DNA from: Strobilurus pachycystidiatus
Lineage: Eukaryota > Basidiomycota > Agaricomycetes > Agaricales > Physalacriaceae
Length of the DNA stretch: 64,000 nt
Assembly: GCA_019915135.1 (NCBI GenBank)
Contig: JAHLMK010000007.1
Span: 310,001 to 374,000, forward strand
Direction of reading: 5' to 3'
Program-made: the position numbers and the translations under genes
Shown here: in pieces, positions 1 to 64,000 of the stretch
Layout: each line of letters opens with the position of its first letter
Position numbering within the stretch: the stretch's first letter is position 1
The notes under the pieces: model-generated
The model's input: the letters and a program-made list of their open reading frames with translations, nothing else
Told to the model about the DNA's origin: nothing
Database searches by the model: none

Positions 1-389
1 GATCATACCCACGGTAGAACGGCCGTCTTGGCTCCTCTCCAGCAACGGAAAATTCCATATTAGCACTACACTATCGTAGGCGATGAGGTCCCGACGCAAA
101 CGCTCCAGACGACTTGAGGTCCGTTAAGGTTCGTAAATCAACCCTCGTCGCTGTATTGCGCTGCGATCTCTGCATAACACAGCGGGATCCTGATCAGCGG
201 GACCTGCGAATTGTGTTGATGGTCTAACAGCAGAATGGCGCGTGTTACGACAGGGAGGACAAGACCAGGTGGTGTGAAATGGATGAGCCGGAAAGAAAAG
301 GCGCGATATACATAATTTTGTACGGTGTGAGTACAATTGAATGCAACCAATTATTCCAAACTTTCTTACTTCAACCACAAGCGACGGCC
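1..389. other. No gene seen, window start
   Basis: Short open frames on both strands show no family motif and no convincing start or splice pattern. The stretch lies beyond the 3' end of the first BTB gene and probably includes its 3' UTR. Confidence 0.5.
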
Positions 390-1402
390 TCATGCGCCTA
401 TGTACAGTTCGACCTGTCGTCAAATTAGTATGTACGGCGAAAGTTGAACAATGTCTGAATAACCACCTTCTTTGTGGCTTCGGCGACTTGTTCAGCCAGC
501 TTTACCTTGAACTTGTCTACGACCGACTGCGAGCCGGCCTTGCTATGCTCGGGGCAAATCCTCTTATTTCCATTGACGTTCATGGTCATGTCCAGGTCCG
601 CGAGACTTTCGATTAATATCGAGTCCTGGATGGTTGCGGGGTGGGGAGCGACTCGCAGAGCGGTGCCAATACCACTGACATAGTTGAGCCACCAAGCCCT
701 GATTCGTTCGCGGCTATCGGATGATACACATATACATCTTGAAATTCCAGCACGTGTGATGGAGGCCACGGCCTCGGATGGTGCCTCTTTGCGCGCAATG
801 AGTTTCTGGACGGCCTGAACGCAAGACGAGCGGTATTGAATCAGGCTGAGCAACCCAATGGAAGGGAGATCACAAAAGACCCGCCGGCTTTCATCACCAT
901 TGCCCCACGGATCCGGATCCTTCAAACTGTTCCACGCGGCAGCTCGCAGCCTATCTCTGCCCCAGGAGTCTCTCCCGGCGTATGCTAGGCAATACACTTC
1001 ACGTGGATTCGACTCCAGGAACTTGTCCAGCTGACCAGCCGCTCGGGTCGAAGTAGGGCCCATGTCGAACTTGTCGCAGATGGCTAGGAGACGAGCGACA
1101 CGCTCAAGAGTCAGCGCTGTAGACATGTCACCCCGAGGATCACACCAATCCAGCATCATCTTCAGGTCCTCGCTAGTCTCCACCATATCCACCACTGGGA
1201 CGTCCTTGCCGTCAGTCACGGTCCCTTGTCTTCCGATTTCGAGCATGTCCCTAAAGACGCGGGAGGACAGTGCCAAGACCAGTTTATAGACGTAGAAGTG
1301 GACGCCATCGGATGAGCGGAGAATGAGGTCTGCAGTACTGGGATCGTTGTACGGAGAGGGTGCGACGACATTCGCTGGAGAGTCGGATGCGGACGGTTGC
1401 AT
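390..1402 (-). CDS. BTB/POZ domain protein, 319 aa
   Basis: The BTB/POZ fold mediates protein-protein contacts, often as a cullin-3 adaptor or in transcription factors; the partner here is unknown. Near residues 15-45 the sequence reads ADLILRSSDGVHFYVYKLVL followed by LSSRVFRDML, the classic BTB core of an extended D-x-hydrophobic strand, a 'V-x-K' helix and 'S-x-F-x-x-M'. The start is the ATG at 1402; in-frame codons upstream lack an ATG. I join 467..1402 and 390..413 across a 53-nt intron (GTGGTT..GACAG), giving 312 + 7 residues. If the intron is not used, the frame ends at 425 with a different tail. The next gene is a tandem paralog with the intron at the equivalent place, which supports the join. 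The C-terminal half (YCLAYAGRDSWG, IQYRSSC) is shared with the paralog and typical of mushroom-expanded BTB genes. Confidence 0.8.
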
Positions 1403-1742
1403 GACGGGAGTCTGACGGGAGCAGGCAAAGAAGCTCGAATTTGAAAGATTGTCCCGAGTCACTGATTACTTATGCTTATGTCACAGTCACGCTATAGAAC
1501 TAGGCATCCGGCGCGACATGCCAGCCTTGAGACGAATTCAACCATATGTACAGAGCCCCATAGAGGAGGCTACACAGCAGTCTAATAGAGAGACAATAGC
1601 CGAAATTCTACACAAGACACAAATTCTACACAATTAGAGTACATCATACAGGTTCTAATCACTAAAATATCGCCCATCGCCATTTGGCCCATTTCGTCTC
1701 ACTCCGAGTCCTTGCGTCAAAAGCTCGTGCACAAGTCACACG
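1403..1742. other. Intergenic spacer between BTB paralogs
   Basis: Contains the promoter of the first BTB gene (minus strand) and the 3' end of the second. No gene or notable motif seen. Confidence 0.5.
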
Positions 1743-2713
1743 TCAATGACCAGCTTCACCTAGCGCCAACTGTCAGAGACACGTACACGAGTGATTGATA
1801 TACACATACACACCTTGTTAATAGCAGCAGTGACTTCTTTCACCAACGTCGCCATGAATTTCTCGACATGAACGTATGGGACGGGTTCACCATGAAAAGC
1901 ACACGACCTCCTTCCTGCCACATTCAGGATCCGAGCGTCATTCATCAATGTACTGACTGCCGTAGAGTCTTGTATAACGGAAGGATGTGGGGATGTGCGA
2001 AGGACTTCGGTGATGCATGCGACGTAGTTGTACCACCATTGATGAACACGCGTGTCCTGCGTCTTAGCTGAGTAAGGGCAGGAACAGGAGTTAACCGAAC
2101 AGTGGTGGTAGGCTGTGGCTGGCGCGCTTTGCTTTGCGAGCACATCCAGCACGGCTACGCAACAAGCAGAGCGATACTGATCCAGTCGTACGACAGCAAC
2201 AATCGGCAGCTCTAAGCTTCCCGGCTCCCAGCGACCCCAGATCTCTGTGGTCTTGAGACTGTGCCAAGCAGCGGATCGTATAAGGTCTACACCCCACGAG
2301 TGGCGACCCGAATATGCCAAGCAGTAGGCCGCGGCTGGGTTGGTTTCCACATAGCTCTGCAGCGCTTGGCGCGCGCGGCTGTACGCCGCGCCCATGTCGA
2401 ACTTGTCGCAGATTGCCAGAAGGCGCGCGAGGCGGTCGGGAGACAGCGCGGCGGAGACCTCGCCACGAGGATCGCACCAGTCCAGCATCAGCGTCAAGTC
2501 CACACTATTCTCTGCCATGTCCAAGATGGGAACAATCTCTTCGGGCGTTCCGACTTCTACCATGTCCCGGAAGACGGAGGAGGCGAGCGCCATCACGAGT
2601 TTATAGACGTGGAAGTCAACTCCATCGGAGGAGCGGAGGATGAGATCAGCGTTGGGATCATTGTATGGGAAGGGCGCGATGGCTGCGGTGGTGGGCTGGG
2701 TGTCCGTGGCCAT
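1743..2713 (-). CDS. BTB/POZ domain protein, tandem paralog, 308 aa
   Basis: Same family as the gene downstream of it, with matching blocks NADLILRSSDGVDFHVYKLV, LMLDWCDPRG, LARLLAICDKFDMG, YCLAYSGRHSWG and DQYRSACCVAV. The BTB core spans about residues 20-60. The start is ATG 2713, followed by a short Thr/Ala/Pro leader before the conserved PYNDP. I join 1814..2713 (300 codons) with 1743..1769 across a 44-nt intron (GTGTGT..GACAG); the new tail is LALGEAGH. Without splicing the frame runs on to 1760 with an unrelated tail. The two genes lie head-to-tail about 340 bp apart, so this is a local duplication. The protein-protein adaptor role is inferred from the domain only. Confidence 0.8.
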
Positions 2714-3414
2714 TGGTGGTGAAAGGCAGAGTGCAGATGGACACGAGGCGTCCAGTTTCTTTCATGACAAAGATCACCTTAGTAGGCACTCGCCAGGCTC
2801 GATACCCTAGATTGAAAATTCACTGCAGGAAGCGGTTCATGTAGTCATATCTTGGTAAAATATGTTTTCGGCTCGTGACAGCGCGCCAGACTACTTATCC
2901 TGACAGTTTTCCGAGTCGGCGGCGCTAAAAATCTGAACGGGAAGCGCTATCATACCAACGTCAGTACTACTCCGACAGACCAACTCACCAATTTTCCATT
3001 GCCAGCCGATAGAGTGGGTCGACGCACTGACTCAAGGAATGAAGGAAGTATCAAGTTAACCATCTAGCGTAAACAAAAATCAACAACGCGACGCGTGATA
3101 TGAACCAGCTTCCCTGGATTTTCCCCAGATCTCCACTGCATTAATAACAAGTCTCCAATGATACCGACTTGGTATGTCATTGATGTCATCCTTTCCACAG
3201 CGCCGCACCCAGCTAAGTTTACAATATGTATCACCGACGAGATCCTCGGCTCTGACCTCTACCCCGCTCAGTCCTGGGCCTGCTTACCTCCTCCCGGTAA
3301 GGCGTATATGCCTCGACTGTACTCTGAGTGGCGGTCTCACAGATATACTTATAGGCAGATCAGACGTTTGCATTCCTCCTCTCCCCATACCCACCATAGT
3401 CACAACAACGAACG
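2714..3414. promoter_or_regulatory. Intergenic region upstream of BTB and Pro-rich genes
   Basis: Divergent spacer between the second BTB gene (minus) and the Pro-rich ORF (plus). A TATA-like ATACTTATAGG sits near 3344-3354, about 60-70 bp before the plus-strand ATG. Pyrimidine-rich stretches precede both starts. No gene is supported. Confidence 0.3.
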
Positions 3415-3879
3415 ATGAGAAACACCCACACCATGTCTGGCGTTCAGGCGAAGAAACAGCGCTTCACGCCATACCCATCCCCAGCGCCGTCCGCCTGGTG
3501 TCCGAGTTCATCCACGCCCCAGCCGCAGCCACGTCGTCCACTCAAAGGACTTTACCCTGTAAACACCCCGCCTCCTACTCCGCCGACTGTTCCTGGAACG
3601 ACCTTCAAACCATATCCCACACCATTTCCGGTGCCAGTGGCATATACCACCACAGCTCCACAGTTGGCATGTTACACGACCCCGCCTCCCCCACCAGCGC
3701 CCCAATGCCCCGCGCCTCCGGTATTACAAATCCCTGCGCGCCCTTACCCGCGTCCACTGCAGCCTAGTCGAAGGCTGGAGTTTGACATCGAGATGGAGGA
3801 CGTCACTGAGGGAAGGCGCAGCGGGTCGGGCATGGGCATGGGGATCGGACTGGGCGCGCCGTTCGTGCTGACACGGTGA
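3415..3879 (+). CDS. Proline-rich hypothetical protein, 154 aa
   Basis: A single-exon frame from ATG 3415 to TGA 3879; a second in-frame ATG follows six codons later. I do not recognise the protein. About residues 18-120 are low-complexity Pro/Thr/Ser/Ala with short poly-Pro runs (PPPTPP, PPPPPAP). The C-terminus is acidic then Gly/Met-rich (FDIEMEDVTE, then GMGMGIGLG). No signal peptide or membrane segment is evident. The length, ATG context and TATA-like element upstream favour a real gene, but biased composition can also keep a chance frame open. Confidence 0.45.
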   Translation: MRNTHTMSGVQAKKQRFTPYPSPAPSAWCPSSSTPQPQPRRPLKGLYPVNTPPPTPPTVPGTTFKPYPTPFPVPVAYTTTAPQLACYTTPPPPPAPQCPAPPVLQIPARPYPRPLQPSRRLEFDIEMEDVTEGRRSGSGMGMGIGLGAPFVLTR

Positions 3880-5887
3880 GCCAGTCGAGAAGAACACCGG
3901 CGGAGTGCACTGGACTTGCGCAATATCACGGTCTCGCCTTCCTACCCCGAATAGCGCTTGGACTCCGACATCGAAGATTTAACCTAATGAAATGTATTAA
4001 CACCTCGTAGAATCGTTTTAAACCATTGTAGTTCCTAGATATCATTATGTTACCGACTCGCTTTCAAGTACATAATTCTCTTTGTAGTTTGAGATTGCTT
4101 ACCACTTACAGTATTCATATGTATACAAGTTTTTTTGTCTGCTCGATGCGAAGAAGAACGCCCATAACGTTACCAGAGACTCCAGTCGGTATAGTAACAC
4201 AATGGCGAGCGGTGGATGCCGTTTCCAAAACTCGACGTTTTGCTCCATGATGAATCAGGGTAAACATCCGAGTCGCAGCTAAGAGAAACAATCTGGAGTC
4301 TCGCAACTCGCCGCAAAAGAAATTCGTCGCTAGGTAGATGGGAGGCTGAGCCGTCATATGGGGTTTGGTTCTGACGAAGATGGGGCATCGAAACATGGAA
4401 AGTGCGTACAGGCAAAGAGCACGCAAAGCATTCCGTAAGAGGACAGGTCGCAGATTTGTGCAGCCAGTAATAAAGGTTAGCTTCAGAGAGATGACCAGGA
4501 AGAAAGGTCTAGTGAGGAGCTTCAAGTTGGTCATGTAGTAGAATCGCCTTGAACAAGCTAGTATCTCGCTCATTATTGTCAGGGACCCCTCCGCACTTGT
4601 ATCCACCTGCTTTTTCGCCAAAGACAGACCCTTGGTAACAGTCTGTTTAAGTCGAGTCATTTTGGTCCTCGAGGGAATTTTGAGACCAAGAATCCATAAT
4701 GCAGACTACTGATGTTTGGGAGCCTGAGAAGAGAGCATATCCGAACGTGCCAGTTGCAGGAGGGGGAAAAAGGAGTCAGAACGGTCCAGACGTGGTGTCA
4801 AAATCGCAAGTAATGGGCAGGCGGCTATCAGACCGTAGACGAAGGTGCGGAAAGCATGGCGAATGGCGACGATGATGAACGGAAAAGGGAAGGCGGCAGG
4901 CGGCCCGACAACGTGGCCGTACGGATTTGGCAAAATCCTATGTTCCTTCTGCCCATCATCGACGCACCAGAAACCGTGCCCACTCTCTGTCGCACGCAGG
5001 AAACGAGAAGGATTCGGCCGGCGAATTGACAGCACATGTCGACCGCGCCTCCGACACAATGTCCTAAAAGTAGTCGCTTCGTTATAGTGCGTCGCTGCTC
5101 CTTCGCAATCCTCAAGCTAACCTCCTTCCAGTCTCGCGTAACACCACCTCGGTCAAGTACGCATCTCTCTCGCAACCCCCAGCTTCAATGATGTCTTAGT
5201 AAAAGGGTCGACCCCACCTCCTTGCCACGAACCCATGCCTCTTCTTTTCCACTACCTCCATCTCTAGCCGAGCCAGCGCAGACACAGCCCACTTCCGCGT
5301 TGGTGGTCACTAGATGTGGTTATCTCTAACGGATGGTACATCATCATAGCGTGTTAATAGCGCCCAGGCAAAGGATAGTGCCTGTGGTGTGTGGTTACGT
5401 GCTGATATCACTCGGAGGCATGTGGGGCGTGCGCGCCGAGGAGGGGAGATGAGATCTTCATTTCTTTCCTGATTTTATCTCGCTTTTCGCTTCTTTTTCT
5501 GGTCGTGCTGACTTCAACCGACAGGCTAGACCAACGCGTGTGGTATAATCCTCGATGAAGATGGAATTGCTAGGTGTGTTGTGATGTTCGGCATTCGAAT
5601 CCCGCTCACCCTTCTGTAGTGCAATTTCAGCATGTCGCTTCTCGGCCGCCCGCTTCGTCATCCCGATCTTGAAAGACTCTTCCCGCTCCCAGAGGCACAC
5701 GTGATGGAACAAAGAGCTCTTTGTCCACGCTCATATAGACTCGCTGAGGACAGGGAGAGAATCCTATTCTCTCTCTTTCGACGACTCCCACCTGTCTAGG
5801 TGCTGGCCACCCTCTGCCCGCTCACGGGTACCCACATTCTTTTCATCCATTCCGCATACTCGTACACCCTCTATAATATCGGACTCG
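3880..5887. other. 2 kb without a confident gene
   Basis: The longest frame is a minus-strand ATG frame 4660-4115 (181 aa, starting MTRLKQTVTKG), with no recognisable motif and no splice partner. Overlapping minus frames around 5175-4706 and 5712-5458 look like chance. A TATA-like CTATAATAT near 5870 lies just upstream of the next start codon. I do not call a gene here. Confidence 0.4.
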
Positions 5888-7305
5888 ATGTCCTGGCCTT
5901 TTGTCAGCGGCGTAGACCTCTCATTCACGCGCAGGAATTCTTGGCTGGACGCGTTGGGGCTCGGTGACGCGTCTGAGGTATGCGCTGCTTTCGCTTTATC
6001 TCTAAATATCAGCTCATGTCAATCAACAGCAGAATACCACTATCGACCAGCCGGTTCATGACACCTTTGACTACCCGACCGCAACCTCACACACCGACAA
6101 TTGGGTTCAACAGTCGCCGTACCCGCCTACCCAACCACCGTATACCTCAAACAACACTACATGCGATACCCACATCAATGACCTAGAACTCCAATGGAAC
6201 CGTCAGCCACCCGTCTCTCATCCACCACACGGTATCTCCCCCACGTATACCCCACACGACACTACACAATATGCCCCATATAATCTAGGGCTTCATTGGG
6301 ATACCACAAAACGCCAAACCGACCCCTACTATACCGGACCGCCCCCATACGTTCCTCACAGCGACACGAGCAGTTCATTCTGCCACAATACCCAAGAACC
6401 CTCGACGATGCTTCTTGGTAAACCAGACCCACCGCCAGAAGGTGTCTTGTGCCCGCAATACCCAAGCACGTCCGTACCACATCCCGACGACAGAGCATCC
6501 GTTCCACAGTACGACAGCAGCGCATCCGGTCAACAGTACGAAGACAGTGGGTCATTCATCTCGCAGTACAACAGCAGGGCGTCCGTGCCGCGAAGCCCAC
6601 CGAGTCCCGCCTCTTCGAAACGATATCATCCCTACTCAAGTGTACACCGCCACACCCCGTTAACGCGTATATGCTCCAAGACGGGCAATCCCTACCCAGC
6701 ATTCTCCTCTTCCGATTCTTCAGGAGCATCCCCACCATCATCGTACCCTTCCACCTGCCCACTCGAAGTCGGACTCGTCCCCAAGAGCCGCAAGAAGCCC
6801 AAGGGCAAGGGCAAGGGCAAGAACTCCAAGTCGAAGGGGATAAAGTTCTTGACGCCGCACAACCCCGCAAGCGTGTCGCGGCGGTTGAGGAATAAGCAAA
6901 CGTTGTCGTCGCATGCGAGTTTGGACCGGTATGAGTTTGAGGGTGGGCAATTGGGTGCAAGCGAAAGGAAATCGTCAACTGGTTCAGTGGTGAGTTGCTC
7001 TTATATTGGATTGAGGTGCTGTCAGACTAAATTCAGCGTAGGATGGCGCGCAGGTCGACGTGGAAGTTGATGAGTATGTCTTACATTCGTTCTACTCATA
7101 AGTCCCGGTTGATTGATGTCGCTGCATTTATAGTCGACGACTCTCGATTACGCACAGAGGCACCGGACACGAGATCTCTATCGCGGCAGGTCGTCGGCTT
7201 TCTGCCTCACATTCGAGCGAGGATTTGGATTTGGATTTGGATGCGGATTTGGATGCGGATTTGGATGGCATGTTGCGGGATTTCGTCGCTGCTCACGCAC
7301 GATGA
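5888..7305 (+). CDS. Ser/Pro/Tyr-rich hypothetical protein, four exons, 417 aa
   Basis: Exons join as 5888..5977, 6030..6989, 7042..7073 and 7134..7305. The introns are 52, 52 and 60 nt with GTATGC, GTGAGT and GTATGT donors, and total length is 418 codons including stop. I do not recognise a family. About residues 31-220 are Pro/Thr/Tyr-rich; residues ~220-280 are Ser-rich. A basic patch of K/G repeats (KKPKGKGKGKN) around residue 285 could be a nuclear localisation or nucleic-acid-contacting segment. The last exon encodes an acidic DLDLDLDADLDADLD stretch from an imperfect GGATTT repeat. Alternating disordered, basic and acidic blocks suggest a scaffold or chromatin-type protein; this is inference. 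Confidence 0.7.
7222..7267 (+). repeat. GGATTT/GGATGC hexanucleotide repeat inside a coding exon
   Basis: Six-base units GGATTT with GGATGC interruptions repeat about seven times. Read in frame they give alternating Asp-Leu and Asp-Ala. The array length is divisible by three, so copy-number change would keep the frame. Confidence 0.7.
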
Positions 7306-7924
7306 GTATAGATCTCACATATTGGTTCGTCGATGGTAGAGAATGTGACGGCGGGTGTGGTGCCCAGTAAGATCTCGAATTCATTGCTGTCTTCTGCATG
7401 GAAGGCTGGTCCGACAAGATACTTCAATCAATGAGGAGGAGGTACGTTCGCGTTATCGTTTGCATACCAAATTGCTCGACTATTGTCTCTTCGTTCCGAG
7501 ATCGTATGTTATCTTCCTGGCCCTGTTTCCGATTGTGTCTTACTTTTACGTCGAAGATTTCCTATCCTTTGTTGTGGACCTCTTGAGATTTTGATTGAAC
7601 CCAAAGAGGAGAAGCCACGATCATCTGTTCCGTGCAACGACAATCGGAAGCATTTCATTTTGATCGACCCTTTCGACGATGGTATATCCACTGGCTCGGT
7701 GGCCCAAGCGAACAATGGGACATTTTGGTGTATTTGTTCACACAGGCGAAATAGGCAAAAACATTTTCGTAATGCCAGTCGAGTTGGGACTATAGAAAGC
7801 GCCGCTCTCGAAGGATGGTTTCATTCAATTCACCCACATTCCTTGGTACTGCAGCTTGAACCTCGTCACTCAACTTCCGCGATTCAGTGTTTCGCACGAC
7901 CTACACCTCTTGCAATCATTCATC
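7306..7924. other. Intergenic, no gene seen
   Basis: About 620 bp between two plus-strand genes. Frames on plus (e.g. 7483-8004) have no motif and overlap the next gene out of frame. It presumably holds the 3' UTR of the upstream gene and the promoter of the next. Confidence 0.4.
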
Positions 7925-8739
7925 ATGGCCTCCGACACCGCCTCTTACCGTCACTCCCCGAACACACTCCAAATCAACCCAGCCGGTCCTCCGCGTCAGC
8001 CTAGACCCACTCTTCCGAAGCTGGACCTCAGCTTCAATCCAAATGGCGTTTCAATCAGGCAGAATCCTCACAAGAACGGGGCTGTCAAGAAGCACGTGCG
8101 CTTCAGTCCGTACTCGCGAACTAATGAGAATGCTTCGACGTGAGTTAGATCTTCTCTCATTCTCCCAGAGTATTGACGTCCCGTAGTGCTTCTCCTCCCT
8201 CCCCAGTTGCATCAAACCCCGCTCCCACTATCTTGCCTACGCCTACACAGGCACTACCTGTCCCCCATAGTCTCGAGCTTCCACCGGCCGTCGATGTTGA
8301 CCTATTCTCTTGCTTGTCGTTTGACGCCTACGATGCGGAAGTTTCTGCTTCCCAGATCGACGCCGACCTCATGCCTTTGGCGGAGTACGCTCAGCCAGGT
8401 CAAATCGACAACATGTCTGCCGATATGTTTGCTCCGGAGCTGGAGGACTCGGAGCATTTCCCCGAATTCGCGATTTTGCCAGGCTACCTGGCGTTTTACA
8501 ACGTCCACATCGATCTCCATCATGAGATGGACATTCGAGACTCCGCGGAGCCGGTCTACATATCTGAATACGACGATTTCCACATGCGCATGGATGCCGG
8601 GCTTCGCACTGCGCTCGAGGAATTCCATCAGAGGATCATCGCAGAACAGGAGGCGCAGTGGGTCGAGGAGCCGCCGCTTACACTAGCGGAGGAGAAATTG
8701 TTCGCATCCTTGGTTCATGTAGAGATGTTGGACGGCTAG
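7925..8739 (+). CDS. Hypothetical protein, two exons, 255 aa
   Basis: Joined as 7925..8139 and 8187..8739 across a 47-nt intron (GTGAGT..CGTAG). ATG 7925 follows a CATC context and the frame closes at TAG 8739. The family is not recognised. Residues ~1-70 are polar/basic with KKHVRFSPYSR around residue 57; a KxVRF motif of this type is known as a PP1-docking sequence, but one short match is weak evidence. Residues ~70-100 are Ser/Pro-rich; the C-terminal 150 residues are strongly acidic and rich in Asp, Glu, Met and aromatic residues. No membrane segment or signal peptide is seen. Confidence 0.65.
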
Positions 8740-9046
8740 ACGTGGTAGCCTTCTTCTGAAGTGAAATTGTCCCCCAAATATTTTGTCCTGGTAGTCTCGA
8801 AATTTTTTACCTAATCCCCTTACCACCTTTGTAGCTCGTAGATTCACTTACCACTCTCGTAATATGTTGTATCGGCCCATCATAGTCACTCTTTGTATTC
8901 ACCCTCTCAATTAGCATCGTTCTTTAATCATTTCTTCATCAATTGGTGGCGTTAAGGATCCTATCTGACGGGAAAAGCGGAGGTCGTGAAGGATCCCTGG
9001 CTCGTAACTCTCGCCAACAATATCTCCACATCCACAAGAGAAAACG
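8740..9046. terminator. Convergent 3' region
   Basis: About 300 bp between the stop codons of two convergent genes. It is T-rich, with AATATTTTG and TAATCATTT stretches that may serve as 3'-end signals. No exact AATAAA seen. Confidence 0.25.
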
Positions 9047-11335
9047 TCAAGCTTCGTCGGGTTTGCAATGCCGCTTATGCTGCGGCCAGTCTGCCCGTTG
9101 GCAAGAGCTGTCGCAATACCTGCAGAAGCCTGATCAGTAGAGGACCACACTGCTTAACGCTGACTTGCCTTGTCTTATCACACTTGGCGCACTTCCTCAA
9201 AACAGCGCTGCAGTTTGAACACCATGAGCACCAGTACAACGCCACATCGTTGCTGTTAACGGTCGGATTCGGACGAATTGTGTTGCAGCCGTAAACACTG
9301 GAGTCTGGGATAGGCAAGTCTTCGACCCAATGAGAGAGGTCGCCCACTACTCTGGGTGTGTAGGTCTCTCTCGCTTGACCGCCCTTATCGTACTTCCGGA
9401 TGATGTCTCCCCATTCAAGGGTGGCATCGGTGTACAGTTCGAGCATGTTCTCAAGAGCTAGATGGAGTTCGGTCTTCTTCGGTGGTCCGTCGATCTGGGC
9501 GCGGAGGGCGTCGTATTTCTTGATGTCGTCCACAGTTTCCTGGCATGTATTGAGTGCTGAGACCGCAGGGTAGTGGAGGAACGACGTACCTTTATCTCGC
9601 GAAGATCCGCGCTGATCTCGGGACCTTTCATGACAAAGGTCAAGATCACTTTCCAGCAGTACATGTCCTTCAGGAAGAGAGCGTCTGGTGGAGCTTCTTT
9701 GATATACGCCTCCACATCTTCCACTGCTCCCGAAAAGAACATCATAGCCTCTTTCCGCGAGAAAGTATCGCCACCTCCCGTAACCTTTGCGAGACCAAGC
9801 AGCGCACCACAAGTTGCCGCGCGCTGTAGGAGTCGTAAGCGCAAATAAAGCGACGTCTGCGTACACTTCAACCCCTTCTTCGCAAACTTCAACCCAGCGC
9901 CGTAGTCTCCTGACATGTAACGGAGCGTCAAAGTATCATAGAAGAACGCGGTTTGTGGGTGTCTCTGGACGGCCTGCTCTGCCAACTTGAAAGCCTCTAC
10001 GATCTTGGAGCCGTATATGAGGTGCATGACCTCCAGAATATCAGCGAGGCGCGCCTCAGAAGCCTGGCCCTTCGTGCGCAGGGCTTTTGCGCAGAGCGGC
10101 AAGGAATCTTTCCAAATTTTGGCCGGATATAGGGTGCGGTGCACTGCATCGCCGTGCCCAGAGATGCACATGAAGGGCAGGTACGACCGCATATCCCAAA
10201 ACTGGTCGATGAGATTCGCTAATACAAGACCCAGAGCGTGAAGGTCATGATCAGGATCATCATCCCAATCCCAAATTGCGGCGGTGAATGTCTGGTCGGC
10301 CGCTTTGCGTATGGCCGTGGTTTGGAGACGCTCGATGCCCGGCAACGTCTTGCGCGCGTTCTTGAAAGAACCGTAGAGCTGCAATGCATCTTCGAACTCG
10401 TAGGTGTCATACAAGTCGAGGAGTCCGCGGAGGGCCCTACATCTTAGATCCCAGCTTTGACTGCGAAGTGACGCCACAAGAAGGTTGATAGAGGATGGGA
10501 CGACCCGACAGGGCTCTCTGCAGTTTAGGGTGGCCACAGCGACAAAGCTCAGCGCATGGTAGACGAGATAGCTACTCGCATCATCACGCTTGGAGCAATC
10601 CACCATGAGCTGGAGTATGGAGGCGACGGGAACAGAGTCGAACAACTCCGGCTTGTCTTGCCTCCTATAGCCGACTACTTCCTGAAGAGCATGTGAGACA
10701 ACCGCTATCGCTAATTCAGAGCCTATAGGGTCGTCGGGGAACGTGTGAAGGTGCGTCACAAGATCACCGTAATGGCGAGCGACCGCCAGACGACAGCCAT
10801 TATTTGCGCTATGTGTGATAGCACAAAGGGCGCGAAGAGCTAGATGTCGGGCGGTTGGAACCTCAAGGAGTGGAAAGATCTTTCCCAGGAAACCTACATG
10901 ACAATTTCTTTGAGAAGATGTGAGTACTCCCTGTTGAACGACATACCTTTTTGGAAGAGTTTCTCGCGAAGGATGTCGTCCGCGCACATCTTTGCATACA
11001 AACCGACAACACCGCCTGCGATCTTCTCGTTGTCTCCATGGGCATCGTAAGCATCATCGATGCGCGTACAGATTATGTCGAAGTTGGCGTGAATCTTCTT
11101 CAGTCCAGCACGGGAGCTCAAATCTTTCGATATAGTGAACGCCGAGCAAGGATTCGATAGCGGGAAGCATACCTATCTGCAATCCCTCTGAGAGCACTGA
11201 GACGACCTTGTTCCACCCGATTGCGTGATCTATCTTCCCTACATACGCATCTGTCGTCGTTGTTGTCAATGCCGTCGCCGGCCCAGGGGTTGCTTTGATC
11301 TTTTTGTATCTCTTGTTCCGAGGAAGAGGCGGCAT
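9047..11335 (-). CDS. MYND-type zinc finger protein, five exons, 695 aa
   Basis: Exons on minus: 11173..11335, 10947..11123, 9590..10893, 9169..9539 and 9047..9119; phases agree and give 696 codons with stop. The C-terminus is a MYND finger: Cys pairs in CSNC and CAKC, then RYCDSSCQ, ADWPQHKRHC. The whole Cys/His set is present only after splicing the last intron. MYND fingers bind proline-rich partner motifs. Most of the protein (about residues 100-640) is helical, resembling armadillo/TPR-like repeats (e.g. ARHLALRALCAI, SWDLRCRALRGLLDLYD). This architecture is common in mushroom MYND genes; the substrate is unknown. The last intron is GC-AG (see the 9120-9168 entry). Confidence 0.85.
9120..9168 (-). 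other. GC-AG intron splitting the MYND finger
   Basis: On the minus strand the donor reads AG|GCAAGT and the acceptor CTGCAG, with a CTGAT branch-like site 9-13 nt upstream of it. Length is 49 nt. Splicing joins ..KT(R) to YCDSSC and restores a canonical MYND motif; reading through gives a non-MYND tail. Confidence 0.75.
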
Positions 11336-11629
11336 TTTGACGGACTATTTTGTTAGATATAATTAGTACAGTATCTGTAGGTACGCACTTACAATGAAAT
11401 GAGGACAATCGCCCAGTAATCGACCTCGTTGTCGAAGACAAAGAAGTCTTTCATCCAAGTTAACCCCGGATAGTAAGCGCGCTCGGAGGACACGGCTTGA
11501 TGGACAGGTTACTGTCAGGAAGCAGCCATGTGTATGCCTCGCATCCCGCTCAAAGGAAAGGCAATACTGAGCAGACTACTGCGACTATTCGATGCCAGCA
11601 GGAAGGTCATGAACCGGATTGAGATAGGA

Positions 11630-13312
11630 TTATGCCATGATTACAATTCCCCGTTCTACCAATCGTGCAATGCATTCGTGAAGGTCATACGCAGCATTAG
11701 CATCATCGAGCACGTCAAAATTGATAATGACTGTTGGGGGCAAGGGCCTCCCTTCGTCACTAGCACCCGTTTGACTCGCCCAGATATGCGCCATCTGTAT
11801 GAACGCACCCACAACTTCGGCACATTCCCAGTCAATCACCGAGTGTCTGAGATCCAGCGTCCGTAAATTTGGTAAGCACGGTGAGCTGCTCTCCTCTGGG
11901 AATGCGAGGGCGCCGAACAACCGCCCGCTTTCGATATGTGCCGCCAGCTCGAGGGTGGTCACTGTGGGTGTGCTCCCCAACATGACAATGAGGGTCTCCG
12001 AAACCGACTCTGTAAGAATCAAACAGGATGTGTAGTTTGTCGGTGGCGGCCATTTGAGAACTCGGATGGTCTCGAGGCGTGAGGCATGAACGATTTCAGG
12101 GAAGATGAATGCCTCGCCATTTGTGTCATCGGAGTTGCCAGCAGAGTGTGGAGTCGAGCAGTTGAAGGTGAGGGTACGGACACTCGGAAAGACAGCGCGT
12201 TCAAGCAACTGGCCCGCGAGAACCGAGGAGAGTACGGACTCGAATGTGCAAAGGATGGAAAGGGAAGACAGCATGTGATGGATGACCGGCGGGGTGGATG
12301 AAAATAAACCCGGATGTTGCGAGAGATCCGCCATCTGTAAACCAATGGAGAGATGTTCCAATCTGCTCGCCTGGCGCAACATATGTAGTACCTTATCCAC
12401 GGTCGAAGAAGACGAGACAATCTTCTTCAACTGGGACCATGGTAGCTTCGACGCCATTCTAGCAAATATGATATCGGCGTGGGGATATGGAAGACCGAGG
12501 GTATGCAACGATGCTAAACCTCGGGCGAAATCGAAGGCGCGCCCGTCCGCTGTGACCCAGGGGCGGTCCGCCAAGTAGAGGTCACCAATTAGAAGATACT
12601 CCAATGAGACGAGATCACGTCTAATCAACGCGAGTGATTTCAGGGCATTGTAGGGTATGCTCAGGTAAAGTTTGGTCCACTTCCTGGCCGACGAAAGGAT
12701 GCAGGCCAATAAAGGACTGCGCGCCATGCTTCTGGTCCCTTCGAGGCGGACTCGGAGTTTGTACTCCCGGGAGCGATGGAGGATAGTGTTCAGTAGTGCG
12801 ACTCGTGAAAATGGATCAGAGCCGTAGGAATCAAAGTGAAGGCAGACGTCGGTCCAAATATCGGGGTAACTGATAGCAACGGATCGCCATCGCATAGAGA
12901 CATGCGATATCGCCCATGAGCCATGTGATATATCGAGAGAGTCCTCATCCTTCATGAAAGAAGCGACGGAGCGCCGGAAGATCTGCTCGAGGATTTCTGT
13001 GGGGAGGCGACGGACGGGGTTCATGATGAGTTTCAATTTGGATGCTATACGAACGTGCTCTCGTTCCTGTTCCAGCAAAGACTCCAGCGTTGCTCTCGCA
13101 ACCTCTATGCGATCACGCAATATCCTGAGAGCTTTATCACTGCTACCTCGACGCAGGAAAGTATGGAGGGAATCTTGTTCGGATCCTTCCAGTGGTGCGT
13201 TTGTCGCCAGTAGGGTTGTTATCCGACTACTACTGAGGGGGAATTGGGACGACGACCGTGCCGTATGAGTAGGGGTGCCACAAGCGGCACATACACTTGA
13301 CTTGGTTGTCTA
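11630..13312 (-). CDS. F-box protein, start unresolved
   Basis: The long exon ends at TAA 11630. At its N-terminal part, after a coiled segment (EVARATLESLLEQEREHVRI), comes NPVRRLPTEILEQIF and then WAISHVSMRWRSVAISYPDIW. This is the F-box layout of mushroom SCF-type adaptors: 'lP.Eil..IF' followed by 'vc..WR.ia...p.lW'. The remaining ~400 residues look like degenerate leucine-rich repeats (e.g. LEYLLIGDLYL, LEHLSIG, LRTLDLRHS) that would select substrates for ubiquitination. The frame stays open upstream to about 13312, encoding a CAACG Cys pair, and is then preceded by a TTAG acceptor. A short 5' exon therefore probably lies in 13313-13480, perhaps starting at the minus-strand ATG near 13476. 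Confidence 0.8.
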
Positions 13313-14089
13313 ACGAAGAGTAAGCAATTTCTTCACAGATTCATGACCAGACGCGCCATATTTTAGTGCAGATGCTTGGACGAATCGATCGTCAGGAATT
13401 GATGGAAGGAGCGAAAGCACTTTCGGCACTTTCCGGGGCGTACCCTTCTTTTCACGACGCGCCCACATGCATCCATGTCCCTGACTAGACAAGTAAAATC
13501 ATAGATTTCAGTGCCGCATTACTTACACACTCTCATAAGCTGTCAGTGACGGGAATCAAACATCTCTGTAATTAAGAGGAGAGGTCTTGGATGTTGAATC
13601 ACTGAGAGTGACCGCACAGACGGTGAAGTCGATTGTACTATATGACAGGGCTGGGGAACAACTCTTCCACATCGTGCTTCAGCGTGTTGTGTATATCTGT
13701 GAGGACTCGAAGAAATGCCGTTACGCAAATGGAACCATGATGCAGCAGCAGCAGACAGAGTCAATCGAAAAGAGTATCAATTTCTAAAAGGAACATGTCT
13801 ACGCTTAGAACACCTCCGAATGATTCGTGGCGAGTGTTCAACGTTTGAGGTGGCGACGGTCAACATTCGCCATATCAATCCTCATAATCGAAGCAAGAAG
13901 AGACTTTGCATTCCAGCGGCATCTCGCCACATCCGAGTCGAAATGAGTACAAACATAAGTATGTAGTAGCGTAGGTACAGGATTATATACAATGTCCGTA
14001 AGATAAAATACAAGACACATTACTTTTCGTTACTGACCGTCGCACAACATAACCGTAGCAGCCGTTACCCCAAATCCTGAATACAAACC
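13313..14089. other. Mostly intergenic; possible first exon of the F-box gene
   Basis: A minus-strand frame around 13476-13365 starts MDACGRVVKRR and has GTACG donors. It could be the missing 5' exon of the F-box gene, but I could not settle the splice. The rest (13500-14089) shows no gene. Confidence 0.35.
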
Positions 14090-15582
14090 TTATCTCAAAA
14101 CCTTTTCCAACTTCCTCTCCAACATCCACGCCATCCTCTGCAAGACCTCATTGCTGATTCCCTTCGGCGGCGACCACGGCAGGATACGCCCGCAGGTCCC
14201 CGGCAACCGAAAGTCCAACTCCGCCGCGAGCGCATGACAGCAAAAGCACGGCTTCTTCGCCAGACCCATCGAACGGTCATCATCTCCATACATGAACAAT
14301 GCCTTTCCTTCCTCTGGAACTTCCACCATTTCGGCGTTCGTCTTGAGCGCCATGAGATACGCCTCGTTGTGCATAGTCCCGATGAATTCCTTCACGTTCA
14401 TGAGCCGCCTAAGCTTCTCGTCCCGAATCTCGCCGTCCTCATCTAAATGCATGTTGACATTTAGTCCCTGCAGGAGAAGTCCGACGTCTTCCATCTCCGT
14501 ATCTGGGAGTGGCGGACGTAGAAGACAGAATGTGAGCTTGGAAGAGGTGGCCGGTCCACGAGAAACTCGGTGGAGGACGATGAGGTAGATGACAGCGCGT
14601 CGCCAGGAGGTGGCGGTGCCGAGACAGGCGCGGACGAGGTGAGTCACTTTCTGGGAGCGCGTCATTGCGCGGAAGGTCTCGCAGTCGGAAATTGTGTCCC
14701 CCAATTCCGCAAACACTGCCGGATGGATAGGTGTCGACACGTCCAATCTGTCAGTCAAGTCTGTCCTTGCAAAGATGGTACTGAGGACGACGTCGTTGCA
14801 CACAACAGACGTGAGGAAAAAGTAGAGGGAGCGGTCGGCACTTTCGCGGTCGATGAAGACGGCGCGGAGGTGGGCATACTGCTTAGAAAGCACCGCCGTC
14901 CACTGGAGCACGTTGTCGGACGCGAGCTTGTAATCATTGTGGCCGCCCGTAGATGTTATACGATGGGGGATGTCCTCCATCAGATGCGAGATGGCGTCTG
15001 GGATGTTGACGAACACCTCCCAAGACTCGGTCCCCGACGGCCGACACTCGGCGAGGACGTGTTCGAGCGGACAGGCAAAGATGGCGTCAAAGAAGCAGAG
15101 CGAGTGCGCGATTTTGGCGCGACAGTGGGAGAGCATGAGGGGCATTAGGGCGGCAAAGCGGTCGTCGTTGGCATCGGGGTGGAAGGCATTCAGGATGGAT
15201 TGTATGTATCCGTCGTCACCGTTGTCGCTGTGCCGGGTCAGCGCCGCTGCCACGGGAGAGGAAAATATACTCACAACGCGCTATGTTCGGGGCGGAGGAT
15301 CTCTATGCTTGGCTTTTCTGCGTCATGCTGTGCGACGCCGACCAGGGCGAGGCCCAGATCCACGGTGTACGCTGCAGGGGCGATGGCGATGGCATCCGCG
15401 TCGAGCGACGTGTTCAGCAACAGCGAGACGTTGTTGCACAGCATCGTGAAAGCATTGCCTCTCGACATGCTTGTCGTGTCCATCTTGTCATGCGCCGCGC
15501 CGCCGAGCTCGCTAAGCAGCGTCGTCAGCGTGCGAATGCGCAGCTGCAGACGGCGGAATGTCGCCTCATCGTGGTCGTCCAT
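14090..15582 (-). CDS. OTT_1508-like nucleic-acid deaminase homolog, 481 aa
   Basis: Joined as 15275..15582 and 14090..15227. The 47-nt intron has GTGAGT, a CTGAC branch site and a CACAG acceptor; a nearer AG breaks the frame. The C-terminus carries the zinc-dependent deaminase signature as seen in the OTT_1508-like family: MHNEAYLMAL (H389 and E391), then KPCFCC (C430, C433), then LPGTCGRILPWSPP; the last resembles the family's 'GTHGK.YPW.PP' with His replaced by Cys. Known deaminases of this fold convert C to U or A to I in nucleic acids. Fungal members are expanded and of unknown target; roles in defence or conflict have been proposed. The first ~350 residues are helical and unassigned. 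It lies 270 bp downstream of an NLR-like gene on the same strand. Family assignment is from motif memory. Confidence 0.6.
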
Positions 15583-15854
15583 CAATGTCGTCGTCGCGGT
15601 GGAAGCGCATGAGTGGGAAGTTGGTAGTCAAAAAGTAAGGAGCGGCGATCGGGCTGACTTCAAAAATCGGCCCGCCGCGCGCGTAAATTAACCATGAATT
15701 AGATTTTGTGTGACAACGGTGCAGGTAGAGTAACTATAAGGAAGCAAGTACAGTATAGGGAGGTATAGAATCAGAGAGACATAGATACGAAATAATATAT
15801 GAAGAACAATCAAGTATGCCTTCTAAAAAGCTTTTACCAACGCCTGCTCTCACG

Positions 15855-17688
15855 TTAATGAGCGACCAGCATTCCAAAATCGAAGGGGTGACTCACATTG
15901 ATGGATCCATGTCCGCCACCGCCTAAGCCAGGCTCTTTTGAGCTAAAGACACTCGACCTCGGCGACTGGTACTCAAAGAAGGCTGACCCAGCAGGCGACA
16001 GCTTCCTTGCCGGTGGTGCATCACTCCGCTGCGCAAGATCAATGGCGGGCGAGTTCCTAAAAGCCCGCTCAAGCCTCCCCGTGGTCCGATCCACCACCGC
16101 CACATATAGGTTCCTTGCTCCCGCAAGCTTCTTGACCCCCAAGATCATCCGGTCTACATCTGACGGGGCCATCTCCATCACTCCCTCCACTACGACGTAT
16201 ACTTTGTCAAAATACTGCGCCACGAGGCGGATGGAGTCTTCCACTTCGTGTAGGGTGGAGAATTTGAGGTCGAGGTGGTGGTGCTGCATCCGCATGGGCA
16301 GGTGAGTCAATAGGTCGCGTAGGACGGACCCAAAGACAAGGAGCGGTGACTCGGAATTAGTGCAGTGCTGGAATGACACAGAAATGTTGTGAGAGAAACG
16401 AAATTTCTTGTGCTGATGGATGAGGTCGTCGGCGAGAACGGAGCTGGAATGATATTAATAAATGGGCATTGATAGAGAGGTATGGCACTTACGCGATGCT
16501 GTCACGGTCCCCGTGTACGTGAAGGATACGATCTGCCGTGTGTGGTTGCAGTGAAGTGAGAGAAGACCACGCTAGATATTCATGTGTATTCAGAAGCCAC
16601 TCTGCCAGCATCAAGTCTCGTCCCAGACCAAGGGTATGACGCGACTTCGAGTAGGGTATCTGAGAAAACATGTCACGATACGCGCTCACTAATCCCACAT
16701 CAGTATAACGTCAAAGATCGACCGATTGATGTATACCACGGACCTTTATGCTGGTAATCCCCGTGCTGCTGGCTATCAATGATGTATTGACGGTCCTCCT
16801 CTGCTCGAAAGCGCGCCTTTTGCGGGCCAGGATCCCGTGAACCTTGATTTCGCATTTCATGCTTGATCTGTCTCTTCAGCACCGACTCTGCTTTGTCGAA
16901 TTCGTATAGAACCTTTCGGAGGTTAGGTCCCTTCCAAGGATTCGAGCCCAGAACGAATGACGGGAGAGGACCTGAATGGAGTCAGTAATAGAAACATGGG
17001 AACGAGACGGAGTCACCTCGGTTGTGATAGATGCGAAATAGTTCATGACAGACATCGAGGATAGTGCCTAAGACGCGTGCTAAGGCCTGTTTTGTGTAAG
17101 TACCAGCGTTCATCGGAGCAATGACCAATACCTACCTGCTGCACGCTGGGTGACTTGGAGTATATGGCAGGATCCACGTCACGGTAGAACTTGAGCCGTG
17201 AGCATATATCGTTAAATACATTCGTCGCTGATTCGAAGTGCTTCGAATGTGCCGACATGACCTGCGTTGTCACTTGAATATCGCTCGACCACAGGCATAG
17301 CACAGAAGCGCACCGTAAGGGTGTACCGTACACACCCCCAGACAAAGCCGGCCAAGACAGGGTGTGCAGACACCGTGTTCTCCACGACGGCGAGAAAGTG
17401 TTTTAGTGGGTCGATGACGCCGCCAGACCACTCCGCCGCGTGTCGCACAAGCCACTCCTTATTGCGGTCTCGGGAAACAAGTTTTAGCAGTAGATTAAGC
17501 ACTTCATGGTGGCTCGACAGCTCAGAGGACTGCTGGACATCGTCCTGCTGCAGTTTTTGGATGTGTGCGGCCAACACGTCAAAAACTGATACATGAACGG
17601 CCGGTCAAGCGAGGAAAATAGAAAGGAGAGACCACAGGCACTGACCTAGGTTTCGGGGACTCCCCTCCGTCTGCCTCGACTCAGCCAT
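15855..17688 (-). CDS. STAND/NLR-like protein with a defective P-loop
   Basis: Starts at ATG 17688. Exon 1 is 17646..17688, a 60-nt intron follows, and several exons lead to the stop at 15855. Residues after the start resemble the N-terminal helical domain before NACHT modules in fungal STAND proteins (HPVLAGFVWG, ALARVLGTILDVCHELF). Next comes the usual pre-NACHT segment (LAEWLLNTHEYLAWSSL), ending in ILHVHGDRDSIASVLADDLI across a 49-nt intron (16444..16492). At this place functional members carry GxxxxGK[S/T]; here it reads GDRDSIAS, with Ile and Ala where Gly and Lys belong. A truncated NACHT-like core follows (VYVVVEGVMEM in the Walker-B region, without the acidic pair). There is no ankyrin, WD or TPR sensor. 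The intron near 17300 (about 43 nt) is my least certain join. Confidence 0.55.
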
Positions 17689-18042
17689 TGTATGCCGTCG
17701 ACTCGGACATGGGTGTAAGTGATAAAGTTGCAAAACAAAGCTGAACCTGCATGCATCATTGATGATCGGCATTTCGGCCCGTGACCCGACAGGCAGGCTA
17801 GAGCCGGCCACCACGCCTTTCCTTCAAACGTTCGACTCAAGCGTCGTATGCACATCTTACATTGCCATCGTAACACGGAATAAGGCGAGCTCTCATGCTA
17901 TGTAACGCATATACCCTGTCGGTGATGACATACTCTAACCATACACACAGGTCCTTTTGAGCCACAAAACGTTCTGACTCGGAGTCTCGTCTTCTATAGT
18001 CCTTTCAACCATCACCTCGGCGGTCGCCACTATAGCATACAA
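17689..18042. promoter_or_regulatory. Divergent promoter region
   Basis: A 354-bp spacer between the minus-strand NLR-like gene and the plus-strand kinase-like gene. No coding frame is supported. Both genes probably use it. Confidence 0.35.
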
Positions 18043-20066
18043 ATGGAGTCTTCCGCGTCTAGCAATCTACAACGTTTTATACAATTCCGTGCTCCGCCAT
18101 ATGTTGCCGACATCTCGGACAGATGCCCATCGTCTCCAACAAACGTATTGCGCTTCTTCGACACACATCTCGATGAAGGATTGCTATTACAGCGCGTCGA
18201 GGTCATTCCAGATCTTGTAGAGCATTTTGCTCAGCTAGCCGACGACTGCATCTCATCTTCTGCAGCTACCATGGCGTCCATTCCGGACAATAGATTCGTC
18301 CTTACGCGTGGCTACTACGAGCGTCCGCTCGAGCTGGTCGCCGCGCCTTCTCTCGTCGAGTTGCAGAAGTTTGGGATTGGGATACCCTCCAGGCAGCTTG
18401 CATCCGTTCAACGACTGCATCCCAATCAACCGGAGGAGTATGCCCTGCTGCAGTGGGCTGCGCTACCACAACTAACACCTGACTGGGATGAGCCGGAGCC
18501 GAACGATTTTGTTGTCCAGGACCATGCGCTGGGGTTCAGAGATGCTATCAAGAAAGACCGTTTCTCGGCTGCCACATATGCCAGTCTGTGCTCTATACAG
18601 CGACGCTATGCCTTCTTCGCGTTGGGCGTGTTTTTCACCCCCGGCGCCCACGAATTTCTCGCAGACATGGACCTCCTGGCAAATGGATCATTTCGGTAGC
18701 AGTGCAATTCGACCTGTGGCGGCCCCGCACCTACCAGATTTGCTTCGAAGAGCATTGACTCGAAACAGCCCAGTTGGAAACTTCCACTCCCTCACCGGAA
18801 TGAGCTCGATGAAACATTACTTTCCCGTCTGAAAACGTCCAAAGAGTCACACCCTTCCTCTGCTACGCATTTCAAGCCGAAAACCATCAAACCCATACCG
18901 CGGGCACGGTATCCGAAGTCAGCGGAACCGTACATACAGCGTGTAAGTACCATCACAGACCACATTGAATGAGCTGACAATTCGCGTAGGCCTGGGTGAA
19001 TGCAGTAAAGCTCGATGCCACCTTTATCATCTTCGATTGCGGGCAAAGTGTGCGTGTTGGCATTCGCCATCGTGCACGCCAGACCCTCTATATTTCGACG
19101 TTGATCGATCCATCGTCAAACGAGGGACCAACCTATGGTAGGATTTGGGCAGGTTTACATCTCGCTCTGGTGGATGATATGCTCCAGCGATACAGCGCTC
19201 AAAAAGTAGATTGTCGGGGTCAGAAGGTGAGAGCTTCCCGTCATGTCCAATGTCACGGACGGTACTGTATCGCTCATGTTGCACTGTGCAGTCGGCTCGA
19301 GTACGGAAACATCCGCCAACTGTTGGCAATGAACCCGCTAAAAAGCGTCGCAGGGTTAAGGAAAAGAGTGTCGCTGAGGTACCTCTTCCTCCGCTGTGGC
19401 AATTGCTCGCTGACACACCAAAATAGAGAGTCCAAGGCTTCTTTGCCAAACGCCCTGTCCTTGCATTGTATGTCCGATTTGGTTTACAATTCACCATCGC
19501 TTTTGATGCTTGTGTCGCCAGGAACATCGACCTCATCATACTACCTCCCGCATGAGTACATTTCCATTATCTTGGGAGAGCCACTTGGCCAAGGTGCGGT
19601 TGGAGATGTCTATCGGGTGCCTCGGATCTTTGGGTATTACCAAGACTACTCGACTGAAACGGGGGCTCTTATCCTGGGTGATGTCGGGACACCTTTGGCG
19701 TGCAGACGAGCCGCTGATTCCCAGATTTCTTTGTCTGAATCTCAAAGGTACGACGGCACGGTCCCAGATTTGATATTCTTTTGATGCTCGCATAGGCTAG
19801 AACTGAAGGTCATCCTCGAGGGAATTCACAACGCCGGTGTTCTTCACGGAGATCTGAGGTCCTGGAACATTCTCACTCTAGACAATGGCAGACTCTCTTT
19901 CATTGATTTCGACAGGGCGAGTCTTAAGGCGTCGGCAGAGGACTTTGAGGCCGAAGATGAGCGTCTCGAGAAGTTTCTGTCTGGCGCAAACATTGACAAT
20001 TATCCGGCCGTCGGTCCAGATGATCTAACTACTGAATTAGAGGACAAGGTACTGACAAACCGCTAG
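18043..20066 (+). CDS. Fungal protein kinase-like protein
   Basis: Starts at ATG 18043 with a ~218-residue first exon; an intron begins near 18696 and exons continue from about 18769. Introns near 18959 (GTAAGT..GTAG) and 19750-19798 are visible; other boundaries are approximate. The C-terminal exon holds a kinase-fold catalytic loop, VLHGDLRSWNIL, followed by LSFIDFDRAS. That is the HxDxxxxN and DF(G/D) pair of small fungal kinases and aminoglycoside-phosphotransferase-like kinases. A Gly-rich-loop-like LGEPLGQGAVGDVY precedes it. The stop is TAG 20066. The N-terminal 300 residues are unassigned. This class is numerous in mushrooms and often close to NLR genes; the phosphate acceptor is unknown. 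Confidence 0.65.
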
Positions 20067-20726
20067 ATTTCGGTTCACTTTTTCCCGAGTCTATCATTTC
20101 ACCAAGTTGTCTTACCCTCACCTATGCGTCTCCTCGCTCTCGAACTCTTAATTGAACAGCTAGACTGTTGCCGCGCTCTGGGGTGGTCTGTGCAATTACC
20201 ATATCTTTCCTTTCATATTTTTTTCGATATATCACGCTTTTTCCCCCTACATACACAATACATCAATATGTAGTCCTTCTCCTCTCCACACGCTATACGT
20301 GAACAGACGGCGATTTTATGATTAGTTACTCGAGCCTCTCGAAGTTGTAAGAGGATGCCGGTGTACAGACTGTACACCGATTACTCTTACATAGACCGGA
20401 ATTGCAAAACGATCGTAAGACGGTTCTTTTGCTTCTTTTCAACATCGAGACCTGGTCTTTTTCTGCCCAATGGTCGCTTGGTTCCCCTACACGTATATCT
20501 ATTGATCCTGATATGGCCTTACTATGCTGGTCAGAGTGCACTTCAATCAATATCACGAGTGAAACACAACCGTAGCGAGATAAACGGGAGTTACGACCAG
20601 TTGCAGAGCTGTGAGCGATATAAGCAATGTGCACGCATAGATACACACAGTAACACACCGTGAGCAAACAATAAGGCCAGCTGCGAGACGATCTTGGCTG
20701 GACAGGCAAGCTATTTTTGGGATCGA

Positions 20727-20986
20727 GGCGCGAGAGATATTTTCCCCTGAGAAAAGCACGAGATTTGCAGTTGGCGAAAGTGCACGAGATTTCCGGATAG
20801 AAAGACGCGAGATTTCTTCAGTCAAAAGCGCGAGATTTTTATAGTCTTAAGCGCGAGGTTTACAGAGGCCCAAGCGAGCGAGATTTCTGCTGGCCCAGTC
20901 AAGCACGAGATTTCTATTCTATAGAGTGCACCACTTTGCAGCTCACAAATTGCGAGATCTCAAAGTTATAGGCGCGAGCGATTTAT
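20727..20986. repeat. Degenerate minisatellite with CGAGATTT core
   Basis: The core CGAGATTT or a one-base variant occurs near 20731, 20759, 20785, 20808, 20831, 20854, 20879, 20906, 20953 and 20975. Spacings are 28, 26, 23, 23, 23, 25, 27, 47 and 22. Each core is preceded by GC or AC, and the sequence between cores is poorly conserved. Confidence 0.7.
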
Positions 20987-21300
20987 TCAATATGTAGTCG
21001 GTGGAAACAAGGGCACAAAGAGTGAGGGGTACAAAGAGTGGGGAATAAGATACTGCTGTTTACATGGAGGTAAATATGAGGCGATGCAATGGGGACAAGA
21101 GCCAATGAGGAGTGGCTGGCATCGTTGTTGTGGTGATCTTTGCTGTTGTTGTGGGTCTGGTCGTCGTCGTCGAGCCTGTAACCTGTAACCTGTAACCTAG
21201 TCAGTCAGAAGGGATAGGGAATTCAAGCTACTGACCAGTGTAGACGAGACGTCGAGGTGCCGGCCTCCATCCACTCCTAGTAATGGTTTGAACGCTGCCC

Positions 21301-21323
21301 TGGTGGTGGTGGTGGTGGTGGTT
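21301..21323. repeat. (GGT)n microsatellite
   Basis: A run of TGG/GGT trinucleotides about eight units long in non-coding DNA. Confidence 0.8.
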
Positions 21324-21682
21324 TGAGTCACAGATGAAAATTGATTCAGATCGATGATCTCGGAGATCGAGACCCGATGAGGTCATTCATTATACCTCAG
21401 CACCTCTACGCCGATTTCTAATCTAAGGCCTTATCCTCAGGATATCCACTCATTTCTGGCATAGAATAAGGCCGTTGGTATCTTGTCAATGCGGGAAAAT
21501 ATTAATTGAGGCACCTCCTCAAGTGTGGCCCGGAAAATACAGTACCAATGCAATCACACTGTGACTTGTCACCTCTTTTGGCACCCGACCGACCGCACAC
21601 AGGCTTGTATTTCTCTGCGCCAACTCTGCTGGGTCTACGGTCGACATCATTGAAGCTTTGATTAAGAGCTACTCTATTGTGT

Positions 21683-23493
21683 CTACAGAACATCCCATGG
21701 GTTGGTAGAAGTGGCTGGGGCTTCGAAGACAGCCCTTGGCTGTGATGGGTAAGAGCTGTTTTCCGAGTAGACAATGCTGTGTTCGTATGAGGGCCCACCA
21801 TGCATCAGAAAGCCATCATCCTCACTGTCAGAGGACACAAAAAGAGGCGTACTACTACGAGACTTTGCTTTCGGTGCTGGTGCTGCTGACGCTGACGATC
21901 CAACAGCAGCAGTGATTGAGGCGGAGTCTCCCATTGACATTGGCGTCGTCTTCTCTGGTCGCTTGCGAAGCTTCTGGAGTTGCTGGTCTTGGTCCTTTTC
22001 AACCCAGAGATCGTCATCGCTGTCTATAGATTCTGCGCTCCAGTTAACATCATGAGAGGATCTGTTTATCTGAGAGAGCTCACCTTCTTTTATCACTGCC
22101 TTGGCCTTGCCCTTTGCCTTGCTAGTGCGGGTTCTCTTCTCTGGAATGGGAGAGAGTGGCGTAGGAGAGGCTTTGCGCTTGCGCTTGCCCTTGCTGCGCG
22201 GCTTCGGTGGTGCTACTGACCCATCAGAATCATATCCTCGAGATTGACTGCGCGTTCTGTGGAGGATCAATAGGCGCACATTGGTCAAAGGGAAGAACTC
22301 GTACTTTGGTCCCCGTCTGATGATTTCCTGTACTTCATCGTCGCTCTCCTCGCTATCAACTCGCGCTTCTTGATCATCAAGGCTATCATCTTGCTGTTCA
22401 TCGTCGTCGTTATCTGAATCCCAAGAAAGGGTGCCTGCTTTGGCCTGCGCAAGCGAGTCTGCCCAATCTTTTGAGACTTTGGTAGGGATATGATGACGAA
22501 GCACTGAGCTAGAGGTGAGTATGATGAAACATGACCAGTAGTAAAGCGTACCAAGGCGCAACTGATTCTGTAAAGCATTTTGCCCTGTTGAACCTCGGTG
22601 CTGGAAGACTTCTCGACCAGTAGGCTCAGATGATGTGACGAGGAATGCGTTCTTGCCCGCCTTGCCCATAAGGATCCAGTGGTACTCGCCCACTTTCAAT
22701 GGCCACTGGATGTCCATCACAGAGAAGGGAAGAGGGAAGAGGCGTCTTAGATAGTCGTCTATGTCGGAGGTGTCCCAGGTGAGCTTGACTAGCAGCTCCC
22801 TCGCCTTTGTGTCACGGCCACCGGTACAAGCCAGACCTATACGGGCAAATTCCTCGATGCGGAGTGGGTTGGGAAGCTTGACATCATTGCCACGCATTCT
22901 GAGTTGTCCATCCTAACTTGATTTTCAGAGAGAGTTGACGAAGAACTGGCTAAACATCATACCTTTGCGCTGTATGTTCCTCGAGGATCGAGATAGATGA
23001 CACCCAGCTTCACCGTCTCTCGAGTAGATGAAGATGAAGACGACGTCGAGGCCTTCTTTCCTGTGGACGACTATGCGGACGACGTCAGAACATTGAATTG
23101 ATGTTTGTGAAGAGAAAAATGGCGAACCTTTTTGGCGGCGGGAGCACTCTTCTTAGGACGAAATCCAGCCGCCATTTCCTTTTCTGCCTCGTCGAGAGAG
23201 ACGGTTGCACCCTGGAGTTTGCCTTTTCCTCCATGCCTGTCGAAGATTTCCATATAGCTTTGTCGAAGACCGCCACCTTCTTGCTTGACCTGAACTCTAC
23301 TGCTACCTTCCGCTTCTTCTGGAAAGGCGTGGTCGTTACTGTCGTCCTTGTCGTCGAAGTCACAGTGGTCAGCAACAGGATGTTGACATTTACACCGATC
23401 CTTCTTCCTGCCCTCTTCGTATTTGTCGCAGTCGCACGGATTGTCCTTTGTTCCTCCGAGACACGTAACTTTTGTTGTCTTCTTCCTCGCCAT
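21683..23493 (-). CDS. Cys-rich, acidic hypothetical protein
   Basis: Starts at ATG 23493 (MARKKTTKVTCLGG). Exon 1 is 23128..23493 (122 codons). The next introns end at CGCATAG, ATCAAGTTAG and CTCTAGCTCAG, each keeping the frame. Residues ~10-45 contain a possible zinc-binding cluster: CLGG..NPCDCDKY..DRCKCQH..DHC. The middle has a conserved-looking segment (NPLRIEEFARIGLACTGGRD, then WHILMG-like text). The rest is long, acidic and Ser-rich with NLS-like KGKRKRK patches. I do not recognise the family; Agaricomycete genomes carry similar multi-copy genes near transposons. It is the downstream same-strand neighbour of the integrase gene, 100 bp away, and could belong to the same element. Confidence 0.55.
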
Positions 23494-23595
23494 AGCGTGA
23501 GCGGTAAGTGGACTAGACGGTGGGAGATGAAGAGAGGCAAGGGAAGGAAATGTCTCATATCTGCGTCACAAATGAAAAACTGTGGCGGAACAATG

Positions 23596-25596
23596 TTAGG
23601 TCATCATCGCATTTCGATCCTCGATCAGGTGTAACATGAATGTAAGAGAGCGTCCCCACTTCACTGCTCGAGGCCACCAGACCTCGAACGGAAGAGGTAC
23701 AGCTAGTGTTTTACCGCCTCGCATCTTGATAGACTCTGTAGCACTGTACTGTCCATCCTCACATTCATTCTCCAGAAGACTGAAGCCCGGCGGAACAATG
23801 TACTCCGCCTCGTCATCGTTGATCATATCCAATAATAGATGTTCCACATCTGGTGAGTCAAATGGTGAAGCTTTTGGGGGTGGCTCCACCGGTCCGTGGC
23901 GCACATTCTCTGCTTGGTTAGCATGTAGATCGTGAATAAGATTCGGCTGCTGCTCTTCTCCGTCTTCATAGTCTGCCTCTCCAGTGGCACCGGCTCCACT
24001 ACCATCTCTGTCCAGTGGGGGACCATCCGCCCCGTAGTACTGTTGAAGGACATCGGGATGGATATCGTCAAAGTCCGAGATATACTCGCCATGGTTGAGA
24101 CGACCCATTAGCTCCATGTCCTGGTAGTTCATTAGTTCGAAACTGGATGAGAGGTATGAAGAACTTACTCGAGGAGTCTGATCGTGACCTAGACCAGAGA
24201 CGGGATGGTGGTTCCACATCGCAATAAAGGCATCACAATCGGTATTGATACTCTTGAGAAAGAGCTCGTGCAGAAGCCAGAGATGGACTGGCTGAGAAGG
24301 GTCCAGGAAATGCAAACGCTCAAGCCGCGTAAAGAATGCTCGCCAGGTTCGCACAAAATCGCAACCAACGTCAACCCAGAGGCGCTCAATTTTGGTGTTA
24401 TTAGTGGAGCTAGTAATCGGTCAGTACGAGACAATTAGATAGCAAGAGACAGCTACTCACCTTCCCCAGATGATAGAGCCTCGATTAGGGCCTCGCAGAA
24501 TGATCATACAGACTGCAACTTGTGTATTCTCCGACCCACGATCACCTCGAAGGCGAGAAGGAACACCGTGAGCGTCAGCTGCGTCAAAGAACAGCCCAAG
24601 GACGGTTTCTGCGCGATTGTTATCGTGGGCTCACATGCCTGTAACCTGAATAAAGAATAGTCAGTCCAGTCGAGTGAAGAGAGTGCGCGCAAAGCAACTG
24701 ACCAAACGGCTGTACCCATCAATTATCCCATGAACCACAATACCCCATCGAATGAGTTTATGATGTCCGTCAAGATGCCATAGTGCATGTGGTCGACGTA
24801 CTCGATATTCACGTCGATCAATGGTTTGGTGGTTTCGAAGGATCTGGCCAAGCCCGTCTATCTCACGGACCAGAAGACGGAGACGTTCCTTCTGTATTGG
24901 AAGCCCTTTGGCCTTGAGATATCCAGTGAGGAAGCGTAGGCCGGAGCGAGGTTTACGTTGTTTGTATGCTCGGATGAGACACTTCAGAGTCTCATCGGTG
25001 ATAGTCGAGAACCGAACCTGGCGATACAGACCCATCTCCTTGATTTTGCGACGGACAGTGTTCCTGTGAAGGAAAAGGTCCTTTGCTAGCGATGCAATCT
25101 TGATTTTTCGCGTTGGAGAGGTCGCATTCCGAAGCCAAGTTCGATCGATTTGAACTTTGGGTCGACCACGATGACCTTGGTAGATAACAGAAGCTGGTTG
25201 AACCCGTCTGACACGTGTACCTTCACTAGAGAGACCATATTGAACTGTGGGTATAGGGCAGATGATAAGAACATACACTGCCTGCGCTTGCGCAGATGCT
25301 GTGTTGAGATCCTTGATAAGAATGATGATATATTCGGCACACTTGAGGTTCCAGTCTCTGTAGCCCTCCATCTCTGCATCCATAGCTTCCATCATGGGGA
25401 TTATGCACATGAGCAGGCGTTGGGAGATGATATTGAGACGCAGTGGATCGCTCTCCTCGAGTCGAAGAAGGGCAGAGCCGTGATTGTACGCAGTGGAAAC
25501 ATGTCGGTAGGCATCCTCTACGTTGGCAGACCAGGAGGCCATACTTCCAGGTGATGGTGGCAGGTCCGGGAAGGTACGCGGCCTCGCCATGTCCAT
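23596..25596 (-). pseudogene. DDE integrase-core (rve-like) transposase gene with in-frame TGA
   Basis: ATG 25596, several exons, stop at 23596. An HTH-like region (KIASLAKDLFLHRNTVRRKI) precedes the integrase core. The catalytic triad is visible: Asp in HALWHLDGHHKL, Asp in SRLRGDRGSENTQV, Glu in TNNTKIERLWVDVG. The last lies after an intron with GTGAGT..ACTAG. Between HGIIDGYSRL and the second Asp, an intron of about 57 nt (GTCAGT..TTCAG) leads into VTGM, then TGA (24633..24631), then AHDNNRAETVLGLF. No alternative acceptor avoids the stop in frame. Relatives normally have a residue such as Arg here, so CGA to TGA is a likely origin. The protein would insert or transpose DNA; as read it is truncated before the second Asp. 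Confidence 0.7.
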
Positions 25597-25694
25597 GGCG
25601 AGGCCAAAGGATGAGCGTTAATGAAAAGAAGCGGTGCGGAGATAGCGGCCATATACACCTTGTCCTTTTACCTTTTGATCACGGCAGGCGCTAC

Positions 25695-26966
25695 ATGTCC
25701 CAACCTCCCTCGCCCGTGCCGCCTGGAGAGCCTCCTTTAATCTTTCTTACAAACAAAGAGTTTGCATACGATGATGCTAACATCTGGATTGCTGTAAGTC
25801 ATGTCAGTCGTCTAGGTCAAGGTTACCCTGCTCATATCCCGGAGCTATACAGGCTCAATCGTCCATGACTGATGAGACACAGTATACCCGCTATGGTGTC
25901 TGGAGAGGTATTCTCAAGACCAGAAGCCAGTTCTTCTACGATGCACTCGCCTTTGAACACACCAATACCGATGGCTCCAAGTCCAAGCTGGGGGAAAACG
26001 AGTCATGCCCATTCCTGCTACCACCCATGATCTACGCGTCTGACTTTGAGTGCGCGTTACGGATGTGGTGTCTCGGGTTCGTTGTTTATTCCTCGAACAT
26101 TAATTAGAGCTTTCTCTAATTTTGTCATACAGCGTCAGGTCTGAGGACGAGGAAACGCCTCACTTCTGGATCTCGATACTGAAAATCAGTGTTCCTTTAC
26201 TGGCCGATGGAAGTGTAGAGACAGCCATCAAGTACCTTGAGCGCTTTGACTCCACCATCTTTCATCCCGCTCTGAAGTTAGACACAGCTCGTCACTGCGA
26301 GCAGACCAAGTGGCTGGCTCCAGCTTGGCTCGAACTTCTTCGCATGGCCTTTGACAAAATCAGTCCAGCACAGGCTGAACTCATGGGTCTTGAGGTATTC
26401 TATCTCTTGATGCAAACGAAAAGTATGTTGTTTGTATTGTACTTGATTCATGCCTTTACTAATGCCACTATCTGTAGATGAACTGCTTATGTTCCGTGCT
26501 GGTATCGCATACAACAAACCTCCTTTTGTTAATGGAGGCTCGCACTGTGACGGAGTCAAATGTCGTGAGAGCTGGGAGTGGCAGTGGTGGAATGGACTGG
26601 CCAAGATGCTTCTGCATCCCAAAGCGCCAACATCAGTTCCTGTTATTCTCAATCAACTGTCCGCACACGATCTTACTATCCCCGGGACCTGCAACGATTG
26701 CCTTGCTGCTACAGTTGGCAAGCTTGCCTCAAGTGAAGCCATTCGAGCAAGGGAAGGTGAAATTATCAGACAATCACTCGCCACTTTGACCCAGATGTGT
26801 ACTGGTCGCAGTCCTGTGAGGTGAGCGCGACTGGATATCCCGATTACTCTGCATTTGCTAACTCACTGTCATTTCCAGACCTAGTCCTCGTGCGCTTGGA
26901 GGTATGAGATTCCAGACTGCCTCACAACAGCCGAGCCCGTCAGTCGAGGCATCCTCGAACCCGTAA
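25695..26966 (+). CDS. BTB/POZ-type protein, five exons, 337 aa
   Basis: Joined as 25695..25793, 25883..26076, 26133..26422, 26478..26820 and 26879..26966; all phases agree and total 338 codons with stop. Residues ~15-65 resemble a BTB core (DDANIWIAV.., TRYGVWRGILKTRSQFFYD). The C-terminal half matches the mushroom BTB family tail: LAPAWLELLRMAFD, then GVKCRESWEWQWWNGLAKMLLHP. The first intron (89 nt) is longer than the local norm. It is head-to-head with the integrase gene, 98 bp between start codons, so a shared promoter is likely. It differs from the two BTB genes at 0.4-2.7 kb and is a separate subfamily. Function is inferred from the domain only. Confidence 0.75.
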
Positions 26967-27029
26967 ACAAGTACAACATGCAATAGTTAGATATATAAAT
27001 ACTAGAATAGAGATAAGCGCTCTACTGAA

Positions 27030-28261
27030 TTATGCCACTCTCCGGGAACGCTTCGTCAATATCAATTCTGAGGATGACCCCTGTGATGGTCGCTTGCCCA
27101 AGACTACATTCGTCAAGTCTTCCATGACCTCAATCCGTCTAGAGCTACGAGTACGAGGAGAATGACCCCGATCTGCCGCTGTCACTATGAGCGACCCATT
27201 AGGTGACGGCGATGAACGGTCGATTGTGTTCTCGTTGTCGTTGTCGTTGTCGTTATTGTTGTCGTCGTCCATATCAGGGATAGTGACATTGGACGGCAAG
27301 TAGAGGCTAGTAATTTGATGTTGAACGGCTGCGTCCCGTGCCTTGATGCGCTCCTTTTCGCCTGCCATGTATGCAAGTTGCTTGACTGTTGGTACTTTCC
27401 GCGGTCGGCCTTTGGTACCTGGTGCTCGCTAGCAAATGGTCAGTAGTAGATCTATAAGAGAAGGGAAGACATACCTTCAATTTGGGCTTTTGACCGGGCT
27501 TTCCTTTGGCCTCTTCGAGAGCCTGTACCGCCTTGATCTTATTTGACTTTGTGACCGTGAAATTAGCTGGGCCCAGAGTGCTCTTATAGCCATCAAGTCA
27601 ATGATCCTTTGCACCCCTCTAGCAGACAATTAGTTAGGGACGACGGTTGTAGCGGAGATCAGACCTCTGGACCAGTGACCCACGACTCATTGGGAATCTT
27701 CGCTCGAATGACGGTATACGCCTTCAAAGGAGCGTCACGGTACCAGACAGGGAGAGAGATCCATAATTTGCTTGGATCGGTGATGAGAACACCATCTGGG
27801 ACATGGTATGGTTCGCCTATACAAGGATGAGCAGATTGAAAGATAAGAAGAGTGACGGAGGTACCGATAGTATGATTGGGATCTAGCAAGCCCTGGCGCG
27901 TAAGACGGTTATAAAATTGGACGCTGACGTCGACAACCGCCTTGCGAAAGACACGGATGTAGCCAGAACTGTACTTCGCATCAACTGCGGCCTGGAACGC
28001 CAAGGGATTGAGTGAGTTGTTGCGGCAACAACACATCTTCTTGAATTCCGGCGTTCCAAAACGGTCCATAAAGGTTGACAACTGGGTCTTGAAGTGTTGA
28101 TAGAGATCCTCGTCTTCGCAGATGAGACGCACAGGCATTCCAGGGAAGATCTGAGCTTCGTGTAAAGCGTTGTTGATCAGGTGCCGGCCAAAAGAGGAGA
28201 AGTACCGGGCGTCAGCTTCGGAGGAGGTTGCGGTCGCTGCCTTAGTACTTGAAGAGCTCAT
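27030..28261 (-). pseudogene. Hypothetical protein gene with one in-frame TGA
   Basis: Starts at ATG 28261 (MSSSSTKAATATSS). Introns: GTACCT..TATAG, then GTCTGA..TGCTAG (46 nt, with a CTAAC branch), then GTATGT..TGCTAG. After the second intron the frame reads RGAKDH, TGA (27600..27598), LDGYKSTLGPAN and then stays open to the stop at 27030. A single nonsense codon thus interrupts an otherwise coherent model. The family is not recognised. Visible parts: FRKAVVDVSVQFYN in the first exon, a GRPRKVP AT-hook-like motif, an Asn/Asp repeat from a GTTGTC microsatellite, and a basic C-terminus. Its neighbours are the integrase and BTB genes upstream and an LTR element downstream. Confidence 0.5.
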
Positions 28262-28439
28262 CACAGAGAGTATACTTCCCTTTGCCTTGCGTTGAAGAAT
28301 AGACGCCCTCCATATATCGAGATTGGCTAGCGCTGTCACTACGCGAAAGAATTGCACTCAAAAAGCATTATTGGCAAACCACAAAATGATATTCAACGAA
28401 AAACTACACAGAGACAATTACGTAATATTCCTTATTAGG

Positions 28440-29030
28440 GCATGAACACCATGACTCAACCACAGAACGCGCCGGAACATTCCGGAACATGTCGGAACAC
28501 TCCGGAAAAGGCAAGAAAGGACCATTGAGTCAGTATGAGTCAGTATCAGTCAATTATAGTCATAGATCTATTTATAGAATATAGTCAGTAGTACTATATA
28601 AGGGAGCTGAATCAGACCAAAAGGACGTCAGCTACCCCAATACACAGCTTAGCTCTCAAACTCAGAACGCATTCTCATAAGCCTAAAGACAAGATAATAT
28701 CATTATCAAGTTAATTACAGCTTCCTCGCACACGCTTCTAATCGAAGAACAAGAATTCAAGCAAGTCAAGCAAGTCAATCAAGTCAAGCAAGTCAATCAA
28801 GTCAAGCAAGTTCCGCAAGCCAAGCAAGTCAAGTTATACAAGTCAAGCAAGTTATCGTATTAAGGTGTTTAGAAGACTACAACGGTAGTCAGGCTAGCCC
28901 TTCAAGCAAGTCAAGTCAAGAATCGTACAAACATCACAAGTCATCTAAAGCTATCTCGATAGCTCTCTACCACCGAACTCAACTGTTACCCAGGATCTGT
29001 TCGAAACACTTCCGTACCGTGACATTAATT
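28440..29030 (+). repeat. Probable 5' LTR of a Ty3/gypsy-type element
   Basis: Starts with three or four CGGAACAT-type ten-base repeats (28472-28505), contains a TATATAAGG box at 28595-28603 and a long series of CAAGTCAAGCAAGT repeats at about 28755-28930, and ends just before a primer-binding-like site. No second copy of this sequence was found in the window, so LTR boundaries are inferred. Confidence 0.5.
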
Positions 29031-29047
29031 TGGAGCCCACCGCGAGG
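29031..29047 (+). promoter_or_regulatory. Putative retroelement primer-binding site
   Basis: TGGAGCCCACCGCGAGG starts with TGG, as expected for pairing with a tRNA 3' CCA, and sits between the LTR-like leader and the Gag start. The tRNA partner was not determined. Confidence 0.4.
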
Positions 29048-29080
29048 GGGTAAATCACCCTTTTGCACCACAAACTTTGT

Positions 29081-32000
29081 ATGCAACAAAGTACCTCAGA
29101 CTTTCCATCTGCAGTAGAGTCACCAGAATCATCAGTAGCAACTTCACCGGAAGAACGCTATCAACCACCCATTGATCCAGCTGAGTTACAAGAACAAATA
29201 TCAGCCTTGAATAATTTGCACAGTGCATTTTATTCCACACAAACCCAATCAAACTCCGGACACACTAGTTCCTCATCAGAAACTTCATTGTCTAACACCA
29301 ATTCACATTCACCAGCCGAAAATATGGCACTACCACTTCGAACCCCAGCCGACATCCCAATGGGAAATACACGCGACGCAATCAAGACCTTTAAAGGCCA
29401 ACCCCGCGATCTCAAGCCCTTTTTCAAAAGACTTGAGCGTCTATTCCAACGATATGCAGTCAACACCAACCGAGAAAAAGTCGAAACCATGATTGAATAC
29501 ATGGCACCCAAGGTGGTGAAATTCTTGGAAGGATGCAGTCACTATCGAACTCCCAATTATAATTTGTTAAAAGATGATATTCTGGAATTTTATGATGTTG
29601 ATAAAATTAACAATTATTATCAGCCTAAGCATCTTAAAAAATTAACAAGTAGTTGGAGACACAGAACAGTTCATCGACTAGATCAATGGAAAAAATACCG
29701 TCGTGAATTTGTCACTATAGCAGGTTGGCTACAAGGTCAGGGCAAACTAACCGACGAAGACTATAATGCATACTTCTGGCATGGCATTCATAAGAGGCTA
29801 AGAAGAGATATCGAAAAAATTCATATCTCTCGAGACCCCGCGGCAGATCTGTCTCAGGCTTTCGCACATGAAACAGTAAATCAGATTGCCAGAACCATCC
29901 TAGAACGCAATAGGTTCGAATACAATCTAGCAGACACTGACTCTGATACCGATTCAGACAGTCTAGAAACAGCCACCGAATCAGAAGAAGACAACAGCGA
30001 CTCAGACTCGGACGTCTCAAGTCGAGAAAAACGACATAAAAGTAAACGACGACTGCAATTGGCTTTGAAAGAAAAGAAAAGAATAAACTTACAAGCCAAT
30101 CCAAGTGAAAGTAAGAAAACTGAAGTCGTTAAAGAACCAGAAGAATTGGATGACATTATACATCGTCTAGGAAAACTATCTATTGACGACCCACAATACG
30201 CCATTCATTATTCTTCCTTGTATTATCAAGCATTGCAGCTTAACCCAGAAGCAGCACGAATCTTAGCCATGCCACCAACAACACCTAGTATGACCAGGCC
30301 CCAAGGAACATCAGGATACTATATGCCAAAAATGCAACCCGGTTATAGACCTGCACCTAACCAGAATACAGCTCAATACGCACCACAGTATACGTCTCCA
30401 AGCAATAATGTACAATATACGCCACAAAGTGCGCCACAAATTACGCCACAAAGAGCGCCACAGCCCATGGCACGGAACACTACATGTTACGGATGTAATG
30501 ATCCAAATCACACCATACGTGACTGTCCCATCATCCGGGAAATGATAACCAAGAACCAAGTAGCCCAAAAACCTGATGGAAGGGTAGTCATGGCAGACGG
30601 AGGACCCATAATGCGGTATAGCAATGAAAACATGGCACAGGCGGCCCTTCGACAGATAGCAAGCCAAAGTAGCCAACAGCAGGGCGCTACCACCTCGTTT
30701 ATCGAAGAAATACCCACAAGCCACTATGGAACAAATTATATTGAGCTCGCTAGTTCCGAAAGCAACGAAAGCCAAATATTTCTAGGAACAGATAATGCCG
30801 CCTCCACTACACAGGAAAAGACAGAAATAGAAATCAGTTCGGAAGAAGAAGAATATCCGTCATATTGGGTAAGCAACAAAGGAAACACATATAACGCAGA
30901 CAGACCTAAACGAGTCGTAACTCGAAGTGCCAGAGCACGAGCAATGGAAGACCAGTTCAAACCTCCAAGTTCATCAACTAGTCGAAAGGTAAAACCCGAC
31001 TCAAATATCAAATCATCAGCCAATACAAAGAATACTGATGATAAACCAGTTATAATCCCTAACCCAAAGCAGTTTCCCGAACCAATACCAGTCGACGTAC
31101 GTCTGCCGGTCAGAATGGAACACAAAGATTATGCCCCTATGGAAATAGAACCAAAAGCAAACATTAGAGCATCGGAAGGTAGAACAGACAAGAAAATCGA
31201 GGAACAGCCTAAACGAGTCAAAGGTATAAAACGAGAATCAGAAATCAGCAAAATGACAGACAAAGCTGATTTAATGAAGATCATTCTGAATACTGACATA
31301 ACTCTGAAAATGTTTGAACTTCTAGGTGCATCTCAAGATATTAGCGAAGCCTTAGCGGAACTCCTAAAGAAAAGAAATCATCGCATAGACTCACCTGTGT
31401 GCGATAACCAAAACATGGAAATTCCGGTATTACTACAAGTGGAAGAAGTGTTTGATAGAGGAGTATTGATCACTATACCCCTTACGGCTAATGGAGTAAG
31501 CGTTAATGCGATTGTTGACACCGGATCACAACTCAATATTATTAAACGATCCGCAGCGGAAAATCTGGGACTAATAATTGACGATTCCGTTGTCACCACA
31601 ATGCGCGACGCGAGTGGAAATAATACCCAAATGCGCGGTTTTATTCGCGAAGCCGAGCTTTCCCAAGGAGCCGGACAAGTAAAAACCAAGGCTAATCTGT
31701 TTGTAGGACTAGAGTCGTTTCCTTTTGAACTGTTGCTAGGACGGCCCTGGCAACGGGGAAATTTAATATGCATAGACGAGCGAAGCGAGGGCACGTACCT
31801 ATTATACAAAGACTCTCAAGACCCGACAGGTACGCGCCGACACGTATTCCGTGCGCTCGGAGTTCCTAAGCCGCCCGAATACAGATTAATGCGAATCCAC
31901 TCGGAAGAAGAAGTCACAAGCGGGTTACACGATCTAGCCGAAGGCACATACGCAATATATGTGCCGACGGACATCGAAGATGACTCTGACAGGGAGTCAG

Positions 32001-32110
32001 CTAAGATGACTGCCTTCAAGTCATATGCACGACTCAGATCGAATAAGAACGAACTCACCGGATCTGCCGAAGGAAACGTCAGCCAAGCGAGTCCTAGCTG
32101 TAAAATATAG
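29081..32110 (+). CDS. Retrotransposon Gag-protease polyprotein, 1009 aa
   Basis: An uninterrupted A-rich frame from ATG 29081 to TAG 32110, with codon use unlike neighbouring host genes. A Gag-type helical region (LKPFFKRLERLFQRY, KYRREFVTIAGWLQGQGKL) spans about residues 110-270. Next are an acidic/basic linker, Gln/Pro repeats, and a CCHC zinc knuckle CYGCNDPNHTIRDC near residue 473. An aspartic protease has its active-site DTGS in VNAIVDTGSQLNIIK near residue 815 and FELLLGRPWQ after it. Gag packages RNA and the protease cleaves the polyprotein. Reverse transcriptase, RNase H and integrase would be expected next in Ty3/gypsy elements but are absent: unrelated sequence begins at about 32107. 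The intact frame suggests recent truncation or retained use. Confidence 0.85.
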   Translation: MQQSTSDFPSAVESPESSVATSPEERYQPPIDPAELQEQISALNNLHSAFYSTQTQSNSGHTSSSSETSLSNTNSHSPAENMALPLRTPADIPMGNTRDAIKTFKGQPRDLKPFFKRLERLFQRYAVNTNREKVETMIEYMAPKVVKFLEGCSHYRTPNYNLLKDDILEFYDVDKINNYYQPKHLKKLTSSWRHRTVHRLDQWKKYRREFVTIAGWLQGQGKLTDEDYNAYFWHGIHKRLRRDIEKIHISRDPAADLSQAFAHETVNQIARTILERNRFEYNLADTDSDTDSDSLETATESEEDNSDSDSDVSSREKRHKSKRRLQLALKEKKRINLQANPSESKKTEVVKEPEELDDIIHRLGKLSIDDPQYAIHYSSLYYQALQLNPEAARILAMPPTTPSMTRPQGTSGYYMPKMQPGYRPAPNQNTAQYAPQYTSPSNNVQYTPQSAPQITPQRAPQPMARNTTCYGCNDPNHTIRDCPIIREMITKNQVAQKPDGRVVMADGGPIMRYSNENMAQAALRQIASQSSQQQGATTSFIEEIPTSHYGTNYIELASSESNESQIFLGTDNAASTTQEKTEIEISSEEEEYPSYWVSNKGNTYNADRPKRVVTRSARARAMEDQFKPPSSSTSRKVKPDSNIKSSANTKNTDDKPVIIPNPKQFPEPIPVDVRLPVRMEHKDYAPMEIEPKANIRASEGRTDKKIEEQPKRVKGIKRESEISKMTDKADLMKIILNTDITLKMFELLGASQDISEALAELLKKRNHRIDSPVCDNQNMEIPVLLQVEEVFDRGVLITIPLTANGVSVNAIVDTGSQLNIIKRSAAENLGLIIDDSVVTTMRDASGNNTQMRGFIREAELSQGAGQVKTKANLFVGLESFPFELLLGRPWQRGNLICIDERSEGTYLLYKDSQDPTGTRRHVFRALGVPKPPEYRLMRIHSEEEVTSGLHDLAEGTYAIYVPTDIEDDSDRESAKMTAFKSYARLRSNKNELTGSAEGNVSQASPSCKI

Positions 32111-32230
32111 CCTAGCAGTCCTTGAGCTAGCTAGGATAATAGGATTGCAATGGGTATAGCTACAGCTAGAGACCTAGCTAGGTTTACCATGCCCCTCAGG
32201 GTTCTGCTAGGCCTATGGGGGATGGGGTAT

Positions 32231-32355
32231 CCTAATCGGGATGTGCGCGCCATAGGGTGTGTCTGCCACTCCCAATACGGTTGGCGGCGCTGCAGGGTTG
32301 CTTGTCCTTCCCAATATGGATGGCTGCCGCCTCTTATCCAGCCATCCCGATTAGG
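32231..32355. repeat. Inverted repeat, 13-nt arms
   Basis: CCTAATCGGGATG at 32231-32243 is matched by its reverse complement at 32343-32355. Between them are two similar units containing TCCCAATA(C/T)GG. It could be a small non-autonomous element end or a hairpin. Confidence 0.6.
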
Positions 32356-32810
32356 CTCTGGGAAATATCGTCGTATAATCATGCCGGATTCTCGGCACGC
32401 TCTTGTTTCCTACCCCCCAGCTTCGCGCTTATATCCGCCTTTATCCGTCCACTGGTATTTGCGCGCTCCGCCCGCTGCCGCGCTTGTATATCCGGTACGT
32501 CCTCATACATTCTCCCTATCGCACTGCTGACGGGTCTGTATTGCCAGAAAGAGAAAGCAGCACGGATTCTTGGCGCCTATATACCTGCACACCCGGTTTT
32601 GCGCCACACTGGGTATTTTAGGTGCGTACCGCGTTCATTTTTCATTGGTATTGATGATCAGAACCTCGTAGACGAGTCTCCCACCCATCTAGTTGTGCCA
32701 ATTTGTCTGCCTCCCAGAACCCGCTCACCCTGCGCCCATTCGTCCACCCCCCCGCCGCCGTTTCTATTCCAGCCGCCGTTTATATTCATTCGTGCCGCCA
32801 CTTCGTTCCA

Positions 32811-33366
32811 ATGTCTGAGAATTACTCCGCGCGTCTTGCCGACTCTCCCGCCATCCCCGACGGTGATTACCTGGACCGTCGCGCCTCCATATTCCCCACT
32901 CGCCGTGCTCATATCCTGGACCAAGCCCTCCTTGCGATTGTAGCTGCCGGTCAAATTTTCAATTCTCATTCTTACTGCAGTACCTAATTGTTTTCCTTGT
33001 CCATCCAACCCACAGCGCCACACAGCTACCTCATCATGTCTTATGACCCGGCCTGCACTCATGCTCGAGCTCGGAAGGGACGTGCCTCCCCTGCGAACCT
33101 TACGGTCGATACCGCCAATGCCTGATACAAGGGAGGGCACGTCCTCCCTTTATTATCATTCCAAAGTTATCTTACCTCAGTCCGCTTTCGTTCGCGAAAA
33201 TCCTAAGTCCACGTATATGATGTCATTCCATCGGACACTCGCACTTTGTATTCCACTTCGTCGTTTCTCAACCCAATACATCATTCTTTTCTCAATTTCA
33301 ATGTGCTCATTTCAGATCAACCAACGACTGCAGTCCGATTCAAGCACACACTGCAGTCCGATTTAA
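32811..33366 (+). CDS. Possible small two-exon gene
   Basis: ATG 32811 opens MSENYSARLADSP and stays open for 43 codons to a GT donor at 32940. A plausible acceptor (CCCACAG) near 33015 leads into a frame that stays open to 33366. A TATATTC lies upstream of the ATG. There is no recognised motif and the second exon composition is unremarkable, so this may be chance. Confidence 0.25.
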
Positions 33367-33430
33367 GCAAGCACACAGCGAGTATGTAATGATGAACACG
33401 TAATGGCGAGTATGTAATAATGAACACGCA
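33325..33430. repeat. Short tandem duplications
   Basis: Two copies of CTGCAGTCCGATT(C/T)AAGCA lie about 26 nt apart. They are followed by two copies of GCGAGTATGTAAT(G/A)ATGAACACG. Confidence 0.7.
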
Positions 33431-33439
33431 AGGGCTAGG

Positions 33440-36274
33440 CTAATTCGTGCGAAGACCTCGCATGACCCAGGTAGCATCTTCGACAGCTTCTCCCCACTCA
33501 CCCCACTCCACGAAATCATCCGTCGGGATCAGCGCGACCGCCCACACCCACAAGCAATACACGATGCCAAGCATGCCGTTTTGACCGCGGACATCCAGCA
33601 CGCCCCAGTCCTGCATGCCGCGCAGGCGAATGCGCCGCCAACCACCATCCTCGCGCTTGTCGCGCCATTCGGGTTGCATGCCATCATACCACAGTGCGTA
33701 TGCTGCCTTGTGAGCTACCAGAGAGATGTTTTTGTCGGCAAGGGTAAGCATCTTTGGTGTGCGAGTTAGACGACCCCTCACCACCCACGCATCCAGCACT
33801 TCAGGACGGCCATCGCGGGGAAGTTGACCCTTCGCCTCGAATTCGTCAGCGCCCTCGAGCAAAATGAACATATCCAACAATTTCTGCCAGTGGGCTCCCA
33901 GCTCGGCCGCCTCGAAATATGACCAACTCGCCGAGAACCATGCAGGCGCATCCCGCAGAGCAACGGCAACATCATCCACTCGCTCCGCCGCCTGCGCGTC
34001 TATCGCTGATTGGAGAAGTCCCCGAACGTGCTCCATTACGGGCAGTGGCCCAGGCGCCGCTCCAGGCACAGGCGCCAATGACTGCGCATCGTTGAGAGCG
34101 TTCGCGACAGAGGGACCAGGACCGACAACCTCCACGTCCTTGTCCTCGTCTACCAGCTTCTCCGATTTCTTTTTGCCGATTGCTTTTGGCTTGGGGCGGG
34201 AGGTGGTCGAGGGCTGGGTGGCGAGAGTCACGGATTTACTGAGGACGACGGCAGACGTGGAGTCATTGACCAGAGACGGTTCGGAGACGACGGAAGGGGC
34301 GGAGCCATCGACGATGGGAACAGTGATGACCAGATCATCGACCACCATAGCATCGGGTGCGCCGACGACGGCAACCGCGGAACAGTTTTCCGTCCCCGTG
34401 GACTCGTCCGTGATAGACGCACCTTGGTCGATGGTCATGGGCTCGGGATCGGAGATTGCCCCAGAGCTATCCATATCCATTCCATGTGCGTCACTACTCA
34501 TCTCCATATGACTACCCTCGCTCACACTTGGACCAGCGTCGCTCGGCAGCCCATCTCCTTCAAGGCCATCCTGCGCCACCTCCCCCTCCCCCCCGGTAGT
34601 CGTTGCAGTCAAACGACTCGAGCGACGAGGAGGAACACTACTGGACCCTTTCTCCCGACGCTTGCGCTCGCGTTTGGGTTTCTCCATCATCTTCTTCAGC
34701 TTTTTGCCCTCCTCCTGCAATGCAAGGAAGCGCGGCGAGGACTTGATGGCGGCAATCCGAGCCTCACGGTCGCGCTCGTATTGGGATAGCTTCGCCTGAG
34801 GATAAGGCTCCGGCTCCTCATCGTCATCCTCGGAGGACTCGTCGGCGCGTTGAGCATCGACTGCCGTCTTCTTCCTAGCAGAGGTGGACTTGGACGGACG
34901 GGAGCGTTTCTTCCCGCGCCCAGTCGTCGGCGCCGCCTCTGCTTCGTCGTCGTCCTCCCCTTCATCGGAATCGGAATCGGAATCGCTGTCCAAACCTCCA
35001 TCATCCTCCTCGTGGACCTGTCGGTCGATTTCTCGATCCATCTCCTCTAACTCGAACTCAAGTGCAGTCGGCGCCACTTCGGACCCCTGAGGTAGTCTGG
35101 CCGCCGCAATGTCCGCCTGCGTGTAGCACGTCGCCCCGTACTCCTCGACGTAGTCTTTCCACTCCTGGAATTTCTTGCGTTTCCACTTGGCGACGTTCAC
35201 AGGTACGGACTCTCGGTTCTTGCCACTACAAATCCTAATTCCGACCTTTAGCTTCTGACCATATCACCCGTATCAAACGCACATACGTGAGCATGGTGAT
35301 CTCGCCGTTATATTGTGGCATTGGGCCGACGGCGTGGATGATCATCTGGAGCCCAGTCACCGCCGACACCATCTCTGCAATGGGCTGCAAAAAGGCTGGC
35401 AGAGTCTTGATGCATCTGCGGGGCATCAAACAAACGTCAGTGAATCATGATTTCCTCGCGACCACAATCAAAGGACTTACTCGGCACGAATCTTAGGATC
35501 TTGCGATGGCGGAGCTTTCAAAGCCTCTTCGTAGGCTATCTTGGCGTCCTGAGCGGTGTTCTTCGCCTTCTTCGCCCACGCCTCTCGCTCATCAACTGAC
35601 AGAGCTGCGAACGTCTCGCGGGCAACGGCTTGTCGGAAGCCAGCATGCAGACGTCCTGAATCTGTGCCGGCTGCGACTGCCAACTCCCAACGCGCCTGCA
35701 CCTCTTTTGCAAGCGATTCCTTGTTGGCGACTTGCCACTCCTGGAAGGCCTGACGCGCTTTCGGAGGCTTCTTGATCCCCGTGAGCTTTGCTAGCACGCC
35801 TGTGTACGGGTCGTTCAGGATATCCTGGCGCAGGTTCATCCGAAGTCTCATGAGTTTCTTCCCGCGGTATCGAAGCCAACGACGAATAGCCTGGTAGTAA
35901 CAATCAGTTTACAGAACGCTCCCAGACTTGGAGCGCACCTTCTTGGTCTTCTCAACAATGACACGTTTCCGCGCCATGTCTTCGTCAGAGAGCTCGTCGA
36001 CGGGCATAGGGACTTTTTCGTTTTCGCGATATTCATTGACAGGAAAAGGCGGATCCTCGTGGTCGGGAACACGCCAGTCAACTTTGGTGAAGTAGTCGCG
36101 GTATAACGCCTCCAGGAGCTGCTGCTCCGCGACGTGGCCTTGGCGGATGGCGTCCGCATAGCGAGGGAGCCAGGTGTTCAGGTATTCTCCGCGGTAACCA
36201 TTTGCCCAGCCTTTTCTTCCGCTGCCTTGTGGAGAGTGGCCTTGCTCCTTGCGACGACTCTGACGTTTGCCCAT
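33440..36274 (-). CDS. Family X gene, copy 1, 889 aa (HMG-like region, acidic linker)
   Basis: Joined on minus as 35939..36274, 35481..35890, 35287..35415 and 33440..35234 (introns 48, 65 and 52 nt); total 890 codons with stop. This is a multi-copy Agaricomycete family of unknown function. Residues ~1-112 are basic at the start (MGKRQSRRKEQGH). Residues ~113-245 contain an HMG-box-like helical segment (KARQAFQEWQVANKESLAKE, ETFAALSVDEREAWAKKAK) ending in the family hallmark LKAPPSQDP. Next come LPAFLQPIAEMVSAVTGLQM and CSGKNRESVPV. The long last exon has an acidic Asp/Ser-rich linker, a Lys/Arg NLS-like stretch (KPKRERKRREKG) and a Trp-rich C-terminal domain (YALWYDGMQPEWRD). It is head-to-head with a viroplasmin-like gene 321 bp away. 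A nuclear DNA-binding role is inference. Confidence 0.75.
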
Positions 36275-36595
36275 CTTTCTGTAGGTAAAACCGTCAACAC
36301 AAACGCGCGATGAAGGAAAAATTCGGCTGACCAAAGGTGAGTTTGGGTTTCAACTTGCTAAGTTGGGGGGGCTGAGGAACTATCCAGGCTGTCAGTGGCT
36401 ACAAGACCCGGAGGCGCTTCTGTTTTGCGTCGCCGACTGGAGAGGGAGCAGCTACTACTCCCAGCTGGTAATATTCCGATTATTCCTGCATTTTCTTGCT
36501 GACATCATTTCACCAGTGTCATCCGGAATCCGGGCCGCCGTATCAGGTGCGTATAAGAGACGCCCTTGCAACCACGGCTCATCTATCTAACAGTC
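36275..36595. promoter_or_regulatory. Bidirectional promoter, family X copy 1 / viroplasmin-like gene
   Basis: A 321-bp spacer between two divergent start codons. No frame is supported. A GTATAAGAG box lies near 36551, 40-45 bp before the plus-strand ATG. The same gene-type pairing recurs at 40646-40820. Confidence 0.45.
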
Positions 36596-37283
36596 ATGTT
36601 GCCTGAGATCTTCATTAGCATCTTGTCTTCTGATGAAGAGGACGCCGAATCCAGTGGCTCTGAGGCGTCATTTCACACCGCTGTTGAGGATCTGTCGGAT
36701 TCAGACTATGACGACCCAATCTTCGATCGTTGGCTAGGTAGTCTTCGTGACTCCGAGATTGGACTCCCCGCTGTTGCACCTGCGCGTGAGTGCTATAATC
36801 TTTCTCATCTTTCTTCTTGCAAATCTGACAAGTCGAACAGGAGTCAATCCTCCTCTTCCACTTCCTCGCGGCCTTCCCGAACGCGTTCACATCCGGTCAG
36901 CCGATACAACCCTGTACGAAGTGTCTGGATCGCAGGGAGCGCCTGTCTTGACTCCTGACTGGTGCGATTGCTACGGGTTCCTTTGTCTCTACGGCACTGG
37001 TCTGACAAATAAAACCACCTACAGGGCTACTGCCGCCGCAACTTTGGCCAAGGACAAAGGCGCCAAAGCCGTCGCCCAACGTAAACGAGCCAAAGCTCAA
37101 TTATCCGCAGCCCGTTATGAGTCTCCCCTCGTGGTGTTCATCGGTCGGATTCCCGGCATCTATCCCACCTTCGTTGCTGCGAAGCCTCAGGTTCACCGTG
37201 TACCTGAAGCTGTCGTGATCCACTACAGGACTCGGGCGGAGGCGCAGGGAGCCCTAGCTGTAATAAATAGCCTAAAAGCCTAG
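36596..37283 (+). CDS. Viroplasmin/RNase H1 N-domain-like protein, 189 aa
   Basis: Joined as 36596..36785, 36841..36961 and 37025..37283 (introns 55 and 63 nt), 190 codons with stop. The N-terminus is acidic (SSDEEDAESSGSEAS). A Lys/Ala-rich helix follows. The C-terminal ~50 residues match the small fold shared by caulimovirus viroplasmin and the N-terminal domain of eukaryotic RNase H1: LVVFIGRIPGIYPTF, then a 'V..vP.A.v..Y.tr.EA..al' segment (VHRVPEAVVIHYRTRAEAQG). That fold binds RNA/DNA hybrids or dsRNA in RNase H1. No RNase H catalytic domain follows. It pairs divergently with family X copy 1. Confidence 0.7.
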
Positions 37284-37800
37284 ACAGTTGTCGGGGCAAA
37301 ATATAGGGTATTTCGTGACAGTAGTCAGCACAGCCCATGCTTATGTGATCGCTCCTTGCGGTCCGCGGTTCCGATTAGGGTCCTGAACCGTCCTCGCGGA
37401 TGCCGTTCTTGCCGTCCTCCAAATGCGGATGGGGCCCTCTGAGCCGCACGGCAGACGTCTTGTCATCTCAGTGACAGCAGCACACTTCCTCATTTGGGAG
37501 CACGCCCGCCTCCCGCCCTCCATGGAATATACATGACGAATAAATTACTACGCCACACTTTTGTTTCCTTGTCTCGTCATCGCCTATTGATGTAGTGTAA
37601 AAGAGCGCCTCTTAATACCCACCAGCAACGTAAGAGCCACGCAAACATTATCGAGTCAACTTGTCACGTGGAGGACTTCATTTCTTGCAAGTTGGCGCAC
37701 ACCTGTTTCTCATCCACTTTTCGAATTCCCTTGTCTACGCTAAATTTACGTCCGGATCCAAATCACTTCACGCTGTCGACCCTTGCGCCCTATTGACACG
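37284..37800. other. Intergenic, no gene seen
   Basis: About 500 bp between convergent genes. Short frames only, with no motif. It presumably contains both 3' UTRs. Confidence 0.45.
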
Positions 37801-40645
37801 TTATTTCGCACGTACGTACTCATAGAGTCCGCCCATCATCCACTTGACGTCTTTCACAGCTTCCTCCCATCTATACCTCTCCGTGTACCCCGACGCACAC
37901 GCCGAACCCCACCATGATATCACAGCGACCACCGTCAACAGGCCGTTGACACCGGGACACTCCAAAATCTCCCAATCGTTCCCGTAGATCTCCCTCTCCC
38001 AACATTCGTCGCCATTCCTCACACGCCAACTTGGCTGCAGCGCACTCCACCACGACGACCATGCCACCATGAACTTCTCGACCTCTCCCTCACCCACCGC
38101 CAGCCTGTCCAACCTCGATGTTCTCCCCCCGGCAATCCAACGTGAAGCTATGGCTGGGCGCATGGACGCACCAGGTAAGCTTTTCTTCTTCGCTCTGCTC
38201 GTCTCATAAAACTTCTCCAGCTTCAGCAGCATTACGAAGATATCTCGCATTTTGTCTCCCCCATCCGCCTTACCAAACTCCCCCAGTGCGTCACACAACC
38301 AGCTCGGGGCTCCGCTCATCAACTCGGCGTAGTCTGTCGCGTCGGATGCACTCTCACCCAGCAGCGGCCTTGGCGACGCAGGCGCTGGGGGTGGATTCGC
38401 TCGGATCTCTACATCTGCCGCCGCTGCGCCCGTGACAATCCCATCCATTGCCGCTGGCGGTGCGGCATCAATCATGTTCGCTTGCGACCCCGCCTCAATA
38501 TCAGCAGATTTCGCCTCCGCCTCCTGCCCAGCGTCAGCAGCGTTCATCGACGTGGAATCAGGGCTACTGGTGGAGGTAGGGTCTGTGGCAGGAGATAGTT
38601 GGGGTCCGGGAACATGGGACGGTGCGTTACTGGGGGACAAGTCGGCAGTTGGGTTTGAGTTCGTGTCGGGGACGGGTGAGGGAGGATCGTTTATTTCGGG
38701 GACAGGTGCGGGAGGAGGATTGTTTATTTCGGCGACAGGTGCGGGAGGAGGGTCGCTTTTTTTGGCGTTAGCCATCGCCGCCGAGGCGCGTGTCGACCTC
38801 TTCGGACCAGGGATAGCTTGGACGCTGGATTTACGTGTGCGGCGCGCCGGTTTATCCTTCCCCTTCGCATTCAATCCAAAGGCGTCGTCCGCAGTAGTCT
38901 TCGGATTACGCGTCAGGCCTTTCTCCATCGCCTCTTTACCCAGAATCGCCAGCTCCGCCGAACTAACGTCTCCCATCCCCTTCCCCTGCGACTGCAGAAA
39001 CTCCAGACCGGCCAACATGCACTTGTTCCTCTCGATGTTCGCATCACGTTCCGTCTCGTATAGGCTTTGCTTCGGTTTGGAAACACCGACAGCGTTCTCC
39101 TTCTGGCCATTCCTTCGCCGTTTTCCCGGTCCTCCCTCCTCATCTTCGACGTGCTTGCGCTTGCGCTTGGGGATGACGTCGTCATCAGAGGCGTCGTCCT
39201 CGTCGTCGTCGTCGCTCTCATCGGAGTCAGACTCAGAGTCGGAGTCGGATTCGGATTCGGATTCGTCTTCACTTCCGCCGTTGTCGTCGCCCGTCTCACC
39301 GCCTACATCCATGGCGATAAGTCCATCGAGGTTCGGCATCGGTGGCACCGGGATCATGGACGATTCAACCGGAACAGTCGACTCTGTGTCCGCCGGTGCG
39401 ACCGAGACGGCGGCAGCTTCACGCGCATCAGCCGCTGTTTCGGCGGCTGGAATGACGACGGATAATTTCTCTGGAGCGCTGTAGCATCCGTCGACCCAGC
39501 ACTCCCAGTCAGCCACAAGCGCTGCCATCTTCTCCTTGCCGAGGTATTCGGGAAAGGTGAGCGGTGAGTCCGACTTGTTTTTACCAACACAGACACTGAG
39601 AACCCCATCAGCACGAAACCCAGGAATGCGCCGGAACAAACTCACTCAAAGCTACCGATTTTCCCTTTGTATTTATTCATTGGGCCTCCTACAAGCACGA
39701 ACGTTCTGCAAGACGTGCGCTCCTCAATTCCCGAGTTGATCTTGATGATGAACTTCTTTGCACCATCCACCGCCCTACGAACACGATGCCGTTAGCTTTT
39801 CCCTCGCATATGACCAGGACTGACTTACTTTGCACGGGTGGCAGAGTCCTTGGACGGTCCCGCCTTCAACGCCGCATTGTACGCTTCCTTTGCCGCCTTG
39901 GCCTTCCGCTGTACCGTGCCCTGATATTCCTTCTGCTCGTCCGCCGTCAACTTTTTGAAGGCTTCGCGGCACACCTTCAGGCGGAAGGCGAGTGTCGGTT
40001 CCGCTTCCGGAGATGCATCACTGGCCCGCCAGGTGTCGTCCACGAGCTTCTTCAGATGGTGTCCAGCCGTCCATTGCTCATCCATATACGCGAACACTGC
40101 CTGCTGCTGCTTCGGCGGCCGGTCGACCCCGGCCATCTGGCTCATGAGTATTTCGTACGTGTCGTTCGCGTCGCGGGCGGTGAGCTTTTTGTGATCCTTG
40201 CGCAATTTCCTGAAGCGAAGTTTGATCCAGCGCCGAACTCTCTGCGCCGTCGTCTCAGCATGCGCGTCTTTTCCTTTGACTAGCCGCTGCTCAATAGGAA
40301 TATGCTCACCTTGTTATACAGCATGATATGCGCCCGTCTCGCCACGACTTGCTCCTCCGTCAAACCAGTCTCGACATCCGGGTTGACTTTAGTGTGGTCG
40401 TATGACAGCAATTCAGTAGGCTCCTCTGTGTCTTTCATCGGCCAGGGGAAGTGAAAATGATACAGCCCCAAGATGCGCCGCATCTCTGTCTCCCCTTCAC
40501 TCCAACCGCGCTCAACAGCGTCCGCGTACGTTACCACCAACGGCTCGCACACCTCGGCCCGTTTCCCGTCCATCCATCCCAACGCACTCTCCCGCGCTGC
40601 CTTGTCCTTCTTCGTATAGCGCGCAGAGCGTTTCTTTTTTGGCAT
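37801..40645 (-). CDS. Family X gene, copy 2, 890 aa
   Basis: Joined on minus as 40310..40645, 39829..40241, 39646..39774 and 37801..39595 (introns 68, 54 and 50 nt); total 891 codons. It has the same domain order as copy 1: a basic start (MPKKKRSARYTKKDK), RRWIKLRFRKLRKD, an HMG-like segment (AVFAYMDEQWTAGHHLKKLV, EAFKKLTADEQKEYQG), LKAGPSKDS, FVLVGGPMNKYKGKI and CVGKNKSDSPL. An acidic D/S/E linker, NLS-like KRKRKH and a Trp-rich C-terminus (WSSWWSALQPSWR, VISWWGSACASGY) follow. Exons 1, 3 and 4 are 336, 129 and 1795 nt, exactly as in copy 1, although the proteins have diverged strongly. It is head-to-head with another viroplasmin-like gene, 175 bp between start codons. Confidence 0.75.
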
Positions 40646-40820
40646 TGCGGCGGTTTCGATTTCGAGGAGGCAGACGGCACGGAGGGTATTCTGTGACAGT
40701 AGCCACGCAGCCACGGCTTGCCGGTGCGCAATCTCGAAATCCAATTCAAGATTCGGACTCAGCCTGGCTGTTGACCATAAATTCAAATCGGTTGCGATAT
40801 CTTCCTCTCCCTACCTCCAC
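40646..40820. promoter_or_regulatory. Bidirectional promoter, family X copy 2 / viroplasmin-like gene
   Basis: 175 bp between divergent start codons, with a CT-rich stretch (CTTCCTCTCCCTACC) just before the plus-strand ATG. Too short to hold another gene. Confidence 0.45.
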
Positions 40821-41557
40821 ATGTGCGACGCCCCCATTTCTTCAGGCGACGATGCCCACGTATCGTCGCCCGCGGATAGCGGGCTTTCTCCCTTCAGTGA
40901 TCCTTTTGTACCGTCGGGCCACAGTTTCAATTGGGCTGACGCAGTTGAAGCGGAATCTGTGGCACGCTTGGTGGATGTCGACGATGCCGCTTCGATTCAT
41001 TCGGATGCGTCGTCGGTCATCATTCAGACAACGCCTGGTAGGTTTCGGCTTACCTCTACGCGTGCTCTGCTGATAGAGTTCTTTAGCGTTTGGTCCAGGT
41101 GTATTCGCGCCTCCGTCGTATACCTCCCTCAGCAACGCCGCCTCCCACATTAGCGACTACGTCTACGATGCTCGCATCAATGCCGGTGACTATGTGAACA
41201 ACGAGGACCCCCTCCGCGTTGGCGTCATGTTTGATTCGGTCCCCTCTGGTCCACTGCGCCCTGCCTTGATCCGTAAGCGCACCACCGGGAAAACACATTT
41301 CTATTGTGTCATTCGCGGTCTCAAAGTAGGAATCATCACCGACGCGTAAGTGCACCCACCCTCCGTTCGTTGTCCATCGATGCTAACAGTCTGGCAGGGC
41401 GCAGGCTGTCTCTTACATCTCCGGTGTTAGTCACGGATTCCAAATGAAGTTCTCCACGCAAAGTACCGCCCTCGAATACTTCAACGAAGAACTCTCTCAA
41501 GGGCATGTCAAGATCTGCCCCTCTCGCCGCCCCCGCCCATATGTTTCCTTTTCGTAA
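40821..41557 (+). CDS. Viroplasmin-like protein, 207 aa
   Basis: Joined as 40821..41037, 41099..41345 and 41398..41557 (introns 61 and 52 nt), 208 codons with stop. The N-terminal ~75 residues are acidic and Ser-rich. The C-terminal domain reads THFYCVIRGLKVGIITD, then QAVSYISGVSHGFQMKF and STALEYFNEEL. It keeps the viroplasmin layout of a 'Y.V..G...GI' strand, an intron at the turn, a 'qv.gi.g....f' strand and an 'A..yf' helix. The intron splits the domain at the same place as in the 260-aa neighbour. It probably binds nucleic acid if the fold is functional; there is no catalytic domain. Confidence 0.65.
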
Positions 41558-41730
41558 CATCATTGTACACCGCCTGATTCCTCGATATAGACGCTTCATC
41601 TGTTGCTGCGTCATTGCTTGATGGGATGGGATTACATATTGCCTATCGTACAGTATCACATTGTCTCGCTAGTATTCCGCGTGCTCGTTTGTTTGGAATT
41701 CCACATAGCTTGTCCTCCCCCATCACCATC

Positions 41731-42671
41731 ATGTCCGAGCAAGGTCCCCAACGCCGCGCCAGAACGCCCATCCAAATTGTGCTGACCGACTCATCTGGAG
41801 ACGAGGCAGCTCCGCCACCCCGCCGTCGCGTTATCCCACCGTCAACATCACCTCACCAGGTGGCTCCTCCCGTCGACGACTTGTTAGAAGCATTGGCGGC
41901 TCTAGACCTACGCCAAGAGAGCGACCGTACGCTCTATTCTGTTTCGAATGAGCGTCACACGCGGCAGACTCCACACTGGTAAGGCCCGTCCCATATCACA
42001 TCGAACCAATCCCTCATGATAGTGAAACTTACAGGGCGGAGGCGGCAGAGGAGCAGATCAATGGCGCCGTGGTTATGAACATCTCACCTCGCAAGAAGAG
42101 ACGTCGGAAAGCTGTTGCCTGGGTTGTGTTCATTGGCCTCAAAACGGGTGTCTTCAGGAGCTGGTATGTATCTCTCTGTTCTCTGCACCACTGCGCTTAT
42201 CTTCCTCCCTCAGGCACGAATGCGAAGACCAAACTAGCGGTGTCGCCGGCAGCATTTACCAAGCATATTTGTCCCTCGAGTCTGCTCGGGCCGCCTATCG
42301 ATATGCGGTTCAACGGCAGTGGGTGTTTGATGCGGGGACCGTCCCGGTTGCACGTCGCCAAGGGAAGACGACCATTCTGTCCAAGACTGATGACCTGGAG
42401 TACCTCGAAGATAACCCGGCCAACCACGACGTCACAACGCCGCGCTTCTATGTCGTCTATGCCGGATCCCAGCCAGGAATCTACAAGACCTAGTGAGTCC
42501 CGTTAATGACGCCACAACAATTCAGCTACTCATTGCCGCACAAGCCCGCAAGCGGTCCACGCGTGGCTCGGTATCCCGGGTGGTTATCATGACTCATACG
42601 AAAGTGTGGATAAAGCCCGGTTGGAATTCAGACTGGCTATGCGGGAAGGGCGAGTAAAGCATGTGGCGTAA
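41731..42671 (+). CDS. Protein with two tandem viroplasmin-like domains, 260 aa
   Basis: Joined as 41731..41978, 42035..42163, 42214..42492 and 42545..42671 (introns 56, 50 and 52 nt), 261 codons with stop. After an N-terminal Ser/Pro/Arg-rich ~85 residues, domain 1 reads AWVVFIGLKTGVFRSW, then SGVAGSIYQAYLSLESARAA. Domain 2 reads PRFYVVYAGSQPGIYKTY, then AVHAWLGIPGGYHDSYES and ARLEFRLAMREG. Each domain is interrupted by an intron at the equivalent Trp/Tyr turn, a sign of internal duplication. It lies 170 bp downstream of another viroplasmin-like gene on the same strand. Biochemical role unknown; RNA/DNA-hybrid binding is the family precedent. Confidence 0.7.
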
Positions 42672-42711
42672 TGTATGTAATAGAATCCTTTGAACTACGA
42701 TGCACTGTAAA

Positions 42712-43394
42712 CTACTCGAATGTAACACATCGCAGACGTCGCTGTTGTGTGGCCCGTTTGAGTGTATTCTTGCCCAGACGCTGTTGTATGTCCCTCAGAT
42801 AAACACGCAACTCTTCAAACTTGCTGTGTACTCCAGTAATTAACCTCCATTGGCCGGAGGTCTCTGATTCCCCTGATGCGACTAATTCCTCCATGGCGTC
42901 TTGAACGGGAAGGTGATAGCGCTCGACTCGGGCAATATCAAGCTTAACACGGTGACGCGCGTAGGAGCGATCAAATTCCGTGTACGACATGGCGAGATCC
43001 CAGGCATAGTCTCTAAGACTGCCGGACGTCAGCAAGCGTAGGGCTTCACCCTGCTTGAGCGCCCGGTTGACGAGTCCCTCGAGATCTCCGACAGGCGGCC
43101 TAATAAGTTTAGATTATAAATATGGTAAACCAGACAACCCGTATATCAGTAACATACCGAGGCAATATCAGTGGATCCTTCTCAATATCGCGTCGTAGAT
43201 CGTCTTGGGCGCGCGACGCCTCGTATTTAGTCTTTGCGCGCTCTAAGACCGTGGTCCTGTTACTAGGGAAAGCATAAGATGAAAGGTAATGACCATGGCT
43301 CGCTTTTAACTTACTTTGCGTAATACCGACGCCTCGCTGCCCGAGCAGCTTCCTGCCGTTCCTCAGCGGTGTTATACAGCAACTTACGACCCAT
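42712..43394 (-). CDS. MGRK-family small basic/helical protein, copy 1, 190 aa
   Basis: Joined on minus as 43315..43394, 43158..43262 and 42712..43099 (introns 52 and 58 nt), 191 codons with stop. The N-terminus MGRKLLYNTAEERQEAARAA then RRRYYANNRTTVLERAKTKY resembles a basic DNA-contacting helix (bZIP-like basic region without a clear leucine zipper). The remaining ~120 residues are helical (LVNRALKQGEALRLL, RHRVKLDIARVERY). A paralog at 51.1-51.8 kb has the same three-exon layout and an identical 80-nt first exon length. It faces a small helical gene head-to-head, 501 bp between start codons. Function unknown. Confidence 0.65.
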
Positions 43395-43895
43395 GAAAGG
43401 GCTTGCAAGACGGGACCTCGGCGAGGAGTGTGTGCGACAAACCTACTGATGATGGTTTGTGTAAGTGTTCGCTCGAAAGGGAGCTTACTGGTAGATGGCT
43501 ACACCTTAGGATAGTTTTACGATTTTTTCTGCCTCCTTGTCCCGGCTTGATGCATTGAATGCATGATATATAAAATAGCATGTTTGGAGTGTTCTCGATG
43601 CACAGATGGCAGCGAGTCAGTCATCGGCTGAAATTTTTATTGAGGTTATCTGGACTCATCACTTGGATCAGACTTGGATAGTGTCGCGTTCTGGAGTCTG
43701 GCGCACTGAGCGACTATGGGGTGAAGTATTTTCGACCCCGATGGCGTTGTGGATATATCACACGGGTGGCAACACCGCGGTGTGGGTTCGAACCTCGGGT
43801 GGGTCCCTCTCTTTTTTCTGCTCACAAGTCGCTTGCCGAGGTGCCGTCTCTAGATAACTACAATTCTGTACCCTGTTCTTTGTTTGTCTACGACC
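43395..43895. other. Divergent spacer with Pol III-like signals and inverted repeat
   Basis: Contains no supported protein gene. A box-A-like TGGCGTTGTGG at 43742, a box-B-like GGTTCGAACCT at 43785 and a T6 run at 43812 lie in tRNA-like spacing. Segments near 43408-43426 and 43833-43850 are imperfect inverted copies (core ACCTCGGC). Confidence 0.4.
43734..43817 (+). ncRNA. Degenerate tRNA-like / Pol III unit
   Basis: Box A (43742-43752), box B (43785-43795) about 43 nt later, and a TTTTTT terminator at 43812 are spaced as in a tRNA gene. GACCC (43734) could pair with GGGTC (43802) for a five-bp acceptor stem. The D stem and anticodon arm do not fold well, so this is a pseudo-tRNA or SINE-like head at best. 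Confidence 0.25.
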
Positions 43896-44544
43896 ATGAC
43901 CTCTCCTCGCAAGCAAGCACGCAAAGTCCAGCCACCCATCGTCGCCAGGGCTGGAACCGTCAAGCCTTTGGGCAAAGCACGCGCTCTGGGCGACCGTATC
44001 GTACGTGAGCGGCAAACACGTATCAATTTTGCGCCCACACCCTTCACGGCGCGCAAGTGAGATTTTCCATTGTTCATCTTGTCAAGATTATTAACGACTC
44101 CTCCTTGTTAGACGGGTTGAAATCCGTATCCGTTTGGCGCGACCAATTGTCCGCCATGTCCAGCTTGGTACGGGAAAGTACTATCTTCGTAAAGGTTACC
44201 TGGGTGTGTATTCGCGTTACTTGCACGGTCAACGTAATTCTTATCTTACGAGAGGTGGTGGCGCTCGGGACAACAACTCTGACAGTACATTCCAGACCGC
44301 CCCGGACGTCAAGTTCATACACGACGACGTGGGGCGCTGGCTTGAAGATCAAACTCTCTCGCACCTCGAGTCGAGGTTTCTCATGATGGGCATCTACACG
44401 CATGATGACCTCGTCACCCTCGCGTTGGACATCCGTCACCAAGCTCATCGCCAGGAGTTCCGCATCGGATCTCAAGAAGAAGGTAGCAATTGGGTTCACC
44501 TCAAGAAAGCCTTGTATCGTTACGCTCGCCCCGCTCCCCAGTAA
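43896..44544 (+). CDS. 'CGI'-type small helical protein, copy 1, 197 aa
   Basis: Joined as 43896..44056 and 44112..44544 (intron 55 nt), 198 codons with stop. The first ~60 residues are basic. A central HVQLGTGKYYLRKGYLG then leads to the helical C-terminal half with DDVGRWLEDQTLSHLESRF and MGIYTHDDLVTLAL. The latter is the shared motif of this local family: '..F..(C/M)GI.t.dDl..L', resembling a SAM-domain-like helix bundle. Three relatives lie at 44.8, 52.2 and 53.9 kb. No catalytic residues are evident, so a protein-interaction or DNA-binding role would be inference. Family not recognised beyond these copies. Confidence 0.6.
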
Positions 44545-44796
44545 AGTAATCTGTCTATAGAGCCATAGAGAGCCTGGAGCCATGGGCTGCGTCAGTCTTT
44601 TCTTTCGCCATGTGCATATCCAATTACATCTACCTTCTATCAGGGAATCCGGTGTCCTGACGAGGCACGCTGTACAACGACGCCGCGCGCTCCTCCAATC
44701 CCAATTTCATACACCCTAGGCCGTCGGCCCGCTCTTATCCGATAACGTTGGATACTGGGTCAGGATACGAAATTCCCAACGCCTTCGCCTTCGACC

Positions 44797-45546
44797 ATGA
44801 CCAGCCACCGTTACAACCAGTTGCGGAGGGCGCAGTAAGTCTTCTTTCGTATGCTGCTCCATGACGCCGCAGTGCTCACTCTCCCCGAGGGCTCCCAGAC
44901 TATTTGACCTCCAAGACCACGAAGAATCTGCGGGCGTTCCCGATGCGCAGAGGTGTGTGTCTCCTTATCCTTTTCCGACGCTCTCCGACATTCTCAATCC
45001 AGCTATATTGGGGCCCACATTCTTCACGGTCGCCTCAGGGATGACCGTGACCTGTGTCTAATTCCTGATATCATGAGTAAAGACCTCACCGACCTTCTGC
45101 TGCTCTGGCAGGCCGTCCCTCTCGCTCAAGCGCTCTTGAAATGTGGCATACAGAGTGTTGCGGACCTCCGCTATGTTGCCATAGGATATACCAGCCACCT
45201 CTATCGTGCTGTCTTCCGCCGCGCCATCGGGCTCGACGTGGGTGATGCGAACGTCGTAACTTTGAGGTCGATGCTCAAGTCCATCAGCTGCTGTGACGAA
45301 GTCGACCCCGGTCAGTGCTTAATTCCTTTCTGTGCATCGGCAAACTCACAGGAACTTTCATTAGGTCAGAGTCGTCCTGCCGATCACCTCGAGAGTCACC
45401 GCACCGACATAGAGCGTTGGATGCGTTCCTTAGAAGTGGGAGAACGGCACGAGGGTGTAGATAGCGCCATACATTCGGCGCTCCTCGAGGCTGTGGTCTC
45501 TTACGATCTTGCCTGCCAATTACAGTCAGCCAGTTGTAGGGACTGA
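44797..45546 (+). CDS. 'CGI'-type small helical protein, copy 2, 203 aa
   Basis: Joined as 44797..44834, 44873..44956, 45003..45310 and 45365..45546 (introns 38, 46 and 54 nt), 204 codons with stop. The first intron is unusually short and is the weakest join. The shared motif appears as AVPLAQALLKCGIQSVADLR. The segment YIGAHILHGRL parallels YLGVYSRYLHGQ of copy 1. The C-terminus SYDLACQLQ resembles the KDZ transposase 'YDiaCQ' motif, but its surroundings do not, so I treat that as chance. It lies directly upstream of a KDZ relic and the first KDZ transposase. Confidence 0.55.
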
Positions 45547-45593
45547 CTCGGCTAGTCATTCTTTTTATGTATGACTAATTGTTGTCTGCAGCC

Positions 45594-45786
45594 ATGGTCA
45601 GGAAGGGCCAACGATACCTTGACTCGGTGCGCAAACTTTCTCTTCTACCCCTCGCCGGCCACTGACTAGCATCTTGCGCAGGACGATCCCATGGCAGACT
45701 GGCGATCCCGCAGTGCCGCGATTTTTGAAGAAATGATTTGTATGCAGCCCGAACATAGCGCTACAACGTCTGTGTGCCGTAACTAA
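45594..45786 (+). pseudogene. KDZ transposase 5' relic
   Basis: A short segment reads VRKGQRYLDS, a 56-nt GTGCGC..GCGCAG intron, then DDPMADWRSRSAAIFEEM, ending at TAA 45786. The first KDZ gene, 0.8 kb downstream, has RKRKRYQSS, a GTGCGT..GGCAG intron at the same phase, then DDPMADWRPLIGVMLDE. Motif, intron position and donor all match, so this is the exon 1/exon 2 boundary of a third KDZ copy with the rest gone. Confidence 0.65.
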
Positions 45787-46077
45787 TACAAATTCTTTCG
45801 TTGGCATTGGCGTAACCACAAGGCAACGATTTTAGGATTATTGAATATACGTAGCAAACGACAGACTTAAAAGCCAGCCTGAGTTCAGATAAGATGATAA
45901 GCATTCCCGTCATGATGAGTCACAGCTGCTTGGCACGGTGGCTGTGCATCGTTTCTTCTTCTGCACGCTCCAAGTCAATTTGTTTTTGGGGACCAAGGGC
46001 CGAGCCCTTGGTCCCAGCGCACCTCTACTCCACCTTCCTCCCGTCGGGGACAATCCTCGTCTCTTCCAGTCACCTGA

Positions 46078-49000
46078 ATGCCCGAGCACAACCCTTCTGT
46101 TCGCCCGCGAGGACGCCCACGGCTGGAGACCGTCTACACACAGGATCACCCCCCACCCGACGAATATGAAACGACTCACTTCCACATCAACGTGGACGGC
46201 AGCGGCGACATGGTTTCTGCGGGTATGCCGGTCCTCAAGAAGGCCCGCGTTCGTCCCTCACAGTTGGAGGATGAGTATTGCAGCCTGGATTTCGACGCAC
46301 CTATGCCGACGGATGCTGGGATAGAAGGAGAAGACCTTGGCGAGGAGGAGGAATGGCGAGATCCAGCCGAGCTGTTGGACCGGGCAGGAGATGACATTGA
46401 CCAGGATGTGATTTCTGGCACCCGGAAACGCAAGCGATACCAAAGTTCAGTGCGTGATAATTTCCATCTACCTTACTCTGCCACTAATCCAAACCGATTC
46501 GGCAGGATGACCCCATGGCGGACTGGCGTCCGCTTATTGGCGTGATGCTGGATGAGACCTTTCGACATCATGGTCTCGGTAACGCTACCTGCCACCCGCA
46601 CTGCTCGTCGTGCCTCTCTCCCTTGGGAGGGTGCGCAACGGAGGTTGTCACGTCAGACGAGACAGGCGAAGATCCCTCAGAGCCCACCACCTGCTGTGAG
46701 GAGCTTTTTCGCTGCGTTGAATGTGGCGAGTTTGTGGAATGCGTAGATTGCTGTCTGCGACGCCATCAACGGTCTCCTTGTCATCGCATTGGGGTGTGTA
46801 TTTACTTTCTCTCTGTCTGATATGTGAAAACTAAATCTTGGCCCCATGCAGGTTTGGCGCGACGAGTCGTGGCACCGTACTTCCCTTCGGGATCTCGGGC
46901 TCACGTACCAGCTGGGGCATCAAGGCGGCCGCTGCATCTTTCCCGACCCGACGCCCTATCTCCTAACGGTAATCGACACAAACGGCATTCATACCGTCTC
47001 CTACCATTATTGCGCATGCAGTGTGTCGGACTACGAGTTTCGGTGGCAGCAACACATGCGTAACGGGTGGTATCCTGCAACGACGCGGACACCGCAGACC
47101 TGTGCATCGTTCAAGGCATTGGACACATTCCGCCTCTTGAAGGTTGTTGCCGCCGTCAATGTCCGCGACTATGTTACGGTCCTAGAGCGGATGACCAATC
47201 CTTATGGAACAGAGTGGACACCCGATCGATACAAGGCTTTCGGGCGCATGTCTCGACAGTGGGCTACCCTGAAGCGTCTACGTCGGTCGGGAATTGCTCT
47301 CGACGCTGGAGGGTTGGGGAGCGCCCAACCTGGCTCTGTCGCTGTCAATTGCTGGGCATGTCCGCGTTTAGAGGTGAACCTTCCGCAGGGATGGGAACAA
47401 CTTGCCCGCAAGTATCAGTGCGTTCATTTCTATGATTACTTTGCTCGTAAGCTAATCCTTCGACAGTTATCGATATCGGCCGACGCTGTCAGTGGACGCA
47501 AACTTTCGAATGCTCAACAAGATGCGTGTGGAGGCAAACCCCGACCCACCCTTATATGACGGCCTTGGCGTGCAAATGCCGGTGGATATGTATCACGACT
47601 GGCTTCGCTCTTATATCACGGAGGAAGAGGTACGTTTTCTTTTCCTGGATCAAACACATGTTGACGCCATACAAATGTACAGATGTCGAGTTGTATATCG
47701 TTCGCCGCACTCATGCAGAAGGACACGAGGTTCTCCGTTGGTTTGCGCTACTCTGGAGTTCTTGGGGTGATTTGCGCCCGCCACGAGATTATGCTCGGCT
47801 TGGGTGACTTACAAAAGGGTGAAAGGTACGTCTTATCTTGTACCTGTGCTGATGCGATATTTACTGACCGGACTGAACAGATACAAGAACACCGATTTCG
47901 TCTTATACACGGTCCTGGCAAGGATGAGAATGAAGGAGATTGCCGTCACCTACGACATAGCATGCCAATACAAAAAGCACTTCTACGAGCGGATCGAGGC
48001 TTTACCCGCCGTCCTACGAAATCTGCCCGTACCCGACATCATATGGGGCCTGCCCGTGTGGCACGGAAACGTTCACGAGATCAACTGCGAGACCAGCGAG
48101 TCCTTGAAGTACAAGGTCGGAGTAGGCAAGACGGACGGGGAAGCCATCGAACGGGTCTGGTCATTGCTCAACCCGTTTTCCTACATGACACGAGAGCAGC
48201 TGCCTGGCGCCCGTCACGACGACATCGAGGACAAATGCGACCATCATAATTTTCTGAAGAACATTGGCCTGGGTATGTGAGCTTTCCGGTAGTACACGCC
48301 TTGAACTGACGATGAATCTTTCCCAGGAAAGTCACTGCTGAAGCGATTGCGCATCGCCTTGGAGGAGCGCCACAATCAGGTCCAGGCATTCACGGAAGCT
48401 GACAGTGTATTACGAAGCGATTTGCGCTCGGATTGGGCAAAGATGGTTGAGGACTGGCTTGCAGACAATTCGAAGCCTAATCCATACGCTCCGTCTGGGA
48501 AGTGTGAGTACAAGTCTTGTTTGTCAAATTCAAAGGATACTGACATTTGGGCTTAGTGAAAGTCTCCGAGGCTCAGGTCAGACGCGACCTCCAACGCGAG
48601 GAGGCGGATGAACTCGAAGCAGAGGAAAGAGAGCTGGAGGAGCTGGAGGAAGCGGAAATCAGGGAGAGCAGGGAAGCGGGTGATGGAGGTGACGCGACGC
48701 CGACAGAAGCAGGACGCCGGCAGAGGACGGGTAGGACGAAGAAGAAGAACAAGCCGCGCAGCAAGCACGTAACGAAAGCGGGTTTCGTCATTTTGGGATT
48801 GCAGTGTCAGGAGGGCCAGTGAGTGGTCGTGGTGTGCTCTGGTGTGCATGCTCATTGATTCATCGTCCAGGAGACGGATCCATCTCGAGAAGACTTCCAC
48901 CACGCTGTCGCCGAGTATGGAGAGCAAGATCTCCCAGCGCCGGAGGGTTACAGCCGCCAACATCAAGGAATATCGCAAATGGCAGGTGGTGTATATGCCG

Positions 49001-50126
49001 GGCATCGCCGAGATTCTCGAGGACGACGAACTGCATCGCAGGGATTCGAGTTCGCCCGCAACGCTGGCTGAGGACGTCAAACTGTACCTGCCCTCAGAGT
49101 GTACAGCACCGGCTCTACGCGAACGTTCCCGGTGCCCTGCGGCGCTTTTCAGACATGAGGAGGCCCTTCGACGAGGACAGTGTGCTGATGCGATCTCCCG
49201 ACTACGAGCTCGTCTACTCTCGAAGCGCTACCTGGTCAACTACCGGAACGAACATTTGGTCGGACAACGACAGACAAGTCGGGCTTCGACATTGATCCAA
49301 TCAATCTCTGGGAAGGTCAACGAGGCGGCGAAGAAGTATAGGGAGGCCCGCGGGGCTCTGTCCTGCTTGGGTGGGGAGGAGAATTGTGGCGCATTTGGTG
49401 TGCTGAAGGATGAAGATATTCGGGTGTACGATACGGCGGAGGCGGACGCGGAGGCGGTGAAGCGTCTGGGTAGATTGGACTCACGGGATGGTCGGGTTAC
49501 AGGTACCGGGCGGGCAAAGACAAGGAAGGGGAAGCATAGCGCTCATCATCGGGACGCACCCGGTGAGAGTCGGAGAAGAATGTCTTGGATATGGACGGCA
49601 GACGGTGGTCCGGATGCCGACGATGGTTCATATCTGCATGAATGTGAGTCCATGCCAATGATCTGTTCCATAGTACTACCCGCAGTTAGGTGTGCGCATC
49701 GAGTGGGCGAAGGCTCTTGCCAGGAAGACTAGATGGGCGGAAGAGGTTGAAATCTTGAAGGAGGAGATGCGTCGCGTTTTGCGTAGCCTCAGGTGGGAGG
49801 AGCGGGAATGGCGGCGCCGGGCTGATGGTGTACAGAGCGGCGGAATGGGAGACAGAGAGCTCAGTGCGGGCCAGCGTGGCTATGCGCTCAACCAAGCCGC
49901 GGCTCGTGCTCGAGTCCGTGCATCCTTTGAGGAGCTTTGGCTGCAGGCTTCCCCGTCGCGGGGACAACGATCCGGACCAATGGACGCCCAGGCTTTAGTG
50001 GCCATTTCTGGCCTAGTGGATCAGGTTGCAGCCGAGGCATCAGAGGGTGACGTCGATGTAGGGAACATGCTCGATACAACAGATTTTGATACTAGTATTG
50101 CACAATCGTCGGAGGCCCCAATATAG
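46078..50126 (+). CDS. KDZ transposase, copy 1, apparently intact (10 exons)
   Basis: Kyakuja-Dileera-Zisupton transposase of basidiomycete cut-and-paste elements. After a disordered acidic first exon (MPEHNPSVRPRGRPR) comes a CxC2-type Cys cluster: CHPHCSSC.., CCEELFRCVECGEFVECVDC, CLRRH..CH. Next are RDLGLTYQLGH and YPATT..TCASFKALDTF. The catalytic core has Asp in LSVDANFRM (GAC 47495), Asp in AVTYDIACQY (GAC 47954) and Glu in KTDGEAIERVW (48160-48171). WGLPVWHGNVHE and DDIEDKCDHHNFLKN flank them. The C-terminal half is coiled and charged (EEALRRGQC, WIWTADGG). All nine introns have GT..AG ends and keep the frame to TAG 50126. Nine equivalent introns occur in copy 2. Element termini were not found. 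Confidence 0.85.
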
Positions 50127-50312
50127 TAATTTTAGCGCGATCTTACCCGACAGAGGATTGCTCACGTCTTGGAGAACATGCCGTACGTTGCCGGTGACGT
50201 TCTCGGACGTCAGCGCCTAAGGACTCGTCTGCCGTGATGGCCGCTGCCTCTTGGGGCATGCCGGGCACGGCACCCGCCCACAGCAACGCATTTGCTACTT
50301 ACCTATAGTCGC
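50127..50312. other. Spacer after KDZ copy 1
   Basis: Under 200 bp. Contains paired GGCATGCCGGGCACGG and related GC-rich segments, and no gene. A terminal inverted repeat of the element might be sought here. Confidence 0.3.
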
Positions 50313-50773
50313 ATGACTACTGTCAGCAAATACTATCTATTTTGCCATGACTATTGTAAGCTAATAGGCTATTATCCACAGCTACAGGTGGCGCAGGTAG
50401 CATTTCGTTTTGCCTTGCACCGTGGATGGGTACGTAAGTATACTGCCAATGGCTGGATGGAAATGTGTACTCCGTCGTTGGAGCTTTTCGAGACGACGGA
50501 ATTCACCAACCCTTTGAACGCCGGGGCAATGCGTCCACGTTGGTATTGTGTCTATCGCGGCATCACGCCTGGCGTTTACGGATCCTTGTGAGTGACATTT
50601 ACATTTCCAATCGCTCCATCTGCTAAGGTGCGATCTATAGGCTAGAGTGTGCCCTCAATATCAGCGGGCTCAGGGATCCTTATCACGAATCTTTTGGAGA
50701 TCTTGCTACTGCCCGACAGAAGTTCCGCGAAGCTGAGGAGAATCATCGCATCCTCGCCTTACACCCGCGATGA
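50313..50773 (+). pseudogene. Viroplasmin-like gene, 5'-truncated
   Basis: Joined as 50313..50587 and 50641..50773 (intron 53 nt), 136 codons with stop. The second domain is complete: RWYCVYRGITPGVYGSL, intron, LECALNISGLRDPYHESFGD and ARQKFREAEEN. It matches domain 2 of the 260-aa gene. The first domain is represented only by its end (VAQVAFRFALHRGWV); the expected 'VVFIGLKTGVF' strand is missing and replaced by SKYYLFCHDYCKLIGYY. Either 5' exons were lost when the adjacent KDZ element arrived, or they have decayed. It may still encode a 135-aa single-domain protein. Confidence 0.55.
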
Positions 50774-51097
50774 TTATTTCTTTACTCTACTTTAGTGTAG
50801 ATATCGATGTTTGGGTGTAGTCCTACAATATACGCATTATCCATACCAAGTCCGGACTCCCGCAAGCCAAGGGCAATATATCCGAAGACCGATTGAATAC
50901 TCCACATCTCAGATATCGCTAAGAACAACACTGTAGACACTCCCGAGTTCCGACAAGACCGACGAGCAACGAGCATGGCATCGCGCAGCAATGCGCGACA
51001 AGTATTCATGTCCCCTTTTCTGTAAATCATAATGTTTTATATACACCTCAAGTGCGAAGAACAAGAGATCAATTTAATATGAATTGCGCCACATCAT
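50774..51097. other. Convergent 3' spacer
   Basis: About 320 bp between the truncated viroplasmin-like gene and the MGRK gene, which converge. No gene seen. Confidence 0.4.
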
Positions 51098-51801
51098 TTA
51101 ATGACAGAAGGGAAAGATCTTATCTAGCAGATACTCTTCAAGCTCATCATCCTGCACACAACGATAGGTTGCCTCGACATATGTTTCCGCCATCACGAAC
51201 CGGTCCACCAAGCCCTGATCTGCCTCGCATTCTTCGAATCGGCGTCCGTACTCCATGTGAAGGTCGTTCAAAGCTCGCCGGGCGGGCGCCTGGAAATCAG
51301 CCAAGATGCATAATACATCCTCGAGTATGCTCATGGCTTCGTCCTTGGACACAAAGGCACAACGCTGTGCCAGATCGAGCGCAAACGTCGCAATGTTGGA
51401 GTGGGTGTATTTCTGAAGTTCGCGATCTGCGGCCTCGACCAAAGCAAGCAGGCGGCGGCGATGGGATGGTCCAGTCTCTTGCTCCTTCCTAGACGTAGAT
51501 ATCATGAGAATAGTTAGGAAACGCTAATGCAAGTGAGAACATACAATATGGGTGCTCTTCGTCCCGTTCCCGACGAACGAGGCGTGTCACAATCCGCTGT
51601 GGCCACTCTTAGCTTCTCATTCTTTTTGTTCTGTGCCTTCTGGATAGTTTTGCGATTACTTTAAGAGACGAGGAAATCGAATAAGATCCGCGTATCAACC
51701 CAAGGCAAAGACTAAACTAACCGATAATAGTAGTTGAGGCGATGAGCTCGTTTAGCTTCGAGTTTCTCTTCAGCTGTGAAGTACTTGCGCTTGCGACCCA
51801 T
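51098..51801 (-). CDS. MGRK-family small basic/helical protein, copy 2, 194 aa
   Basis: Joined on minus as 51722..51801, 51545..51658 and 51098..51488 (introns 63 and 56 nt), 195 codons with stop. The N-terminus MGRKRKYFTAEEKLEAKRAH then RLNYYYRNRKTIQKAQNKK is the same basic-helix pattern as copy 1 at 42.7 kb, with 'TAEE.-EA.RA.R..YY..NR.T' shared. The middle is Ser/Thr/Arg-rich; the last ~120 residues are helical (RRRLLALVEAADRELQKY, FQAPARRALNDLHMEYG). First exons of both copies are 80 nt and end in the same phase. Function unknown; the basic N-terminus suggests nucleic-acid contact. Confidence 0.65.
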
Positions 51802-52203
51802 GCGTGAACGAGAGCTAGGCGTGTGAGCACGTAAGCAGATGTCGCCAAGCGGTTGTGAGCCCTGGTAATGAGATGAGAGTGGAAGACAAGAGTTGTTTTA
51901 TATTTAACATCGTGTTCATGAATGTCATTTAGTATATATTGGACTTTTATTGGACTTTTATGAGATAATAACATGAGCATGTCCCTTGCACTTACCAGAT
52001 ACCATACATGTAAATACGACGCGCCAGAACGCCCTCCCGCCGCCTGTACGGCCTGCCCGAGAAGTCCGATCCTACCAAATTAGGCAATGCGACGCGCCGA
52101 AGAGTTTCTTCCGCCTCTTCATTGGTTCGGGAGGTGCTCTTAGAGACTCAGGAATACAGATACAAGATGACATGCGATTGATTCGTAAGCTACATTCAAG
52201 AAA
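51802..52203. other. Intergenic, no gene seen
   Basis: About 400 bp upstream of MGRK copy 2. Contains a direct repeat TATTGGACTTTTAT (51937-51960). A plus-strand frame across 51986-52708 is antisense to the CGI gene and rejected. Confidence 0.4.
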
Positions 52204-53125
52204 CTACCAAATATCATCGTCTGAGTCCTCGTCGTCTCCGCTGAGATATCCCACTTCGTGGATTGTCGTGTTGGCCAGGAGCTGTTCCACCGACACCAAG
52301 GTGGGACCGGAACTGGATGGTCCGGCTGCTGGGGCGGCGGCGGAAGAAGCAGCGGCAGCTCTTTCAGCGCGGCGCCGTTCCCGGTCGCGAACCATATCTC
52401 CCGCGGTGTATCGAGTGTGCGGAATATCTAGTTATTATACATCAGCAAACATGAAATTTTACTCTGCGATGAGAACGCCCACCAGTGAAGGACATGCGAG
52501 GGTCGTTACACGGCCAACCCAGGAAGAAGAGGAGGCGGTACCAATTTTTGCTCTTCACAGAGATACCGACGGCATGGCGAAAGCGTTTCCGGTTGTTCTC
52601 GTTGTCCAAGTACCTCCAAACGGCGGGGAAATCTTCGGAGTGAATGATCCCGCACATTTCCAAAGCCGGTTCAAGCCAGTGGGCCTCTACCTCGTAGAGA
52701 CAATATAGAAGATCATTTGTCATCCTATAAGCGGTGGGGACGCCGTCTTGGGCCTCAGCAGCATAGTCACGCGGCGGCATTGTTTCCCCTACAGCGTTGG
52801 ATCAATCAGCGTTCCCGTCAAAATATATCTACAAGACGTACAGTGGGGCGTAGGCGTTTCAACTTTGATGTGGAGCTCGCGCCAACTCCGAATGAAAACT
52901 TGGATCTCCCTGGAATTGAGGTCAGACCAGTAAGATCGTGAACGGTGCTGATCTTGCATACCGTTGTGTCCGCGTCAAGGGCTGGTAGGGTTCTGGAGGC
53001 GGCGAAAACTTCATATCGACAATCATGGTGGTTGTGAAATGAGAGATGTCAGGGTCGGTCGGTCGGTCAGAGGAAGAATCGAATCCCGGCGAATCACTCA
53101 CAGAATTTGAGGATTCGGTTTTCAT
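52204..53125 (-). CDS. 'CGI'-type small helical protein, copy 3, 253 aa
   Basis: Joined on minus as 52928..53125, 52842..52875, 52483..52788 and 52204..52427 (introns 52, 53 and 55 nt), 254 codons with stop. The start is ATG 53125 (MKTESSNSVSDSPGF). The shared motif appears as WLEPALEMCGIIHSEDFPAV, followed by NWYRLLFFLGWP, matching the 'W.iL' segment of copy 4. The C-terminus is Ala/Arg-rich (RRRAERAAAASSAAAP) and then acidic (LSGDDEDSDDDIW). Only this copy lies on the minus strand. The tiny 34-nt second exon is supported by phase on both sides. Confidence 0.6.
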
Positions 53126-53357
53126 TGCGGACAGAATTTCCAAGGAACACAGATTGTCGAGTTACTTGGGCCAAATCACTGCCGGCCGTTTCAATTCAAC
53201 AGCTGCATTGGCGAGACAGCTGCAGGCGAGTAAACTAAAATCATGTATACAAGACAACTGCATGCGTAGGCCACGAATCAGACGAAGAAGATGGACAGCA
53301 AAACGAAGACGGTAAAAGTCACGACGATTGTTGATAAACTTTGATCGAATTATTCCA

Positions 53358-53782
53358 TCATCCAAGAAGCGAGCGGGTGGCCCGGGCCGCCCTGGCCCTG
53401 ACTTCTGCTTTAACCATCTTCGCCTGCAGTTTGTGGAAAAGCGCCCTGGTCCACATTAGCTGACGGTACTCCCGGTCATGGACCTTTGCCTGGGCGATTT
53501 TGGCGACCCGCAACCCATACCACGTCCTCTCGATGCCTTCTCCGTCACCCAAATTGACATGCAACGTTCTCCCAATGCCTTCTCCCGCCTTACACGACTG
53601 CGTGTGCGCAAGATCTTCACATACGGGTTACACAAGTCAGTTAACAACATCAACATACTGTGCATGGATTACTTACCGTTCCACACAACGTAGTGTTCCC
53701 GATTTTCGACCCAGTCCTCCCAGGTGCGGCGAGGACGATAGGCAATTAGACCCCGTTGGTACGGATCGCGAGGAATAGACAT
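53358..53782 (-). CDS. Hypothetical protein, two exons, 120 aa
   Basis: Joined on minus as 53677..53782 and 53358..53614 (intron 62 nt, GTAAGT..TGAAG), 121 codons with stop. The protein begins MSIPRDPYQRGLIAYRPRR and has TWEDWVENREHYVVWN. The C-terminal half is a long basic helix (ALFHKLQAKMVKAEVRARAA). It is not recognised. It is head-to-head with CGI copy 4, 144 bp between start codons, as the MGRK gene is with CGI copy 1, so it may be a distant functional equivalent of that partner. Confidence 0.5.
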
Positions 53783-53926
53783 GTGTGCTTGTTGTCTGCG
53801 ACCTTCTGCGACTAGCACCCAAGCTTTTTAAGGTATGTGTCCCTGTTCCTATCTCTGTCCCTGGCGTGCAAGATTACACCGCGAGATTACACGCACCTTC
53901 TCCTGACTAAATCCATCTCTTCCGCC
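53783..53926. promoter_or_regulatory. Bidirectional promoter, 120-aa gene / CGI copy 4
   Basis: 144 bp between divergent start codons. Contains CTTTTTAAGG near 53823 as a possible TATA-like site and two GCGAGATTAC/AAGATTAC repeats. Confidence 0.35.
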
Positions 53927-54743
53927 ATGAAGTACGATACCCGCAAGTCGCGCGTTCAAGGTGACTTTCCCTACGAGCGACGGGTGCGACAGACTTTGGG
54001 ACCCCTTCAGGAGTCAGATTTGCATCCTCACTCTGGGGCTCAAACGTACGTCGAATCGCTTCTTGATGTGGCCGCCAATCCACTTATTATCACCTTCTAG
54101 GCTTTTGCACAACAGACTTCGTCGTATTCGTCCGTTGGTGTCCGAGCCACTACGGGAACGCAGCACATCTGGCAGGGGAACTTTGCTCTTAACTGGTCGG
54201 TTCACGAGTGTGTCTTGCTAGTCGGACTGAGCTCACGGCACCCTTCTAGTACGACATGAGCGGTCATCATCGGACGGGGTGTTGTCTGTAGATTCTCCTG
54301 GAGCGGTGTCGCGCTACGTTCGAGACGCCCTGCATGTGTTGCGAGGGTCTGCCCTGCTTAATGGGTTCCAAGCCTGCGGAATTTTGACACATGATGATGT
54401 GGCGACGCTCGGAGCCTTCTGTACGAATCACGAAAGCGTGGTCCTCATTGCCTCTGCACTTGGCTTCAATGAATGGGATCCAAATTGGCATATTCTCAAA
54501 GCCTGGTTCCGCCGCTCACATACCAATCCGCCCAGTGAGTAAACCTCAAGATGTCGTTATAGTCCTGATTTGTTATTAGGTTTTCACTGTCGCCAGCCTA
54601 GCTATCTTCGGCGTCTTTACGACATTTTGGGTGCCTTGGACGACCTGTTGGAGGAGGAGGAGGCTGACCTCATGTTTCGCATGGAATGTGCGCATATGGA
54701 TAAGTTGGCGGCTGAGGCAATAAGCGCGACTGCCTGTGATTAA
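53927..54743 (+). CDS. 'CGI'-type small helical protein, copy 4, 220 aa
   Basis: Joined as 53927..54045, 54101..54195, 54250..54534 and 54580..54743 (introns 55, 54, 54... and 45 nt; acceptors TTCTAG, TTCTAG, TTATTAG), 221 codons with stop. A basic N-terminus (MKYDTRKSRVQGDFPYERR) and Arg-rich second exon precede the shared motif NGFQACGILTHDDVATLGAF and the DPNWHILKAWF segment. The C-terminus is an acidic coil (DDLLEEEEADLMF). It is closest in its motif to copy 1 (CGI/MGI.THDD). Function unknown; the repeated motif suggests a conserved interaction surface. Confidence 0.6.
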
Positions 54744-54949
54744 TATTTGTTACACCACCAATAGAAACTTCTTATTTCTGATTTTCATCGTGTCAGGTGT
54801 GAGCGAGTGTGTTTGATTGAACGCCTCCTATAGAATATCTTGGCAATGTCATATCTCGATTGACCTTCAGTTTCAGGTAGGTAGTCGCGGATACAGATAT
54901 GTTATTCAAATAGTCCAAATCTACGATGCGATGGCTGACTACAGCTGAC

Positions 54950-55543
54950 TCAAAGAACGATTTGACCAAATGTCTGTATGAAGTTTACCCGAAGGCGATC
55001 AAGCATGGCCGAATAGACGTCGATGTAGACAACAACGCGCGACATATAGTCCGGACTGCCGGGCGGGAGGAAGGGATTACTGAGTGTGAGTGAGTACAAA
55101 AACCATCAGAATAGGAGAATCGGACACACTTGTGGGTGGCGCGAGGCTGTAGATAGAACTGAATGGCGGCGCCTTCATCAGCGGGGAGGTCCTCGGGCGA
55201 CAATACCCTTGGGTGTGTGGAGTGTATGTGGGGCAAATGGATCTCGAAGTCATCCTCCTCCAGACGCCGGTTCAGAATCTGCTCGAAATTGAGAAGTATA
55301 TCCAAGAGATAAGATTTCACTGACCTCCACCCACTTGTCACGCTCAAAGCTGCCCACTACTTCGTACCGTTCAAACCACCAGCGCTTCAACGTCGGCCAA
55401 AATTCTCCCAGTGCGTTATGAACCTCGCATTCGGCATAGAAAGGGCGCCACAAGCGCAGAATATCGAGTTGCTCGCGTGTGGCGGGGCGCTCGGTGCGCA
55501 AGGCTCTCATCCGCAGTTGTCGTGCGCGCCAGTCGTAGGTCAT
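54950..55543 (-). CDS. Hypothetical protein, three exons, 166 aa
   Basis: Joined on minus as 55325..55543, 55130..55281 and 54950..55079 (introns 43 and 50 nt), 167 codons with stop. It begins MTYDWRARQLRMRALRTER and contains FYAECEVHNALGEFWPTLKR, LEEDDFEIHLPHIHS and DYMSRVVVYIDVYSAMLDR. It is not recognised. It is helical and polar with no membrane segment. It lies head-to-head with KDZ copy 2 (171 bp between start codons), the position an accessory gene of the element would occupy. It has three exons and similar size to the MGRK genes, but I see no convincing sequence match to them. Confidence 0.5.
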
Positions 55544-55714
55544 GGCAAAGATGGTAGTGGCCACGGAAGATCGCGCGCATACTTATGTCGTCGTTCGTTG
55601 ATTTCCCCATTCGGTATTGCAATTCTGGATTGGGAAGAGTTCCCCTATCTCTTTTTCCCTACCTTCTACCCTTGCCCACCCGCCCCGCCACTTTTGTGTC
55701 ACCCACATCCCGTC

Positions 55715-58700
55715 ATGCCCAGCAACACCACCAGCGGCCGTCGTCTTACGCGATACGAGCAGGAACAACTTGACGCGTTTCACCGTCGCACTCTCGTTGA
55801 AAACGGATTTGCCGCCAATGCGTCCGCTCCTCCGCGACGAGGTCGTCCTAGGAAGAATGGGCCAACTATGGAATCCAGCGTCGAAGTCTCTGCACCACGT
55901 AACTTCCGCGTCGAAGGTCCTTTACTGGAACAGAGGGACTCGACGTATACCTTCTCAAAGGACGGCACGCGTGTGCATACGGATGGTGCTGCCGTGCGCC
56001 GCCGCAAGGTTCCTAGAACGGGACTGGCGGCAACAACTCCAGCTTCTGGCAGTTCCAGTCATTCCTATGATGCTGGCGGGGTGGGTGACGCGGGGGGCGA
56101 GGATGACGGGTGGGAGGATGTGCCGCAGGCGGACAACACCATGCCGGGCGTGGCAGCCCATTCTCTGGACTTGGCTGGGGAGGAGGATGATGCCCACATT
56201 TTGGAGGAGGAAGATTCACAGCCTCACAAGCGGTACCAGACCTCGGTAAGTCGGGCATCGCTAGACGCGGGATTGTTGAATTGACTTTTATGCCAGGATG
56301 ACGCGATGTCGGTTTGGTTGCCACTACAGGACAAGTTTTTGGTCCAGACAATAACGCGTGAGCATGCGGGTACCTCCCCCAAGTGTTCTACGTGCAACAG
56401 CATTTGGGTTTTGCCTACGACTGCTCCATCAACCATTCCCCCTCCTCCCGAGTCTCCGCCTTCTCCTCCAGCAAAGACCGTATGTGCACTCTATCGGTGC
56501 GACCAGTGCGGAGATGCACTCGAGTGTCTGGACTGTTGTCTATTGAGGCATAGGCGCCAGCCATTTCATCGCGTTCGGGTACGTCACTCTTTTGTTCTCT
56601 TTGGGAATATGCGACTGAGGCTCGCACTAGGCTTGGACGGACAGAGAGTGCTTTGAGCAAGTCACGCTACGAGAACTCGGCCTCGTCTATCAGCTAGGGC
56701 ACGGCGGCGGAAGGTGTCAGGTTCCAGGTTCAACTCGGCGCGTTACGGTGTTACATACCACAGGCGTACATGGCGCCATCGTCGCGAACTGCGCATGCGA
56801 CCGACACGCAGATGATGCGGGAGGTTGGAGCGCGGCGATGGACACGTCTCTCTACCCGGCCACCGGGTTGTTTCCTCAGACCTACGCAACTTTCGAAGCC
56901 CTTGACGAGTTTTGCCGCCTCAACGTCATTGCAAACGTTAACGTCCGAGACTACGTGAGCGCGCTAGAGCGGGCGACGGATCCTTTGGGCACTTCCTGGG
57001 TTCCTGACCGGTACAAGTCTTTCGCCATCATGTCACGACAATGGTCCTTTCTCAAGCGAATGCGACGAAGGGAAATTGGACACCTGGACGGGGGGATCAA
57101 GTCGGCGCCTCTGGGTTCAGCGGCGATACGATGCTGGGCGTGCCCTCGCGCTAAAGTGAACATTCCCGATAATTTCCGCGATGTTGAGGAGAACTTAAAG
57201 AGAATTGCTCTTTTACTTGAACGTTACAGCGAACTGATTTTACTCTTTGATTTAGGTTCAAATATCAGTTATTTCTCGGTTTGGATGCGAATTTTCGCAT
57301 GGCGAATAAATTGCGCAAGAAGAGCAAGTACAAGAAGTACCCGATTCTGGGAGACGGCCTTGGAAATCTGGTGCCGAACGACAGCTATTTTGAACATCTA
57401 AAGCGTTATGTCAAAGAGGAGGACGTGAGTGAATTTCTCTCTGTGTTGTCTTCTTGTGTATGATATCTGATGTCAGTTTAGGTTTTGACGTGCATCGCCT
57501 TTGCCGCCTTGATGCAGAAAGAGACACGGGCGTCCGCTGGGCTGCGGGCGACAGGTGTGGGGGGTTGTATATGCACGAGGCACGAGATCGTACGGCCGTT
57601 GGGGCTTGGCGACCTTTTGAAAGGCGAAAGGTAATCTATGCATCGCGTCTCCGACTCATAGCTGACTCCTCGTTACGGCAGGTACGCCAACATGGATTAC
57701 ATGTTTTGGGCGTCGGTACTGGGCGAAGAACTGGCTCAGATACTCGTGTCGTATGATATTGGGTGTCAATGGAAGATCAACCTTCATCCTCGCCTGCAGG
57801 GTATGCCTGCACTCTTGAAGCCTGATTCCGGAGCGGAACATCCTCCGCCCGTTATCCGGGTGGGTCTTCCGGTGTGGCATGGGGCCGTACATGAAGAGAG
57901 CTGTCATCTGAAGAACTCTCTACGGTATCGAACGGGTGCTGGGATGACGGACGGTGAAGCGGTCGAGAGAGTATGGTCGGCAACAAATCCCACAGCCACC
58001 TCTACAAAGGAGATGCATTTGGATGCACGGTACGAGACGCTGAACGACACCATCGATAATCATAATTTCGTCAAGAACGTTGGGTTGGGTGAGCGTCGCT
58101 TCTATTTTCGCTTTGAGCTTCTTGACTTATGTCGTTGTCGCTTAGGTTCTTTGATCCTCCGCCGTCTGGAGGTTGCAAGGGAGGAACGCGTGGCGCAACT
58201 CGAAAATTACCGCGAGACAACAAAGACCCTCAGTCCCGATTTGCAGAAGTTGTGGCAGGATGAGCTCATTGCGTGGCATGCAGAGGAGGATCTGCTCGAT
58301 AAGGATCGCAAAATCTCAAAGAATCCCTACATGTCGCGGTTCAAGTCAAGTAAGTGTTCTCAGTGCTCACCAATATGTAAGAAGTGACGGCTGAAAATGC
58401 GAGATAGGCACATTAACAAAAGCAGATGTGGTCAAACAGCTTGAGGAGGAGGCCGCGGCGGAGACGAACAGCCTGAACGGGAACACAACTTCCAGGTCTC
58501 GGAAGTCCAGCGCGGTGATGTTTTTGGACATAGGATTTCGATTGGAAGATATACAGTAAGTGGTGGTCTAATGAATGCTTTACTTTGTTTGCTGACGATA
58601 CTGTTAGGCGTCGCATTGAGGACCTCAAGAAATCGCGCGTCAAACTCGGTGGCGACGCTGAACACGAGAGGAAGCTGAAGGAGAGGCGGGCGAGTTTTTG

Positions 58701-59749
58701 GAAGGGTTTGATGCGATTTCGTGCTCTGCAGGCCACGTATATGCCCGGGGTACGCTCTTTTATCGACGAGGACGAGGAGGCTGCGACTGCCGCCGGGAAG
58801 CCAATTCTCGCGGAAAGTGTCAATCTGTGGCTACCATGTGGTGTTGCGGCGCGCGTCCAGGATGATCCAGCAGTGCGCGAGGCTTTCTGCAGTGCGCGCC
58901 TCTTTACCATGGAGGAGGCGCTTTGTCGGGGTCAATGTTCGGAAGCTTTGATGCTTTTACGTGTCCGCCTGCACGCCAAACGCCATCTCATCATGTTCCG
59001 CAACACGTATATGACTGGACAATCGAGGACGACCAAAGCACGGACACTCATCGACAGCGTAAGCGACCGGGTAGATGGACTGGCTAGGCGGTACCGGGCG
59101 GCGCGGTCCTGCCTGGCATTGCTGGCTGGGGAGCAAGGCTGTGGGGAGTTCCGGAGACTCGAGAAAGAGGACGTCTGTTTGCGTTTCGTCCAGGATCATG
59201 ACGCCAAGGCGGCTAGGCGACTGGCAAAGATTGCAGGAAAGGCAACAGCTAGTATGCCAGCCGCGGTTGACGTGTACTCTGGAGATGAGGCGGACGACAC
59301 GGGCGCTGAGCAGAGAGGCGAGGGAAGACGGAAATTGTCGTGGATATGGACGGCGCAAGGAGCGCCAGACGACAGCTACGAATATCTGCAAGAGAGTAGG
59401 TTCAATCTTTTTGGCGCCACACTTGTCTGATGATTGCTTGGCAGCGGTGCGCGTCGAGTGGTGCAAGTCCTTTGCAAGAAAGGAGAGATGGCGCGAGGAG
59501 GTTATCTTGGGGGAAGCAGAGCAAGAGTTTACCCTGGCGTCGTTGAGGTTTGAGGCAGCACAATGGCGGGCGCGAGCGGAGGGTGATTTCGGAAGTGCCG
59601 CAGAACGGTTGGGCAGGAGTGCATACGCTGAGCGTCAGGCTCGGTTGCTGGATCGAGTTTGCGCGGAATTTTCCAGGCGATGGGCGGTAGGGCACTCTGG
59701 CAAACGCAAGCGCAAGAACACTGATATTGTGACGGTGACTACTGTTTAA
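55715..59749 (+). CDS. KDZ transposase, copy 2, one broken splice donor
   Basis: Same family and intron layout as copy 1. Order: basic/disordered N-terminus (PPRRGRPRKNGP), Cys cluster (CSTCNSIW.., CALYRCDQCGDALECLDC, CLLRH), LRELGLVYQLGHGGGRC, YPATGLFPQTYATFEALDEF. The catalytic Asp in GLDANFRMANK, Asp in LVSYDIGCQWK and Glu in MTDGEAVERVWS are all present. VGLPVWHGAVHEESCH and DTIDNHNFVKNVGLG follow, then WIWTAQGAPDDS and the stop TAA 59749. Eight of nine introns are normal. The third, 57200..57255, has the right acceptor (TTTAG) and phase, but the donor reads GA (GAGAAT) instead of GT. Only removing exactly this segment gives EENLKFKYQLFLGLDANF. The gene is therefore probably inactive or mis-spliced. 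Protein identity to copy 1 looks moderate, so these are different KDZ lineages rather than a fresh duplication. Confidence 0.8.
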
Positions 59750-60238
59750 TATAATATATGCAATATAGTCCTTTGAAGACGTCCCTAATTTGGATCCTGG
59801 CTGACTGCCTCGGGCAGCCAGCGCGCTGTATGCCGCTTTTGGTTGAAAGAGGCGCACCCATACCTTACTTAAGCTGAGAGAGTCACGGGAAAGCCGGTCC
59901 GCATGCTGCGGTATTAGCCTACTTCCCTAGCTACAGCTAGGACCCTAGCTACAGCTAGCGTTGTTGCAATCGATTTATTCTAGCTGTAGCTAGCCAGAAG
60001 GCAAAAAACCACAGCTACTGGTGGCCAAGCCGCAATAGGAAAAGAATTAGCAAAGGTCAGGAGCCCAGGACCGGGTCCCGAGACTGAATCAGAGCCACTA
60101 CAGACGCGAACATACCAAAGCTTAATAGCATTCAGTATTATTGTGACTGTAGTAGAAATAATCAAACGACTCACGACGGCGGTGGCGAAAAACACCTACT
60201 TGGGAATAAATGGGCGAGCAAGAATCGATAAAAGAAAG
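59750..60238. other. Gene-free segment with palindromic repeats
   Basis: Lies between KDZ copy 2 and the last gene. Contains two direct copies and one inverted copy of CTAGCTACAGCTAG. The frame of the next gene is already open from about 59990, but its first in-frame ATG is at 60239. Confidence 0.5.
59927..59993. repeat. CTAGCTACAGCTAG direct and inverted repeats
   Basis: Copies at 59927-59940 and 59945-59958, with the reverse complement at 59980-59993. The outer arms can form a hairpin of 14 bp. Thirteen of these bases also occur at 32157-32169, just after the Gag gene. Confidence 0.7.
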
Positions 60239-63200
60239 ATGAGCGAAGAGAGAAAGAGCGTTGTTGCCATCCCCAAGAATTTGGTCACGCACTCACAAGA
60301 CACGGCTATGGCCGGCCCGAACTTGACTCGCCGGTCCAACTCACACCATCATCAACTATGTGAACATCCGGATAACACCATCCTGACGGATGGGCACCCG
60401 TCCTCGGCGGTGGTCCTACCAGCTGTGCCAAGCGACAACGAAATCAAAACCTTCGTATTTCCCCAGTATCCGCTCGAAGGACCTACCTTTGGACCCGAAC
60501 ATACTCCTGACGACCACGTCTACCATCTGGCACGAATCCACCAGACGCTGGAAAGTTCCATCCAGGGCGGCTTCTGCCAACTGACACGAGGCGCGTATCA
60601 AGAATCCCCATTCCAACCATCCAAGCTCCCGTCTAGCTATCAGCCTACCCAGATCTACGGGGAAAGCTCTATCCATTTCCCACCCGACCGCGTTCACGAC
60701 CGGACTTACGAGTCCGGACTCATTTTGGGCGGATCCCTTGTTCGAGGCGCTTGTCCACCTTTTGTTGGATACATCTACTATCGACTTAGCTATGGACCAG
60801 TTTTTCACAACGAACATGCCGCCATGGAAGCGCGATATGATGAAGGCATGAAGGAAGCGGGCAGCTGGGTTCAACGGGTCAAATCCTATGTGCCCAATAC
60901 GATGGACGCACAAGGTGAGTCTGGGAAATTTAACGACGGGGAAAGCAGTACTAAAAGACGAGTAGGCAGCCTGAAAGGGCTTCACGAGTCCTGCGCCCAA
61001 CAACCTGACGACCCCGCGCCCGTGCCTCCCGAAATTATCGAGTTAGCCAACGGAATTCAATACGCCACAAAGGGCTCTACCTATCCATACACCTCTCTTC
61101 ATGAGCAATCCCCCCTTACCAACGACGACTTACATCACATACGTTCAACAACTATGAAAGTTCAATCAGCATACGCGCGCGGAGAGATGGAGTCCGCCAC
61201 CAACGATACTGTGGCGAAAGCCGAATACCCATGTTTTCACTCGTTCGAAGCACGGGGAATGGGAGCAGTATTTCCCGCGTACCAAGGAGACCATGCAGAC
61301 GTAGTCTCGGGCGTGATCTACGGGGCTCAACTACGATGCGCAGGCGGGCAAATCAAGACGTCGCTCGTGTTCTGGACCATGATTCCCCTCCTTCCCAGCC
61401 TTCGGCCCACCATGTGGGACCTCGACTGGGCACCAGGATCTATCGTTACGGACAACGAACCGCATGTCGCACCCATCCGCGAACCGCCGTTTGATTCGGA
61501 TGAGGAAGAAGAAGAAACTACAGATACTTCGTCGGAGGATGAAGGTATGCATTATAAAATGATTCAGGAAGTAATAACTCATCCCTTCGAAGACGACGAG
61601 CATCGAAAACATCGGCGAAACAAACGACGAGGAAAGCTACCTGCTAAACCTTTGGAAATGTCACAACCATCCCAATCATATGACGCATTTACAGTTATTC
61701 CCAAAGGGAAGGTGGCCGAGATCATCTGGATGGTTCGCAGCGAATTACTTCGATGGGGAGAACCCGGCCTCAGGAACCATGCTCGCAGCCTCTCGGCCGT
61801 AGGATGGTATCGAATTTTTTCCGAACTCGCAGTACGCATGCCGCAAGAGCGGCGCATGGAGGAAACCCTTCGAGGAGCCATTCTTCTTGATGCTCAGATC
61901 CACGCTCCTGACCGAGAGCCCCACTCTTCCCATGCTTTCTGCTATCAAATCGACGCGTTCACGTACAGCACACTCGCGGCGGACTTGATGAACCTGGGTT
62001 TTCACGTAGCATCCAAACCTCGATCCACTTCGGCCAACGCAGCTCCAGACTGTAGAACACAATTCACTCCCGCCCCGTCACGACGCCCAGACTCTGTTGT
62101 CGAGCCCCACACCCCCAACCTTGCAAACATACGAGACATCCTTGCCGGATTCTGTGGTCACCTTCGAGCATACGAACGACTCAGCGAAAAAGAACGCGCC
62201 AACCACCACAATCCGTTCGAAGTCATGTCAATACACGGACGTGTATGGGTAGCTCTGGAGGCGGTACGGCTGGACGAGCAAGTGGTCCTGCGTACCGGGG
62301 TACTTCTGGACGCTGTATTTAGGGCGGGAAAAGGACCCGAGCTCATTGGTCCTGCTCTCATAGCCATCGTGCACGGAGCGGAACCTAGTCCAGACGCGGT
62401 CCGTGAAAAAGGACTGCTGATACCATCAGGCGGGAAGGGCAAAGAGCGTTTTGTCAAAGAAACAATCGGAGACGTGGGCAACTTTGTCCGGGCAGCAACG
62501 GGAAGCGAGTTGTGGGTGTCGGAGGAGGCCTACCCTTCGTTGTTAGCCGGGACGATTGATGAAGATGGAGCGCCCCGACTCAGATCCTCCGATCCCACAG
62601 ACGCTGATTACCAAGGCGTAACGTTCGAAAGAGGACACATCTACGCACAGGGATCGACCCCTCCGAGGCCGCTACGATACTTCCGTCCCCTTCCCCCGTA
62701 TCTGAACATCTTCTATTTGGCCAAGCCTCCGACAGATCGTTTGTCAATGAAGGTACACCGCAACGCCACGTTCGATACCAAGTTGCATGTTTACATGCCG
62801 CCGTCACTGAGGAAACCAGGAATCATTTCTCCCGACTACACAGTCATCGACCCCTTGCGTAAGTCTCTCTTGACTGATCCAGTATCACATATTAATCATG
62901 ATGTAGAACGTGTTCTTAATCCACCCAGTAGTGCGGAATGGTCTGCTATATGCGCTACATTAATGGACGGCCATCCGTCACCTATCCAACGTCTCCAACC
63001 GGACTATCAAGAACACGATCTACTCTGCATTTGGGCCATGGTCTGCGAGGCCATACGACGATACAGGCACATTGACGACAACGTCCTACTCAACTCGATA
63101 ATGCCGACCACACGTTTTGACCCTTTGCTCATGCATGCGATGCGAGCCACCAGCAGAACCACCATTGCACTTCCTCCGATACAACTCGGTCACTTATGCA

Positions 63201-64000
63201 TCCAACAACTAGTTATGCCCCGCGTGGAGCAGTATCAATACAACGAGCACGGAACCGAGAGCGCACTTACTGGGACCATGCATCTTTGGTTGGTCAACGA
63301 GGAAACGCTCCCTGGGTATTCTGACCGACGACAACTCAACCCGACCTTCGAAAACGAATATCCGCAGGACAAATACAACGGATACTGGGAAGAGATGCAG
63401 GGAGTTGACGAAGACGGGATGACGCAGGGGGAACATTCCGAATTCAAGTCCTTGGCCAACGCAGATGCTGAAATGAGTTTGAAGATGCTGAATCAGCACC
63501 TGGCAAGCCATGGGCGCATCCCCGAACCACCACCGGTACCTCGAGTGAGAGGCGTGGACACATCAGCTACCATCTTTGACGCGCCACGCCGCCAGCCACA
63601 GGCCCCGGGTATACCCATCATTCCTCGACTACGCCCTACATTTTCCAGCAGCTTCCTCGAGGCCATCCGTACAGTGGCATTACAAACCGAACGCCTTACC
63701 GACGCGTTGATTGCCGAGAGAAGCGCCATTGACCCCAACGTTGCCCGCCGCTATGACTTCGACAGCGACTATACGTTCAAACTTCCCCATAAAATGTCTG
63801 GCACCACTCGAATCGAAATGGGCGCCATAGTCAATGGTGTACTCATACAGGACGGAGAACCGTACCTTGCGGATGTGCATGGGTTCTATACATTCATCCC
63901 TACACCGGACAGACGCTCCCCCAGTGATACCAACAATCTGGAAGCAGACACGGACAAAGGCGAATCTGGGCTGATACCCCAAAGTGAGGAACACCCACTC
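60239..64000 (+). CDS. Very long open frame, partial (at least 1,254 codons)
   Basis: Open in one frame from ATG 60239 (another ATG at 60308) to the window edge with no stop. I do not recognise the protein. Near codons 420-470 an acidic run (FDSDEEEEETTDTSSEDE) meets a basic run (DDEHRKHRRNKRRGK). Later parts look globular (LLCIWAMVCEAIRRYRHI, IQLGHLCIQQLV). Three segments have full intron features: 60915..60965 (GTGAGT..GTAG, 51 nt), 61545..61592 (GTATGC..GAAG, 48 nt) and 62859..62906 (GTAAGT..TGTAG, 48 nt). Each is divisible by three and stop-free, so both spliced and unspliced forms read through. A host multi-exon gene is one reading; a retroelement Gag-like frame is the other. No zinc knuckle or protease motif is visible. 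Confidence 0.6.
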   Translation, partial: MSEERKSVVAIPKNLVTHSQDTAMAGPNLTRRSNSHHHQLCEHPDNTILTDGHPSSAVVLPAVPSDNEIKTFVFPQYPLEGPTFGPEHTPDDHVYHLARIHQTLESSIQGGFCQLTRGAYQESPFQPSKLPSSYQPTQIYGESSIHFPPDRVHDRTYESGLILGGSLVRGACPPFVGYIYYRLSYGPVFHNEHAAMEARYDEGMKEAGSWVQRVKSYVPNTMDAQGESGKFNDGESSTKRRVGSLKGLHESCAQQPDDPAPVPPEIIELANGIQYATKGSTYPYTSLHEQSPLTNDDLHHIRSTTMKVQSAYARGEMESATNDTVAKAEYPCFHSFEARGMGAVFPAYQGDHADVVSGVIYGAQLRCAGGQIKTSLVFWTMIPLLPSLRPTMWDLDWAPGSIVTDNEPHVAPIREPPFDSDEEEEETTDTSSEDEGMHYKMIQEVITHPFEDDEHRKHRRNKRRGKLPAKPLEMSQPSQSYDAFTVIPKGKVAEIIWMVRSELLRWGEPGLRNHARSLSAVGWYRIFSELAVRMPQERRMEETLRGAILLDAQIHAPDREPHSSHAFCYQIDAFTYSTLAADLMNLGFHVASKPRSTSANAAPDCRTQFTPAPSRRPDSVVEPHTPNLANIRDILAGFCGHLRAYERLSEKERANHHNPFEVMSIHGRVWVALEAVRLDEQVVLRTGVLLDAVFRAGKGPELIGPALIAIVHGAEPSPDAVREKGLLIPSGGKGKERFVKETIGDVGNFVRAATGSELWVSEEAYPSLLAGTIDEDGAPRLRSSDPTDADYQGVTFERGHIYAQGSTPPRPLRYFRPLPPYLNIFYLAKPPTDRLSMKVHRNATFDTKLHVYMPPSLRKPGIISPDYTVIDPLRKSLLTDPVSHINHDVERVLNPPSSAEWSAICATLMDGHPSPIQRLQPDYQEHDLLCIWAMVCEAIRRYRHIDDNVLLNSIMPTTRFDPLLMHAMRATSRTTIALPPIQLGHLCIQQLVMPRVEQYQYNEHGTESALTGTMHLWLVNEETLPGYSDRRQLNPTFENEYPQDKYNGYWEEMQGVDEDGMTQGEHSEFKSLANADAEMSLKMLNQHLASHGRIPEPPPVPRVRGVDTSATIFDAPRRQPQAPGIPIIPRLRPTFSSSFLEAIRTVALQTERLTDALIAERSAIDPNVARRYDFDSDYTFKLPHKMSGTTRIEMGAIVNGVLIQDGEPYLADVHGFYTFIPTPDRRSPSDTNNLEADTDKGESGLIPQSEEHPL

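Follow-up and report, generated by a model that had tools for sequence, protein, structure and literature searches.

Elements of the fungal KDZ (Kyakuja-Dileera-Zisupton) superfamily are large, and KDZ elements with accessory genes are already known. Cryptococcus KDZ elements measure about 9-11 kb (PMC12810828), accessory genes are called frequent in fungal KDZ elements, with reference to Iyer (PMC12477816), and the KDZ partner described in Kojima 2025 is a TET/JBP dioxygenase (PMC12730594). The last of these reports also characterizes Kyakuja elements, by a 7-bp target-site duplication, CA..TG ends and no terminal inverted repeat (TIR). Transposons of another kind carry related cargo: the Helitron helpo1.3 of Pleurotus contains a viroplasmin gene, capE, which is described as captured (PMC4289320).

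Here we describe a 64,000-nucleotide stretch of the Strobilurus pachycystidiatus genome (the window), in which two large KDZ DNA transposons lie one inside the other, each with a set of small genes, similar in kind and order, upstream of its transposase gene. The outer transposon, element 2, is complete and occupies 32090..60023 (plus strand), which amounts to 27,934 bp with the insert and 14.8 kb without it. Its ends read AGTCCTAGCTGTAAAATATAGCC and CCACAGCTACTGGTG, and it is bordered by target-site duplications at 32082..32089 (GCCAAGCG, 7 of 8 bases identical to the right copy) and 60024..60031 (GCCAAGCC). Empty sites of element 2 are present in L037, where the left flank ends at 265 and the right flank starts at 259, and in L038, at flank positions 222 and 244. 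Contig 41 holds an uninterrupted relative, colinear with element 2 (37685-22615 on that contig) and set between different flanks, with a duplication identical at 8 of 8 positions. The repeat of element 2 at 32157 and 59928 is subterminal.

The inner transposon, element 1, is likewise complete and spans 13,141 bp at 37250..50390 (plus strand); it is absent from the contig-41 relative, which lacks 37252-50399 and is contiguous there at 6055/6053. Its ends are AGCCCTAGCTGTAATAAATAGCC and CCACAGCTACAGGTG, and its target-site duplications, at 37242..37249 (GCGCAGGG) and 50391..50398 (GCGCAGGT), agree at 7 of 8 positions. Nowhere else in the genome is the DNA of its transposase gene closely matched (the best-scoring other match reaches 66% over 1.3 kb), and copies of element 1 itself were therefore useless for fixing its borders, which were obtained from contig 41. 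In that comparison the ends come to lie 33-34 bases outside the inverted repeat 37284-37327 / 50314-50357, so this candidate terminal repeat of element 1 is subterminal.

The same comparison places element 1 within a viroplasmin-like (V) gene of element 2, and the order of insertion is shown: element 2 entered a retroelement-like reading frame, and element 1 later entered the V gene of element 2. The two KDZ genes share one orientation, and the listed family members all lie inside the ends of element 1 or element 2 and hence within one outer pair of ends, as they would in a single giant composite element of 28 kb with duplicated modules; yet the relative on contig 41 runs uninterrupted across the site of the inner segment, and that segment has ends and a 7/8 duplication of its own, which makes a single element scarcely credible. 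A sequence-only reading of the locus had offered, as alternatives, the cargo of a composite element and a zone of nested insertion; both are true together, since the small families and a KDZ gene are enclosed by terminal sequences and target-site duplications (7/8 for element 1 and 7/8 for element 2) and one such element is nested in the other. The extent of 26 kb given in that reading was too narrow, the unit being 32090-60023, and in this genome the KDZ termini enclose more than the transposase alone.

Two full KDZ transposase genes had been claimed and are borne out by Pfam. KDZ1, in element 1, lies at 46078..50126 (plus strand), with a CxC2 cluster at 46828-47559 and the KDZ core at 47771-48280 (together 46828-48280); KDZ2, in element 2, lies at 55716..59749 (plus strand), with the corresponding domains at 56631-57401 and 57662-58387 (together 56631-58387), the gene ends being approximate in both. 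The core (PF18758) scores 102.8 and 120.7 bits in the two genes against a cut-off of 26.6, and the CxC2 cluster upstream of it (PF18803) 111.4 and 78.8 bits against a cut-off of 27. A third sequence, at 53361..53782 (minus strand) in element 2, is a small KDZ-derived gene or relic that is also present in the contig-41 relative. The earlier identification of a relic holds insofar as a KDZ-like DGE..ERTW stretch exists at 53361-53627 (minus strand); the resemblance is weak, with blastp E-values of 1.3e-4 and 0.003 to the KDZ open reading frames (ORFs) of elements B and A, respectively.

By their KDZ core, CxC cluster, 7-8 bp duplications and empty sites, the window elements are KDZ superfamily transposons, and they resemble the fungal members in core and cluster, in 7- or 8-bp duplications and in large size. 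They do not fit the description of Kyakuja, as their duplications are of the 8-bp type, their ends are AG..TG and these ends are imperfectly inverted. An 8-bp duplication is the expected trait of Zisupton and Dileera, with terminal inverted repeats in addition for Zisupton, and the window elements are at most candidates for either subgroup. Starships have at one end a captain gene that encodes a tyrosine recombinase; no such captain turned up in the Pfam scan of 30 ORFs of the window, and the recombinase seen is KDZ. Where described KDZ elements have a TET/JBP partner, the window elements have families that we call X, V, MGRK, CGI and MTYDW; no TET/JBP domain was among the Pfam matches of the 30 window ORFs and of 9 ORFs from elements A and H, a scan that covered part of the small exons and that distant types would escape. 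This ordered set was not found in the KDZ papers compared, a weak claim given that Iyer et al. 2014 lay outside the comparison.

Two family X genes are present, as the sequence-only reading had stated: X1 in element 2 (36274-33440), which combines an HMG box with a unique C-terminal domain, and X2 in element 1 (40645-37801), both on the minus strand and with several exons whose borders were set by eye. Family X is a predicted HMG-box protein: the copy in element A matches the HMG-box model PF09011 above the Pfam cut-off, and a profile of 6 X copies matches HMGB1 (E 0.0022), mainly over the second half of the box. The window exons of X1 and X2, scanned singly, gave no HMG match in Pfam. A model of the C-terminal domain (pLDDT 70) showed no convincing fold, with no Foldseek match under E 2, and a sequence search of the PDB with its profile returned nothing usable. 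HMGB1 is a cofactor of RAG recombination, and host HMG proteins assist some cut-and-paste transposases; here an HMG box is likewise found with a cut-and-paste recombinase, with the difference that the HMG-box gene is borne by the transposon, in a role that we infer.

The V genes number three rather than the four first counted, because a single gene of element 2, cut by element 1, accounts for both the piece at 36.6-37.25 kb and the one at 50.4-50.8 kb. Its 5' part (36596..37249, plus strand) contains a first RNase H1 N-terminal-type domain (PF01693), and its 3' part (50391..50773, plus strand), cut off by element 1, contains a second one recognized by eye; scanned alone, the 3' part had no Pfam match. 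Element 1 has V2 (40821..41557, plus strand; one domain, by eye), which is not among the PF01693 matches listed, its domain exon lying outside the Pfam scan, and V3 (41731..42657, plus strand; 3' end approximate), which matches PF01693 with 31.7 bits. A PF01693 gene as cargo of a mushroom transposon is shared with helpo1.3; the copy there is that of a Helitron.

The remaining families are smaller. The two MGRK genes lie at 42715..43394 (element 1) and 51098..51801 (element 2), both on the minus strand; an N-terminus common to copies (blastp E 2e-5) is better evidence of relatedness than the grouping of their cores, which was seeded with an alignment of a class I copy with one from the window and so is not independent proof. 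The four CGI genes, two per element, are found at 43896..44544 and 44797..45783 in element 1 (both plus strand) and at 52207..52780 (minus strand) and 53927..54744 (plus strand) in element 2, with approximate 3' ends for 44797..45783 and 53927..54744. CGI looks SAM-like, its resemblance to the SAM fold being weak by Foldseek (best E 2.6) and middling by Z; searching PDB sequences with the CGI profile gave nothing usable. The earlier gene list was accurate in its X, CGI, MGRK and KDZ members and incomplete in that it missed a conserved MTYDW gene of element 2 (55543-54985, minus strand).

Across the genome, members of the families are found near KDZ genes more often than by chance, and in this genome they are not distributed independently of KDZ loci. 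Outside the window, 77 of 97 family X loci lie within 15 kb of a KDZ gene, compared with 2 of 86 P450 loci and 18 of 136 loci of the retroelement integrase rve, itself mildly enriched (p 0.0075); the counts made with 120 merged KDZ loci and with 145 (CxC2 added) point in the same direction. Upstream of KDZ genes the families keep preferentially to certain distances, in intervals picked after the offsets had been seen and with near-identical copies that are not independent. At least two listed members occur within 15 kb upstream of 23 of the 145 KDZ loci, including the window's own two, and three of the 23 (C12:1495455, C12:1512815 and C6:2080284) lack the usual spacing; at 66 of the 145 the 15 kb upstream contain no listed member, and at 24 a member lies downstream. 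Neither position class accommodates 34 of 99 X loci. In searches for V, CGI and MGRK that were insensitive (they missed most element 1 members of the window itself), 11 of 29 V and 5 of 10 MGRK loci fell outside their interval, 7 of 14 CGI loci lay at 4-7 kb on the opposite strand, and at 2.5-4.5 kb there were 2 CGI loci on the same strand versus 4 on the other.

Related units that contain X and MGRK have moved recently: their 12.3-kb copies are near-identical, and the 7-bp duplications around them differ. Elements A and B have 7-bp duplications, CA..TG ends and no clear terminal inverted repeats at their very ends, in which they match the TET+ Kyakuja of PMC12730594. In set G, X stands at 13.6 kb on the opposite strand, though the transposase of the set groups beside the first layout. 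Set H was considered as an 8.3-kb unit, but in the contig-6 copy V and X follow beyond that stretch on the upstream side, and no 5' border is claimed; sets C, E, G, I and J, whose alignments extended to the 3' end at most, were excluded from the borders.

These data bear on whether the small genes are of no use to the transposon, being host genes picked up through chance capture or simply part of a repeat-rich island in which KDZ elements insert as well. KDZ genes do lie somewhat near other repeats, as the rve count within 15 kb indicates, and some family members are away from any listed KDZ gene; at 10 kb, however, neither rve nor P450 is in excess, similar gene order and strand recur upstream of KDZ genes in many elements, and the position of the genes inside ends with duplications, together with the colinearity of contig 41, largely contradicts chance capture. 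The coding sequences are also constrained: between element 2 and its contig-41 relative, dN/dS of the cargo is mostly 0.03-0.31, values from one element pair only and with MGRK N and CGI+ N saturated (the KDZ relic has 0.35; one stretch lacked a match). Chance capture is accordingly very improbable.

A dN/dS below 1 is silent on who benefits, and Starships provide a precedent for multi-gene cargo with host benefit, so that genes kept by host selection, rather than for service in transposition, have to be weighed as well. We regard such host-benefit cargo as quite unlikely, as the domains look nucleic-acid binding or adaptor-like and not metabolic, and the families recur with KDZ genes genome-wide, among them recent, near-identical copies with the other layout, a recurrence that fits the expectation for transposon machinery. 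In our judgement the reading as a whole is very probable: two nested KDZ transposons, each with an ordered module of small genes, and a module that would serve the transposon. The module reads, upstream of the transposase gene, X (on the opposite strand), V, MGRK and CGI, with MTYDW in addition in element 2. By analogy with HMGB1, X would most likely be the transposon's own DNA-bending partner, helping to pair ends that are 12-15 kb apart; CGI may oligomerise, MGRK may bind DNA, given its short basic N-terminal motif, and V may bind RNA:DNA hybrids or double-stranded RNA and perhaps shield transcripts against silencing.

The locus suggests that these transposons act as multi-protein systems and not through a lone transposase. 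A bolder and doubtful extension is that mushroom-type KDZ elements would be multi-protein machines, in which X as bender, V as binder of hybrids or dsRNA, CGI as SAM-like adaptor and MGRK both assemble distant ends and protect the element against RNA silencing, a counterpart of the anti-methylation TET/JBP cargo in other KDZ elements. For KDZ annotation, clean element borders have been gained in this genome, and in such genomes X, V, MGRK, CGI and MTYDW genes could easily be misannotated as orphan host genes; their copy number may be explained by their position inside transposon ends. The possibility that architectural and anti-silencing proteins are encoded by some eukaryotic cut-and-paste transposons themselves thereby becomes testable.

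The sequence-only reading had seen, around the KDZ transposase genes of the window (G000:C7:310001-374000 in a genome of 51.8 Mb and 61 contigs), recurring small gene families that might be composite-element cargo or a nested insertion zone. ORF listing, Pfam scans and alignments bear out the recurrence of families X (HMG box), V (viroplasmin-like, PF01693), MGRK and CGI (possibly SAM-like); MTYDW is one more conserved gene. The transposase genes KDZ1 and KDZ2 each contain CxC2 (PF18803) and KDZ domains far above the Pfam cut-offs, and because their KDZ exons are 44.5% identical (137 aligned columns) they are no recent duplicate; no close copy of KDZ1 was found within the genome, the best-scoring other match reaching 66% over 1.3 kb. 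Elsewhere in the window, two neighbouring minus-strand ORFs (428-2761; 46% mutual identity over 317 columns) encode what we take, by appearance, to be BTB/POZ-like proteins.

Nesting is established by a locus on contig 41 (L035, L036) that is colinear with window positions 32087-37252 and then 50399-60023, the junction being contiguous (6055 and 6053): this relative of element 2, the transposon of KDZ2, lacks 13.1 kb of window sequence, and the missing segment is element 1, the transposon of KDZ1. As read from the alignment, element 2 spans 32090-60023 with target-site duplication GCCAAGCG/GCCAAGCC, element 1 spans 37250-50390 with GCGCAGGG/GCGCAGGT, and the contig-41 element measures 15,071 bp with TTCCTGCG flanking both sides; at even base composition, and with the border chosen from the alignment, the chance of at least 7 of 8 random bases matching is 0.0004 per site. 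All three have similar termini, AGTCCTAGCTGT or AGCCCTAGCTGT, and CCACAGCTAC[A/T]GGTG, which are imperfectly inverted, and in both elements of the window terminal sequences and target-site duplications enclose several small genes. In element 2, the V gene is interrupted by element 1 after the TRAEAQGA codons, at the end of the first domain, so that two viroplasmin-like genes previously counted apart, the first and the fourth, are a single split gene.

Element 2 is itself located within a retroelement-like reading frame (29054-32110 and 59990-64000), with gag-type and aspartyl-protease Pfam matches in the interrupted frame on its left and, on its right, a 1337-codon ORF for which a Pfam scan gave no match. 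On contigs 5 and 3, related loci have both flanks and no insert. The two flanks lie close together at L037, an empty site in which the duplication counts once (left flank ending at 265, right flank starting at 259), and near each other at L038 (left end and right start at 222 and 244).

Near-identical KDZ copies occur in sets in the genome, and full borders were obtained from sets A and B, in each of which two copies were compared (aligned units of 12,293 bp at 99.85% identity and 12,321 bp at 99.96%). These elements have termini CAGGCCA...GGTTG, and each of the four sites has a different 7-bp target-site duplication; the KDZ gene lies at one end, and the remaining 7 kb within the borders holds family X, MGRK and others. 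Element A has an additional ORF ending in WGPEF (L009:553-1080), without a match in a Pfam scan, and element B has a similar ending. A set J copy is interrupted from L026:8151 onward by CAGGCCAAGG, which resembles the 5' end of A and B, and KDZ-into-KDZ nesting may therefore occur outside the window too.

The kind of element is already known. Published accounts describe mobile KDZ elements of about 9-11 kb with 4-8-bp duplications in Cryptococcus (PMC12810828), Kyakuja elements with 7-bp duplications and CA..TG ends, and Zisupton elements with 8-bp duplications (PMC12730594), as well as a PF01693 gene as cargo of a Pleurotus Helitron (PMC4289320); fungal KDZ elements are said often to carry accessory genes (PMC12477816, citing Iyer et al. 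2014). Elements A and B agree with Kyakuja by their ends, and the window elements agree with Zisupton by duplication length only. An ordered module of this kind that includes an HMG-box gene was not found in the accessible literature, Iyer et al. 2014 excluded.

For association across this one genome, matches to the five families were compared with 145 KDZ-gene loci, merged from the KDZ-core and CxC2 matches listed (150 of 249 core candidates scored, giving at least 174 matches; 147 of 147 for CxC2), with P450 (92 of 281 candidates scored) and retroelement integrase rve (150 of 176) as controls. Rows no more than 2.5 kb apart on the same strand were merged, and the V search admitted E values up to 0.1, a few rows falling below the Pfam cut-off. 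Outside the window, and with near-identical copies included, 19 of 28 V, 41 of 97 X, 10 of 13 CGI, 5 of 9 MGRK and 3 of 4 MTYDW matches lay within 10 kb of a KDZ locus, against 2 of 86 for P450 and 6 of 136 for rve; 5.0% of the genome is in that range. Widening the range to 15 kb, which takes in 7.1% of the genome, gave 77 of 97 for X, 2 of 86 for P450 and 18 of 136 for rve. Since the searches were insensitive, recovering V at one place, one of four CGI genes and one of two MGRK genes among the window's own members, these counts apply to sequences closely related to the queries. At least one listed member lay within 15 kb upstream at 79 of the 145 KDZ loci, and downstream at 24.

The module is also ordered. 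Upstream from KDZ2, element 2 has MTYDW (-), CGI (+), a small KDZ-derived relic (-), CGI (-), MGRK (-), V (+) and X (-), every gene being matched in identical order in the contig-41 relative; upstream from KDZ1, element 1 has CGI (+), CGI (+), MGRK (-), V (+), V (+) and X (-). Two further loci are element 2-like: C22:20349-37935, with V, MGRK, CGI and MTYDW ahead of the KDZ gene and X about 17 kb out, and C4:2523406-2531446, with MGRK, CGI and MTYDW, V and X being absent among the matches listed.

With intervals fixed after the offsets had been seen, X has two preferred places upstream of KDZ: on the KDZ strand at 6.5-9 kb (the first layout; 25 of 99 loci) and on the opposite strand at 9.5-14.5 kb (40 of 99). 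On the wrong strand, these two intervals hold 1 and 2 X loci. The mirrored downstream intervals hold 2 and 11, none of the 145 KDZ loci has X in both places, and 34 of the 99 X loci are in neither. V lies on the KDZ strand at 5.5-11 kb upstream in 18 of 29 cases, and the strand opposite KDZ holds MGRK at 4.8-8.5 kb (5 of 10), CGI at 4-7 kb (7 of 14) and MTYDW at 2-3 kb (4 of 5); CGI also occurs at 2.5-4.5 kb, a place that is not strand-specific (2 same, 4 other). In a small FastTree phylogeny of 20 KDZ cores from extracted loci, both window cores group with contig 41, L007, L029 and L022, whose twin on contig 6 carries X and V (support 0.998; the long-branch L001 also sits here), and the first-layout A, B, C and L002 fall outside. 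An exception is L020 (set G), whose core adjoins first-layout cores (0.848) but whose X is on the opposite strand, 13.6 kb upstream; layout therefore follows transposase lineage only in part, and a third arrangement is possible. Another KDZ gene, just right of the window at G000:C7:377301-384985, shares its strand with an X gene 7.3 kb upstream, so that the two layouts are represented by neighbouring elements here.

Element 2 was compared with its contig-41 relative over 22 stop-to-stop stretches trimmed to local alignments. The resulting dN/dS values are given here by gene: X (0.13-0.31), V (0.03-0.18), the MGRK core (0.18), CGI (0.16-0.20), MTYDW (0.17-0.22), KDZ (0.05-0.34) and the relic (0.35); the MGRK N and CGI+ N stretches were saturated, and for one stretch no match was obtained. 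Their common ancestor is old, judging by synonymous distances of about 0.3-1.8. In the comparison of A with B, near saturation is seen at synonymous but not at replacement sites (X exons, pS 0.74-0.83 and pN 0.12-0.36; MGRK core, pS 0.73 and pN 0.41). By these substitution patterns the element lineage has kept its cargo protein-coding, a constraint that does not itself identify the beneficiary.

The units were inserted as wholes, the module recurs, and its coding sequence is constrained. HMGB1 bends DNA and pairs ends with RAG; by analogy, X may bend subterminal DNA and thereby allow ends separated by many kilobases to be paired, and CGI and MGRK would complete or regulate the transposition complex. 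V may bind hybrids or double-stranded RNA and may protect transcripts. A precedent for anti-silencing cargo is the TET/JBP gene that other KDZ elements carry, which is proposed to aid escape from methylation-based silencing (PMC12730594).
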